The position numbers and the translations under genes were made by a program. Under the pieces are notes generated by a model. That model saw only the letters and a list, made by a program, of their open reading frames with translations, made no database searches and had not been told where the DNA came from. A stretch of 64,000 nt of DNA from Paracyclopina nana (lineage: Eukaryota > Arthropoda > Copepoda > Cyclopoida > Cyclopettidae): the NCBI GenBank assembly GCA_019096065.1, contig JAGUCH010000009.1:1870001-1934000 (forward strand), in the 5' to 3' direction. Each line of letters starts with the position of its first letter. Position 1 is the stretch's first letter. Positions 1 to 64,000 of this stretch are shown here, in pieces.

Positions 1-137
1 CGCGTCAGGCCAGGAAAGCGCTTGTACAACGCACCCCGGAAAAGCCTCACGTAGTTGCCGACCTCGGAGCCGATCATGTACTCGGTTTCTTCATCGTCGA
101 ACCGAAAAATAATCGGTTTTTCGCCGTAAGTCTTCAT
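1..137 (-). CDS. SMARCB1: SMARCB1/Snr1 (SWI/SNF core subunit), first coding exon, partial
   Basis: Read on the minus strand from an ATG at 137, the frame stays open to the window edge and gives 45 codons beginning [11 protein letters not shown]. The segment around [16 protein letters not shown] followed by LYKRFPGL closely matches the N-terminal winged-helix-like domain of SMARCB1/INI1/Snr1, a core subunit of the BAF/SWI-SNF chromatin remodeller. Only this piece is inside the window; the SNF5 repeats and C-terminal region lie beyond position 1. The ATG is the first in frame and the family start aligns closely to it. The gene is divergent to the GluN1 gene at 1272, so the 1.1 kb between them probably holds both promoters. 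The identification is from memory of family sequence. Confidence 0.85.
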
Positions 138-1271
138 TTCTGTATTCTGCTCTTTGGCTTTAAACCTTGCGCTTTGACGACCTTTTTATTACAATGTTGT
201 TAGTTGTTACGAAGCCGGGCTCGGCTTTCAGAAAAAAAAGCGGGGTCGAAAAACTGTGTCAGTTTACAGTTGTTTTGGAGCAAGGCTCATTTATAGGCTA
301 CGTTTAAGCCTTACACACAATCTTGCACCTCAAAATCAGTATTAAGCCCTTTTCGTGCAATAAATTACAGCTAGATGCAAGAAAATGACCAATTTTTATG
401 AGCCGAACCAAAAAGCTTTGCCTAACAATTTTAGGCTCAACTCTCAGCTGAAAAGGTTGCGTGACGAAATAGGCTACATGTTGCGGCGTGCACTGCAAAT
501 ATTTTTTAATGACGAGCAGCATCTGTCAGACTGCACTGTAAATATTTAATGCAGGCAACGCGTGCATTGCCATGAAAAAAATGCTGCATTTTCTTAATTT
601 CCTGTTAATATTGACGCGGCACTATTGTACTGATGATAATAGCTTTGCATGAATAATAGCATTGGCCAGCCAAAAGATGGACGCAAGACTGAATGCCTTT
701 TCACACAATGCAAACTGTGCACAAAGACAGCCCTAAAAATACTGTGTCTAAGCAAACATGAAGTAGAAAGCCTCGAAAATAGAAAGACCCATTCACCAGC
801 TGAAGCGGGAGATGCTGCTGTTACAGCTGCAAGCAAGCGAGGCCTTTCTCCCTAGACACAGTGGGTGTCATGAGTTTTCGAAAGCATCGCCACAAATTGA
901 CCTTCTACTCAAATCAAAAATGACTTTCATAGGCATTTTAGCAGTAAATCAAATGCTACTTTTGAAGTTAAGCCTGAAATAGGGATGTGGTTGCGTTGGT
1001 GAAATTTTAGATGGCACTTCGTACAATGGAATAATGGGTGCCATTTTATTAAACTGTGCATATTTTTTGAAAAGGCCAGCCAGCCAGCTAAGCTGCGGTA
1101 GCGTAGTATACACGCGGCCTCGAAAAAGTAGTGGGCGCTCAGAGGGCGCTCAACGCGGCGGCCTCGGAAAGATGCTAGCTAAATAGTAGTAGTAGTAGCT
1201 GTCTATAGGCACTGAAGAGCAATGCCAGTGAAAATTCCCCACCTCCACCAGCAAAACAATTATTGAAAGGC
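138..1271. other. Intergenic region between divergent SMARCB1 and GluN1 genes
   Basis: No convincing coding sequence is seen. The stretch should contain the 5' ends of both flanking genes. It has a (TAG)5 run near 1185-1199, two GGCCTCG heptamers near 1116 and 1161, and a partial CTCF-like site (CTCAGAGGGCGCT) ending near 1150. Short open frames here (for example 649-855 plus and 594-836 minus) overlap each other on opposite strands and match nothing I recognise. Confidence 0.5.
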
Positions 1272-4200
1272 ATGAAGCACCTGGCCCTCCTCTTCATCTT
1301 GGCCACCATGGGCACCCGCAACTCGGCCGAGGTCAGGGTGAAGAGGCTGGACATTGGCTACAGCAATGGAGGAGGCAAAAACGACTGGAAGAGCCAAGAT
1401 TCCACGGCTTCCTACACGTTCACCAGCTCAAATACTAACGCCACCGCCAACAAAGATTGGTTGGGTAACCCCAAAGAATACACGATTGGTGGGGTGCTGT
1501 CAGGCTCGCCCGGGATCGAGCACTACTTCACGCAAATCCTGAGCGTAAGCTTCGATGCATTTTCCTACCATATAATCACGGACTTTTTCCAATGAAGTAA
1601 TAATGCGAACTTTTCCTCTCATTTTCTCCTTCAAGCACAGCTTGTGTAGCAATAATGCATAGAATGTTTTTTTTCTTCAAGGATGTTGAACATCGCAAGC
1701 TTTCGAGCAGGGTTAGCTTGAACAAGGCCACGCAGACCATGGATACCAATCCCATTAAGACCGCCATTACCGTGTGCAGCGAGCTCATCAGAAAAAAGGC
1801 ACGTTTATACAGCCTCGGCTGTTGTTTTTTTGGCTACAGTCACATAATTTGAACTTTCCATCCATTTAGGTGTACGCCATAATTGTCTCCAAACCAAGCC
1901 AAGGTGACCTTTCGCCCGCTTCTGTGTCTTATACCGCAGGATTTTACCATATACCAGTCATTGGTATCAGCTCAAGAGACAGCGCATTCTCAGATAAAGT
2001 ACGCACCACTTTCTCAGTGGAGTCTCATCTGAAAAAAATGACCCACTCGCCAGTCCCAAACAAAATAATGATGCTTTTCAGTATTGCAAAATGGGAAGTT
2101 AAATGGCGCCATTTTTTCAAAAGATGGTTAATTTTCACAACCCAACAGTAGTTTATAACTTATAAATTAAATAGCCACTCACAGTATGAAAACGCCAAAG
2201 CGCTTATATGCACTGAAGAATCCAAATCTGGTAATTTTGCACCACTCGACCCTCAAATGAGCCTAAAGTGGTTACGAAAAACTAGCTTACATCATAGTGT
2301 CATTTTTTTCCGATCAGACTTTGCAGATAGGACATATATTCCTTTTTCTTTTATGTTGTATTTTTCCACGTCAATTGCAGAACATCCACGTGTCCTTCCT
2401 TCGAACTGTACCGCCGTACAGCCACCAAGCCAACGTTTGGGTCGAAATGCTGAAACTGTTCAAGTACAGACACTTGGTATTCATCCATAGCTCCGATACA
2501 GACGGACGAGCCCTTCTTGGTCGCTTCCAGACAAAAACCCAAGATTTGGAAGCTGATGACCAAGAAGTCAAGGTGCAGGTCATCAATTTACATATAATTC
2601 TAATTTATGTGTCACCACCATGCACCCCTAAATTGTGTCGTATGTATTTTGAGCTACATTTTATGTGATGAGGCTTTTTTCTTGCTGGTCAGGCCTCTGC
2701 TGAAGTTCTGAAGCCATTGTTAGAGCCCTTTGATGTTGCCACCACAGCACCTCGAAAATGTCATTTGTTGGCCGTAATCTCAACCTGGCTTTCTTTTTTC
2801 TTGTTGCAGGTGGAAAAAGTTGAAGAATTCGAGCCAGGAAAATCCTCCTACTTCGACACCTTGGTTAAGATCAAGGAATGTCAGGCCAGGGTTTACTTTT
2901 TGTATGCAAGGTAAAAAAGCTGCTGCCCTTCGGGTTTTTCCTCACATTTGTCACTACTCTCAAGTTTCTGCCACACACACACACACAACCATACAATTCT
3001 GGGACATGGTGCGAAATTGAGTTTTCTACTTTTGGAGTAGCTCTGTATTGCAGCAAAACGACGTCGAAAAGTGGGAAAAAGTTGCTGATGATGATTTTTC
3101 ATTCTTTTCTTACCACGCAGCACTGCTGATGCCGATACTTTGTTTCAAGATGCAGCCAAGCTCAATATGACAGGTAGTGGCTACGTATGGATCGTCACGG
3201 AGCAAGCTTTGTTGTCCCCGTATGTACCAAGTGGGACACTCGGTCTGGAATTGGTAGGAGCCTCCAATGAGCAAGCTCACATCAAGGACTCACTGTAAGG
3301 CCATCTTTCCCTGAAAAATCTCATTCATATCAATTTTTGCCTTGATGAATTTGGGAGAGTCTGGATGTGGCATTAATTAAAAAACTCTAGGACTGCCAGA
3401 AGTAATATCCATTTTTTGTGGGTATAATTGGACATGCTAAAAAGAAGTCATCTTGCATTAGTCACAGCCCACGGCGATACAGATTGCCAGAGCATAAATA
3501 ATATTACGGATGGACCGAGCCTGCAATTTTCAGGCCTAAAATGTATTCCGAATTTTTTTCTGTATTTTGTAGGAACATTTTGGCCATGGCTTTGAACGAG
3601 TTGGACGAGAAGGAAAATGTGACTGAAGCCCCTAGCAATTGCAACACCAGTGGCGCCCTCTGGGAGACGGGGAAGCGGCTGTTTGAATACATTCGCAAAC
3701 AAACCCTATCTGATGGCACAACTGGTCGAGTAGCATTTGACGAGATGGGTGATCGCATCTATGCTGAGTACCAAATTGTCAACATTCAAAACAACCCAGC
3801 CAGTAACCTCGAGGAGAAAGTCAACGTTGGCTACTACAATTACTCAAATGTAAGCAAAAGTAATCATTTGTAAGCTTCTTTTGTCTCCTGGGCAACATTT
3901 CTTTGCTACTCCAAAGAATCTCACATATTGTGCTAATTACACTACAAGCAAAGAAAAAGGACTTCAAAAGTCTTGTTATTTCTCGTACAGGGTGATGGCA
4001 AAATGAAGCTTTCCTTGGATGAGGACAAGATTATTTGGCCTGGTGGCCTAACACAGAAACCCACTGGGCTCATGATTCCCACTCATCTGAAAGTACTGAC
4101 CATTCTCGATAAGCCATTCGTGTATTCGAGGCCTTTGGCCTCTGGGGAAGTGTGCAATGATGCAGATGGTGAAATCTTGTGCCCTCACTACGACACTGAA

Positions 4201-7200
4201 GCTGAAGACAACAGCAGTAAGATGCCTAAACATGGCGTACCAGTGTATCACCTGACCACAAAATACATTTTTCATTTCCAGGCGTGGAAAAGTCTTGCTG
4301 CACTGGTTACTGCATAGACCTGCTAAGAATGCTGGCAGACCATTGCAATTTCACATACAGCCTCCATCTTTCTTTCAACGAGTATGGCAGCTTGGAGAGG
4401 AATAACCAGACGGGAAAGCAGGTAAACGGCTGCAATTACAAGCGCAGTACCGAAAATACAACGGCTAGCTGTATTCCAGGAATGGAACGGGTTAATCGGT
4501 GAGCTGGTGAAGGAAGATGCTGACTTGATTGTGGCTCCTCTCACTATCAACCCTGAACGTGCTCAAGTCATGGAATTCAGCAAGCCATTCAAATACCAGG
4601 GAATCACAATTTTGCAAAAAAGGGTAAGTGCACTATCGTTTGGGCAGAATGTATTGGCTATACATAACGAGCATCATTCACTTACATGCTGATGTGCTGA
4701 CTTGACAAGTCAGATAATTACATAACTTTTTGGCAGAAGAAATGCCTACATTTTCGAGAGCAACTTTGATGAGCTTTACTGCTACGTACTGGCAAGATAC
4801 TGCTTACTTCCACTACTTTTCTTGCTCCCAGCTACTCAACTAGTAGTTAATTAAAGCAAACATGTTAAGCAATGTCAACATGCAACCTCTTGGTAAATTT
4901 GGCTTCTCATAACTGCATTCCATGTAGAAGCTAAGCATATAGCCAAAGTAGGCCTTCATTTTACAAGATGCTATAGACATCTGTAGTTTTACCCTTGATT
5001 TTTTGCTTTGCCTCGGCATGTCAACAATCTTGTTACTCTTTCAGCAACCACGGGCCTCCCAATTAGTGTCATTCTTGCAGCCTTTCAAGTCCACTTTATG
5101 GGTGCTGGTGCTGGTGTCAGTCCACGTGGTGGCCCTTTGTTTATACTTACTCGACAGGTTTTCCCCCTTTGGCAGATTTGAGGCTACTGATGATGCAATG
5201 GTCTCAGGAAATGGCTACGATGCCCATCAGCAGCAGCCAAGCCAGAAAGAAGAGTCACTCAATTTAACCAGTGCAATTTGGTTTGCTTGGGGAGTGCTCT
5301 TGAATTCTGGCATCGGTGAAGGTAAATTGATTTTCCTTCCATACAAGAATATAATAGAAAGCCTTTCATAAATCACACAAGTACAACGTACTATTGCAAA
5401 AGCTAGGGATTGAGAAAAAAAACCGTCCATCATGAAAAAGGAGCTCCTTACATACTTAAGTAAATTTTGCAGGTACACCAAGAAGCTTTTCGGCTCGAGT
5501 TTTGGGCATGGTTTGGGCTGGATTTGCTATGATCATTGTGGCCTCGTACACTGCCAACCTAGCAGCTTTTCTTGTCTTGGACAAGCCCCAGACAAGCCTA
5601 ACTGGAATCAATGACCCAAGGGTACATGAAATATGCTATTGGAACGAAAGCAGTTGAATTGAAAGGAGTGCCTAATTTTCAGCTGAGGAATCCAATGGAA
5701 AACTTCACGTATGCCACAGTAAAAGCTTCCGCGGTGGACATGTATTTCCGGAGGCAAGTGGAGCTTTCTAACATGTATCGAACCATGGAAGGGAAGCATT
5801 ATCGTAACCCCGAAGAGGCCATCGAGGCTGTAAAAGCTGGGTAATAATCTACTTGGGGAATTAAAGTAGGCATGCTTGAAAAATGTCCATTTCAGGGTGT
5901 TGAAAGCCTTCATTTGGGACAGCTCGAGGCTGGAATTCGAGGCTGCGCGTGACTGCGACCTCATTACAGCCGGTGACCTCTTTGGCCGATCTGGCTACGG
6001 AGTCGGCCTTCAAAAGGGCTCCCCATGGGCTGACAAAATCACACTTGCCATTTTAGACTTTCATGAGAGTGGCAAAATGGAGGACCTTGACAATAAGTGG
6101 ATTTTACTGAACAAAGAGGCAAATTAGTAGCAAAAGTAGCCGCCTTAAAAGCAACAGCTGTCACCTTTTCTCACTTTCAGGTAAAATGTGACTCTAAGGA
6201 TGACAATAGTCCTGCCACTTTAGGCCTAAGCAATATGAGAGGTGTGTTTATCCTCGTTGGAGTTGGCATTGTGGGTGGCCTAGGCCTCATAGTCATTGAG
6301 ATCATCTTTAAGAAGCACCAAAAGAGAAAGTCCAAGAAAGACTCTGTGGCTAAAACGGCTGTGCGAAAATGGAAGGGAAACATGGAGGTAAACAAAGTTT
6401 AAAATACGATAGATCACCTGCATCAAGATTTTTAGTTCAGGCGTTTTTCATTCGATGGCGCCACCGTAGAGGGGGCAAAGTTACCAGAAGGGTTTTTTTG
6501 TGGTTGAGCATTTTGGCATTTTTGGCGAGCGAGTGAACGAAATAATGTGTTTTTATGTGTATTGTCCCCTCTTTGGCCATCATTATAATTATTCATATTT
6601 TTCAGAAGAAAAGAACTTTGAGAGAGTCCAATCGAAAACTGAGGTCCAACGGGTACAGAGGCTCAGGCGCTGCTCTCTTGGCACAAACCCCAGAATCCCT
6701 GACATTGTCCGTAGGCTCTTTGCCCCATAAACAGCTGTACCCAGGCGAAACTCATTCCTGGAAGATGCAATCATCGCCTTCAGCTGAAAATCTGCCAGCC
6801 TCTGACCCTCCAGTCTACAGAGAGGCCACTCACCTGTCCAGAGAAAATGTAAGCCATCAGGAAATTCGCGTGGCCCTCGAGGACCCACCTCCACCCCCTG
6901 TGCCCCCTCACAGAACCCCAATTCCTGAGCAGAGGCCCAAATCAGCCTTGAACGCTGATGAGCAGACCACGGGGGTCAAACGTGTGAACAAAATGGGGGC
7001 CTCCAGTCACAGGCTTTACGACCCAGTGGAATTTTCGAGGCCAGAACAACAGCCTCAGCCTCCATTGAGGCCGGCTAACTGGAGGGGCTCAAAAGAGAGG
7101 CTGCTCGATTACAACTCAACACATCACCATATGTATTCCAATCGTCTTCATAGATCAATAGGAAGCGGCCTCGAGGCTGAGGTTGAGGTCAGTCACTCTG

Positions 7201-7709
7201 CTTCCGGCCTTGGAATAAAATCTCCATCTTCATCAGATTCTTCGAGAAAAAGAAACACAAAAGTTGTGGTTGTCTCAGCCTCGACAGAGGCTTTGGGTGC
7301 GGCAGCCACGCCCTCCAGGAGGATGCAGCAAAGCCCCAATTATTGGGTAGGGAAAAGCAGCAGGAAATCATCCATGGATCCACGTGACCTGCTCTCCAGT
7401 CCAGAATATCCTTCCACTAGCTCAGATTTGCGCCACGCCCTCATTCCGGAGCCACCTCCGCCCCCAAAAGCGTACTGGGCGGCGCAGCGCCACCTGCAAC
7501 AGCAACAAAATAGGGCGGGGCGCCACCAGCATCATTCAAAAGACTTTGTACAGCAAAAGAGATCACATGTGGTCAACCCTCTCAGTCACCACCCCGCCCC
7601 TCAACAACAAGGAGGCCCGCCCACAAGAGAGCAATTATACGCAAGAAGAACAAGAGGGGGCGGGGCAGGCAGTCTGACCCATTATGTCACCGATGACAGT
7701 GATGTTTAG
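1272..7709 (+). CDS. Grin1 (Nmdar1): NMDA-type ionotropic glutamate receptor subunit GluN1, 16 exons
   Basis: This is the obligatory glycine-binding NMDA receptor subunit of excitatory synapses. Exons: 1272-1544, 1682-1798, 1870-1998, 2381-2572, 2810-2910, 3121-3294, 3573-3849, 3991-4216, 4282-4421, 4480-4623, 5045-5321, 5473-5621, 5683-5840, 5896-6118, 6181-6387, 6606-7709. All phases agree and give 1296 aa. Seen: a signal peptide; the amino-terminal domain (residues about 130-420, including [12 protein letters not shown]); the S1 ligand lobe with [13 protein letters not shown]1 (606-624); the pore loop with the conserved Asn678 (LLNSGIGEG); the gating motif SYTANLAAF (708-716); TM4 (881-902). 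The last exon adds a 367-residue Pro- and His-rich tail ending DDSDV, far longer than the vertebrate tail. Introns 2 and 14 require GC donors (1799, 6119). Exon 4 could instead end at 2578, adding two residues. AATAAA at 8113 may end the transcript. Confidence 0.95.
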
Positions 7710-8204
7710 AATCAACTCTGCAGTTTACATTAGGTGCATGGCAACAGTTCCAAAATGCTTCATACTTTAAAGAAAACATGGATTTCAACATTAAGAAATC
7801 AACATTGAGAAAAAAGTGAGACTAGCTTATTGTTGTTGGTCTAATGAGAGAGGTTGCGCGACTCATTTTGGATGAAATCGTTGCGCCCAGCTTCAGCCTA
7901 AAGTTTGTTTACTTTTCACTCAACAACAAGAATCCATCTTGTTGCAAGATAAAAAATGGTGACAAATGCCCAAAACTAGCAATAGATGATTGCTTTTACT
8001 TAATTAGGTTGCTACATAGACTAATGTTGTGCATGCTGCAAATGTGATTTGTTGCCTACTGCTACATTCTACTTCCAAACTGCTAATGATTACATCCTTG
8101 ATCAGATACAAACAATAAATCTTGCCTACATGATAAGAACAAATACTAATAAAATGTAGACTCATGATTTCTTATCAGTAGCCAAGCAGCCAAGTTCAAG
8201 AAAA
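7710..8204. other. GluN1 3' UTR and promoter of the next small gene
   Basis: This is AT-rich non-coding sequence after the GluN1 stop. AATAAA at 8113-8118 is a plausible poly(A) signal. TCAGTA at 8175-8180, 28 bp before the next ATG, resembles the arthropod initiator and probably marks the start site of the secreted-peptide gene. Confidence 0.4.
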
Positions 8205-8581
8205 ATGAAGTTATTGGCCCTGATTTTTCTCCTTGCTTACTTTGCTCTTTCATCAGCTGCCATAGTTGAAACAAACCAGGTAGTGCATAACCAGTTAAAC
8301 CTCTGGCTAATTGACTTTTATCTCCCATTGATCAGATTTGCAGCCAAAAGGTCGAGGTTTTGAAAAATGCTATGGTGAGCTTGGGAAAAAAGCATCTTAG
8401 CTCAGCTGATTGTAATCCTTGCTTTGATGAGATTCTGAATGCTGCCATAGATTGCATGTTGTCTTTTAACCCTGTTCAATGTGTCATTGATGCCATTGGC
8501 TTGGCGTCACCATGTGGTGATTGTGTTTGCCAAGTGATTTCTGATATTGGAGCCCTCCTTGGGCAAGATTGGCATTGCTAA
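8205..8581 (+). CDS. Small secreted cysteine-rich protein, 106 aa, unidentified
   Basis: There are two exons, 8205-8279 and 8336-8581. The donor is CAG/gtagtg, the acceptor is gatcag, and the intron is 56 bp in phase 0. Exon 1 encodes MKLLALIFLLAYFALSSA, a textbook signal peptide; the intron falls just after it, as in many secreted peptide genes. The mature part has ten cysteines, in the order C, CNPC, DC, QC, PCGDCVC and a C-terminal C. The pairing of CNPC with helical stretches loosely recalls saposin-like or antimicrobial peptide folds, but I do not recognise the family. A TCAGTA initiator lies 30 bp upstream. It is tightly spaced behind GluN1 but has its own leader, so it is probably an independent gene. 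Function unknown. Confidence 0.75.
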
Positions 8582-10617
8582 CTTGAAATATACCCGACTC
8601 GATCAATGCAGTTTTTAGCTCTTGAATTTCTCGTCCAAAAACGCAACATTTCTCTAGCGTTCACGAAACCATTTCGCCTAGTTAAGTATGAAGGGGAAAC
8701 CTTAACCAGGTTACTTTATATATTTTTCGTTGACTTGATATGTACCTGCAAATTGTGTGAGCAAGCCTTGTTTGCATTTGTTTCATTGATATGAAGTCGT
8801 TCGGATTAATTTACTAAATGCAACTAATGAAAAAGCCGAGGCTTCGCTAAAACAGTTCATTAAAGCAGCTACATACCTTCAGGCGTTTCTTGACTATATA
8901 GTTGATGATATCTCTGATTTCTGAGGTCAATGAAGATTTTTTTGCATTCAAATGGAAAGCACTCACCGCCACAATTTGGTGTTTACTGCTTAGAGTTTAC
9001 CTTTTACGAGAGTTATCGTTTGGCTTCAGCGAAATGAGTCAAACTATTGCAGAAAGAGCCAAACGATTTGAGCGGAACATTGATGCAATATTTACAAATA
9101 TAGGACGCAGAGAAAGCGCAAACATGCCTCAGATTTGTTACTCTACAAGTCCTCGTTCACATTTAACTATCTACGTATGTGTCAAGTGTTTATCCTGAAT
9201 TCAAGAGCATAGCCTGTTTTTTTTTTGAATGGTCAGTTCGCAAGTACCATAAGTAAGGGAAATATCTAGAAAGCCTGGTAATTCGAGGGAAAATCATTTG
9301 AAAATAGGACCTAAAAAATGCCTTTTCTTAGAGATGTTTTTGAGAACCTTGCACATTTTTCATTTCCTCGCTGCGCTCGGGTCTCAAATTTTTCCCGACC
9401 TCTCAGGGATTTTTCTTGGGGCCTAACTTTTGCTGAGGCAGTAGTGAACTATTATGGTGTGTTTCTATATAGAGCATTACTGAGCATAAATGTGTCATTT
9501 GTAGAGTACAAGCTTCCTACTCTTTTTTTTGTTAATTGTGTTACTAAGTTAAGCCAAATATACAAATTTCGTTACTTTACCTTGAACATGACTAAAGTTC
9601 CAGATGACCTAATAGTAGGAATCTGCTTGTGAACATGGTCTTAAAACTGAGCTAGCGATAACATGTACATGCATGTCACTCTGGAAATTGAGACAAATGC
9701 CAAAATCAATGTTTCAGCAATTTATTGCGAAGCTGTAGCGTGATTAATTTCAGGCAATCTTCCTTGGCAACCATGGATCTCTCCTTGATGCTTCTACCTA
9801 AAACAACATTTACTTTCGTGAGAGCTACTAATTGCTGAGAAGACGTTACGTTTCCAAATAAGGAAGTACATTCATTATTTCCACTGAATATTTATCTATA
9901 GTAATATTGCAAGCAATACTTGCCTCAATAGATATTAATGCAGTCATAATTAAGCTTATAGGATTGGCAGACTTGCTGAGTAGGTGTAATATATTCATGA
10001 AACTATGCACATGACCAATTATTGTAAGCCAATTCAGGATGCTTCACTTGGAAGCGATATTTTTAAGGCTTATTTTTTGGCTCTTTGGTATAAATTAATA
10101 CGTTAGGAGATGTTTCAAGGAAGCTGATACCAGAGCGCCCTCTGTAGGCAGCTTTGAAAGCTTCGCAAGTTTTTGAGCGCGCGGCGCACTTGCTACCGCC
10201 AGTTCTTAAGTCCCTCACCACCAGACAAATAAAGCATAGTGTAGTATAGTATGCTATGTGCAGAGCAGAGAGAAGAAAGCTTTCATCTTGGTCGTCTCTG
10301 AGGCTGGTTAGCTCCAGCAGTGAGGCCGAGGCTGAGGCTGTCACCAGCAACTGACAACAGAACAGCTCCAATTTCAAATAAAAAGTGTTTAAGAAAACAG
10401 TTCTGCGAAGTGCTGTAGTATTATTGCACAAAAAGTAATTCTATTGGATATTTTTTGGCCTCATTGTGGCTTGTGAATTGAGAGAAAGCGTCCACTGGAA
10501 GGGAGGAAAAATAAGAAAAATCAAAGCATTCCTTTAACAGCAAAAAGCAACAAGTTTGATGTTAATAGTAATGTGCTTTTATTTCATACCTGGGTGATAC
10601 CAGCATCAATCACAGTG
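8582..10617. other. Intergenic region, no supported gene
   Basis: Several open frames of 70-120 codons occur (8902-9198, 9318-9632, 10063-10431 minus), but none has recognisable domains or a credible splice context. A good CTCF-like site lies at 10135-10148 in reverse orientation. AATAAA occurs at about 10228. Confidence 0.4.
10135..10148 (-). promoter_or_regulatory. CTCF-like motif
   Basis: The minus strand reads CCTACAGAGGGCGC, 12 of 14 positions matching the CTCF core CCRSYAGRKGGCRC. It lies between the secreted-peptide gene and the CNG channel gene. Confidence 0.45.
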
Positions 10618-10649
10618 ATGAACTCTGCTTCAGCAATGGACATCATTTG
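10618..10649 (+). other. Possible 5' UTR exon of the CNG channel gene
   Basis: A short ATG-containing segment ends at a strong donor (TTTG/gtaagt), and the CNG coding exon is preceded by a good acceptor (cctctttcag at 10785). Splicing them gives a ten-codon upstream frame that stops at the junction just before the channel ATG, so this would be untranslated leader with a short upstream ORF. Inference only. Confidence 0.3.
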
Positions 10650-10786
10650 GTAAGTCAATTTTTTGCCTGGAAATATATTGGAGTTTCTTTTGTCATGCAA
10701 GGTTTATATTGATTCATTTTTGTCGTGACTCCAAGAGAAATGAAAACCCTGAAGAGTAAAACTGAAGTTGATGTTCCTCTTTCAGA

Positions 10787-13700
10787 ATGGAAAAAGATGA
10801 TTTGTCAGCTAAGAAAACAGATTTGGCAGCAGCATTTTTAAGTTTACTAGCTTGCTTCAAGTCCTCAGGCGTAACCATGAATGGAAAAGTGGCGCCAAGA
10901 TCAGACTCTTCCACAGCAGTAAGATTTACAATTAAGGTTGCGTGAAAGTAATCCCTATGTTGCGCAACCAGTGCGCCATTTTAGAAGTAGTCTCATTTAA
11001 ATTGTGCCAGAATTGATCTTAATTTATGCTTCTATGCGAATAGGCCAAAAAAGAACCCAATTCTGCTGAAGAGGCTCCAGATGAGTCAGCAGGAGAAGAT
11101 TCCAATTCTCTCGGGCTAAGACATTTTATCGCCAGATTCCAATACGTGGCAGACAATGCTCGTAACGATCCCAATGCACCAGTGTACTTGCATGGCCTTT
11201 ACAAAGGCTACATGGCCTTTGACACCAGCCAAAAGTTCCACTACAGATGGTTATGTGTTATCAATTGCGCCGTCCTTTATAATCTCATTTTCGTGGTGGG
11301 CAGAGCTGTCTTTTGGGAGCTCGAAAATTTGTTCCCCATTGGCTGGTATGTCGTGGACTACACCTTTGACTTGGTCTACCTGATAGACATCTTCATACGA
11401 ATGCACGAAGGTAAGAAGAGTACATTTGAGCGTTAATTTCCATTAGCTCAGTATTATGGTAGTTTAAACCACTTGAATAGGGAATGTGTGCCACTCGAGG
11501 TACGAGATTATGCTTTCCTCAGCAAACCAATTTCACCTACTTCGCCACACACTAATCCCATGTACTTGTTTTAACTCTCTTTTAGGCTACCTTGAGCAGG
11601 GCTTGTTGGTGAAGGATCCAGTGAAACTAAGAAAGAACTATTGGAAGTCAAAATACGTTATTTTTGATGTGCTGAGCATTCTACCCACCGATTTGGCCTA
11701 CTTATTTTGGTCCACCAAGTGTTCTGAAATGGTGCCCTGCCCTGTCATTGTCAGGTTCAACAGGGTACTCAGATTTGACCGAATGGTCGAGTTTTTTGAG
11801 AAGACAGAGACAAGGACAAACTTTCCAAATGCCTTCAGGATCACTAGAGTCGTACTATACATTCTGGTGCTCATTCATTGGAATGCATGTGTATTCTTTG
11901 CCATCAGCTTTCTCATAGGATTCGAATCAGACACTTGGGTGTATCAGGTAAGCTGATAAATTGAATAAGAGTCACATTACATTCCTGCAATTTGCGTTAG
12001 AAACTTTCTTGGTTTTTTATTGCAAAGGCCAGTAGACCACCATGCATACCTATATGAAATTACCAAAGCCTTGAAGCAAAGTTGAGATTGCTTTTTCTCA
12101 TCAAAGGTTGTTTGTGCGTAGTCATGCCAACATGCATCATATTCCACTCCTATTTAGTGAAAAAAATGCTATGGCAGGTTTCATTTTCTAATGTATAATT
12201 AATTTCAGGGCTCAGAAAACTTGGCCACTCAATATATCTACAGTTTCTATTGGTCAACCTTAACTTTAACAACTATTGGGGAGACTCCACAACCTGTCAA
12301 GGATGTGGAGTACCTCTTTGTGACCATAGACTTCTTAATTGGTGTGCTGGTCTTTGCCACCATCGTGGGTAACATTGGCAGCATGATAACCAATATGAAT
12401 GCAGCCAAAGCTGAGTTCCAAAACCGAATGGATGCCATAAAGCAATATATGGTGTTCAGGAAAGTTGGCAAAGACCTCGAGAATCGAGTTATCAAATGGT
12501 TTGATTATTTGTGGTCCAACAAACAATCCATGGATGAAGAAAGTGTCCTTGGAATGCTGCCAGACAAACTCAAAGCCGAAATTGCAATTCACGTTCATTT
12601 AGGTGAGCTATATAGTTTCCTGCATAATATATCTGGCTGCGAATGATGGATGACATTGAGGCTCGATAACTGAATACTTAGGACTGAGAGCAGTGACTGA
12701 GAGCTGAGATTGAGGGATGAGACCTAGGACTGAGAGCTGAGACCCAAGACTGAGATCTAAGACAGAGCTGAGACTTAAGACTCAGAGCTGAGACTGAGAA
12801 CTGAGACTGAGAACTGAGACTGAGAACTGAGACTGAGAACTGAGACTGAGAACTGAGACTGAGAACTGAGAACTGAGAACTGAGACTGAGAACTGAGACT
12901 GAGAACTGAGACTGAGAACTGAGACTGAGAACTGAGACTGAGAACTGAGACTGAGAACTGAGACTGAGAACTGAGACTGAGAACTGAGACTGAGACTGAG
13001 AACTGAGACTGAGAACTGAGACTGAGAACTGAGACTGAGAACTGAGACTGAGAACTGAGACTGAGAACTGAGACTGAGAACTGAGACTGAGAACTGAGAC
13101 TGATTTCTGAGACTACTGAGCTGAGTGCTATGACTGAGGGCTGAGTGCTGTGACTGAGCGTTGAAACCTAGGACTGAGAGCTGAGACTTAAAACTGAGAT
13201 CACAGACAGAGCTGAGACTTCAGACTTATTGCTGAGACTGAGAATTTTGACTGAGAGCTGAGACAGAGAGCTTAAATACAAAGCTGAAACTGACAGTTGA
13301 GACTGAGAGCTGAAACTAATAGTTAAGACTGAAAGCGTCTCCTCTAATTTGTCACTGAAACTCCGTTTCCGGTGAAAATTATTACCGAAACTGAGACTAA
13401 TCCTTATTGATTTCTTATCAGATACGTTGAAGAAGGTGCGGATTTTCCAAGACTGCGAAAAAGGTCTCCTTGTGGATCTGGTGCTCAAGCTGAAGTTGCA
13501 GGTGTTTTCTCCCGGAGACTACGTTTGCCGAAAGGGTGATGTTGGTAAGGAAATGTACATCATTAAAAGGGGCAAATTGGATGTGGTAGCAGACGACGGA
13601 CAAACTGTATTTGTCACGCTGGCCGACGGGGCTGTATTTGGCGAGGTCAGCATTCTCAACATTCCTGGCAACAAAACTGGCAATCGCAGAACAGCCAACG

Positions 13701-14207
13701 TTCGAAGTGTGGGATATTCCGACCTTTTTTCACTGTCCAAAGATGACCTTTGGGATGCATTGACCGAGTATCCGGAAGCCAAGCAAAAGTAAGCTCACAT
13801 CTATTTTATACACTTACTGAGGAATCTACAGCTGCGGAAATGAAACAACCGGAAATGTAAACAAAAGGCGCATCGCTTTTGACACGTGGTCTCTATCTAC
13901 TTTGCAGCCTATTGGAGAAGGGCCGTCAAATTTTGATGAAAGACAATCTTATTGATGAGGAGAAAGCCAAACAAGAAGAAGCAGCTCAGGAGTCTTTAGA
14001 GCAGAAAATAGATCGTTTAGGTACCAAGAGTTTTTCAGCTCTAGGAAAAAGAATGATTTATTATATGTGATTTTGCTCTCTTTTTCAGAATTCACATTAG
14101 AGAACATGTCCTCTCGGTTTTCCCGCATGATTGCGGAATACTCCAGCTTCCAAGCAAAGGTGAAGCAGAGGCTGGCCAAATTAGAAGTGGATTCCATGCC
14201 TACCTAG
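10787..14207 (+). CDS. Cyclic-nucleotide-gated cation channel, alpha subunit (CNGA type)
   Basis: This is a plasma-membrane non-selective cation channel opened by cGMP or cAMP in sensory cells and neurons. Exons: 10787-10918, 11044-11410, 11586-11947, 12209-12602, 13422-13788, 13908-14020, 14089-14207; 617 aa, all phases consistent. Seen: S1 near residues 114-133; the CNGA signature [11 protein letters not shown] after S2; HWNACVFF in S5; the pore motif TIGETP at 309-314, the CNG-type filter rather than K+-type GYG; the C-linker with [11 protein letters not shown]-like sequence; the cNMP-binding domain at about 425-545 ([35 protein letters not shown]); and a C-terminal helix that fits the CNGA trimerising leucine zipper. 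The intracellular N-terminus is short. Intron 4 (12603-13421) contains a large 13-bp-unit minisatellite. The start at 10787 was chosen because a strong acceptor precedes it and stops lie upstream. Confidence 0.93.
12640..13340. repeat. Minisatellite, 13-bp unit (GAGACTGAGAACT)n, in a CNG channel intron
   Basis: About 700 bp of intron 4 is built from GAGACT and GAGAACT blocks. The core at about 12783-13110 is nearly perfect with a 13-bp composite period; the flanks are degenerate relatives (GAGAGCTGAGACT and similar). The strand is strongly purine-biased. Confidence 0.9.
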
Positions 14208-14417
14208 TGTGCTTTACAACTACTACAACAACATATCTATGATGGACCCAGAGATAAAATATATGACATTTCACAGATGGTTACCTTTTCGCAGTTGCCT
14301 TTTCACAGAATATTTGTGTATCCCGGCAATTCAATTTAGTTGAATGAGAATAGCAAAAAAATGAAGAAAAGCCGCATTTCCCAAACAGGGCTCAGACTTT
14401 CTTGAACATTCCCTTGT

Positions 14418-15428
14418 TCATAATAGGGATATTGCTGAAATGGTGTAAACTATAATGAAAGTGGCCAAGCTTAATGCTAAGAGAAAGCAACATGAAAACA
14501 CACACCGTCTCCGCTTTTTTCTCAGCTCAAATCGAGCAATTTGAGCCTGCTGAGCAGCAGTGACTCCGTCATTGATGAACATCTCAGACATGAGCACAAT
14601 GTTTTCAATTCGGTCCACAGTTTGTCCTTGGGCAGCGATCAAGTGTTGAATGTCGAAGAACAGGCCCTGCAGAATTTTCAGGCTTTGCTCCATGTTCAAG
14701 ATCATGGAATGGCGATTCTCAAGCTCAGTTAGGTCACGTGGAGAGAGGACCGAGTCTGGCAGCATCATGTAGTTCCCAGCTTCAATCATTGACTCCACCT
14801 TGGCCTCGCTGTAAGGGATGCCCTTGATCTCAACGAACCTTTTGATGCGGTCCTTCATCTCATACCTAGTATTATAAAGTAGCCATTTGCAATCCTCTTT
14901 CAATTATTATGCATATATTGCCATTTCTTTATACCTGAAGTGAGACTGGACCTTGGAAAACATTTCAACTGTCTCGCCATAGATCTGAGACAAGACCAAT
15001 TGCTGGGTCTTCTTGATCCGGAAATGCAGGGTGGCTTCCCTCTTTGGAAACTCCTTTTGGATCTCCTCACTCAGCAAATTGATGGATCTTCCGATGAGCC
15101 GTATCCTCCTCTGGATGTGATCCACCATCCTGTCCAGCTCCAGATGATCCGGGCCATTTGTGACTGGGCTGCTCAAGATCCTATCCTGGATTTCTGACAC
15201 GTCTCGAATGTCAGCTTGGCAAGCAATTATCATCAACCTGATATCTTGGACTTTATCCAGGAACTCTTGCAGAGGACAATAGAAGACCAAAGAGAGGAGT
15301 CCTTCTTCAAATTCTTCAAATATGCCCTGCTGCTGGTGGGACCTCAAAGTCTCCAGCCTATCTCTGACAAGACTGTGGTATTCGAAATTATCTGTGCTCG
15401 AATTTTGCCTGATGAGGCACTTGCTCAT
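14418..15428 (-). CDS. Divergent syntaxin-like Qa-SNARE, 313 aa
   Basis: Exons on the minus strand are 14935-15428 and 14418-14865 (donor CTTCAG/gtataa, acceptor actag); 313 aa. The first half is a helical Habc-type domain containing the syntaxin-like segment RIKKTQQLVLSQIYGE. The second half has the linker, a SNARE helix with the ionic-layer Gln (IAAQGQTVDRIENI), a basic RKKRRR juxtamembrane stretch and one C-terminal membrane anchor (residues about 288-313). Qa-SNAREs drive membrane fusion with SNAP-25 and VAMP partners. It sits in the same orientation just downstream of a second, more canonical syntaxin, so it looks like a diverged tandem duplicate. An acceptor-like cctcag at about 15450 suggests a 5' exon, so the true start could lie upstream. 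Which membrane it serves is unknown. Confidence 0.85.
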
Positions 15429-16073
15429 GCTGGAGAGGATGCCAATCAACTGAGGCCCCAAGAAATGACCTTTTGAAATTGGATTTTAAAAATGCCAAGG
15501 CAGAGAAGGGAAGACTTTGTAACAAATCATCCTTGGTGTATTTGTAATAACTTTTGCTAGTAGTTATATGGCCTACAATTTTAGAATTATAATGTGATAT
15601 CATCAGAAGGAGATTCAGAATAAATCATGTAAGTAGACGTGTCATTCTGCCTATGGATGAAACAATGGTAAGTTGTAGTACACTTGTCGAGGAGGAGCAA
15701 TTTAATAAATGAGCATTTTAGATCATCACTTCTTGGAGGAATTCTTTTTTATAGTGTATATCTTGAGTTGAAACCGAATCCTACTTTTTTTTCACAACCA
15801 TCCAGACTGAAAAACAATATGCATGTTTGTTGCTAACCCGAATCTTTGTCATAGCTCAGACTGGTTAACAGCTGTCAACTAAAAGTTTCAGTCAACAATG
15901 ATGGTAATTACTATGTAGTAGCTATTGTTAAATGCTCTCAATATGTGTGTGAACAGCAACTGCTATAAATATTGTAAATAATGGTAGCCTTGCCAAAGAG
16001 GGATTCTGATGGTGGCTCATAATAGATGTAACAGCAGCAGTGATCGGGGTAGAAATCGATTCGATTTTTCAGC

Positions 16074-17231
16074 TTATAACAAGCCCAAATATTTGCCTCC
16101 CATGTAGCCACCCAGACCTCCAGCAACAATCATACAGAGGAGCATCATGATCTTCTTTCGCCTGGCCTTGGACTGGTACTCCAAGGCTTTCTTGGTGTCA
16201 TTGGTAGCTCTGGTGGTATATTCGACTGCGCTGTCCACATGGGCATCTATTCGGTTCACCATCTCGCCCTGGCTTTCGATGAGAGTGGCAATGTCGATGA
16301 ACATGTCGTGGAGTTCAGTGATGCTCTTCTCCAGGTTGAGGAACATTTCGTGCCGGTTTTCAATGTCATTTATCGTCTGGCGCAGTTGATCTGCATCGCC
16401 TTCAATGTGAACATGGCCGACCAGTTGGGCGCCTTCTCCCTTGTCCAGCATGTCCTCAAGTTGATCTTCAGTCAAATTGGAGCCAGCCAGCTCCATTTGG
16501 CGGCCGATCTTCTTTTTACTCAATTCTCTGAAAACAAAAATTAAGACGGGTTGGAAGCACGTGGTCTTTGTTGTCATTTCCGCTGCGACCGAGCCAGCTA
16601 GTTTAAGGCTCGAAATGGCTCAATTCCAAATAGCGGTTTCTAGCAAATGACCTAATATTAGCATTATGCCAAACTTCATGAATAAATTACTCTAAAGACA
16701 AACAATGCTTTTGAGCTTGATGTTTGGCTTGATTACGAGCCTGTTGCTCAATCCAATTATCTGCCATTAAGTAGGCTACTCTGGTGTTTACCTGAAATCT
16801 GTCTGGATCTTGTTGTATTCTGTCATCATTTCGATGAATGTCTTGGAGACCGCCATGTGTTGCGTTTTTTTCATGCGAAGCTGAGCTCCCCCTGTGCCAG
16901 CCTTTTCCTCCTCCTCAATGGCCAACTCCATCTTCTTCAAGCTGTTTCGGATGACATTGGCCTTCTTCTTGATGGAGTTCATGGTATCTTCCAATTCCTG
17001 CTTAGACTTGGCATCCACAGACGGAGCTGACAAAATGTCATTTTGGAGCTTCTTGATTTTGTCAATGTCCTTCTGCACTTGTGAGGCCACATCTCTCATC
17101 TCTTCGATTTGGCGGAAAAAATCTTGCATTGGCCCATGGTCATCCTCATCAACTGGAATTTGGTAGTCATCTTCCTCGCCGAAGTAGGCCTGGGCCTGCA
17201 TGGCCCCCAAACGATCCCTTGGAGGCGGCAT
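16074..17231 (-). CDS. Stx1A-like: Syntaxin-1-like plasma-membrane t-SNARE, 297 aa
   Basis: Exons on the minus strand are 16792-17231 and 16074-16527; 297 aa, close to the usual 288-300 for syntaxin 1. Seen: an acidic N-terminal segment; Habc helices with EMRDVASQVQKDIDKIKKLQ; the conserved NVIRNSLKKME; the H3 SNARE helix with the zero-layer Gln in LIESQGEMVNRID; the signature YQSKARRKKIMMLL; and a short C-terminal membrane anchor. Syntaxin 1 pairs with SNAP-25 and synaptobrevin for synaptic vesicle exocytosis. An acceptor (aatttcag) at 17236 just before the ATG shows that the leader is spliced; a donor near 19204 could be the upstream non-coding exon. It shares its intron position (after QSHF/QTDF) with its downstream paralogue. 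Confidence 0.93.
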
Positions 17232-17235
17232 GATT

Positions 17236-20200
17236 CTGAAATTAATCAGTAATAATAGAGCATTAAGACCAAAAGTATGTGGAAAGCATCTTAAAGACAA
17301 AGTGGTGACGTGAGATGACAAGCAAGTGTCAAATTGACAATGACAAATACTAATGAGATGAATATCATCTGAGAAACTTTGTTGTCTTCCTATCAGATGA
17401 AAGATGGTAATTTTCCAGAGGACGCAAATTGATGCATCATTTAATGCAATATCCTACTATTGGATATTGAACATATCAATTGCAGATAAGTCCACAGGGA
17501 TTTTCTTTTTCGTCAGCTTTTTTTATAAAGGTAAGAACTTCCTAAGCCAAAGTGGGGAATTGCGTTAAATTTGGCACAGAGAAAGTTTTCACAGGTAAAG
17601 CCCAACGTGAAAGCACATGCAAGAAAAAGGAACGCTTTAATGTGATGCTAAAATCTTTGTGGGTGCTTTTAAAGTATTATAACAATCCTGAGCAGGAAAT
17701 GCTGGATTCAGGAAATGAAGTAAAAGAATTTGGAATTCAAGAAGGCTCCTGGGAAGAATTCAATTTGCAGCAGCCCTGCATAATTTCACACAATATTTGC
17801 GAGAAAAAATTCCAAATTCCTATTTTGTAAAATGGCATCAGAAAGCCGCGTTGAGATGAAGAAGAAGTGGTAAACTTTCCAGCGAGAAAACTTGGATAAG
17901 CAAGGGCTCATTTGAAAGGGCATAAACTAAAGTTTCATTACGAAAAATGAATACATCACAATAAAAGCCTTCAGGCATTAATATGCCCTAATGAGTTATG
18001 CCAACGCTAGAATGTAATTTCTAGTGGTAGCAACATCATAAATTCCTGATGAAATAGCTGGAAGGTGTGTTACAATGCTGTGATATGCAGTGTTTACTTA
18101 GCTACGAGACTTGCTCACTTGGACATGGAAAAATAGTGAGCCTACAAATGCAATTCTTCCCATATGCTCTATATAGTGTAAGTGTGTCAGGCAATCAAGG
18201 CTTTCTTTTTTACCTTCTTCTCTAAAAACAAACATGGACAGAAACGGCTGATTTTTTTGGTAGAACTCAAAGAGAAAACTGATCTCTCTTCTTTTGCCCA
18301 AGGGACTAATTCATCAATCATGCTACTGCTATTATGGCATAAATAATGAAGCATATCGCGTTACAAAATCCTTGGATATTGTCAAACTGAAGTAGCGATC
18401 AGTTGCCTGAGCGGAAATGCGATCTCTTTCAGACAGGAAATCAAGATCTAAAAATAGTACATACATTGTTCGAAAACTGAAACTTTCATCATATCTTATG
18501 CATGAGAGAGCCTTCTTTTTTCAAAGCTAAGACGGATGAGTGGAGATCATTTAGCGAGCTGAGAATTAAACCTACATTGTTCTCAAAATTGAGCTCCAAA
18601 TTTGCTGCTGACAATGGTAATTATGGTGAATGAGATCAGCACCAGCTATAAATCCCAATGAGAACTACAATTGGATCAATTATGCTTGTATTGAACCCAG
18701 GCAATCAAATGTCTCAGGATAGGATTTTACGTGACTTCTTGGCAGTTTTCTCAAAGCTTTCTCAAAAGTTGTGTGTGTCTGTGTGTTCAAAGAGGCAAAA
18801 AGGTTGGTTGAGCACAGCCAAAGATGTGCAGCTTGCATACTTTTTAGCAAAAAAAAAGATAAAAGAGAAAGCCTGATCTCTATTATTTCTAATTCGGCTC
18901 TAGAGATAGATCAAGATGTGGTCAGGATAATTGACAATGATGCCTGCGAATAATGCAATAATTTTCTATTAAACCTAGTGAAACCCTGGATTTTGTACCA
19001 ATTATTGGTTTGACATTTTCCTCAAGCCACTTCCCATGAGCCAATATGCAACTCAGCTAAAGCGTAGCATAAAAAGGGCAAGTTCCCAAATTAATCTAAA
19101 GGTGGCTGAAACCAGCTAAGTTCCTTAGCCACATAATTCCAGCCCAAGATGGGCCACAAAACCATCACGTGACTTGTGTATATCGATGAAATGAGTTACT
19201 TACCCTAAAAAGTTGGGTCAATATGGCAGACTTCTAAAATATGGGAAGAGAGGTCTCACACCAACTGAAAAACAGTCAAAGTCAGCACGGACAGTAGCAA
19301 CAGCAGCAGGGATTGAGCATTGAAAGTTTGGTTTATTTGCTGCTGAAAATAGCTGCAAGACTGAATTGGTACAGAGCTATGCACAGTGGGCGCAAGACCA
19401 TAGAAAGCGCCCTCCCATGCCAACTGCAAGGCTCTGCGACCTTCGAAACGAAAGCTTTGGCCAGGAACAGCAGACAAACCGACTAGCTCGGTCGTTTAGC
19501 TTTTACACTGCAACAAAGCTGGAATCGCCGCATTTAATGATTTTTTCTCAGGTTTCGCATCCTCAAAACAAATTCTACTATTCTTTTTTTTAATTTTTGG
19601 GAGGAAAAGCTGGTTTACTTCTATAGCTATTATTTATAGTACAGTTGAATGCCATATCTTTAGCGTTATTCCAGACTGAAGAATTCGTACAGTGAATACC
19701 ATGTAACTGGTCGTGTCCTTTCTAGGCAGCCTTGTGGCCTTCATAAGGGAGGGTGGGGTAGATGCGCGCGCACTTTTCACAACTCTTGACAAGATTTAGC
19801 ACTACTTATCTACTGTATCATCTTCATTTCATGACTGATCCACGGATACTATTGAAAGGCCTAATTGGCCACATCTCAACTTAATTGGGTAACTGAGTCT
19901 ACATCGGAATTGGTGAGCTTATTAGCAGCATATTCAGGGATAATTGGAAACTCGCTAAGTATAGCATATCAAGTGCAATTGTCGTATCCTTCAAATAGTA
20001 CCAGTCTTAATACAACTTCACTGATGCTTTGATTTTTACCCTAGTCAACACAATAAAATTGAGTCACGGCAACAGCGCCACCTATCGGCAAAGTGGCCCA
20101 AAAAAGAAACAATACGCGAATAAAAGCTTTTGTTTTGGTTGGTAAACAGTATAAGTTAAAAAACCAACACTACTTTAATCTTTATTGCTATTTTTTCATG

Positions 20201-22544
20201 GAAAACAACCTTTTCACTGAATCACTGTAGTGCGAGGGGTCCCATCATGCACGGTGCGCATTGGCAGCTCTAAAAGAGCACGTGCTTTTGGCCGCCATGA
20301 CTGCCCAAACTTCGGCGGTTCGCAAAGGCTTTCTTAAAAGGCCTTTCTGGCCCTCTGACGAATAAAAGGCTGCTTTCTAGCAAAACACAACGTACACCGA
20401 CTGCTGCCAGCAAAGCTAAAATTGTGCTGATATGCATATGCACTATCACTTCTTTTAAACCAAAGCTCAAGCGTGAGATTAAGCATAACATATATTTTTC
20501 TGGATAAAAAATTAACGTTTCTTGCATTTTTGGTTAAGCTTCCAATTGATCGAGCTGAGGTTGCGTGATAGATTTTGCCAATATTCCGAAAAAGGCATTT
20601 ACAGCGTTGCGTGATCTTAATGCTGCTATTTTTCCGCAAAAAAAGGAATTAGGAATATTTATCTCGCCGAACCTATCAACAAGCACTAAGGCATAGTAAC
20701 TGCGTAATCTTGCTCGTTCAGAAAAGTAAATGGAGAATAAAAGGCTCACGGATCATTCTCTATGAGGTTAATTTCCTTCCTTTACTCTTGCTGGCCTTTT
20801 ATGGCCTTCGTCAGTTTTGCTTTACTAGCCTTTTGCAGGAAACAAGTGGTGCGGGGTAGCCTCCTTTCTAAATGGATGAAAAACGGCCTCCATGGCCAAA
20901 TAGCCGAGCTTTTCTCTGCAAGCCAACTTAATTCTTTTGTGTCTTAGCAAAAAAAGTTGATGCATCAGCAAGCAAAAAAGACAAGTTGAGTGAAAGTTGC
21001 ATCTTTGATTTTTACATTACTTTGATTGATATTTCTTTTCGTCGGCGCGCAGGTCGTGACCCGTGCGCGCCGATGTAAACAAAAACACAGACTAATCCGT
21101 GTGTATCCTTGCCCTAATCTGTATTCCCAACGGTTGTTGTCTTTTGTTGGTGCAATACTATTTTCCTGTCTGTGTCTGTTCAATGTTCATTCTTTTCGAC
21201 TAGTAATGGAGTAAGAGAAAGCTTTTTCCTAGTATATACACGACTATTCCAAGTACTTCTGTACCAATAAACGAGAGGAGTGCTGCTGAGAGAATATGAA
21301 AAGAACCCATTGAACAACATATAGAGATATTTCTGAGACTAGAATACATCTTGCCAATTGTTACACACTCGATGTATCCGATACATCTGCTTGCAATCAC
21401 TTTTTCCACAACTACACCTGAATACACTTTCATCGCCTGAGTGTGTGTGTGTGTGTGAGTGTTGTGATTTGGAAAACAGCGCTCCTAATCTGATAAGACG
21501 AACGAACATCAGTCTGCGAATACATGAAAGCATTTAGCTGCATGCAGTTACAAGCAGTACAATTGCAGTACACCTGGATACATATGCCTCAAATGACCAC
21601 TTATCAGCCCTAATCCATCATTCATGCGACCTGTCAATGCTGCATATCGTTTTGGCCGGTAAGTGGTGCAGTCACAAATGCAGGACATTTAACTTTAGTT
21701 TAAGATAATATGAAATTCAAAATTGGGACACCTCGGCAGCGTCTTTATGCGAGTAAAGTCTAATCGCTGTGACATTAATCAGAGATGATGCATGCTAATG
21801 AAAAGCAAGCTCAAGATTGCTGCCTCCATTGTTAGAGGCCGATAAAGAATGTAGCAGCCTCGCGCATTCATAGCGCGCCCATATGGAGCTATATAGCGGC
21901 AGCTTCTTTGCTACAGGGTCCTGCCCCAAAAATCATTTCTTCGGTTGCCCTGCTCGAAAATCACTTTAAGGCAATGAAAGCTCGCTCTCTTTGTTTGGCG
22001 AGCATAATTGAAATTGAAATTAGTCAGAATGTTGATGCAAGGAAAGACAGGGTCATCTAAAAGCTTGGTTTTTCTTTTGAATTTCTATGCCTTACAATGG
22101 AGAATCTTCTTCCTTTTCTGGAATAAAATCAGGTGTAGTAAATCTTAAAGAAGTGGGCTTTTTCAGGAATATTTTGTAGGGTGTTTTAACAATAAAGTAA
22201 AACAGTTTTTCCAATTTAAATGTCAATTTTTATTTGTCTAAGCGAGATTGCGACATACCCTGTGAATCAGCAAACAAAACCTCTGGGCCTCGAGGCTGAC
22301 TCACGAAAGCAAAAAGGAGGCAGCCTCACTCCAGCCTCAGCCTCTACTTCAAAAGCAGTCTCGGCCTCAGCGAGCACGCGCAGTAAGCTAGGTACTTGCT
22401 TTCTCAATTGGTTTCAAACTTTGAGTGAGAAAGCAAGCAAGCAAGCTTGACAAATTACAAATTTGCTTAGCAGGACTCTGTGAATTTTTGCACTCATGTC
22501 AAATCATTTATGAGGCCGGCTTGGGCCTCAAAACAGCCTCCACA
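17236..22544. other. 5.3-kb intergenic stretch upstream of Stx1 (-) and GABA receptor (+)
   Basis: No supported protein-coding gene. Open frames of 60-100 codons are scattered on both strands without recognisable domains. A minus-strand segment around 19205-19480 ends at a good donor (GTAAGT) and may be an untranslated Stx1 leader exon. A CTCF-like site lies at 20075-20088. A (GT)n run occurs at about 21439. A GC-richer patch rich in GGCCTCG/GCCTCAGCC words (22285-22380) precedes the GABA receptor start and may be its promoter. Confidence 0.4.
20075..20088 (-). promoter_or_regulatory. CTCF-like motif
   Basis: The minus strand reads CCGATAGGTGGCGC, 13 of 14 positions matching CCRSYAGRKGGCRC. 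It is isolated in the long intergenic gap between Stx1 and the GABA receptor gene. Confidence 0.5.
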
Positions 22545-25500
22545 ATGTTCTTACTCATAGTGTCTGTGCTCTTTCTATGGTAAGACCCGCTTTAATTACT
22601 TTTTCAGCTGAATTAGCCTTGAACCCGAAAGTTCTCATCTCGAATGTGTTGAGGTGATAAAAAGTGAAGCATAATTTAATGTTAACTACTTTCCGTATGA
22701 ATTTTGCTTCCTCCACATTTGCCAATGAAATTTTGATTTTTGCAAAGCCACTGAAAAAATTGGCCAAAGTCATTTTATTTGGTAATTCTCAGTTTGGTAT
22801 GTTTACAGTGTCAGGAAAGAAAGTTGAATGGTATATACATAAAGAGGAAAAGTTTGGCCGCAACTTTTCGCCAACTTTTCCCTTCCCAACCTAGTTACAC
22901 ATAATGGGTATGTTATTATAGAGCTATATGGTATACACCATAAAGTAATTGGCAGTACTACCAATTTTCCTTTTGTTATACCAGCATCTTGATGAGTCAG
23001 CTCTATTTATGTAGGGTATATTATTGGTCATAGCAGATGTATACACCTCAATGGTGGCCGGTATGTGATTAATATAAAAATAATATTCCCTCAAAAAAGA
23101 GCCGCCATTCATTCTTCGTTGGAACTGAATTTCCTGCTTCGGTGGTTCCTTATTAAAAAGAGATAGCCTGCAGGCAGACTTTGAGCATGTATGACATTTA
23201 CGAAAAAAGGCAGGATGAATGATGACTTGTTGTAGCATATACCAGGATGCCTATACGAAAAAGATACCTCATCTTTACCATGTTTTAGGGGCTCGACATC
23301 TTCCAGGGGAGCCAATGGTGCAAGTGCTGAGGAGAGAGCTAATTCTCTGGAAAATGTGACCAAAACTATTGGAAATTTGCTAGATGGTTATGACATTAGG
23401 CTCCGTCCCAACTTTGGAGGTACTTAAAAAATAACCACCCTTAGCAGCCTGGAAATAACCTTTTCTTCTCGCCAGGGGATCCACTGTACGTAGGATTCGA
23501 TCTCACCATTGCCAGTTTTGACAGTATTTCTGAAGTCAGTATGGTAAGTCAAATAATGCCCTGCTCATTAATTAAGGCTTTCTGATAGAAGAACAGCCAA
23601 TTTTAGCCAGTTTAACACACACTTTTTTGCTTAATTTGAGCCAACTTTGTGATTCCAGAAGATTCTACTTCACTTAAGAGCAAATTTGACTTGTTTTTCG
23701 CAAACTATCAGCCATACTGCCCAGCTGAGCGTAGTCCACATTTTTGGCCTGCTTACTTCAATATCCTAATAGTTTAATGAAATTCCTTGCAGGATTACAC
23801 CATAACCATGTACTTGAACCAATACTGGAAGGATGAGAGGCTCTCCTTCAGTCCTGAAGAGGACAAAGTGCTCACCTTATCCGGAGACTTTGCTGAAAAG
23901 ATCTGGGTGCCAGACACATTTTTTGCAAATGACAAAAACAGGCAAGCTGCTGCTGCTGCTGGAAAAGGCCTCCCAAATGTAGCTAGGGTGCATTATTTTA
24001 AAAGCTTTTTTTCTGTTCCAGCTTTCTTCACGATGTAACAGAGCAAAACAAAATGGTTCGCCTCCACGGTGATGGTGCCATCACTTATGGCATGAGGTTC
24101 ACAACCACTTTGGCATGCATGATGGACTTACATTATTATCCGCTCGACTCACAAAATTGTACCGTGGAAATAGAAAGCTGTGAGTTGTAGTTTTAGTCAT
24201 ATTTCCCAACTGCAATACATCCTGGCGAAAAAAAGCACGAGCAAAAGTTGCAGATAGTCAGTATCAATGTCATATACCAACAAGCTAGGGAGGAAAGCTT
24301 TTCTTTGTCAGAATGCATTTCGACGATTAAAGCCCGACGAAGCTCGTGCTAAAGCTGCAATAAAGCCAATTACTTTTTTGAGGGGGAAGCATAAGCTGAG
24401 AAGGAATATTTTCTCCTTGGGAAAAATTCCAGACTAAACGGCCAATTGAAGGCACAAGACGTGGGCCGCTGAATATTAAGATTAGCTTAAATATTGTATC
24501 AAAAAAGTACCATAAATATTGCGAGCTGTCAGGTTGGCCGAGTGGTCTAAGGCGTCAGATTTAAGCTCTGATACTCTCACGAGTGCGTGGGTTCGAACCC
24601 CACACCTGACATTTAAAATTTCTTTTTTCAGATGGCTACACAGTGTCTGATGTTGTAATGTACTGGCGAGAGGAACCAGTGGTTGGTGTGGACAAGGCTG
24701 AGCTTCCGCAATTCACTATTGTAGGTTGGGAGACTAATGAGAGGAAAATCAAACTTGCAACTGGTAAGCAAAACTCTTGCTTTTGTTTCAAGTTGCAAGG
24801 CAAGTCTGCTAGCTAGGAAAACTTTAGCCCTAGAGGTATTCAGAGAAGGAAAACATTTTATCCAGGTCAAAAGCACTCAGAAAATGGTGACCTAATTTGC
24901 TTCTTTTCAGGCACATACCAAAGATTGTCCCTCTCCTTCAAACTACAAAGAAACATTGGCTATTTCGTATTTCAAACATATCTTCCATCGATTCTGATCG
25001 TGATGCTTTCTTGGGTTTCATTCTGGATCAACCACGAGGCCACAAGTGCTAGGGTGGCTTTAGGTAAGTTTTTTAGGTATTACCCTAACATATAGAAGAC
25101 TCTTGACGGCGCAGCAAAGCGTGCACGGCCCTACATTTTAATACGCGGTACCTCATTTAGTGTTGCATGGCGTTGCACGGCGTTGCATGGCGCTGCACGG
25201 CGCTGCACGGCGCTGCACGGCGCTGCACGGCGTTGCACGGCGCTGCACGGCGCTGAAGGTGCTAAACGGCGAAACATGGCGTTTTATACTTAGCTGCTCA
25301 GAACTGTATTTCTTTAATTACGAAACTTCTGAACATTGCAGCTGGAGCTAAAATCCTATATTGTGCTTGGCTTAATAGCTTTTAAATTGATGATTTTCTG
25401 TCGCAGGCATCACAACCGTGTTAACCATGACAACCATCAGCACTGGTGTCCGCTCGTCATTGCCTCGGATCTCGTATGTAAAGGCCATTGACATCTACTT

Positions 25501-26161
25501 GGTCATGTGCTTCGTCTTCGTCTTCGCGGCCTTACTCGAATATGCCGCGGTCAACTACACTTACTGGGGTGCGAGGGCCAAGAAGAAAAAGAAGGAGAAG
25601 AGGCAGAAGGAGAAAGAGGAGAGGCTGGCCAAGGCCGCGGAGGCCACCATAACAGCCTCAGCCTCAGCTTTGCTGTCAGCCACCGGCATGACTATGGCCT
25701 CTGAGGCCACCGTGGCCTCCGGTGCGGCTGCAGCAGAGGACAACAAGGAGATTATTGAGCTCCAAGATCTCCGAATGTCTCCCATTCCGAGCATCCGGAA
25801 CCGGTTTGGAGGCCGAGGTGGAGGCCGGAGCAACACAGCAGCCTCCGAGGCCGTCCAGGACAACTTCCCGCCGAGCTTTCGAATCAATCGAGGTTACTCG
25901 ACAGCCTCAGGAGGCCGCGGGTCGGCCTTGGGTGGCCTTGGGCTCCGGAGGTCAGCCTCAGCGACCTCGGCCTCAGCAATGGACAAAGCGCGACAGTCGA
26001 GGCTGCTGAACCAGCTCAAAAAGGGAACTTCAACCTTGAAGGCCGCTCTGCCAAAGATCAAGGATGTGAACATCATTGACAAGTACTCCAGAATCATCTT
26101 CCCGGTCTCCTTCCTGGTCTTCAATGTTGCTTACTGGTGCTTCTATGTGCTCGAGGTTTGA
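22545..26161 (+). CDS. Lcch3-like: GABA-A receptor beta-like subunit (Cys-loop anion channel, Lcch3/GABRB type)
   Basis: This is a pentameric ligand-gated chloride channel subunit for inhibitory transmission. Exons: 22545-22579, 23289-23419, 23476-23543, 23793-23941, 24022-24179, 24632-24763, 24911-25063, 25407-26161; 526 aa, all phases consistent. The tiny first exon encodes the signal peptide ([12 protein letters not shown]). Seen: RLRPNFGG at the N-terminal domain; IWVPDTFF; the Cys-loop Cys160-Cys174 ([15 protein letters not shown]); the M1 signature [11 protein letters not shown]2 [16 protein letters not shown], typical of anion-selective GABA beta subunits; M3; a 200-residue Lys- and Ala/Ser-rich cytoplasmic loop; and M4 at the very end (YWCFYVLEV). 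Intron 4 needs a GC donor (AACAG/gcaagc at 23942). Intron 5 carries a tRNA gene and intron 7 a 10-bp tandem array. Confidence 0.93.
24528..24611 (+). tRNA. tRNA-Leu (anticodon UAA), intronless, nested in an intron
   Basis: The 84-nt sequence folds as a class II tRNA. The acceptor arms GTCAGGT and ACCTGAC pair; the A box is GGCCGAGTGGTCTAAGG-like; the anticodon stem TCAGA/TCTGA encloses loop TTTAAGC with anticodon TAA; there is a long variable arm (ACTCTCACGAGT); and the B box is GGTTCGAACCC. A T run just after it (24624-24629) can serve as the Pol III terminator and doubles as the polypyrimidine tract of the host intron's acceptor. It is transcribed in the same direction as the host GABA receptor gene. 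Confidence 0.95.
25161..25260. repeat. 10-bp tandem array, unit CGYTGCAYGG, about 10 copies
   Basis: Ten near-perfect 10-bp units run without gaps inside intron 7 of the GABA receptor gene. Units differ mainly at two positions (C/T). The array is GC-rich in an AT-rich intron. Confidence 0.9.
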
Positions 26162-26505
26162 TCGCGGCCTCGAGACTCTTTTTGTATTCGGCCTTCGCTT
26201 CAGTTCAAGATCTCAGTTGCAGCAGCTTCAACAGACCTAAACTCCTCATTTCTAGGCGCCAATAATAAAAATACTGACATTGGGCTAATTGTGAATAATA
26301 AATCACACATTTTAAGGCGTACAGAGCAGGCCACGTGGCGTTAAACGATTACGCAATCATGGCAACCTGCACGCTTAATTATGCCTTTTGAATTCAATTT
26401 GGCCGTGACAAGCATGTATGTCAAAGTTTGCAGCAAGAAAAAGTGTCTTGATATATCACAGACAACTTTATTTGATAGTAAGCCATAAAACGACGGTCGA
26501 CTTGG
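26162..26505. other. Convergent 3' ends of GABA receptor (+) and SLAIN (-)
   Basis: A plus-strand AATAAT/AATAAA cluster occurs around 26262-26300, and TTTATT at about 26467 gives an AATAAA on the minus strand for the SLAIN gene. No gene is seen here. Confidence 0.4.
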
Positions 26506-28482
26506 TCAATAAAAATTCGAGTTTTTCCTAGCCCCAGTAGCAGACGAGGCCCGACTGCCAGGCTTCGGTATGCCGGAAGTAGGGGCGGGTAGACGCGAGC
26601 CAAAGCCCCCAGGAGGTCTGGGTATGCCGGTGGTTGGCCTTGCAATTCTAGTGGTTGCAGTGGGAGGTCGAATTCCACTTTGAAATCTCATTTGGGACGA
26701 AGAACTTGCGTTCCGTGCAGAGTTGCTGCCAGCTGAGCTCTAGAAATTCAGTGGAAGGTGTAAATGCAAATCCTTGCCCACAAACACAAACTTTGCTTGA
26801 GTGTGTGGCCTCAAGCAGAAAGTCAAGAGAGGCCATTCTTCGCCTTGACGAATACATCAAATTTAAAAATGTTTCAAGCTGACTTACATCTCTTGACATT
26901 ATGGTTGCGCCCCTCGCGGGCACAGATGGCTGAAGTTGGCCTCGACCTCCATTTGGAGGCTGCATTCTTGGATCTGAGCCGTGAAGCCGAGAAGACAATC
27001 CGTATGGTATTTGAGGTCGACTCAGCCTTGAGCCCTGAGGAATGCCTCCGTTGGCCTTGTTCTGGCCTCTAATCTTATTCAGGTTAGGCATGGACCGACC
27101 CAAACGATCTGAAATTAGGACATGAATGAATGTATCGGTTGAACAAACGCAACGTGCCACACTTGGAAAGATCTAGAATATCTATGAATTCTGCCATAAT
27201 TCCTGCAATGATTGTCATAGGTGGAATTTTTCAGCCCATAAAAATACGTACGGAGTAATATCATTACCCGACTTAGCTTGCTACCTATCACTTAGATGAC
27301 GCAATTCTCACCTTGTGGAGGAGGCTGCGAATCCAAGCTCTGGCTACTATATGGTGAATCTGGAAGAGAATCCTGACTTGAATACTGATTGTATCCACTG
27401 CTGCCACCCCCTCGTTGGTGACTATGAAGATCCTGGTGGCATCCCTCTGTCGAAGGACTATTTTCTGAACTGGGTGACACTGTTGCAGATCTCTGATTGT
27501 TGATCATCACAGCTTGCCTTAAACCTAAGAAAGAACTATGAACAACCCTCATATCACGTCGTCAAGTTATGCATGACTTACTTTCTTCTTGCATTCTAGC
27601 CAAATTCTGCACATCTCCTAAGTCATTCAATCTGTGAGACATAGATGAATCTGAAGTGTTTGACAATCGATCCAGATCCAAATCAACAATGTCCTGAGAC
27701 GAACTTCGGGACCCCTTGACGTCATAAGTGGCATTACTGGTGGGAGATGAAGCATCAAACGTGGAATTGACTTTGCGAAAGGTTGCATTGAGACCGCCTT
27801 TGGTAAACGTTGAATTGAGGCCACCTTTGGTGAATGTCGAATTGAGGCCGCCGAGGCTTTGCCTCAAACTTTCTTCTTGGAGTCGAGCAAGATTTTGTAC
27901 ATCGCCTACATCATTCAATCGATGGTTGCTGTTCTCAGAGGTCGAGGACAGCCGGTCGTCTTCTGTTTTATCCGAGGATTCTCTACGCAAGTATGGAGAT
28001 CTTTTCACGAATGTCCCATTGTTTTTCCAATCCTCTTCATCTTGATCATCAGTGTGGATGGACAGGTTGGCGAGCAGATCTGTAGTCTCCTTGTCATAAG
28101 ACAAATTCCTCAAGGGGGAAGGTCTGGTAAAGGTTCTCGTGTCAAATCTGGTCTTGGTCAAGGGTGTGGAGCTCATTGACGGTCTTGAGGGAAGAATAGT
28201 GAACCTGAAATTCGGATTGACCGCTTGTAAAAGGGTCCCGAATGAAGCATTAAATCAAGCTTTATACCTGGATGGCGAAGATCCTTTGGCGATCATGTCC
28301 AGTTTCTCGACTAGGCTTCGCTTTTTCATGCGCACTTCCGGATCCTCTGACATGTTCCACTTTCTCCAAGAGCCATGGTCTCCTTGGACATTGGGATTGA
28401 CCAGCCAAGTCTCCTCATCCTCGTTGAGCCCAAGTACGTCATCCAGGTCAATAATCTCCAAAGATTCCGGTCCTGTTGCCAT
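26506..28482 (-). CDS. Slain-like: SLAIN motif-containing microtubule plus-end protein, 501 aa
   Basis: SLAIN proteins bind EB1 and ch-TOG at growing microtubule ends. Exons on the minus strand: 28268-28482, 27582-28204, 27312-27524, 26888-27108, 26506-26739; phases agree. Seen: an N-terminal acidic segment (GLNEDEETWL) followed by KKRSLVEKLD, matching the conserved SLAIN N-terminal block; two copies of the core LNDVGDVQNLARLQEESLRQ (the second is LNDLGDVQNLARMQEESLRQ, split by intron 2); the conserved GRSMPNLNK; and a basic Pro/Ser-rich C-terminus with a TSGIPKP segment, which fits an EB1-binding SxIP motif. Three tandem nine-residue repeats (GGLNSTFTK type) lie between the two core motifs. 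Minus-strand AATAAA lies about 40 bp beyond the stop. The last exon was placed by an acceptor (ttctag) that keeps the frame into the SxIP region. Confidence 0.85.
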
Positions 28483-29456
28483 AGTTCACTCCGCTTCTGA
28501 TCTCTTCCTCCTCTGAATTATTTATTATTTGTGGTATTCTAATTGAATTAGTTTTATGGGCGTTGGTTTTCCGTCTCTTTGTTTACATTCGCCAGTTCCG
28601 CGAAATTATCAGGGGTCAGGCAGCACCATTGCAATGAACACTTCGAATTTGCGGAAAATCACATGATTGTTTTCAAATGAATAATGAACAGAAATTCAAC
28701 TAGGTAAGAGTGGCTTTAAACATCATGATGACTTCACTGCGTTGAGCACGAAGCATTATGGAAAAGAGAAGAACTATTAACTTATGCCGTCTTTTTCCAG
28801 ATTGCACTCTTTCAAAGTAGTGAAGAATCGAAATTCTATGTCGAGCCAAGCTTACATGAAGTATTCTTCATTTAAGTATTATTATTATTTATTTTATATC
28901 AATAAATTATTAATTTAAAATTAAATTTGCGAGCATTCGATATAGATATTGAAAGATAAATCATGTCAAGTGTCAACTAAATATAGATCAATGATTGAGT
29001 AGCAAGCCTGAAAAAGTTTGCTTCTCATTCTTTTTTGGAAAAAGCTTGGATTTGCACAACTCTGCACTCAATGTCAGTCCACCTAGCGGGCATTTTTAAC
29101 AATGCCACGCTATGAGTCATGGAATGTCAATCATCCTCTGCCTCTTGGTGCGTTAGTTCACACTGGGCTTCACTCTACCTTTTCCATTATGAAAGGTTGA
29201 ACGAATCAGGCATATTAATCCTCGGCGCGTATTTGAAGGTAGTTTTATGAGAAATGTTTTGATAGTTGGAGAACATGCATCTACTATTTTACAGTCATCG
29301 TTACACTAAAAACCAAAGTCATAGGTATTTTCAATTTTCATATATGGGGTGAATATTGCCATCATAGATGCAACCTATAATAGCTGAATATGAGGCCGTT
29401 AGTCAATAGCTTACCAGTCTCAAGCGCTCAGTTAGCATAGAGCTGTTGAGGTTACT
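28483..29456. other. Intergenic, divergent SLAIN (-) and orphan 7TM (+) promoters
   Basis: AT-rich and without a supported gene. A weak CTCF-like site occurs at 29076-29089 (11 of 14 positions on the minus strand). TCAGTT at 29428-29433 is an initiator candidate 29 bp before the 7TM ATG. Confidence 0.35.
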
Positions 29457-30449
29457 ATGGCAGCAAAACGCCAGTATGTATTTAAAACGCCTTTCACAAT
29501 TGGTCAGTCGAGGAACAGTGGATGCCAAGCAATGTCAATATACTATCCTCTGATCATTCAAATCGCCCATGGGGCTGCCATTCCCATTGCGATTCTATCT
29601 AACATAATCTGCTTAATTTATATTGTATTCAAGCTCAAGCTAAATACGACAATCAAGCACATTTTAATTGCTGATGGAACCATCAACTTGGTCTGTTCCG
29701 TTTGCACCAGCATTGGATATGTTCTTGTGATAATAAATCAAATACAGACGAGTGTGTCCTGCATAGTTTACATCCTCCCAGGAGTTTTTTCGTACACCAC
29801 CTCAGTCCTATTAACTGGCACCTTGTCCTATGTTCGATTCCAAATGGCATCTAAAGCAACCCAAGGATTTATTTATGACAAGCCCATTTTGCGATACAAA
29901 ATTTGGGGTTTCATATGTGCTCTAGGTCTATCACAAATCGGCATAGCTTTCATTTCCGCCAATTTCAACATTGGTTACACAATTGGTCTGGTCTATTGCT
30001 CAGGAGCCGAACATAGCATGGCTGGATTTCTCACCTTGATCATGCTCATTTCCGGATGCATCGTAGCTTTGCGCTTCGACTGGTTAATGGTTCAGCTTGT
30101 GAAATCTCAATCAAGAGTTCATCCTATGGAAATGGTTGTTTGGTCAGCTCAACCACGCCTCAGGTCTAATTCACCGAGGAACGTCCTCAGCAATTCAGTA
30201 CCGATTAGTGCAACCATTCTTAGCTCATTAGGTTTGGTGCTTGTAATGGTGAATTTCTTAGTAACTGCCCTTAGTCACCCGGAAGAAAGGAACGTGTGGA
30301 AAACCGTGTTTGCTGTTATAAATTCTTTTAGATCAAGTATTCACATGGTGTTAACGCTGGTTCTGACCATCAAGTCTGCTGAAAAACAAAGAATAAACCA
30401 CCCAGCGATACCAGTAGGCCCGCAATTCCATGAGGATGAGGTCGCTTAA
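29457..30449 (+). CDS. Intronless seven-transmembrane orphan receptor-like protein, 330 aa
   Basis: A single uninterrupted ATG-to-TAA frame among intron-rich neighbours. Hydrophobic segments fit seven helices: residues about 35-58, 66-92, 98-125, 145-168, 173-200, 250-275 and 285-305. The first loop KLKLNTTIKHILIADGTINL resembles the TM1-TM2 region of rhodopsin-like receptors. There is no clear DRY motif (the TM3 end reads LSYVRFQM) and no NPxxY, so it is either a divergent lineage-specific chemoreceptor-like GPCR or another 7TM family. The start was chosen at the first ATG; MSIYYPL 25 codons later is an alternative. AATAAA follows at about 30602. An intronless structure suggests retroposition or a rapidly expanding receptor family. 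Confidence 0.75.
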   Translation: MAAKRQYVFKTPFTIGQSRNSGCQAMSIYYPLIIQIAHGAAIPIAILSNIICLIYIVFKLKLNTTIKHILIADGTINLVCSVCTSIGYVLVIINQIQTSVSCIVYILPGVFSYTTSVLLTGTLSYVRFQMASKATQGFIYDKPILRYKIWGFICALGLSQIGIAFISANFNIGYTIGLVYCSGAEHSMAGFLTLIMLISGCIVALRFDWLMVQLVKSQSRVHPMEMVVWSAQPRLRSNSPRNVLSNSVPISATILSSLGLVLVMVNFLVTALSHPEERNVWKTVFAVINSFRSSIHMVLTLVLTIKSAEKQRINHPAIPVGPQFHEDEVA

Positions 30450-30817
30450 AATGTCGATTGAATTTACAATGAAGACATGAAATGTATTCCATGTTCAACC
30501 TTAGAAATTGATATGTATTGCATTCCAAGTACAATTATCATGTTACAATCCGATCATAGTATGTACATTTCTAATTTTTCATTCATATTCCATTAGGTCT
30601 GAATAAAACTTTGCTCACGTCGCTTGAAAACTTTCTTCTTTTAATTAAAAAAGCTTGTCAATCATTACTGCTGTAAATATTGAATTTTCTTGCGAAAATG
30701 TGAAGATTGCTCGCCTGTTTTGAATATTTGTAGCGTTCTTGATTGATACATACGTGCATTTTAGTTGTATTGTTCTTGGTATATAGCTGTATTGAATTCA
30801 GTGCATAAAATTTTTGA

Positions 30818-31497
30818 TCAGAAAAGAAACTTGTATTTTTGACACAATACAGGTCTTGTATAGCTGCACATGTAATCATACCATTTTCCTGAAGACAGTA
30901 TAACATAAACACAGTTTTCAGTGCTACCTACTGAGCTAGTGTAAGAGCCCCAAAATGTGTACGAAAGTGGCTTATCAGGATTGGAGTAAAAGTAGAAATT
31001 CCCTTTCACTCTGCCTAGGTCAGTAATACCAATGTGAGCATTCAAATTCGATTTGAGGGATAATAATCCATTAGTAATGTTGGCATTGGATGGTTCCAGC
31101 AAGGTGCCCAACATACTTTGGCAAAATGACACGCCTTGATCCCATGTCATACTCGTGGTATTGAGATACCCACAAACGCTTCCATCCAGTTCAAACCATC
31201 CAAAGTCACTACAATTGAGTTCTAGAAAGTGATACGAAAGTTCTTACTTTTATTCAAGCAGAATATTGTAGAATAATATGTACTTCTGTTGGATGGAGTA
31301 ATGTCCAATCTGGATCTTATGAAGGTACACTCATGCCCTTCAAGATTATCTGGTATACTATTCAAATACCGCATTTCGGTTGAAGTACCACATCCCCGAC
31401 CAGTGATAAAATGTCCATTCCCAGTTTGGATGAGTTTAGCAGCAATTTCTGAAGAGAAAATCAGAAAAGCCATGCAAAGGGGCCATTTCACGGACAT
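30818..31497 (-). CDS. Secreted C-type lectin-like domain protein, 217 aa
   Basis: Exons on the minus strand are 31248-31497 and 30818-31221, spliced in phase 1 through a 26-bp intron. That is extremely short and makes this junction the least certain part. Exon 1 begins with a signal peptide (MSVKWPLCMAFLIFSSEIAA). The C-terminal part shows C-type lectin hallmarks: MTWDQGVSFCQSM near the start of the domain, a HIGI strand in place of WIGL, ENCVYV, then WYDYMC and a final VLCQK that would close the paired disulphides. No EPN or QPD calcium/sugar motif is visible, so classical carbohydrate binding is doubtful. Proteins like this act in arthropod immunity or cuticle/mucus secretions; the role here is unknown. 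Confidence 0.7.
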
Positions 31498-32434
31498 TCT
31501 TGAACAATGCTTGAAATGCTACTTAGAGCGAAAGTCAAGTGAAGCACAAGGCAATTTTGTGGGCATAATTACCTACCTCTCGTAGCAAATGACCCACTCT
31601 GTTTACGATTTATTGTCAGCCTGAAGGAAGAGATTTATTATTTATCGCGCAAACAACACACATAAGGCAATATAAACGTAGGAAAAGTTTTAAAAGGTCA
31701 CAATAGCATTATTTTACTAAGAAAACCAATTTTCAGTTAATAGTATACGAATGTGGATTGAGCTACATAAAGAACACAAAAAATGCCCAGTTATTTTCTG
31801 ATTATCTATCGTCCGTTGTTGCTAGTTGAAACCAGAGCTGAAACTAGTTCCATCTCCATTTAAGCTAAATTCGTACTTTTTGCAATATTTCTGTCATTTC
31901 AAAAGCAATCCTAATTCAACAAAATAAAAAAGTTAAAAATAAATGGTACTTTCATTAACTCCTTTAACTTCCTGTAAAGTGAAAATGGCTAAGCAAGCTA
32001 TGCCATAATAGCCACGAGGCTCGACATGCTGGCCAATCGTGCCTAAGATGAAATTGTTTGGGTTTTCCCAAAAAATGAGTTGATGCGAGCGGGCAGAGTG
32101 TATGCGGTGTAAAACCTGTCGACTAGTTTAACCTAAAGGCTCATGTAACCTTAATTTGGAGTGGACAGAGTACATTGGGCCAATGAAAAAAATGCTCAAC
32201 ACTTAGCAGGGTTTTAATACATGTCCATGTCATTCAATAACATTTTGATACATTTTGGGGCTAACTAAGAATATTACTGTGATCTTACTTAATTTTACTT
32301 AATTTGAGTGCAAGATCGTAGAAAAAAGCCATCTTTTTATTTTTGTGGGAGGCAAAAGAAAAAAGGCTAAGTTTTGCTAGCAAGTGGGCAAAAATTCAAG
32401 AATGGATTATTAATTCCTTCTCAGAGTGCACTGT

Positions 32435-33021
32435 AGGGTCACTCCTAATAAAAAAGTCGCATCATTGAAAAGTACGTGAAAATGCACCGTAACTTCAAGA
32501 ATGCCAAAAATTGGCATTACTTAGATAAATCCCATTCTAAATCATAGGAAAGTTATTCTAAAGCTAGAAAAATGTAAAGAAATTAGGTTTTTAGGCATCC
32601 AATTGCCTAAATTGATCAAAAACACCCCAATTTTAATAGAAATAGCCACAAGTTTGGTTTGCAAACACTCCTCCAAATCTCATAAGTATGTGGATATATG
32701 AACACAACAGGGGTACTTTATTATTCCAAGGTGTCCAACTGAAGTTTTTTGGAAAGCATCTTTGAGGAATGCTGAAGTCCAAGGGATCTATAGGCACATA
32801 TGATTTGTTTCTGATTTTCTTGCAGCCTTTTGGCATAGAGTTTCAATGACAAAATCTGAGTTTGATAAAATAAAATCTCTGAAGATAACATTTTAGTTGC
32901 CCAAAAACATCAAGGAAGTCAATTTTGAAGTATTAGCATCAATCTAGAGCCGAATTAGTGATGGCCTTTTTCGCACAATTTTCAATGAAAACGATGCGAC
33001 TTTTTTGTTAGAAGTGACCCT
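32435..33021. mobile_element. Probable MITE-like non-autonomous DNA transposon, 587 bp
   Basis: Left end 32435-32463 and right end 32993-33021 are inverted copies, 27 of 29 positions identical (AGGGTCACTYCTAAYAAAAAAG in outline). The inside is AT-rich, with no transposase and only a 67-codon minus-strand frame. A clear target duplication is not visible; CTGT occurs just outside both ends but not at the same offset. Family assignment is not possible by eye. Confidence 0.6.
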
Positions 33022-33821
33022 TCTGTGGAGTGGTGTAAACTAACACTGAGTTTGGTTAAGAACATCTTAAGAATGCTGAGCTGCGTTACTTTTGTTTAGC
33101 TTTTTAGACAAACTTCTTACAGTATTAAAAATTGTTTTAAAAACAACAATTGAGTTTCTGCAGTGGAGGAAAAATGGTGGCTAATTTCCCCATCCAAAGA
33201 AAATTATCTAGGTAGCGTTTTGAATTGGGGAATCCCACTACTCGGGGGATCATAACTTTGGTCGAATTTCCGCATTAAGATCGAAAAAGTATTTACCATA
33301 GGGTAGATTGAGTTTATGCCTAAAATTGTGTGCTGTTGCTTCATGAGTCACTGATGGAATTCAATGAATGACAAGCAACTTACTGGGAAATGCTCAATTC
33401 GGAGCTATATAATTACAAGGAAAACTACTTTTAGCTTTGGACATCGATGATTTTGTAACCTGTCGTAACGAATTATGATGAGCAGTGTGGTTTAACTAAA
33501 ATCAGTTATTGTTAGACCAAACTGCGATATGAGAACGCCCTTAAGCATTATTTTCAGCATCAAATGAAGAAAAGATGAAAAAAGGAAGCTAAATTCAGTT
33601 TCAATTTTCCTTAAAAAAAGGAAGCGACAAAATATCAAGGGAAGTTCGAAGAAAGCTAAAGTGACCACTTAAGTAACTAAGCAATCAAGTGAAATGGGCA
33701 CGAAGAGGAAAAGAAAGTAAATTTTTAGCTATCTGCGCGTAGATCTTCTTTGTTTCGATCGAATTCGATCAAAAAGTCGTTCGTTCGCTGCCTAAAAACG
33801 CGATGAGCTAGCCCTGCCTTG

Positions 33822-33864
33822 CCTATATAAAAGCGTGCTTTATAACGTGCTCTACATCAGTAGT
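33822..33864 (+). promoter_or_regulatory. TATA box plus arthropod-type initiator of the SLC35G-like gene
   Basis: TATATAAAAG begins at 33824 and TCAGTA lies at 33857-33862, about 33-35 bp downstream, the classical TATA-to-start spacing. The coding ATG follows at 33927. Confidence 0.55.
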
Positions 33865-33926
33865 AATTGGTTCAAATCTAGGCCTGGAACTGAAATTGTA
33901 AATAGCAATTTTATTTCAACATTGCC

Positions 33927-35619
33927 ATGCCTCTTACTATTCAAACAGTCGTTGAATTTGATGATAACCCAACTCTGAAGCCAACAGGTAAAAATAATGG
34001 TGTACTGCAAAAATCTACGGTTTATTGAGTTCAAGGTGCCATAAAACAGGTTTTTCATAGTACGATTCACTAAGTAGTACAAAAGTACGCTATGCTAAAT
34101 CGGCTTTTACTTGCTTCAATAAAGTGCTATATGCTGAATTTTCATTGCAGTTGTTGATGAAGAAGTTGTATTTCTTCTAGATTTGGGTAGCAGCAAGTTG
34201 CACCTGACTCTTGAAAAAGACGACTTGAAACAATTCAAAAATAACGCCTACAATTGGTAAAAATCATTGATGCAAAATTATGATGTTGTTTCTCACAGCT
34301 ATTTGCGAATTCTAGCCAATTGGAGGCACTGAAGAAAACCTTGGGGAAATGCAAGCCCTCAGAGCAAACTCAGGCAACTTGCTTTGCAATGTTAAGCGGA
34401 TTGATGATGACTTTATACAGCACTTTTTATGGGTGGATTGACGATTCCATCGATATCAGCACTATTTTGATGCTCAGAGGCCTCATTCAAATTGTCCTCA
34501 TGATTATACTGAATTTCGTCTTTTCTGGTAACTATCGACCTATTCCACCTGCAACCCAAATTGAGGACATTCCAACTGAGAAATTAAATAGGTACATATT
34601 TAAAAATTAAAGAATATTACATGGTAACTAAAATGCTGTTTTTAGGGCGTCAGCATATTTAAAAAGGCATTGGGTTTTGAGTGCTGTAGCTTTAATGTCA
34701 GTTGCAAGCTTCATTGGAGGACTTCGCTTGACATTCATATTTTTGGCCCTTCATGAAAGTCCCATGGGAAGTGTCCACTCGATTATCCAAGGTGGACCAG
34801 TCTTGGTCATGGTCATAGGACATTTCTTCCTTGGTGACAGAATGACAATTATAAGATGCCTCTCAGCTCTCGGCTTGATGACTGGAATTTTTCTAATTGC
34901 CAAGCCTTCAAGTTTCACTGAAGGAACAGAAGAGGTAATTTGAATTAAGGCATCATGTAATCATCATGCTTCATGATTTTTCCATTTTCCAGGAGATGAG
35001 TGTTGCAATTGGACATTGCTTTGCTGTTGGAGCTTTGGTCTTGTCAGCAATTGGAGCTTGTCTCACCAAGCCACTCTCTTCCATATTTTCAAGGGTATTC
35101 TATTAGAAAGCATGAATTTATGGACAAATCTTAGAAGCATGTATTTTGCCATTTAGATGAGCATATCTCTGTACTTGGGCATTTTCATCTTCATTGTTGG
35201 AGTGGCCATGTGTGGTGCCATTGATGGCTTTGCCCCAAAACTTCCTGCTGATGGCAAAATTTGGTCAATAGCCTTTTTTGTTGGCCTTCTTGGTGTGTCA
35301 CAACAATTATGTTTGATAGCTGCAATTAAAATAGGCTCACCTGCAAGAGTGACTCTCATAAGAAGCCTTCAAATTGCTTTAAGCTTTTTGATTCAGGTAA
35401 CAAATTAACATTTATCCATAGTCCCTTGCATTAAAGTTTTTCTTTCTATTACTTTAGGTTTATGGGTTGAATCAGCCAGCCAAACCCACAGAAATTATTG
35501 GAGCTTCCATCATCTTGCTCACTGTGGGAATCACATCATTTGAGAGGCAAATCTTGGCCCTTTTGGGCTACATTCCTGCACTGTGGAAAAAACTGCAAGG
35601 CATCACAGCTTTCATGTGA
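33927..35619 (+). CDS. SLC35G-like drug/metabolite-transporter superfamily protein, 411 aa
   Basis: A multi-pass membrane transporter of the EamA/SLC35 fold. Exons: 33927-33987, 34151-34256, 34316-34591, 34646-34934, 34993-35094, 35157-35396, 35458-35619; all phases agree. After about 75 hydrophilic residues there are some ten hydrophobic helices in two EamA-like halves. Seen: MLSGLMMTLYSTFYGWIDD, RGLIQIVLM, the conserved first-half end HESPMGSVHSIIQGGPVLV with FLGDRMTIIRCLSALG and GIFLIAKPSSF, and the second half with ARVTLIRSLQIALSFLIQ. This pattern fits SLC35G acyl-malonyl-condensing-enzyme-like members; the substrate is unknown. The start is set by a TATA/initiator pair 65 bp upstream. 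Confidence 0.85.
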
Positions 35620-36467
35620 AAATTCACCTACTACAATGTGACAAAAGCTTTTCAATATTCGCTGTGCATGCATATCTGTACTAGGATGTTCAATGTGCAT
35701 CACAAAGTCTAAATTGGATAATAAATGCAATGAAAAGCAGTTCATAAGCGGAAAATTGTAAAAGGATTTTCGCAACAAACACAATTGGTAATCACAAAAC
35801 CCAGCCATTATAAGTCACGGCTTCATCTGTGAAAGGAAGATAACCAGAGGTACTATGCCTTAGGAGAGTCTTCCAGAATACGCAGTGAAGCCAAAGTCTT
35901 GAATAAAGAACTTCGTACAAAAGCGCCGAGTAAGGACAACTTGTTGATATGGGAAACAAAACAGAACTGACTATATTTTCGCGGTTATCAGTGGAACAGC
36001 GAAACTGACATAAAGCTGAGATCATCGTATCGTCGAGTGCTGGGCTTCGAGGTTTGGTGAAAGTCGAGTCGATCTTTCCTTCAATCTGCTTTATGGATCA
36101 TTTTTGTCAGTCTCTTCCTAGCAAATTCAGTGTTATCTAAATAAAAATACGAAAATGTGGGCGTTTCAGAGAGCAATTTATAGTTTTGACAGCTAGCCAT
36201 TCAAGCTTGTTTTGCTTAGCTTTCTATTTCAGCAGCTGGCCTCAAAGTCAGCTGATGGACTGAATTTTTCTTGATTGATCAACAAACTTCTACAGGTTAG
36301 TCTCTTAGCTCTTTTATGTGTATACTCATTTGGGTAGAAGGAATTTCATACTAGTGTGGTCAGGATAAGTTTTTTTATGGAGTGCAAAAACCGGTTTACA
36401 CATGCTTCCACCCTTGAAATAGGTGACCTTAGGAAAGTTTCACTTTCAACTCAGACGCCAAGCCAAG
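35620..36467. other. Intergenic, no supported gene
   Basis: 3' UTR of the SLC35G-like gene (AATAAA at about 35720) and upstream leader of the next gene. Nothing else is recognised. Confidence 0.4.
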
Positions 36468-37828
36468 ATGAGGTTGATCATTTTGGAGGATGATGCTGCT
36501 GTTGGTGACTGGGCTGCCAAGTATGTGGTTAAAAGGATCAATGAGTTCAAGCCAAACCAAGACAAGTATTTTGTCCTTGGACTGCCCACAGGTGAGCAGT
36601 AATATCCATATTTTGGTGATACTAAAAATATGCACATTTGAACTACTCTTTCTTGTGAAAGTTGGAGTTATTTCATAAAATTGCATTTTAGGAAGCACTC
36701 CCTTGAAAATGTACTCAAAATTGGTTGAGTACTACAAAGCTGGCAAGGTGAGCTTCAAGTATGTCAAGACTTTCAACATGGACGAGTATGTTGCGCTGCC
36801 TAGGGATCATCCAGAATCCTACCACCACTTCATGTTCCACAACATCTTCAAGGTAAACAAGGTTCACTTTTACAGCTCCGCAACAATCCAACATGCACTC
36901 ACGCAACCTCGTATCACGTTTCAACAGCACATTGACATTGATCCTGCCAACGTTCACATCCTGGATGGAAATGCGCCTGATTTAGTGAAAGAGTGTGATG
37001 AGTTTGAGGCTCAGATCACCAAAGCTGGTGGCATTGAGCTCTTCATTGGTGGCATTGGTCCGGATGGTCACATTGCATTTAATGAGCCCGGATCATCTCT
37101 AGTGTCCAGAACCAGAGTCAAGACATTGAACCAGGTTGCTCAAGTCATTCCGGATTCAAGCCATATTGATAAAGCGAAATACCTTTTTTCCTGCAGGAAA
37201 CAATCCAGGCAAATGCTCGCTTCTTTGGAGGAAACCTTTCACAGGTACTTTGATGTGTGATGTAATAAAATGTCTATTTCTGGCCTTTTCCCTGCTGAAG
37301 GTCTTCTTCGCAGGAAAATGATATACTCTGCAGTAATGTGCAGTAATGTCGAGCAGTATTTTTAGCCAAGTCTCGCGTGATCCTTGCATTTATTGTCTGG
37401 TACTTTCTAATGTATATCATTTTTGTAAAGGTGCCGAAGCAAGCTTTGACTGTTGGAGTTGGTACAGTCATGGATGCCAGAGAAGTCATGATCTTGATCA
37501 CCGGAGCCCACAAATCGTTGGCCTTGCATATGGTAATCCTGCTTTCACTTTTTGCATGACAATCAATTCATTGTGAACGAAAAAAATATTGCTCCCCTGG
37601 GACCTACTGCGTTTACAATTCATTTACTTTTTTTAGGCCATCGAAGAAGGAATCAATCATATGTGGACTGTGTCTGCTTTTCAGCAGCACCCCAAAACCT
37701 TGATGATTTGCGATGAGAATGCCACTCTGGAGCTCAAAGTGAAAACAGTCAAGTACTTCAAGGAGTTGTGGGACGTCCACAGCACTCTTAATAAAGAGGC
37801 CACTCCCAGCCCCAATGGATCATCATAA
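36468..37828 (+). CDS. GNPDA (Oscillin): Glucosamine-6-phosphate deaminase (isomerase)
   Basis: Converts glucosamine-6-phosphate to fructose-6-phosphate and ammonium, feeding hexosamine into glycolysis. Cytosolic hexamer in known homologues. Exons: 36468-36591, 36692-36852, 36928-37134, 37197-37244, 37431-37532, 37637-37828; 277 aa (human about 289). Catalytic residues fall at the family numbering: Asp72 in FNMDEYV, Asp141 and His143 in [12 protein letters not shown], and Glu148. Also seen: [12 protein letters not shown] for phosphate binding, [30 protein letters not shown] and [16 protein letters not shown]. Intron 2 (36853-36927) is 75 nt, a multiple of three with no stop, so it reads through; family alignment (FHNIFK joined to [14 protein letters not shown]) shows it is an intron. 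AATAAA at about 37864. Confidence 0.96.
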
Positions 37829-38927
37829 AGGCCAATTTTCCAAGATACTACATGTCTTTTTCTCAATAAAACAAGGGCCTTTTTGTGCGAGCCCTTTTTT
37901 GAGCAGCCGCAATATTTTTTATCCCCCTAGCTTCTTCTGACAAATGTGCATTTTGCGCTAAAGTCAAAGTTCTCCTTCTGAGTAAGAGCGAGGTGTGGCC
38001 TTAGGCAAGTCTGCCGAAATTCCCAACAGATCAAGCTCCTTTTTGGCCCCTAGTCACCGTTTTAATGTGGACAAGAAGGCCACGGCACTCTGTTATACAC
38101 CAGTATATGTTACACATTCTAATTGAGCCCCAAAGATCCACTCTGATTTTGGAAGGTCGTCCAAAGCTTTGGTGTCAAAGTGGGTAGCAATGTGGCTTTC
38201 TTTTTTATGCTCTACAGTTCTTATGGTGACGTCATTTTTGTGGCCTTGTTCTCGCGCTTTTTGGCCCAGCCTTCGAGGCCTTGGCGAGGGCGGATAAAAC
38301 ACATCATCTTCTTATCTGCAGCTTCTGTTCTACACCACTTTTCTGCTTGCTGGCTTTTTTCCTCTGGGTGCGGTGGTGGCTCAATTTGACACTGCACTAG
38401 CTCAATTTTCCAAGCTGGAATGTAGTAGCACATTGATTTATACCATTAATGCTACTTAATGCAGACGTCTGGAATACATTTTTTCCAGAGTGTCTGTATG
38501 GAAAAAAGATTCTGTAAGGACTGACAAATGTGCGATAATTTCGTGAGAAAAAGGGTGATAGGCTTCTCTTCACATTTGCATTTTTTAAAGTAAGTGCACT
38601 TGGCTAATTTGCGCAAGTACCTAGAAATGGCCGGCTGGTGCTTATTGTGGCAACTACTTCATATTTTTTCTGCAATAACCTTGAATGTTGGTCTTGTCCG
38701 CGTTTATTGGGGTATATCATGAAGAAGAAGCCTTATATACTACACATTTTACCCTGCTGAATTCCCATAAATGTCGCCAAAAAAGGCCAGCAGCTATGAA
38801 ATAAAGCACTGTAAACGTAACCTAGCTTTGCTTTACTTTAGCACTGAGTGGCATTGTTATAAAAACGTGTGACACTTCAGAAGCAATTTTTTTTAAAAAA
38901 AGAAGCTTTAAATAATAGCTTGGGTTG

Positions 38928-38941
38928 GTGCCATCTAGCGG
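38928..38941 (-). promoter_or_regulatory. CTCF-like motif
   Basis: The minus strand reads CCGCTAGATGGCAC, matching all 14 positions of CCRSYAGRKGGCRC. Confidence 0.55.
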
Positions 38942-39612
38942 TCAGTTCTTGCAACTTTAATAGAGTGTTGCAAGTTTCCAAAAAGCCCTTTAGTAGCCCA
39001 AGTTTTGCAAATAAATATTTAGTAGCAGAATTGTCCTTTTTGAAATTGAGTTGGACCAGGGCGTGCTCGTGCACGCAATTTCTAGCCTTGCAACTGCCGC
39101 AGACAGCTATGTAGTACTACAGCAGCAGTAGCGTAAGTTCACTTATTGTAGTTCAGTGTAGTTGTGCCAGGTGCTTCTATCACAAAACATTCAGCTGCCA
39201 CTGTTCGCTGTTCAAAACAGGACATCATACGTGAAACTGAACTCATAGGGTAAGCAGCCGGCTAACGTAGCATTCTTTGTTGTTGGATCCAGCTCATTTT
39301 TTTAATTGGAGGTTAAATTTGTTTATCTCGTAATTACGAGAGTAAAATGGCATTAAATTTTTAGAGTGGCCCATAAATACACATCTGTATACCGACTAAG
39401 CTTGTGAATTTTGTGCATTAAAGGTGCTGACCCGACTTCAAGAGTCCCTGGGAGAGCAAACGAATCGGCGGCCTCCGAGGCCGGCTAGAAAGCCTTGTGC
39501 TAAAGCGGCGGCCTCCACTGACTTTACGAGGCGCTCCAGCTTGTTCAGCCCCTGCAATAACTGCTGGGACAGTCGCAACTCAGTGTCAGTTGGAATTGTG
39601 CAAATCTGGGCT

Positions 39613-39626
39613 GCGCCACCTAGCGT
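39613..39626 (-). promoter_or_regulatory. CTCF-like motif near the ELMOD2 start
   Basis: The minus strand reads ACGCTAGGTGGCGC, 13 of 14 positions. It lies 76 bp before the ELMOD2 ATG, a promoter-proximal position. Confidence 0.55.
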
Positions 39627-39701
39627 GGAACTAGTTAACGGACCACTCGCCGCCCCGCGAAAATTCAAACGGACTAAAATGCTCAAGTAGTGCGCCACAC
39701 C

Positions 39702-42700
39702 ATGGATTTTGTGCAGAATATCCTCCATTGGCTGCTGTGGTATTTTAGGCCAGTCATCAAGTGGTTTCTTAGGCAAACCACTCGACTGTGCGAGCTTCAA
39801 CGCATTTGCTATGGAGAAGCCCCTGGAGCCCACAGAACCTGTGCTGTTGGTAATTTCCTATTTTTCCCCCATTTTATTTTTGTGATTTTCTTTATTTAAA
39901 AAAAAATCTTTAGAAAATTCGCTGGTGCAGAGCCGGAGCCCACGCATCTTAGAGGCCTTGGAAGTCATGTATAAAGAGGCATTGGAAGCCCAGAAAAGTG
40001 ACCAGAAAAAATCCTCGGATGCCTCCGTCCTGATCACGACAGCTGACGAGGATAGCACAAAGCAAGAGGAGCTAGCTACTGATCGGATGGTTATTGATTC
40101 TGCCATCAATGTCATCCTCCATGTCAAGAAAATCAAGAGGGACCTGCATATTCAGTAAGTGCCCACCAAAAAATATTCCAATTCCTGTGGGACAATCTGC
40201 ATGGCGTATTTATTCTGTCAATGCCTGTCATTGATCTTTTGCTCTGGTTTTCGGCCTCTGTTTGCTCCAATTTACTGGCATTTGTAATGAAAAGCTAACA
40301 TTTAGGGTTTTAGGCAGTGCTAAAGATAGCTTTTTTCAGCCAATTTCCTATTTGCAGTTGTTGCAGCACAGCTTTCAAAGCTTTTCCAAGCTCTCTTGGG
40401 AGCTTCCAAACTTTTGACTCTAGGTAGAAAAGAGATGGAAGCTTCAACTTTGCTACAAAAGCTGTTTCATGCTACAACACATCACTCTATTCAATATTGC
40501 AAGAACCAGAGAAACTTTATTGTAGCAACTTTACGCATAAAGTTCGCCATTGACGTCATTTCCTTCGAGTGCGATCTTTGTGATAGCTTTTTCAGTACTG
40601 CAGTAAGGCGTTTTCTTGAGAGCGCCACCTAGCGGCAAAAAAATTAATTGAAGAAGAGAATTTTGTACATGGGCTGATATGTCGTGCAATGTTGAAAACC
40701 AGTTTGATATTGCTTTGCGGATATTTTATTGCACATTACATATACTTATATGGCGGCAAAAAATGCTTTCGAATTATTCTACCGATTTATCGGAGAAAGG
40801 ACGGATTGCAGAAATTCAGCGAATCGATCAAAATCTTTTACTAACTGTAACCGGTTCCACTCGCGAGTATAGCCGGTTACAGTTAGTAAAATACAAGCAA
40901 TAGAATATTCTATCTTGAAGTTAGGTTATTGTCCTTGCTTGTCATTATTACACTTGAGATCTTGGTCATGAAGATGATGATGAAGATGTGCGTGACCTTG
41001 CAGCTGTAATTACACATATATGCATATGTTCCCCACATAGTACTGCTATCTGTCAAAAATAGAACAGCCATTTGATGCATTGGCTATTGCATCGAAAAAA
41101 ATGTTCAGCCTAGAAAAAATCCAATTTCTACAGAAATTGGAAAGCAATCGGTTTTTAGCTCTGTTGGCCATTTGTTGGGGGGAAACAAATGCTCCCTTGG
41201 GATTACACATCTTGGGCCTTGACCACGTGGAAGGAGAAAAATGATACTCCTCTGTACATAAACTAGCAGTATTCCAGGTCAAATGAAACCGCAATACTAC
41301 ATTTGGCCTTGTAGCAGGATACTTCTTCTCCGATAATGGAGTGAGTCTAAATATGTACCATCGAAACTGACCGCAATTTGTGCTGTCGTTAATAGGAAAA
41401 GGATAATCATTTCGTGCTGTCATGGCCGAACAATACGAGCGTTACGTAATCACCCACGTGGGCCTTTTTCCAATTGCAGATTCGTCCATTCTTTGGATGC
41501 TTGTTTGCGTCAAATGTGCGGCTACAAATTGCTGGTATCCGAGGTGGAGCAGCTCCGCTCCATACCCTACGACTCTGAGAATCTCCAGCATGAGCAGATG
41601 CTCCTCCAGCTCTGGAGCTACCTTCAGCCGGGCATCCCACTTTTGACGCGAAAAACCAAGCAATGGCAAAATATCGGCTTCCAAGGGGACGACCCCAAAA
41701 CTGACTTCAGAGGCATGGGAATCCTCGGCCTCCAAAACCTTTTGTAAGTTTCACTCCTACATATATTGCTAGTTAAGGGGGCTTTTATGTCCTGTTCATG
41801 TACGCCCCAAACTCCTTAGGAAAATGCACGAAAAACACCTCAAGGAAAGGAGAAAAATTGTCGTATGACAAGCGCCAGCTGATACTAAAAAATCAGATCG
41901 ACTTTAAGCCAACTTGAAAGTAAACAAATCTAATTTTGGCTCTAAAGTGCTCCACATTTTAGTCCTTTTGAGGAAAATCACAAGATAAATTTCAACGTGT
42001 ATAAAAGAAACATGATGTAATATAGTTTGTGTTGAAATATGCTGAAAACCATGAGACAAAATAGCAAAAATTGCCATTAAAAACGCTGCTCGGCCCCAAG
42101 CTGAACTTGAAGAGCGGCAGTTAGCAACAGATTCACTTTTCCTTATGACAATTTTTTCCATACCTTGAGGCATTCTTAATACATGAACAGGGCATTAGAC
42201 CAGTACTGTACCAGAGTATAATTTGCATATAAATTTGGCAGGCCTATAGTGGCCTACTTCTGCCTGGGCAGAGTTACTATGTACAGTAAAAGGCAATTGT
42301 GAAGAAAATGGGCCCTAAAAAGGGAGGCTTTTTCTAAGGCTGGTCCAACTTACAAAATGAAGTTTTTTGTACGCGTATGTGTACTACTAATTGCTATCCT
42401 ATATATCACAATTTTTCAAAGCGTGGTCACGACAACAGCAGCAGGAGTAGCAGCCGTGCCAGTCATATATAAATAAGGAAAACTTCCTGCCCTTAATGGG
42501 GCCATGATTGTGAAAGCCCTGAGTATTACTAGCAAGCTTTGTGTTCAACTTGTAGTGCTAATGAACAGGAGCAGCAAACTGCTTGCAGACTTATAAGAGC
42601 CTTGATTTTATGCTGTATACCAAGTTGGTGGGAAATTAGCTCAGAAAACATTATAATACACATTTTTTGGATTTGCACTGCTAATTTGCTCGTTTCTTCC

Positions 42701-43933
42701 ATGTTGCAGATACTTTGCCAAGGAGTACAATACAGCGGCCAAGCATATTTTATCACACTCGCATCATCCAAAGCACGGGTAATTAATTAAGGCTAATGCA
42801 GTTGATAGTAATTGTGAGCACAGTGTGGAGACCAAGAGCTGGTGACCTCTCATGATACTTTAGTAGGATAATCGCCCACTGTGCAGAGCCATAAAAATGA
42901 GTGTACTGAGATTTGATGGACACAGTGGGCATTGTAGTCGGTCCAGGATTTTCCGACACTTTTTTGCTAGACTAGCTGTAATTGTGTTGAAAGTGTTTCC
43001 CTCTGCATTTCCTCGTTGACTGATCATGGTGGGAGCATAGGCTGCTCATTTTTACCTTAAAATTGCAATTATGGAAGGCAAATCGGCCTAGAGTCCCACC
43101 ATGTGAGAAAGGCAGCATTAATTCATTACATGTTTCAGTTTTTATACTGCATTGCAATCCTATACCCCCACCGTGAGGTAAGGCTACTCAAAATACAAAT
43201 ATGAAAGCATATGCAAATATCTTACAACGCACTTTTTGATACTATTCCGTTGCTATAAAAAATCAAGTGTGCGCCCCCTTGAAACTGGATGTGGGAAAAA
43301 TAAATAAAAAGAGGAGGCTAGAGTACGCTTTAAAAATCGTTTCCAAGTTTTTTTTTCTTCATATATTGGCACAGTCGTTATTATCGCTGTTAATTGTCCT
43401 GCTTGCGTTACGTATAGCGTGCATAATTGCGCCTAAAACTTTTTGCTTTTCCCTTCATAAAAGTGTTTCTTTTTGCACTTGCTTTTTGCATGCAAATCCA
43501 CTTTTCCAGAGTCTAAGGTCAGTAGCCTGATTAAAACAAGCTCAAGAAAAAAATCAATTTTCCTGTACAATTGAAATATGTCACTGATTAAAATACGCCT
43601 TTTTTCTTGCGCTGCAGATACAGTTTTGCCATTGTTGGCATCAATTTGACGGCCATGGCCTACAAACTGCTCGTGGATGGATGTGCCAAAACTCACATGT
43701 TCAACGTTTGTGCGAACAGCAATGTGGACAATGAACGTAAGCCGATGCTCAAGCACTTCCACCATTTGTACTCCTACCTCTTTGTCGAGTTTGACAAATT
43801 CTGGCTGGCGGAAAAGCCACGTGACGTGATGGAGTTCAACCGAATTCGCGACCTTTTCGAGAACAACGTGCGCACTCTGTTGGCGGATCGAGGCACTCAC
43901 TTCAAGATCAACATCACAGTGGACAACGTTTGA
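39702..43933 (+). CDS. ELMOD2: ELMO domain-containing protein 2-like Arl/Arf GAP, 345 aa
   Basis: ELMOD proteins are GTPase-activating proteins for Arl2 and Arf family GTPases. Exons: 39702-39849, 39914-40154, 41480-41743, 42710-42778, 43618-43933; all phases agree. The N-terminus (WLLWYFRPVIKWFLRQTT then CELQRI) matches the hydrophobic ELMOD2 start. The ELMO domain begins at CGYKLLVSEVEQLR and contains the GAP signature W-x-x-I-G-F-Q-G-x-D-P-x-T-D-F-R-G-M-G with catalytic Arg207, then LQNLLYFAKEY, YSFAIVGINLTAMAY and EFDKFWLAEKPRDVMEFNRI. Introns 2 and 4 are unusually long for this locus (1.3 kb and 0.8 kb); intron 2 holds a perfect-stem palindrome and a CTCF-like site. AATAAA at 44101. Confidence 0.93.
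40622..40635 (-). promoter_or_regulatory. CTCF-like motif in ELMOD2 intron 2
   Basis: The minus strand reads CCGCTAGGTGGCGC, a full match to CCRSYAGRKGGCRC. It lies 200 bp from the palindrome at 40836-40891. Confidence 0.6.
40836..40891. repeat. 56-bp near-perfect palindrome (19-bp arms) in ELMOD2 intron 2
   Basis: Arms 40836-40854 and 40873-40891 are exact reverse complements (TTTTACTAACTGTAACCGG). The exact centre is a second perfect palindrome, ACTCGCGAGT (40859-40868), separated from the arms by four unpaired bases on each side. Both share the same axis at 40863/40864. Confidence 0.95.
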
Positions 43934-44645
43934 GCATATCACAATTTAGGATACCAAGGACAATAATCGGCTCTTTTGAAGGATAATCCTTTTCGAAATG
44001 CATTGCATGACTCCGCTCTCTCGGATTTTCAAAGGCCACTGTGATATATACCAGCTTATTACCATTATATACACTTCACCTATGATAATTGCGAGCATCA
44101 AATAAACGGATCAAATTTTGAGGATCATTTCAAGTTTAGTTGCTACAAGGATCTACTGCTATAAGTCATGTTGTTGGGGAACAACTTTTTGGGACTTGAT
44201 GTTGTTGCTCTTTTGTTAGTACGTCTACATCTGCAGAGTTTATTTCAATTTGGCAATTGCACTCATAGAAGCTCACGATTGATTTCAACGATTGACACAC
44301 AAACGGCCAATCTATAACTGCAATTATTTTTACAAGTCAATGTCCATTTGATAAATAGATGGTTGTCTACTTAAAACTGGATGATGTGGAGGGACAAGTT
44401 GGGGGAGGGCAAAATACTGAATTTGTCACCGTTTTTGTCGAATTCAGGTCCAATTTGTAGCAAGGAAACATGTTAAATAATTAATCTTGGGACCACGAGA
44501 GGAGAGTACAAAACTTTGATCGATCACTTTTTGCACAATATTCTTCCTAGTACACAGGGTGAATGTTAAAAAATAGTCTACTATATGTACAGATCTGCTT
44601 TAAGGTGATGCTGGTCATTGTTACGAAAAAAAATATCTTCAGCTT
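43934..44645. other. Convergent 3' ends of ELMOD2 (+) and nocturnin (-)
   Basis: AATAAA at 44101 on the plus strand serves ELMOD2, and TTTATT at about 44240 gives AATAAA on the minus strand for nocturnin. No gene is seen. Confidence 0.45.
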
Positions 44646-45827
44646 CTACAATCTGGAACGGATCAGTTTGAAGTCAGCCACCAAGGAGAGATGATCGGAT
44701 GCGAAATTCATGCTGGGCAGTCTGGTTTCGCCAATTTGGTCACCACTGGGCATCTCCAGGACAGCCTCAACCCTCAGTTGCTCTGGAGTGTAGAAAACAT
44801 AGTCCAAAGTCTGGATATGCTCGCCATCCTCGCGGATCTTCCACGTGGTGTACTCGGGCTCTTTGTTGTTGGAATCCAAATAGGCTGAGGACATCCTTTA
44901 AAAAATGAAAAATCTTTTGATCGGCAGGTGCCATTTTTTAAAAGCAGCTGCATACCTGATGTCAGCTGATGTGGTCATGGTCTGATAAACCGGTTCAGTT
45001 GGCTCGGCATTAAAGTCCCCCGAGCAAATGACGGGCCTTCCTTGGGCTTGGTCACCCAGGAACTCCATCAGATCTTTGCCCTGCTCATTCCTCAAAGTTG
45101 GCATTAATGCACCATTTCTGGCTTTTAAATGGGTGGTGGCGAACACAACCTCCTGACCGGTTTTCTTCGACCTCAACGTGGCGGAGAGCACAATCTGGGC
45201 AAATTAGGTTAGCCAAATGTCGAAATGCAGTGCAAAAATCGCTCTCACCTGGTTACTTTGCACCTGCCACACCTCCAAGACGCGGCTATCCAGCTTGACC
45301 AGGTCGAATTTGTCCTTTTTGTAGAAAATGGCGCAGCCATCCGGGCCCGCGTTTTCAGCCAAGTACAGGCAGGGTGAATCCGGTTTGGGTGTGAAATGTC
45401 CCACGTAGCCCAGAGAAGCCAGCGATTTTCGAAAAAACCGAAAATGATCAATTTCCTGGAGGCAAATGACGTCAGCATTGTGCATGGCCATCTCTTCCAG
45501 CATGCGGAATCTTCTGGAGCGCCATTCCAGCGCTTTTGGCGGGCATTTCACAAAGTTGTCATTTCCCGTTCCGAGGGCTTGGGAAAGGGCGTTCCATTGG
45601 AACACCCTGATGTTCTCGGACTCCTGGTAGGGCACACTGGTGGTCCTGCCATGATCAGCTGATTTGACGCGCCATTGGCGCGCCATCGGCGCACTAATTC
45701 CGCCCTGCTGCACGGCGCACTGGTGCAGAAACTGCGCCAACGCAATCCTCTCCCTTGGGTAGTCCACATCATTGTCATCGGCATCAGGTCTTGGCGAGAT
45801 CTTCGGCATTGAGGTGAAACTGCCCAT
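44646..45827 (-). CDS. NOCT (curled): Nocturnin-like NADP(H) 2'-phosphatase / CCR4-type EEP-family enzyme, 355 aa
   Basis: Nocturnin is a circadian-regulated member of the exonuclease-endonuclease-phosphatase family. It was long described as a deadenylase and more recently as an NADP(H) 2'-phosphatase. Exons on the minus strand: 45249-45827, 44956-45194, 44646-44895; phases agree. Seen: the Mg-binding asparagine/glutamate motifs (FQWNALSQALG, VICLQEIDHF); FTPKPDSPCLY and PDGCAIFYKKDKF typical of nocturnin; FATTHLKARNG; the catalytic SGDFNAEPTEPVY; LDYVFYTPEQL; and the final SDHLSLVADF. About 75 residues precede the domain, with RQWRVKSADH as a possible basic segment. An MGSFTSMPK start could be N-myristoylated (Gly2, Ser5-like context). 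Confidence 0.93.
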
Positions 45828-48685
45828 TCTACAACAATAAGGACTTTACATAAGAAACTGGTTTTCCCAACCAAGTTGGCTAAAAAACGTGTTTTTTTAA
45901 AAAAAACTGAATGGCGCTATGTAGCGGTTAGAGGCAACCAGTTTTTGCGGTCTAGCGAAAAATTACAGCTCTAATGCAAGCACTTTTGCCTGTCAAAGTT
46001 GGAAATCCGGATTTAAAACCAATGCTATTCAAAGAAAGGCTCTTCAAAAAAGTCAAGAAAAAGCGCGCTTCAGTACAAAATTGACGGGCGCTGCTGCAAT
46101 AGTTTTCAGGGTAATTCTAAATTAGGTATGTATAGTAAAATGAAATTACTGGTCTAAGTTGGAGGAGCAGTTTGCCGCCAAAGATGGCTTATTGCTACTA
46201 GGCCTGGTTAAGACCATGTTTCTGGTCAGCTGATTGTTGGAGCTGACCACGCGGCCGGCCACTTTTCGGCCCCTTTCCATGTTGTCCAATTTGATTTTTT
46301 GGAGCATGGCTCTCACTTCAGCAGCCGCAGGCCTCATAAGGAGGCTGCTGGCAGCCATTACGATTTTCAAGTAGATTCCTTTTATGTAAACGATCAAAGT
46401 CAATGTGCTCAACAGTCTCGTGGTCCCTGGACTTTGGCTCTAGGTTGTCATAAATTATCACAGCTATGAATAGTGTCAGTTTTTGGTTGGTATAATAGGT
46501 AAGGTGAGTCGTCGTGTTGACAGCTCCAGGCAATTTTCTTCTGGTAGGATAATAAATAGCTTCTTGAGCAAAAGTCTCACTTCACCAGACCCAACCCATG
46601 TAAATGTCCAAGCCGTTAAACAACATTTTCAAATCATGAATATGGAGTAATTTCACACTGCTCTGAAGTTCACTTCAGTTGAAGAACGAGAGTAGCACCA
46701 TGGAATTGCAATTGTGAAAGATATCGCTTTGGAAGCTTGGCTTCATAGCCTGCTGATGATATGTAGTCTCAAGATGTTGGAAGTCAAGACTGAGCTTGGA
46801 TCGGCCTCACATGCCTTCTTTTAGCTAGTTGCTTTGTTTATAGAAGAAAGCGCTCAAAAATCATGGCGCGGCGCTGTGTGACAACTAAGGAAAAGCTACA
46901 AAAACGCGAATCCGGATCAGCTTTTCTTCAAAGTTCTAGAGGGAAAAATTCCCCTTTTTTATTCGATTAAATTCACTGCTGCCACAATGCCGGGAATTAG
47001 TCCCTGAATTGATTCACTTTTGTGAAATGTCCATGACCCCTTTTTTCGACACAGCTTTCAAGGCTTTCCAATTTAGGCCTTTGCATCCGGAAAGAACCGA
47101 AACTTTCCTATTGTGTTTTTTGCACTCGCAGGCCCAAAAGCAAAATTTCCCTGGAAAACTTATTTAGACTCCTCCAGCAAAATTTCGAGTTCAAGTCATT
47201 GTCATCATCATCCTATTTTAAAAATAGCCCACCAATGCGATGAGATGTCTCCAAAAATCCGGGCTTGTCATTGGGGGCCAACGTTTCTAGATCAGCATCA
47301 TGCTTTTTAAGCCTGATCTCGTTTGAAAATCATGGCTTCTTTGCGTGATCGACGAAAGCTGCTAACGCATCGCAGCCAAAAAACATGCGGACCCAAAATG
47401 ATGAACTCAACTGCAGAGTACAAATCTCGTCTCGTACGTAAAGGAATTTTTTTAGGAAAACAACATGGGTTATTTTATATGTTTGTAATTTCCCCACCAT
47501 TTTGATCATATGGAGTTGAAAAAAGCATAGCAGCTTTTTCACGTGGCAACAGCGAAATAAAAAAGTAAGATGCTTTCTTTCATTTTTAAATGTGAATCTT
47601 GCTGAATCACGAGGCAGAAAAGGACAATATGCAAAAATTGCATGAATGCAAATTTGAATAATACTTTAGGGTCATTTTTTGCCAGAGCTCTTTGTAATGA
47701 GTTAAAATGGGCATTTATTGAAGGTCAGTCTCCATGGGGAAAATGAGAGCAAAGTCTTACCCAGTTTCCGGATTGAATCGGTTTTTCTAGGTTAAGAGTT
47801 GCGTTGACACAACATGTGACTCATTCGGATATATGCGAGCATATGTACTACTCAGACAAATAATATTTCCAAGGAAATTTCGTCTTTTGAGGGTAGATAA
47901 CAGCTAGAGTACAAGTTTCAATGTTGCCAAGCACTCGAGAACTTTTTAAAAACGTGCAATCTGCTGGCAAGATAAATAAAACCAGGCATGGAGGATGTAC
48001 TCTTAAATTGTGCTCACAAATAGACCCCTTATCTTATGTCCAAAGTTCGGAATACTCATCAACTTAATCATATTCCATATTTTGTCATATACATATATCC
48101 AAAACTGAAGTTACGTTGCAATGAGCAAATTAATTGTTAAAATATTAATTACTATGTATATGCAATAGGAGTTCAGTTCCAAGGGTCAAGGCCAAAGGCC
48201 AGTGAAAATCTCAAAGTGAACTTGATTTTTTGAGCAGAAAAAAACTTCTTTGACGTAAGTTACACGAGTTCGTCGGAACTTGAACCCATATTGTATTTTA
48301 GAGGGCATTTTAACAGTGTAACTTTCAAAACATAATTGCTTTCCACACATTGCCATAGTAAGTACTATGATATGTATAATCGTCAATATGCACACTAGGT
48401 TCAAAGTTGGGCTCCTTTGATGAGCAAACTCATTGCAACAATGACGTAGGAAAACCTAGTTGAACTTGTCAACTTGACAAAAATTGACCCCCTCTGCAAT
48501 TAACCAAATGACCAAGTAGCGCCACTCGGTTGTTTACGTTTGGCCAAAAAGTGCAAAATTGCTCCCAGCTTTTCGGGAACTGGCTTATAAAACGTTGCGC
48601 AATAACTCTGTTGCTATAAGCTGAAATATCAGCAATAACAGTGAAGGGGTAATAATTACATAGGAGTTGTTCTCCAATTACTGAC
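45828..48685. other. Mostly unassigned region; possible exons of a minus-strand gene
   Basis: Minus-strand frames at 46146-46358 (70 codons, MAASSLLMRP... ending in TAA, coding-like composition) and 46318-46540 (contains SRDHETVEHIDFDRL) may be downstream exons of the coiled-coil gene that starts at 48909. An acceptor (tcctaccag) near 46541 continues that gene's phase. I could not make a complete model. A weak CTCF-like site lies at 45914-45927. Confidence 0.3.
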
Positions 48686-48909
48686 CTTACGAGATAAAGC
48701 AAAAGCTGCTTTGGTGGCACTCGAGTATTGTTGTTGGCAATTTGACGCTGCACTGCGACCAATTTTTGCTGGACTTTTCTCCGCACCTCTGACCCATTTC
48801 CGGCCAAAGCTTGCTTAATGTCCTTCAAGTCCATTTCTAGGTCCTCTTGCTCCATGGTCAAAGTCTCCAATTTCTGCTGCAACACCTCCATGGTTTGGGT
48901 TTGGGGCAT
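48686..48909 (-). CDS. First coding exon of an unidentified coiled-coil protein
   Basis: An ATG at 48909 opens a frame that ends at a good donor (CGTAAG/gtcagt). It encodes about 75 residues, MPQTQTMEVLQQKLETLTME followed by further heptad-like Leu/Ile spacing and alternating acidic and basic residues, a clear coiled coil. A strong acceptor (tctttgcag) directly precedes the ATG, so an untranslated leader exon is likely upstream. The frame continuing past the donor loses coding character. The remainder is probably lower on the minus strand, perhaps at 46146-46541. Family not recognised. Confidence 0.45.
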
Positions 48910-51731
48910 ACTGCAAAGACGGAAAATTAGCCAGTTATGTACTAATTCTTTGTTGGATTCTTACAGTTAAATATATAAATATAGTGTACAGCTCTAGATA
49001 TTATCCAATTTTGACTGCTGCTGAGGAAGATCATTATTATGAGCAATGAGGATTTTGGTTGACGTGCGCGTTGCTTAGTTGATGCGACCACGGTCGATTT
49101 CAGCATGATAAATTCGCTAGCAAGGTCTAGCTTTAAAATAAGCTGTTTTGAATGAAGCGTGGAAATTGATGCACGCTTTTTTTCTGCGATCTTTTGAAAC
49201 GGATGCCTGAAATCGACCCACGTTGCGTATTGTTCCTTTTTTCCAAGAAAAATGCAAAATATGCGTCTCAACTTCACAGCTATATAGAAAAAGCAATAAA
49301 ATTGCTAAAATCTTTGCCTGCTCGAAATAATCAATGGAATACTGCAATGAAGAAGAACAAGGTTTTTTTTTGGTGTACCCCACCACAGCAAAAAGGATGT
49401 GTATTTATCTTTGAGTTTTGACGAACAGTTATTGTCTTAATTTGCTCGCACGTGGGAAGTCAAAAACAAAGAGCGCAAGAACAGGGTGCAACACAATCAA
49501 CAAAAAGCTGCCATAACTTTAAGCACCAAATACCACTCTTGTGAACAAAGGAAGCGCAGAAGTCACACTGTGCACGTAAATAACGCTGTTACGCTTTATA
49601 TACATTACGTAACGTAGGCTAGTTGAATTTTTCAGCCTTTTCACGGACTTGACATCAATTGCAATAAAAGCATTTAGCTCCGGGTCGGCCAAGAATCCCG
49701 GATCCAGGATCAAAATTTCGTTCACTATTTATTACTGATTTGAAAATAGCAGCGCAATTTCTCTTTCAGGAAATAAAGCTAGCTTCTGATAAGGCAAAAA
49801 TATGGAAATGTTCTTCAAGTTTTGTTAAGGTCACCTGATATTGGGGAGTTGTGCTCGAATTTGATTCCTAGTGAACGATCCCACAACCAAATAACGACTG
49901 ACTCAAGGGTCATAGAATTCTTGGCAAATCAGCTTTGATGACGTGCTTACTTAATAAGTGCGTACGTTTTTACGACTAATGAGACGAGCAAGATCAAGTA
50001 ACACTTTAGGCTGGTTCATCTGAAAAAAGCATGATTAGCTAGCTAGCAGTTGTAATTCTACATATTGATTCAAGTATAGGATCAGCATATTAGCGAGACA
50101 AAACAGATGAACTAATCCCTGGATTTTCTGCATTCAAAGCTATTTATTGAAAATTGCTAAGGCATTCAATTTTCAGATATCCTCACGCTATTCAAGCAAG
50201 GCATACCTGATGATGAGCCTTGTTACGCACTTTTCAGGCACCAGGTGGCGCTACTTGTTTCTTAGGCTGCCCAATCAGCCCACGGCCGTGTAGCCTGCAC
50301 TAGATGGAAATGATCAGCTGCTGAAAAAGTACACCCCTGCTATACGGCACCGAAATGAAAATAGTCCCAAACTAAAATGGACCATACACAGGCTGAGTCC
50401 ATCTAAAGTATTTACTAGCAATCCAACTGCCAGAATTTGAGCTCAAGTGGTCGTCGTTTCGTTACTTGGCTAAAGAGTCAAGCCGATGCAAATACTGAGC
50501 TTAGGTTTCTAACTTCCTAAAGAGCAAATTAGAAAGAAGATCTTAGGAAATTAGCCAGTTTTGTGACTTTTAAGCATCTTTTAATGTTCATGAATGAACA
50601 ATTGACACCCCGAAAAAAATTTTAATTGCCGCTTTACAAGTTCAAGTTTGACGATTTTTTGATGACCAAGCCAAAAAATGTGAAAAGTGCCAAGATGCGA
50701 TATGTTTATTGTGGCATCAGATTTCAATAATCACATGGCTTCATTACGTAATTAGTTATTGTAATTAGGGGGACAAGTGGGCAAAGCTTGAAAATATCGC
50801 TTAGGGGAAAAGCCATTTATGAAGTATTTGCTCAAAAATTTCCTTTAGCAGATCTTCAACAAAAGAGATTCATAAAGACTAAAATATCCGAGTCGACAAA
50901 TATCCGAGAAGATTTCTCTTCCAAGGTTATGATTATTGGCAAAAGTTCAAAAAACTCCGCAAAATCTGATGATGAATCTCTTTTTTCCAGACAAAGTCTC
51001 AAATCTACTTCTATTCGGAAAGGTAAAATTGATTTTTCATCGTCTCCGCATTAAATCAATTGCTTTTGTATTCACTTCATAAGAGCCCAAAAAATTAATA
51101 ATCACAAACTTAGTTAATTTACTACCTAATCTGAACAGTTCATTCTTTTGTCAGTCTTTTTGCAAAGAAAAAGCTTGATGTTTCTCAGCTGTAATATTGT
51201 AATTTAGGTTAAACTGTTAAATGTAATTTTAAATAAAGAGCCTTGAATTAAAGACGTATATGCAAATTCCTCAGTTTCAACTATCAGAACAAATTCTTAA
51301 ATCGAGTGACATAACACTTTTTTGAATTGCCTGAAAAATTCAAGTTCACGCAATAATTTTCAAGGCGTTATGTCACTGCTCTTCAGTGCAATTAGCCTTC
51401 GTATTCGGCCTTAGGAACTACACATCAACAGCAATTTCGATGAAGAATGCAAATGTGCTTGTAATCTGTTGATAACTGTAATGTTGGCAAAAAAGACACA
51501 CTCAGAGAGTTTTAAGAATTCGGTAACTCAGCAGCTTCCAATCTCACATCAAGGTTAAATAAAAACTCAACAATTCCTACCTTTTTTCGTCACATCCAAT
51601 CGGCTCTTAGAAAAAAAACAACTAGACAAGTTGACTCTCTTTGTTTTTATTTACATCCATCTAATGACACAGCGTTATCAGTACGCAATAAGCAGAAAAA
51701 GAGCCAAAGGCACTTGACAACCGCCTCAAAC
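48910..51731. other. 2.8-kb stretch without a supported gene
   Basis: AT-rich. An excellent CTCF-like site lies at 50239-50252. A plus-strand open frame at 50788-51054 (Ser/Lys-rich, 88 codons, no ATG) followed by AATAAA near 51230 could be a terminal exon but has no partner exons. A minus-strand frame 49519-49725 starts with MNEILILDPGFLADPELNAF and also lacks support. TTTATT near 51645 may be the FAM47-like gene's poly(A) signal. Confidence 0.35.
50239..50252 (+). promoter_or_regulatory. CTCF-like motif
   Basis: The plus strand reads GCACCAGGTGGCGC, 13 of 14 positions matching CCRSYAGRKGGCRC. Intergenic. Confidence 0.55.
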
Positions 51732-54700
51732 TCACAATAGCAGTGCTTTTTTCAGAAATGGCGGAGGTTCATAATTTGGCCTTGCTTCCAAAAATTCACT
51801 GAAAGCTCTAATCGAGTGCAATTGGTCTTGTGAATCTTCCTCAACCGAAGCTGGTTCATTTTTAGCTGCTCGGTGCTGAAAAAAGAAACCCAATTACATC
51901 ACTAAGCAAAGAAGAACAAGAGCATAAATCTGGTAGTGCTTTCTTAAAGCACTGACCACGCTGCTGACGTCATCATGAACATGTTGATACATTGAGTGAC
52001 GTCACTAAGTCTATGTATGGTAAGGAAGTTAGAAAGGCGATTCCTGCATTACTACACAGAAGTTGATGCCATTGGATTACAGAGCTTTTTTAGGCATTAA
52101 GTAGATTCTCTCAATAAGATATGATGGAGCTCATCATCATGAGAAGAAGAGAGGAATGAGTGTCAGAAAAGTTTTTCAATGTATCATGCTATCTCAGACA
52201 ACTTCCATAGCACACAAAAGTAAAGTAAACTTACAGCTTGGAGAGCAGCTGCTTCAGCTACTTCTTCTGTTATTGTCTCATGTTTGCTGATGGTGTCACT
52301 TGAAATTCCTCGTCTCCTGGCTTTGAGTTTGGCAATTTCTTTGGAATCACTGACTTGATGAAACCTTTGCTCCCAACGGCTGGGTTTCAAATACCACACG
52401 CCATATTGTCTGTGGTCCAATTTCACCAAAGATGCATCTTCACCTATGAAAGAGAAAGCCTTATCTCCTATTTGCAGGGATGTTTCCAAAATTACTCAGT
52501 ACATAGCAGTACGTAGGCGGAAAGAAATCGAAGTAATTAGGTCGCTGCTTTCAACTTTGGGGAAAACTATTTTTAGGCCAGATTGGCGTCATTTTTGCCA
52601 GAAAGGATTTTTTTACCTTGATTTATTGAATGGCTTCCATTTGCCTTTCTTCTGTTGCGCTTCTTTATTTTGACAGCCTCAGCAAATTTGGTTTTCACTT
52701 TGTTTTTTGAGATCTCTTGCCTTGCAATGGATGCCAAATCGTTGCCTCCAGTTCCTGCAAATTCCGACCCGAATTTAGCCCTACATAGGAAAGAAAAGAG
52801 GGAAAAGCCTGAAACTTGCGAGCAAATATATACACTACACGAGCTAATTTGAGCTACATATCATACTACTTTGTCAATTACTTTTTGCAATGTACAACTA
52901 CTGCTTACTATTCACAAAAAAGGCTGGATACATGCATATAAAATGTACCCAAATCGAGACACTCCTAAAGTACAAAGTTGCCAATTAATCCTGAAAAATG
53001 CGTTTTATTTATAGAAGCTTGCCAACTTTTGGATTGAAATTACCAGGATCTGAGGCCTTCCACCACTTTCGATTTGGTTGGTCTTGAGTTGTGCGTGGAA
53101 TCGAAAAGGGACCGAATTTTGTCTGGTGATGTGTTGTTGACAGTCTGGTCTTCACCTAATGGCAGCTCTCTTAGCCAGTTACAAAAGTCCCCAGTGATCT
53201 GTAATTTAATCAGGCAAATGTTATGCACGAGTTTACGTGCCCCACCCTCAAATGTACCCTAGTTTTTTTCTATCCTACGCAATAAATTATAGTAGAAGCC
53301 AAAAAAAAAACCTTTGAAACTTGTTCTTCAGATTTTCTCGTCAATTTGTCATCTCCTTTGGCAATGCTTGCCAAGGCAGCAGCAGCTCTGCCTGATTTTG
53401 AAGGGCCAACAATTTCGTCGATTTCCTGCTGTTGTTTCTCAATATGATTGTCTGAGGTTGAATTTCTGAAGAGGACGCGCAAGCGAGACGAAGCTTGCGG
53501 CTCGTACTCTTCACTCGTCTGAACTGCTGTTGCATTTGCAGCTGCTGGTGACGAGTTGTTGGCAGCCATTGTGGTCCCGAAGGCCAGCCAAGACTTGAGG
53601 CCGCTCTTCACTCCCGAAGTGATCTCATCAAGGTCATCTGTATCCTAATTGACAAATACATATAGAATGAATAACACCATTAGGGAAGGTCAAGAGCCTT
53701 GCTTACCTTAAATGTTTATGAGGACAAGCTGTTGTCTATTCTACAGCCTCTTAAGAAGGAGCAATTTTTTTTGGAAAAAGATATCTGCTTATAAAGTAAT
53801 TTTTGAATAAGCTTTTCATCATTATTTGTTGGATTGCATGCATTGCATTCCACAGATAATGGAACTTTCAAGCAATTTTGAGTTGCTTTTTGCTTTGACA
53901 TTCTGAAATGGAATTGACTCATGGACTATGGTTTTTTCTACTAGATCTTTTTCAGGTCAGAATTCAGGCCTTTCATGATTACTTAAAACAGCCCTTTTTG
54001 CGCAATTACTTGGCCTAAGCCCAATTATAAAAGAGTAGGTGAGCGGGGCCAGACTTACCAAGTTGTCCAATTTGAACAGGAAATGCTCGAAGGCGTCCTC
54101 TAAATCGTCCAAGTCGATGCTTTCTTCAGAGGAGTCGAATACTTCGTCCTCGTCAGAGAGCTCGTTTTCGTGATGGGAAGAGCACTCGGCTGACTCCTTA
54201 ATTACGGAGGTTATGATGGAGGTCTTTTTGGGGCCTCGAGAGAGGCCGTTTCGCTTTTTAAAGGGTGCACCTCGTTTGGCTGGCACAGCACATTCCAGCT
54301 GCCTTGCCACTTCTTTTTCCAGGTCCAAAGGAAGGTCAGCTCGTGTAAGCACCTTGCCCTTGAGTGTACCCTACATAAAATACAAACTGAGAAATGTAAG
54401 GATACAGATGAATACAGCGGTATTTAGTTTCACCGTGATGCCAGATTTGATGGAGCGGCCAACCAGGATTTTCTTGACCATTTCTTTGAAGGAGATTTGA
54501 ACTTGGCCGTTATCCGCATAAATACAGCCATTGTCGAGCACAATCGTCCACTTTTTGTGCGGCAATTTCCTGCTCCCAAATCTCTCTTGATGCCTACATA
54601 TGTGGAAAACTGCTATTGGCGGGGACGACCTCGAAAATCTGATTGAAACTCACCAAGGGAAATCTTGAGTGGGAGAAAATATGGACGTGTTGGAATATGG

Positions 54701-54741
54701 GAAAATACACCGTTCATCTGCTGCGGACGCCATTTTGACAT
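51732..54741 (-). CDS. FAM47-like protein, 518 aa (8 exons)
   Basis: Exons on the minus strand: 54654-54741, 54434-54585, 54059-54370, 53312-53644, 53044-53198, 52617-52780, 52235-52443, 51732-51875; all phases agree. An upstream in-frame ATG at 54798 would add 19 residues. The C-terminal half resembles the FAM47 family as I remember it: DFCNWLRELPLGEDQ, then LFDSTHNSRPTKSKVVEGL, WAKFGSEFAG, the YGVWYLKPSRWEQR block, and a final FSEFLEARPNYEPPPFLKK. The N-terminal half (GCIYADNGQVQISFKEMVKK, LTRADLPLDLEKEVARQLE, and an acidic DEDEVFDSSEESIDLDDLED stretch) I do not recognise. No signal peptide or membrane segments. The acceptor of exon 2 (atcaag) was chosen to keep the long frame and is the weakest junction. 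Confidence 0.6.
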
Positions 54742-55417
54742 AACTCTTAGGAACCAAATATTGACTAAACAATCAACTTTCAGCGAGAGCTCTTCCATCT
54801 AGGAGCAATTTTTGCGCCAACCTTCGCGGTTTTTTTAAATAACCTGAACAAGGGATGAAAGTGAAAATTTGGTATATTTCCTCCAAATATAATGATAGTA
54901 ATATTAATAATGATGATAATTATAAAGGCGGCAATTGCGATGTTTATGACGACGACGAGTTTTAAGTGTAGAGAAATTAGAGAGCATGAGTAGCGGATGA
55001 CAAATTGAACAAATACAATGTGGCAACGAAATTGAGAAATTGCAATATTTAACGTTACTTTAATGGCATAATGTAATAGATGGTAAGTATTTTTCGATAG
55101 TACTGTCATTTACTGACACATTTATTGATGAAAAACAGCAACCAAAAAACGACCAACCAAAGAGGATTCGTGAAAGAATTTGTTTGTAGATGTTGTTGTA
55201 GTTTATCACAATGTGGCTGTTTGATGCAAAAATGTAGATTATATTTTATATGTATTGTATGAACATTTAAAAGTTTGAATGCTGCACCAGAACGACGACG
55301 TACATCCAGAAAGTAGTACTGCTACATGTAAATAGAAGTACAAGCTGTTTGATTGAGCAATAAAAGAGCTGCAGAAAGTGAACGAAAAAATTGCGTAGTC
55401 GTGGGCACACAGCTTTG

Positions 55418-55431
55418 CCGGCAGGTGGCGC
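55418..55431 (+). promoter_or_regulatory. CTCF-like motif, forward member of a facing pair
   Basis: CCGGCAGGTGGCGC matches all 14 positions of CCRSYAGRKGGCRC. Confidence 0.6.
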
Positions 55432-55456
55432 TGCACTTACACACAACAGGCAAAAG

Positions 55457-55470
55457 GCGCCACCTGGCGG
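55457..55470 (-). promoter_or_regulatory. CTCF-like motif, reverse member of a facing pair
   Basis: The minus strand reads CCGCCAGGTGGCGC, a full 14-position match, 25 bp beyond its forward partner. Confidence 0.6.
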
Positions 55471-55654
55471 CACAAGCAGTCCCTAGTTTTATAGGGTGGT
55501 CTGCTGCAATAGTGTGCAAGTAATGGATATTAGAATAGAAGAAGGAATTGTATGTAGTAATTGCTTTCTCCTCAACAATGGATAATGGTCACTTGTCAGC
55601 CATTCTCACGAAAAAGTCTCTGCTACTGCTGTGGCACCTGCTGGATTTCTTCTT

Positions 55655-57367
55655 TTACTGGTTGCGGAAAAACCTCTTGACAAATTCTGTGAGATTTAAA
55701 ACTTCACCAATGCCCACAGTGGGATCCATGGATATGAAGCTGTCTAGATTGTGCGTCGTTGAGGAGTCCCCGGATTCACTGCAAAAGTTATCCAGTTCTC
55801 ATTATTTTTACCACTTTCTTTCACTCTACTTGTACATTTTTTTTTGTTATGGAAAGCTCTTTTCAAATAATAAAAAAGATGTAAGAAAAAAACCACTGTA
55901 ATCGATCCTTGTCCAATTAAGACCTTGATATCACGGAAATTCGCCAGAGTTGCATATTAGCAGCTTTCTCTTTTGAAAGTGGTAATTGAGAAAAATCATG
56001 AGAAAAGCTGCTTGCCTTTGAGGACAGATGCAGGGATAAGGCGGCGGAGGCTTCATCCAAGTCCCGTCTGGTTTTTTCATATGCCTTCGATCCGAGGCGA
56101 ACGTCTGGAGAAATTGCGGGGCTGGCACCACTCTGAAGAACCTGTGGTACTCTGGGTTCAAAATGGCGTCCGTCCGAAACGTCTCAGTGACGTATTTGTG
56201 AAAGTAGGTGGGAAATGGCAAGTCCGAGTCGAGGTCGAACACCAAGCACCTCTCGTCGGGCTTGTAAATAAAGATCACGTGATAGTCCCATATCACCAGC
56301 TTCTCCTCGTCTCGACCCGCGCGCTGGCGCCACAGTGGAACGACCTGTAACCAAAAATACCACGTGGAATACCACCAAGAAAAGCGAGCCAACTTTTCCC
56401 CAGAATACTATGCAGCCAGTTTGGCGGAAAAAATTCGGATACTTTTATCAATTATTGGAGCGCTCTGGGAAAGCAAGCTAGCTAGGAGGACATTTTTCAC
56501 ATTATTCAACTTGGGTGACATAGCATAAATTGTAGCAAATTGCACCAAGTCTAACAATGCACATCTGCGAGCACAGTGGAATACACGCCGCCTGCATGCA
56601 GGAAAATTACATTTTCCTAAGGAAGTCTTTTAAAAGCGTATGATGATTAAAAAATGCAATATAAGGCGAAATATTTCAGTTATATTTTTTAAGAGACTAA
56701 AGCTGCTCTTTTCACTGGTGCCAGTACGTGCGTGTAATTAAATCAAGTACAAATCCTAACGTATGACCACTCTTGTGGCCTTGATCACAAAATGCCGTGC
56801 GTAAAAAAGTGGAAAAAAAGTTCAGCCCACGCCCAACTCAGTTACTAAGGAAAAGGCGCGCGCCCACAACAACAAATGTAAACAAAGCGCTCGCGCATCA
56901 GCTGCCATACGATGACGTCACATTAGAACATAGAACTATCTACATAATGTTAAGCGCAAACACATTTTTAAAATAGGCTCGCAAAATCTTTTACAAATAG
57001 TGCATTCAAAAGGAAAAGTTCCAGATGGTTTTACCTGTTTTTTATTGGAGACAAAAACAACGAAGGCCTTCGCAAGCTCATTAGGCGTTGTGGTTTGGAC
57101 ATGATCACACAATTTCCACACATTTTCTTCGCAAAAGCAGGCTGCATAGGAGCACTCTGCAGCTGAGGGCACCAAGTCCATAATATCCCTGTCACGTGAT
57201 GACCTCATGCTGCCCAACAAAGACCCCGTGGAGGACTGGTGGGTTAATCTGCTGCTGGCTGAACTTCCGCCAGCTGATGAGCCTGCTTTGGCATTGCCAC
57301 CTGTCCTGGCTTGTGGACTGGGGCTACTGTTTCGAACAGTTTTCGGCTTTTCAGCAACAGAAGTCAT
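55655..57367 (-). CDS. NTAQ1 (tungus): Protein N-terminal glutamine amidohydrolase (WDYHV1/NTAQ1), 261 aa
   Basis: Deamidates N-terminal Gln to Glu, creating a secondary destabilising residue for the Arg/N-degron pathway. Exons on the minus strand: 57035-57367, 56016-56344, 55655-55778; phases agree. Catalytic triad seen: Cys in ACFCEENVWKL (residues 77-79), His133 in the eponymous WDYHV, and Asp148 in FDLDSDLPFP. Also FASDRRHMK, PPPPYPCI and the C-terminal DSFISMDP-TVGIGEVL block. Relative to vertebrates there is an extra N-terminal Ser/Gly-rich extension of about 60 residues. Intron 2 requires a GC donor (CAAAG/gcaagc at 56015); the nearest GT alternative breaks the frame. An upstream AAC-ATG start is marked by stops beyond. 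Confidence 0.94.
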
Positions 57368-60300
57368 GTTCTTTGGTTTGCTGCTTTTCAATCAGTTAAA
57401 CTTATCACCATCTTGAGGGGCACCAACTTACACACACAAAGATAAGAGCTGCAAAAAGATAAGAAAAAGGCACTTTTTCAGTCTGTTTGCTTAAAAGTTA
57501 TGACGGTTCTTGACAAGTGCTAGCTAGTAGCTCTTTGTTCTGCAACGATGATGCGAATGATGGAAAACAATTGACTAGAACACTTGTACAAGTACTACTA
57601 TTTTATGATATAATGGAGAGCCAAATTGCTTTCGTCCAAGGCTCTGCAACATTAAGTTGCTGAATATATTCAGAAGTAGCTCTACGAGGTGAAATATGAC
57701 ACTAGTTACACATCGCAATGCATATAAAGGTTAATTGAGCAAATCGAGGAGAAGCGTAATAATAGGAGGCCTAATTAATTCGAGTATTACGCACATTAGT
57801 ACACACTGCACCTACAAATGAATTTAACCACAAAGGGCTGCTGCACATATGGCAGTGTGTGACGTGATCAGACTGCAAAATTTTGTAGCACAAAAATAGG
57901 AGGCTTTCCTACGTTATTCTCCCTTCTGGCAAACATGTGGGGTTTTATTGATAAAGAACGGGCTGCTGTATTCCTGTAATTTTTTGCCATATTCCGCACA
58001 AAGGAACTTACTGTAGACGGATAGTAGCAAGTGGTTGTTAGCAGTTGATAGTCTCCCGTCAGTTATGTTCGAATTGTCAATTATGTCTATATTTAATGGT
58101 ATGGCAACACAACTACTTGGTCACTCGATCACTGAAGAAGTAACAGCATTTTTCAAGTCTCATGCGCAAGTCTTTCTTGGTTGCAAGTGGTGGCCACATA
58201 CCAATTTACCCAAGACTTGAGCGCACGCTTTGAGAGAAAGAAAGCAGCTTTCTATGAAGCCCACACGTGGGGAGCGAAACTCGGAAAATCCACTCACAGC
58301 CAGCTGAACTGTGCTCGAAGAGTGCTGAGTGGTGGCAGGGCTTTGCAGGGACTTGGCCCCGCAGTGCATCATAGTCCCATGGCTGCTTTGAAGCTTTAGT
58401 ATGCTTGCATGGGCCTACTAAGCCTACTGGCTTTGCTTCCTTCTTCCTAGCAGCTTTCTCTTTTTTAAGCTCGGTTGGTTTTGTTGTTGTTATCCCTCCG
58501 CCCCCGTTGCAGTGTGTACAAGGTTTTGCAAAGTACCTTCACAACACACATTGGACTTCTACATATAAGGCCTTCAATTTTCGCAGCTTCAAAATCGAGT
58601 TAGTCGCACAAAGTATACACAATGATTTCCACCATTTTGCTTGGCCCTGTGGAGGGCTCGCGCATTCCCTGCATAAGGACTTCAACACCATACTGTGTGT
58701 GAAAAAGAATATACGTTCGCAAGGCCAAACAGTATTTGTTGTAGCATCTCGCAGATCTTTTGAGCTCCCAGAAGACCATATCACAATAATAAAGAGCTTG
58801 CGAGAAACTAATCAGGGTGACAAGACAACATACGGAAAAAACATACAAGCTATCAAGAATGCCCGCGCGCGCGCGCTCGTAACAAATTTGAGTTTGCCCA
58901 ACTGGTTAAACAATCCTTGCTAGTGCTAATAGATTCAGACTATTGCACACGCACAACAGTGGGAAAATGTGCCCTGTTTTGTGCTTATCAAATTTTCGCT
59001 TGTGTCAATGAAGCAAGTTTTTGATTTTGCGGACCTAAAAAGGCTTTGCTTGATTCTGGGCAGAAAGGAAAGATAATTGAGAGGCCAAAATGATTTCCTC
59101 GAGAAAGATGGTGATGATGGCTTTTCGTATTGACATCATCCATCATCACGCGAGCTGTTATTGATCAAATCATGAAAAATACTGCTATACTTCACATAGC
59201 ATATGAACCCAATAACAACGGACGACCTTCGAATCTACGTAACAATGAAAGCCTATTGAGCCAGTCCTAACCAGCCTTCATTTAGCAAAAGAATCATTCA
59301 TGACCTTTTGCCGAACAAAGGCCTTTCCTCCTTCTATTCGGATTCAACATATGTCCCGTAAGCGTAATGAATCAAGACTGCTGCGGGCTGCACTAGCGAC
59401 ACCAAGCGGCCGTTTCAGGCACTAGTCAAGCATTTCTAAAACACGTGGTGTTTTTGGGCCTTGAAGAGCCCCCAGCTTTCGTCCAAAGGCTAATGGCTGC
59501 TGCTACTTCGTCTTGCCACATTCAATGTAGCAGTTCTTACGTGCACGCGCTTAGCACGCGCGCGCGCGCGTAAAAAGACCATCAAGTAGACTTTCCCTAA
59601 TATAAAGTAGTATGTAGCAAGTATGGGGTTTTTCAGGCAAAAAATATTCAATTGCGAGCTGCTTGCAGATTTCGCATGCGCCCTTTTCAGCTATAATGTG
59701 TAGAGAAAAGGGAGCATGGCAAAGACCGCATTACTTCTCTTGAGTAAAATTGACATGACATGGTTTTCCACACAGGAACATGACATGCTTAAAGCCTTAG
59801 TGGTACTATTGGTGGCTAAAAGGCCTTTTTGCCTCCTCCTTTCTTGTGGCAGCAAACAGCAGCCTTGACAGCCTTTGCAGCAGGTTCAACTACAACGTTT
59901 CGACATGGAACAACAGGATTTTTTCTGACCTTCGCAAACCAAATTACACCACCACCTTTCAATTACAACAACATGCTTCAGAATGGGAGTTTTGAGTTCC
60001 CACAATATGGCTTTCATAACGAGATCTTTCGCCCTTAATAGTCCACGTACTGCTATATCAACATGTATTATCTACGAGTTGGCACGTGTCTACTAGGGAA
60101 ATTAACATACTTGCGGTCAATCAGCCCCCAGCCAAGGAAAAATATGGCAATCGGACCAACTAAGCTAAACGCAACAAATGGCAACTCACAGCTTGATTTA
60201 TCATGTTAGTCATAACAATACATGTTGCAAACGTATCGTCATCAGATAAGTTGCAACAATTGTTTGCTCATGCGAGCAAGTTATAAATCTTCGAAATTAC

Positions 60301-60598
60301 AATTGTAGGTGCAAAAAAGCTCCTTTTCATATGTACCCGTTTTACAGCCTATTTTCGTTTGCGTTTGGCTTTTCCTGGCCGTTGTTTGCTCTCTTCTTGA
60401 GCGTCGCGTTGCTATGAGATTGACACAAACGAGCGTAGTAGCATAGCTTCATAAGGATTATTTTGAGCTTAAAATTGACTTACAACTTCTGTTGTATACG
60501 TGATGCTGATGTTGTTGTTTTTGCCGTTGCGTGCTGTGCCCTTTACTCCTTATCCCGTCCGCATACTGAGAGCTAATTTCCGGGCCAGCTAGGCTATG
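57368..60598. other. 3.2-kb intergenic region left of the hAT element
   Basis: No supported gene. The longest frame (58405-58923 plus, 172 codons) lacks an ATG start and any recognisable domain. Two alternating CG tracts (58862-58877 and 59557-59571) could adopt Z-DNA. Confidence 0.35.
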
Positions 60599-60606
60599 CT
60601 GTTCAC

Positions 60607-60673
60607 TAGTGTTCTAGAAATTACTCCGCTCCCGTCCGCTCCTCTACGTAATAGGGTAACGCGCACCGAAAAT
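60607..60673 (+). repeat. Left terminal inverted repeat of the hAT-like element
   Basis: 67 bp, identical to the reverse complement of 62040-62106. Confidence 0.95.
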
Positions 60674-62039
60674 CAGCTGCTTCCCATTTTGTTCCAACTT
60701 GATGAATATTTTAAGGTTTTGGCATAAAAAAAGCCCATTTGGTATTTTAGAGTGCCATGCGTGATAGAAACTTACTATTATTGAAAAATATTGCATTTAA
60801 ATCATACAATATTATCAAAATAGCATTTATTGCATTAATATTGACTTTTAAATATTTGTTTTTAATTTTGAATTTCCCGCTCAAAAATATGAATTTGTCT
60901 CTTGTTGAAAGTGTAAACAAACATTCAAAAGCTTCAGGAAAGAGCCAACTGAACGCTTATATTAATGAAAAACGTGCATATCTGACCTCATTGAATCAAG
61001 TACATAAAACCACATGTGAATTGTCAAAAAAATGCATCCAGGATTTGCATCAAACATTTTGATGAAAGCCAGCAAGTGCCACTCAGTGAGTGAATTGACT
61101 CCCAAGGGAAACCTTTGAAAAAGCGTGTTTTGTAGGCGGATACTGTGCCCATTCTGCTTGACTTTCCAAAAAAGAGGAAGACAAGCTTCCCAGGTAAGGA
61201 ATTGAGTTCAGTGATAGTACTTAAATGAGCCCTTGTTGATCCAAGCAAATTCGATTTTCATTTCAGGAAACCACCAGCTCAAAGGAATCCTACCATTGTT
61301 CAGAAGTCAACTTGTCCTTCAAGATCAATTCTGATGACCAATTCGTGTCAATGCTGGAAATTCCATGATCAATTCAAATTTGATAATTTCTAGACACAGT
61401 AGACAAAAAAGCCATTTTCACGCTCTCAAGAATTTCTGTCAAATCGCCAAATTCTCATTTCAAGACCAATTTTTAGCTTCTTATTTGAATGACTTCTAGG
61501 CTATGAAAAGTGTCCAAATTAGAAGATATTGACAAATTAGTATGAAAGTTTGCCTTAGAAATAAATTTTTCTTGAATAAAGTCCATTTTTGGAAAAATAG
61601 TAGAAGAGCCATTTTGGGCTATTTCCAGGCATGTATAAGTTTAGTTTGGAACCAAATATAGTCAAGACAGTGTGACAAATGAGCTATTTTTGGTGTTTTA
61701 CCTTCATACCATACTCATCTGCAATTGGCTTTTTATAAATTGAACTGGCTCTTTTTGGACATGTCAGGTCACAATGATGAAATTAAAACTAACACGTTTT
61801 CGGAACTGCATATATATAGTAAAAAGTATCTATCAAGTATCAATTCATTGAAAGCATACCAAGTATTTTTCTTAACTAGACAATCCAGAGCTTTTAGACA
61901 AGATTTGATAATATGATCAGGTTAGGCAAGACGTTGAACAATTTGGGTGGCTGGTGTCAGGCTGAGCTAAGCCGGCCACAACCTTCTTGGCAGGCAGTAG
62001 ACTCAAGAAGAATAAAATGTACAATCACTGAAACCTCTC

Positions 62040-62106
62040 ATTTTCGGTGCGCGTTACCCTATTACGTAGAGGAGCGGACGGGAGCGGAGTAATTTCTAGA
62101 ACACTA
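62040..62106 (-). repeat. Right terminal inverted repeat of the hAT-like element
   Basis: 67 bp, the reverse complement of 60607-60673. Confidence 0.95.
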
Positions 62107-62456
62107 CTGTTCACGTGGTGCGTTGCTCAATGTCAAGTCTCTTCCCTACTACAACATAAGTAGGAGGTTGCGTGACTTTGCTTGGAATCAAGTTCCGTCG
62201 GAACTTTTAAAGAAAAATTGCCTCCAAATGAAGCAAGGGCATGAACACTTTGGTAAATATACAGTAGTACAGCACTGCATTTTATTATTCAATATCAGAT
62301 GTAGTAATGATACAGCAAGAATTTGAATAAGATTCATAGTAATAGCATACTTTATAGTTGAATATAACACTGGAGAATACTGATGATGCGTTCTTTCATA
62401 AATAAGTTAATAATAAACCAGGGTGGGCAGGAACAATGATGATGATGAAAATACAT

Positions 62457-64000
62457 TTAAAGATCCGTATTTTTGTACCGAGACTCCTTATGGCGTTGCA
62501 ATAAAGCCTGAGCCTCTGGAAGCTGTTCCTCTTCATCTTCCTCTGTCTCTTCAGGATGCCACTCAAAATCCGTGGTCTTGAGGGGATGCTGATCCAGAAG
62601 CTTGGCATGAACTTCAGCTTCAGTGGTTGCATTTTCTTCTTCGGGCACAGCCTGCTGGTGGTCTTCCTCGTCTTCCATATTTGGTATACTTTCGCGATCC
62701 TGAGAGGATATCGTGCTCAATTTGCGAGGCAAAAACCGGACAGGTGGAGATTCTTCCGGTTCCGGAACTCGCTTTGGGGCTTGAATGAGGTGGATGGTGC
62801 GGAAGGTGGTGCCTAAGGGAATGCTGTCAGAGTTGACATTGGGGGTCTCGTCCTCCACGTCAGAGGCCTCCATGTCAGACTCCTCTTCAGCAGCGACAGC
62901 TTGGGCCTTGGCAGTTTCGACTAGCTTGTCATAAAGCGCGCGGTATCGGTCATGCGAGTGTAGCGGACATGTGCCTACCTCAGCCGCTGCCGCTACAAAT
63001 CGGCGCGCACTACCTATTCCAGGGGGCTCCTTAAAATTAATTTTCAGATTATTAAGGTGATAAGATAAAGCTTTTTTCGCCATATACCTGGAACTTGACA
63101 GATTTCCCACTCCCAGTTGAATCCCCATCTGCAAGAATTGCAGCCTGCCTAATCAACTTGGGCTTTGCCATCAATGCGGAATTCTCAGTGGCCATGCGAA
63201 TCATGCTGCCTGGCCTCCCCTTGCCGCTGTAATTGGATCCTGTCCTAATCATGGAGTTGTCATTGGAGCTCATGGAAGACCTCGACATTCTCCAGGTGTT
63301 GGTAGAGTTGCTTGAACCTGAATCATTTCTTGAGGAGCTCAATTGGGAGTCCTGGCTTTGCTTCCTGGTGACAGTCCAGGAATTCCTCCTCCTATGATGA
63401 TGATGGTGGTGATGATGCGAGGGTGGCTTTGCTCCTGGTGGGTGCTGACCAACTTTCCAAGAATCTGATCTGGAGCTGCCAAAAGTGTCAGAGGACAGTG
63501 ATGTGTTTTTCTTTGTTTTCTGCTGCTGCTTTTGAATCTCTGCAATTTGATTAGTGTACTCTGAAGCCGTCATCAATTGTCCTTTGCTGTTCATTCCAAT
63601 CACTACATTACTCCTTCGTGAGTCCAATCCACCAGCTCCTTTGACTCCCTGGAAAAACTGCTTCAATTTGTTGAAAGGCCACCTCAAAGGAGTGGGCTTT
63701 TTGATGGCATTGCCGCAACTGCACACTGTGCCTCTTGTGTGACTGCCATGAGAACCAGTGCCACTGTTCAATGAGTTGGTATTAGCCGGTGTTTGTCTGT
63801 TGCTGAAATTGGAGCTATGCCTGCATCTGCCAATGCCTCTGGTCACCCTAGACTCTTCAATGGCCTTGCAAATCATGATGCAGTCCTTTTTGAACTGCTT
63901 GGTCAAAATGGCATAAAGGAAAGGATTGCAGCAACTGTTCAAGGGAAGGATGAAGATGGTGAAAACTTTGGCCTGCTCTAAGTTTATCAGATGAAGGCCA
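62457..64000 (-). CDS. Lgr1-like: Glycoprotein-hormone-type LGR receptor (Lgr1-like), 3' part, partial
   Basis: Exons on the minus strand: 63088-64000 (runs off the window) and 62457-63029, joined in phase 0 through a 58-bp intron; 494 residues visible. The first residues are the end of TM6 or the extracellular loop and TM7 (LEQAKVFTIFILPLNSCCNPFLYA), with the LGR/FSH-receptor pattern LNSC-NPFLYAI and TKQFKKDC. These are followed by ESRVTRGIGRCRHSSNFSNR, which I associate with invertebrate Lgr1 (thyrostimulin/GPA2-GPB5 receptor, Gs-coupled). The leucine-rich ectodomain and most of the 7TM lie outside. The cytoplasmic tail is about 475 residues with an eight-His run, Ser-rich blocks, RRRNS (PKA-like) and an acidic C-terminus. 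The second exon could be an alternative end, because the first exon also reads through its donor to a stop at 63052. Confidence 0.85.

Follow-up and report, generated by a model that had tools for sequence, protein, structure and literature searches.

Introduction

Words of the CCRSYAGRKGGCRC type are the known 14-bp core of CTCF binding sites. CTCF itself is known across panarthropods and is reported from 105 species in the available text of PMC5094011, where the origin of CP190 is inferred to lie in Pancrustacea. The genome described here resembles the vertebrate system of CTCF sites and loop anchors in its core word, the 11 fingers, the YDF motif before the fingers and the pocket residues of cohesin SA, whereas it differs in that neighbouring strict sites lack a convergent bias, and may differ in the preference for an upstream TG.C at positions −11 to −8. 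With the insulator sites of Drosophila dCTCF it shares an arthropod CTCF carrying a YxF motif and the absence of an orientation rule. The annelid Dimorphilus gyrociliatus likewise combines a small genome and a CTCF orthologue with a frequent, undirected motif; however, according to the portion of PMC7854359 at hand, the motifs there mostly stand singly at promoters, unlike some close pairs and clusters seen here. A review (PMC10003631, in its accessible part) notes that species in which CTCF has no part in forming loops, e.g., Drosophila and Anopheles, still keep the motif, and considers it unsettled by what route and at what time CTCF began to interact with loop-extruding complexes. In sea star and sea urchin, the orientation of boundary motifs matches that of shuffles, as far as the available text of PMC13317027 goes.

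Predicted CTCF-type sites in the window

The window, meaning the whole 64-kb stretch of DNA analysed (C9:1870001-1934000), belongs to a genome of 92 Mb on ten contigs. All eight sites that a preliminary description had listed at 12–14 of the 14 core positions are found, with one start corrected from 50239 to 50238 (Table 1). Scored with a 36-bp matrix, which was built from 75 sites (one per in-register flank family and none from the window), eight sites exceed 16 bits, comprising seven of those listed before and 59396, which had been overlooked. Three weaker sites of the same description do not stand out: 45914 reaches 7.3 bits and 29076 5.5 bits, near noise, and 1137 is not among the 22 best. 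The four sites from 20075 to 40622 lie on the minus strand, 50238 and 55418 on the plus strand, and 55457 and 59396 again on the minus strand; the starts of the facing sites 55418 and 55457 are 39 bp apart.

Table 1. Predicted CTCF-type sites and recognizable genes of the window (mismatches are to the core word CCRSYAGRKGGCRC)
Feature	Position	Strand	Mismatches	Score (bits)	Remarks
Weak CTCF-type site	10135..10148	-	2	12.5	Flank part 2.1
Predicted CTCF-type site	20075..20088	-	1	23.7	Unique in genome
Predicted CTCF-type site	38928..38941	-	0	24.0	Strict match; unique in genome
Predicted CTCF-type site	39613..39626	-	1	18.0	Within an open frame; unique in genome
Predicted CTCF-type site	40622..40635	-	0	28.6	Strict match; unique in genome
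Predicted CTCF-type site	50238..50251	+	1	20.8	Flanks compared with window and fetched loci
Predicted CTCF-type site	55418..55431	+	0	26.3	Strict match; unique in genome; faces 55457
Predicted CTCF-type site	55457..55470	-	0	29.7	Strict match; top score in window; unique in genome
Predicted CTCF-type site	59396..59409	-	2	20.1	Flank part 7.96; flanks compared with window and fetched loci
Ionotropic glutamate receptor gene	window				Pfam match
Channel gene, ion-transport and cyclic-nucleotide-binding domains	window				Pfam match
Syntaxin gene	window				Pfam match
Ligand-gated ion channel gene	window				Pfam match
SLAIN gene	window				Pfam match
C-type lectin gene	window				Pfam match
EamA transporter gene	window			28.0	Pfam, below cut-off 28.2
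Glucosamine-6-phosphate isomerase-type gene	window				Pfam match
ELMO gene	window				Pfam match
Endonuclease/exonuclease/phosphatase gene	window				Pfam match
N-terminal glutamine amidase gene	window				Pfam match

Enrichment over chance

At up to two mismatches the window holds 20 sites, against a mean of 5.57 (sd 2.04, largest 12) in 100 dinucleotide shuffles of the window, and CCGCTAGGTGGCGC at up to three mismatches occurs 12 times against a shuffle mean of 1.32. The excess over chance claimed in the preliminary description is borne out by these numbers, and the genome-wide count against a control, which it had proposed as a check, points the same way, with 529 occurrences of the strict word and three of its reversed control. 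In addition, CCGSCAGGTGGCGC is present 68 times, on all ten contigs, with none for its control. Sites at up to one mismatch number 2457 against 490 for the control, a count that may be slightly low, with the strict places C1:17391914 and C2:2869933 missing from its list. The commonest word, CCGCTAGATGGCGC, makes up 20 of 83 fetched strict sites, and a 14-mer with the same dinucleotides (a permutation control) has zero occurrences genome-wide. The match to the CTCF core thus exceeds chance in both the window and the genome.

If the sites were chance matches and the window had been picked because it contains them, this would agree with a Poisson expectation of about 0.8 windows of 64-kb size with four strict sites, and the three weak sites are compatible with such matches. 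The shuffles, the genome controls and the held-out flanks (see below) oppose this explanation, to which we assign a negligible probability; for the main sites as a group, chance is refuted.

A motif extending beyond the core

The fetched material consists of 80 stretches with 83 of 100 listed strict sites, i.e., all 59 of C1 and 24 in the first 4.2 Mb of C2; the remaining 429 of the 529 strict sites are known mainly as a count, with some places listed. Together with the four strict sites of the window, the 83 prefer T at −11, G at −10, C at −8, T at −3, G at 0, T at 15 and C at 17. This sequence preference past the core is what is expected of a many-fingered protein.

Above 16 bits, the matrix picks out eight sites in the window, a single one in the 190-kb sample of C1 and zero in 30 shuffles. 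The non-core flanks of these eight average +3.08, compared to −2.65 (sd 2.88) at random window positions, and none of 100,000 resamplings of eight random window positions reaches that mean, which is nevertheless inflated, particularly for 59396, since the flanks contribute to the score on which the eight were selected. The seven sites picked by their core have flank scores of 4.37, 1.63, −1.12, 2.05, 3.50, 2.86 and 3.40, in order of position; six of them lie more than 1 sd above the random mean, and 39613 (−1.12) does not.

Flanks and repeats

The flanks of the window sites differ from one another, as first described. Genome searches with queries over 20075, 38928, 39613, 40622, 55418 and 55457 return the self-match only, so that these six of the eight sites stand in sequence that occurs once in the genome, and the flanks of 50238 and 59396 have no match but themselves among the window and the fetched loci. 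The flank of 55418 has one short partial match, of 37 bases at 81%, to the fetched locus L094. Homologous flanks around the copies, as in a transposon-borne motif, are therefore not found for the sites of the window, six of them searched against the genome and two against the window and the fetched loci.

The preliminary description had also considered that the word rides on a dispersed element; this is not borne out for the window in these searches and holds for a minority elsewhere, where 11 of the 83 outside sites share in-register flanks in three families of five, four and two sites. A looser criterion yields 40 pairs and draws in more loci (L031, L036, L062, L069, L071, L072, L082, L094, L096 and L097), some of these pairs being overlaps within one locus or out of register. 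The largest family, in which the motif sits 27 bases inside the common block, is part of a dispersed repeat. Of the 474 first-look candidates for this repeat, 40 were scored, and 40 of its 41 listed matches are at 90% or more.

These families, the looser pairs and the dispersed repeat are what would be seen if the word were carried around chiefly by mobile or tandem repeats, with most copies not used. Against this, six of the eight window sites are unique, related flanks are absent from most fetched sites, and among the 19 copies of the dispersed repeat listed for C1 and for the first 14.36 Mb of C2, five coincide with a strict site, so that most of those copies lack the strict word. We consider spread as a passenger highly improbable.

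Density, clustering and orientation

Dense use of CTCF insulation, as considered before, is not supported for this genome: strict sites average 5.8 per Mb genome-wide, the window is a local cluster, and neighbouring sites are oriented at random (see below). At up to one mismatch, the window contains nine sites and 190 kb of C1 (19 stretches of 10 kb) only one, a contrast that is somewhat overstated because the strict sites of C1 (59 in 17.8 Mb) fall below the genome average. Poisson statistics on the genome counts predict about 0.1 windows of 64-kb size with nine such sites; with the 190-kb sample as the source of the rate, such a window becomes far less probable, although this rate is based on a single event. 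The cluster is noteworthy without being exceptional, the window having been chosen because it was outstanding.

Clustering is also seen among the listed strict sites, with 17 neighbour pairs closer than 50 kb on C1 against 8.8 expected (p 0.0008) and ten on C2 against 5.4 expected (p 0.024). By 1-Mb bins, the first three of C1 contain 14 strict sites, the last three 26 and the intervening twelve 19; C2, listed to 14.36 of its 17.54 Mb, has 21 in the first three. Clusters are present at C4 1.21-1.27 Mb and C8 5.01-5.06 Mb and, within the window, at 38928-40622 and 55418/55457.

The orientation of neighbours is random. Among 76 pairs of strict sites less than 500 kb apart, 41 are tandem, 16 convergent and 19 divergent, i.e., the convergent arrangement of vertebrate-type loop anchors is not favoured between such neighbours. 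The lack of bias fits the non-vertebrate pattern (fly, mosquito, sea star, sea urchin and annelid). It would also suit a CTCF that does not insulate at the sites it binds here but acts close to promoters or in chromatin accessibility; in the compact annelid genome, CTCF motifs are described in the available part of PMC7854359 as mostly single, at promoters and undirected. The paired and clustered sites named above speak against such a role, which we hold to be a serious possibility that falls short of even odds.

Exons and genes around the sites

Exon blocks backed by homology or codon use make up 27.5% of the window, and the eight matrix sites, as well as 10135, lie outside them. The preliminary description had placed all sites outside exons, which stands for these blocks but does not amount to significant avoidance, since with so small a share covered, zero of eight inside exons has P = 0.076 by chance. 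Moreover, 39613 lies within an open frame of 139 amino acids (39441-39857, minus strand) and may be in an exon. The frame has no Pfam match and a weak codon score of 0.039; a neighbouring frame (39886-40155) scores 0.182, and for the 23 backed exons the codon score identifies the true frame 19 times. Beyond the genes of Table 1, we read a second syntaxin-like gene and GPCR-like frames at 29436 and 63055, for which there is no Pfam match. Across the genome, 80 Chitin_bind_4 matches mark an arthropod and speak against a nematode, a reading that we rejected; Col_cuticle_N gives zero matches, and its controls are likewise silent.

The CTCF protein and cohesin SA

A genome search with fingers 4–10 of human CTCF gives one outstanding match (C3:4997191-4997760, 53% identity, E 2.8e-45). 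The next-best has 36% identity and E 1.6e-26, and the listed matches over nearly the whole query reach at most 38%, so by these similarity scores CTCF is the best match and separate from the other zinc-finger genes of the genome. The gene model is a prediction, with exon joins picked by hand among GT-AG candidates; it has seven exons, separated by five introns of 38–69 bases and one of 449 bases, and encodes 633 residues with 11 C2H2 fingers. A CTCF orthologue, for which the preliminary description had advised a search, is thereby found with the full number of fingers. The predicted protein aligns to human CTCF (7w1m_H) with E 3.7e-116, from the YDF stretch through the fingers, which follow in the order of the known protein.

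The stretches TSGELVRH of finger 3 and SKLKRH of finger 4 are common to this protein and human CTCF, finger 5 also has KLKRH in common but P for R in SRDT, and fingers 6 and 7 keep FTQS and RK.DL. Ahead of the fingers, the stretch GVYDFENE (SVYDFEEE in human) contains a putative YxF motif for contact with cohesin. A cohesin SA gene is also present, one exon of which aligns to human SA-1 and SA-2. Compared with 7zjs_A (5-143 on 258-396, equal length), Y297, L329, W334, L366 and F367 are identical, provided that the chain index of 7zjs_A is the residue number. These five residues are named in PMC10279526, in the part available, as the pocket of SA2 for the SGO1 peptide, an interface that CTCF also uses.

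A zinc-finger protein other than CTCF might in principle read the word, as the genome is rich in C2H2 genes: the query has 186 matches, the majority of them on C5 near 6.9-7.6 Mb. However, the word is that of the CTCF core, the helices of predicted fingers 3–5 are nearly human, and the similarity of every other match is far below that of the CTCF match. A different reader is accordingly very unlikely.

Discussion

The dispersed words are very probably binding sites of the genome's own CTCF, a prediction that follows from the enrichment, the extended motif, the CTCF orthologue, the SA residues and the unique sites of the window. Of the three outcomes that the preliminary description had named as refuting (a count equal to the control, shared transposable-element flanks around all copies, no CTCF orthologue), none was observed within the reach of these searches. 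In the mechanism that we propose, this arthropod's CTCF would recognise the word as the core of its binding site. The central fingers, with nearly human helices, would read the 14-bp core, and other fingers would read the extra bases at −11 to −8, −3, 0, +15 and +17. Between the genes of the window, bound CTCF would most likely mark accessible non-coding elements or the boundaries of local chromatin, and may be able to contact cohesin through the YDF motif. The sites with their enrichment and extended motif, the CTCF gene, its YDF motif and the residues on the cohesin side are computational results; occupancy in cells, the assignment of fingers to bases, cohesin pausing and insulation are inferred from sequence. 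We put the probability of this explanation as a whole (CTCF sites that are most likely boundaries or accessible non-coding elements) at roughly 0.85, having counted against it the random orientation of neighbours, the repeat-borne sites elsewhere, the negative flank of 39613 and the non-significant avoidance of exons. For boundary function taken by itself, the odds are about even.

A more specific proposal is that CTCF marks a few clustered boundary regions (the window and the clusters on C4 and C8), where its YDF motif stops cohesin whatever the order of the sites. Such cohesin-dependent, orientation-free insulation is speculative and rather unlikely; if true, it would be unlike the vertebrate scheme and stronger than that of the fly.

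The predicted sites are of a known kind, and we do not claim that they are absent from the literature for this species. With an ordinary eleven-finger CTCF in a small arthropod genome, they extend a known system in a sound but expected way, and the finding alone confirms what would be expected for an arthropod. Its wider use lies in the question of how CTCF became linked to loop extruders, for which an arthropod genome of 92 Mb that encodes a standard CTCF with its YDF motif intact, and whose sites are well defined and clustered, would offer a cheap test by CUT&Tag and Hi-C.

CTCF words and associated repeats

In some copies of a dispersed repeat the CTCF word stands intact, 27 bases inside the block that the copies share. 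A first look at the 92-Mb genome yielded 474 candidates for this repeat. Of the 19 copies listed for contig C1 and the first 14.36 Mb of C2, five coincide with a match to the strict 14-bp CTCF core pattern. Among the strict sites listed by place, the words are concentrated at both ends of C1 and at the start of C2. Strong words also occur in face-to-face pairs (see table).

Features of the window and of the wider genome (bare coordinates are window positions; L numbers denote stretches around strict sites outside the window)
Feature	Location	Detail
Dispersed repeat with CTCF word	L041, L043, L047, L052, L059	contig C1
Face-to-face pair, strong CTCF words	window 55418-55470	starts 39 bp apart
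Face-to-face pair, strong CTCF words	genome, C4:1231544-1231629	starts 72 bp apart
Tandem array, 10-bp unit TGCACGGCGC	25164-25255	9 copies
Tandem array, 13-bp unit GACTGAGAACTGA	12682-13336	about 46-51 copies

Tandem arrays and zinc-finger matches

In the channel gene, the GACTGAGAACTGA array separates the ion-transport exon from the one for cyclic-nucleotide binding; in the ligand-gated ion channel gene, the TGCACGGCGC array has an exon on either side. Contig C5 has dozens of close-set C2H2 zinc-finger matches towards one of its ends (6.88-7.61 Mb of 7.65 Mb), an arrangement resembling an expanded gene array.
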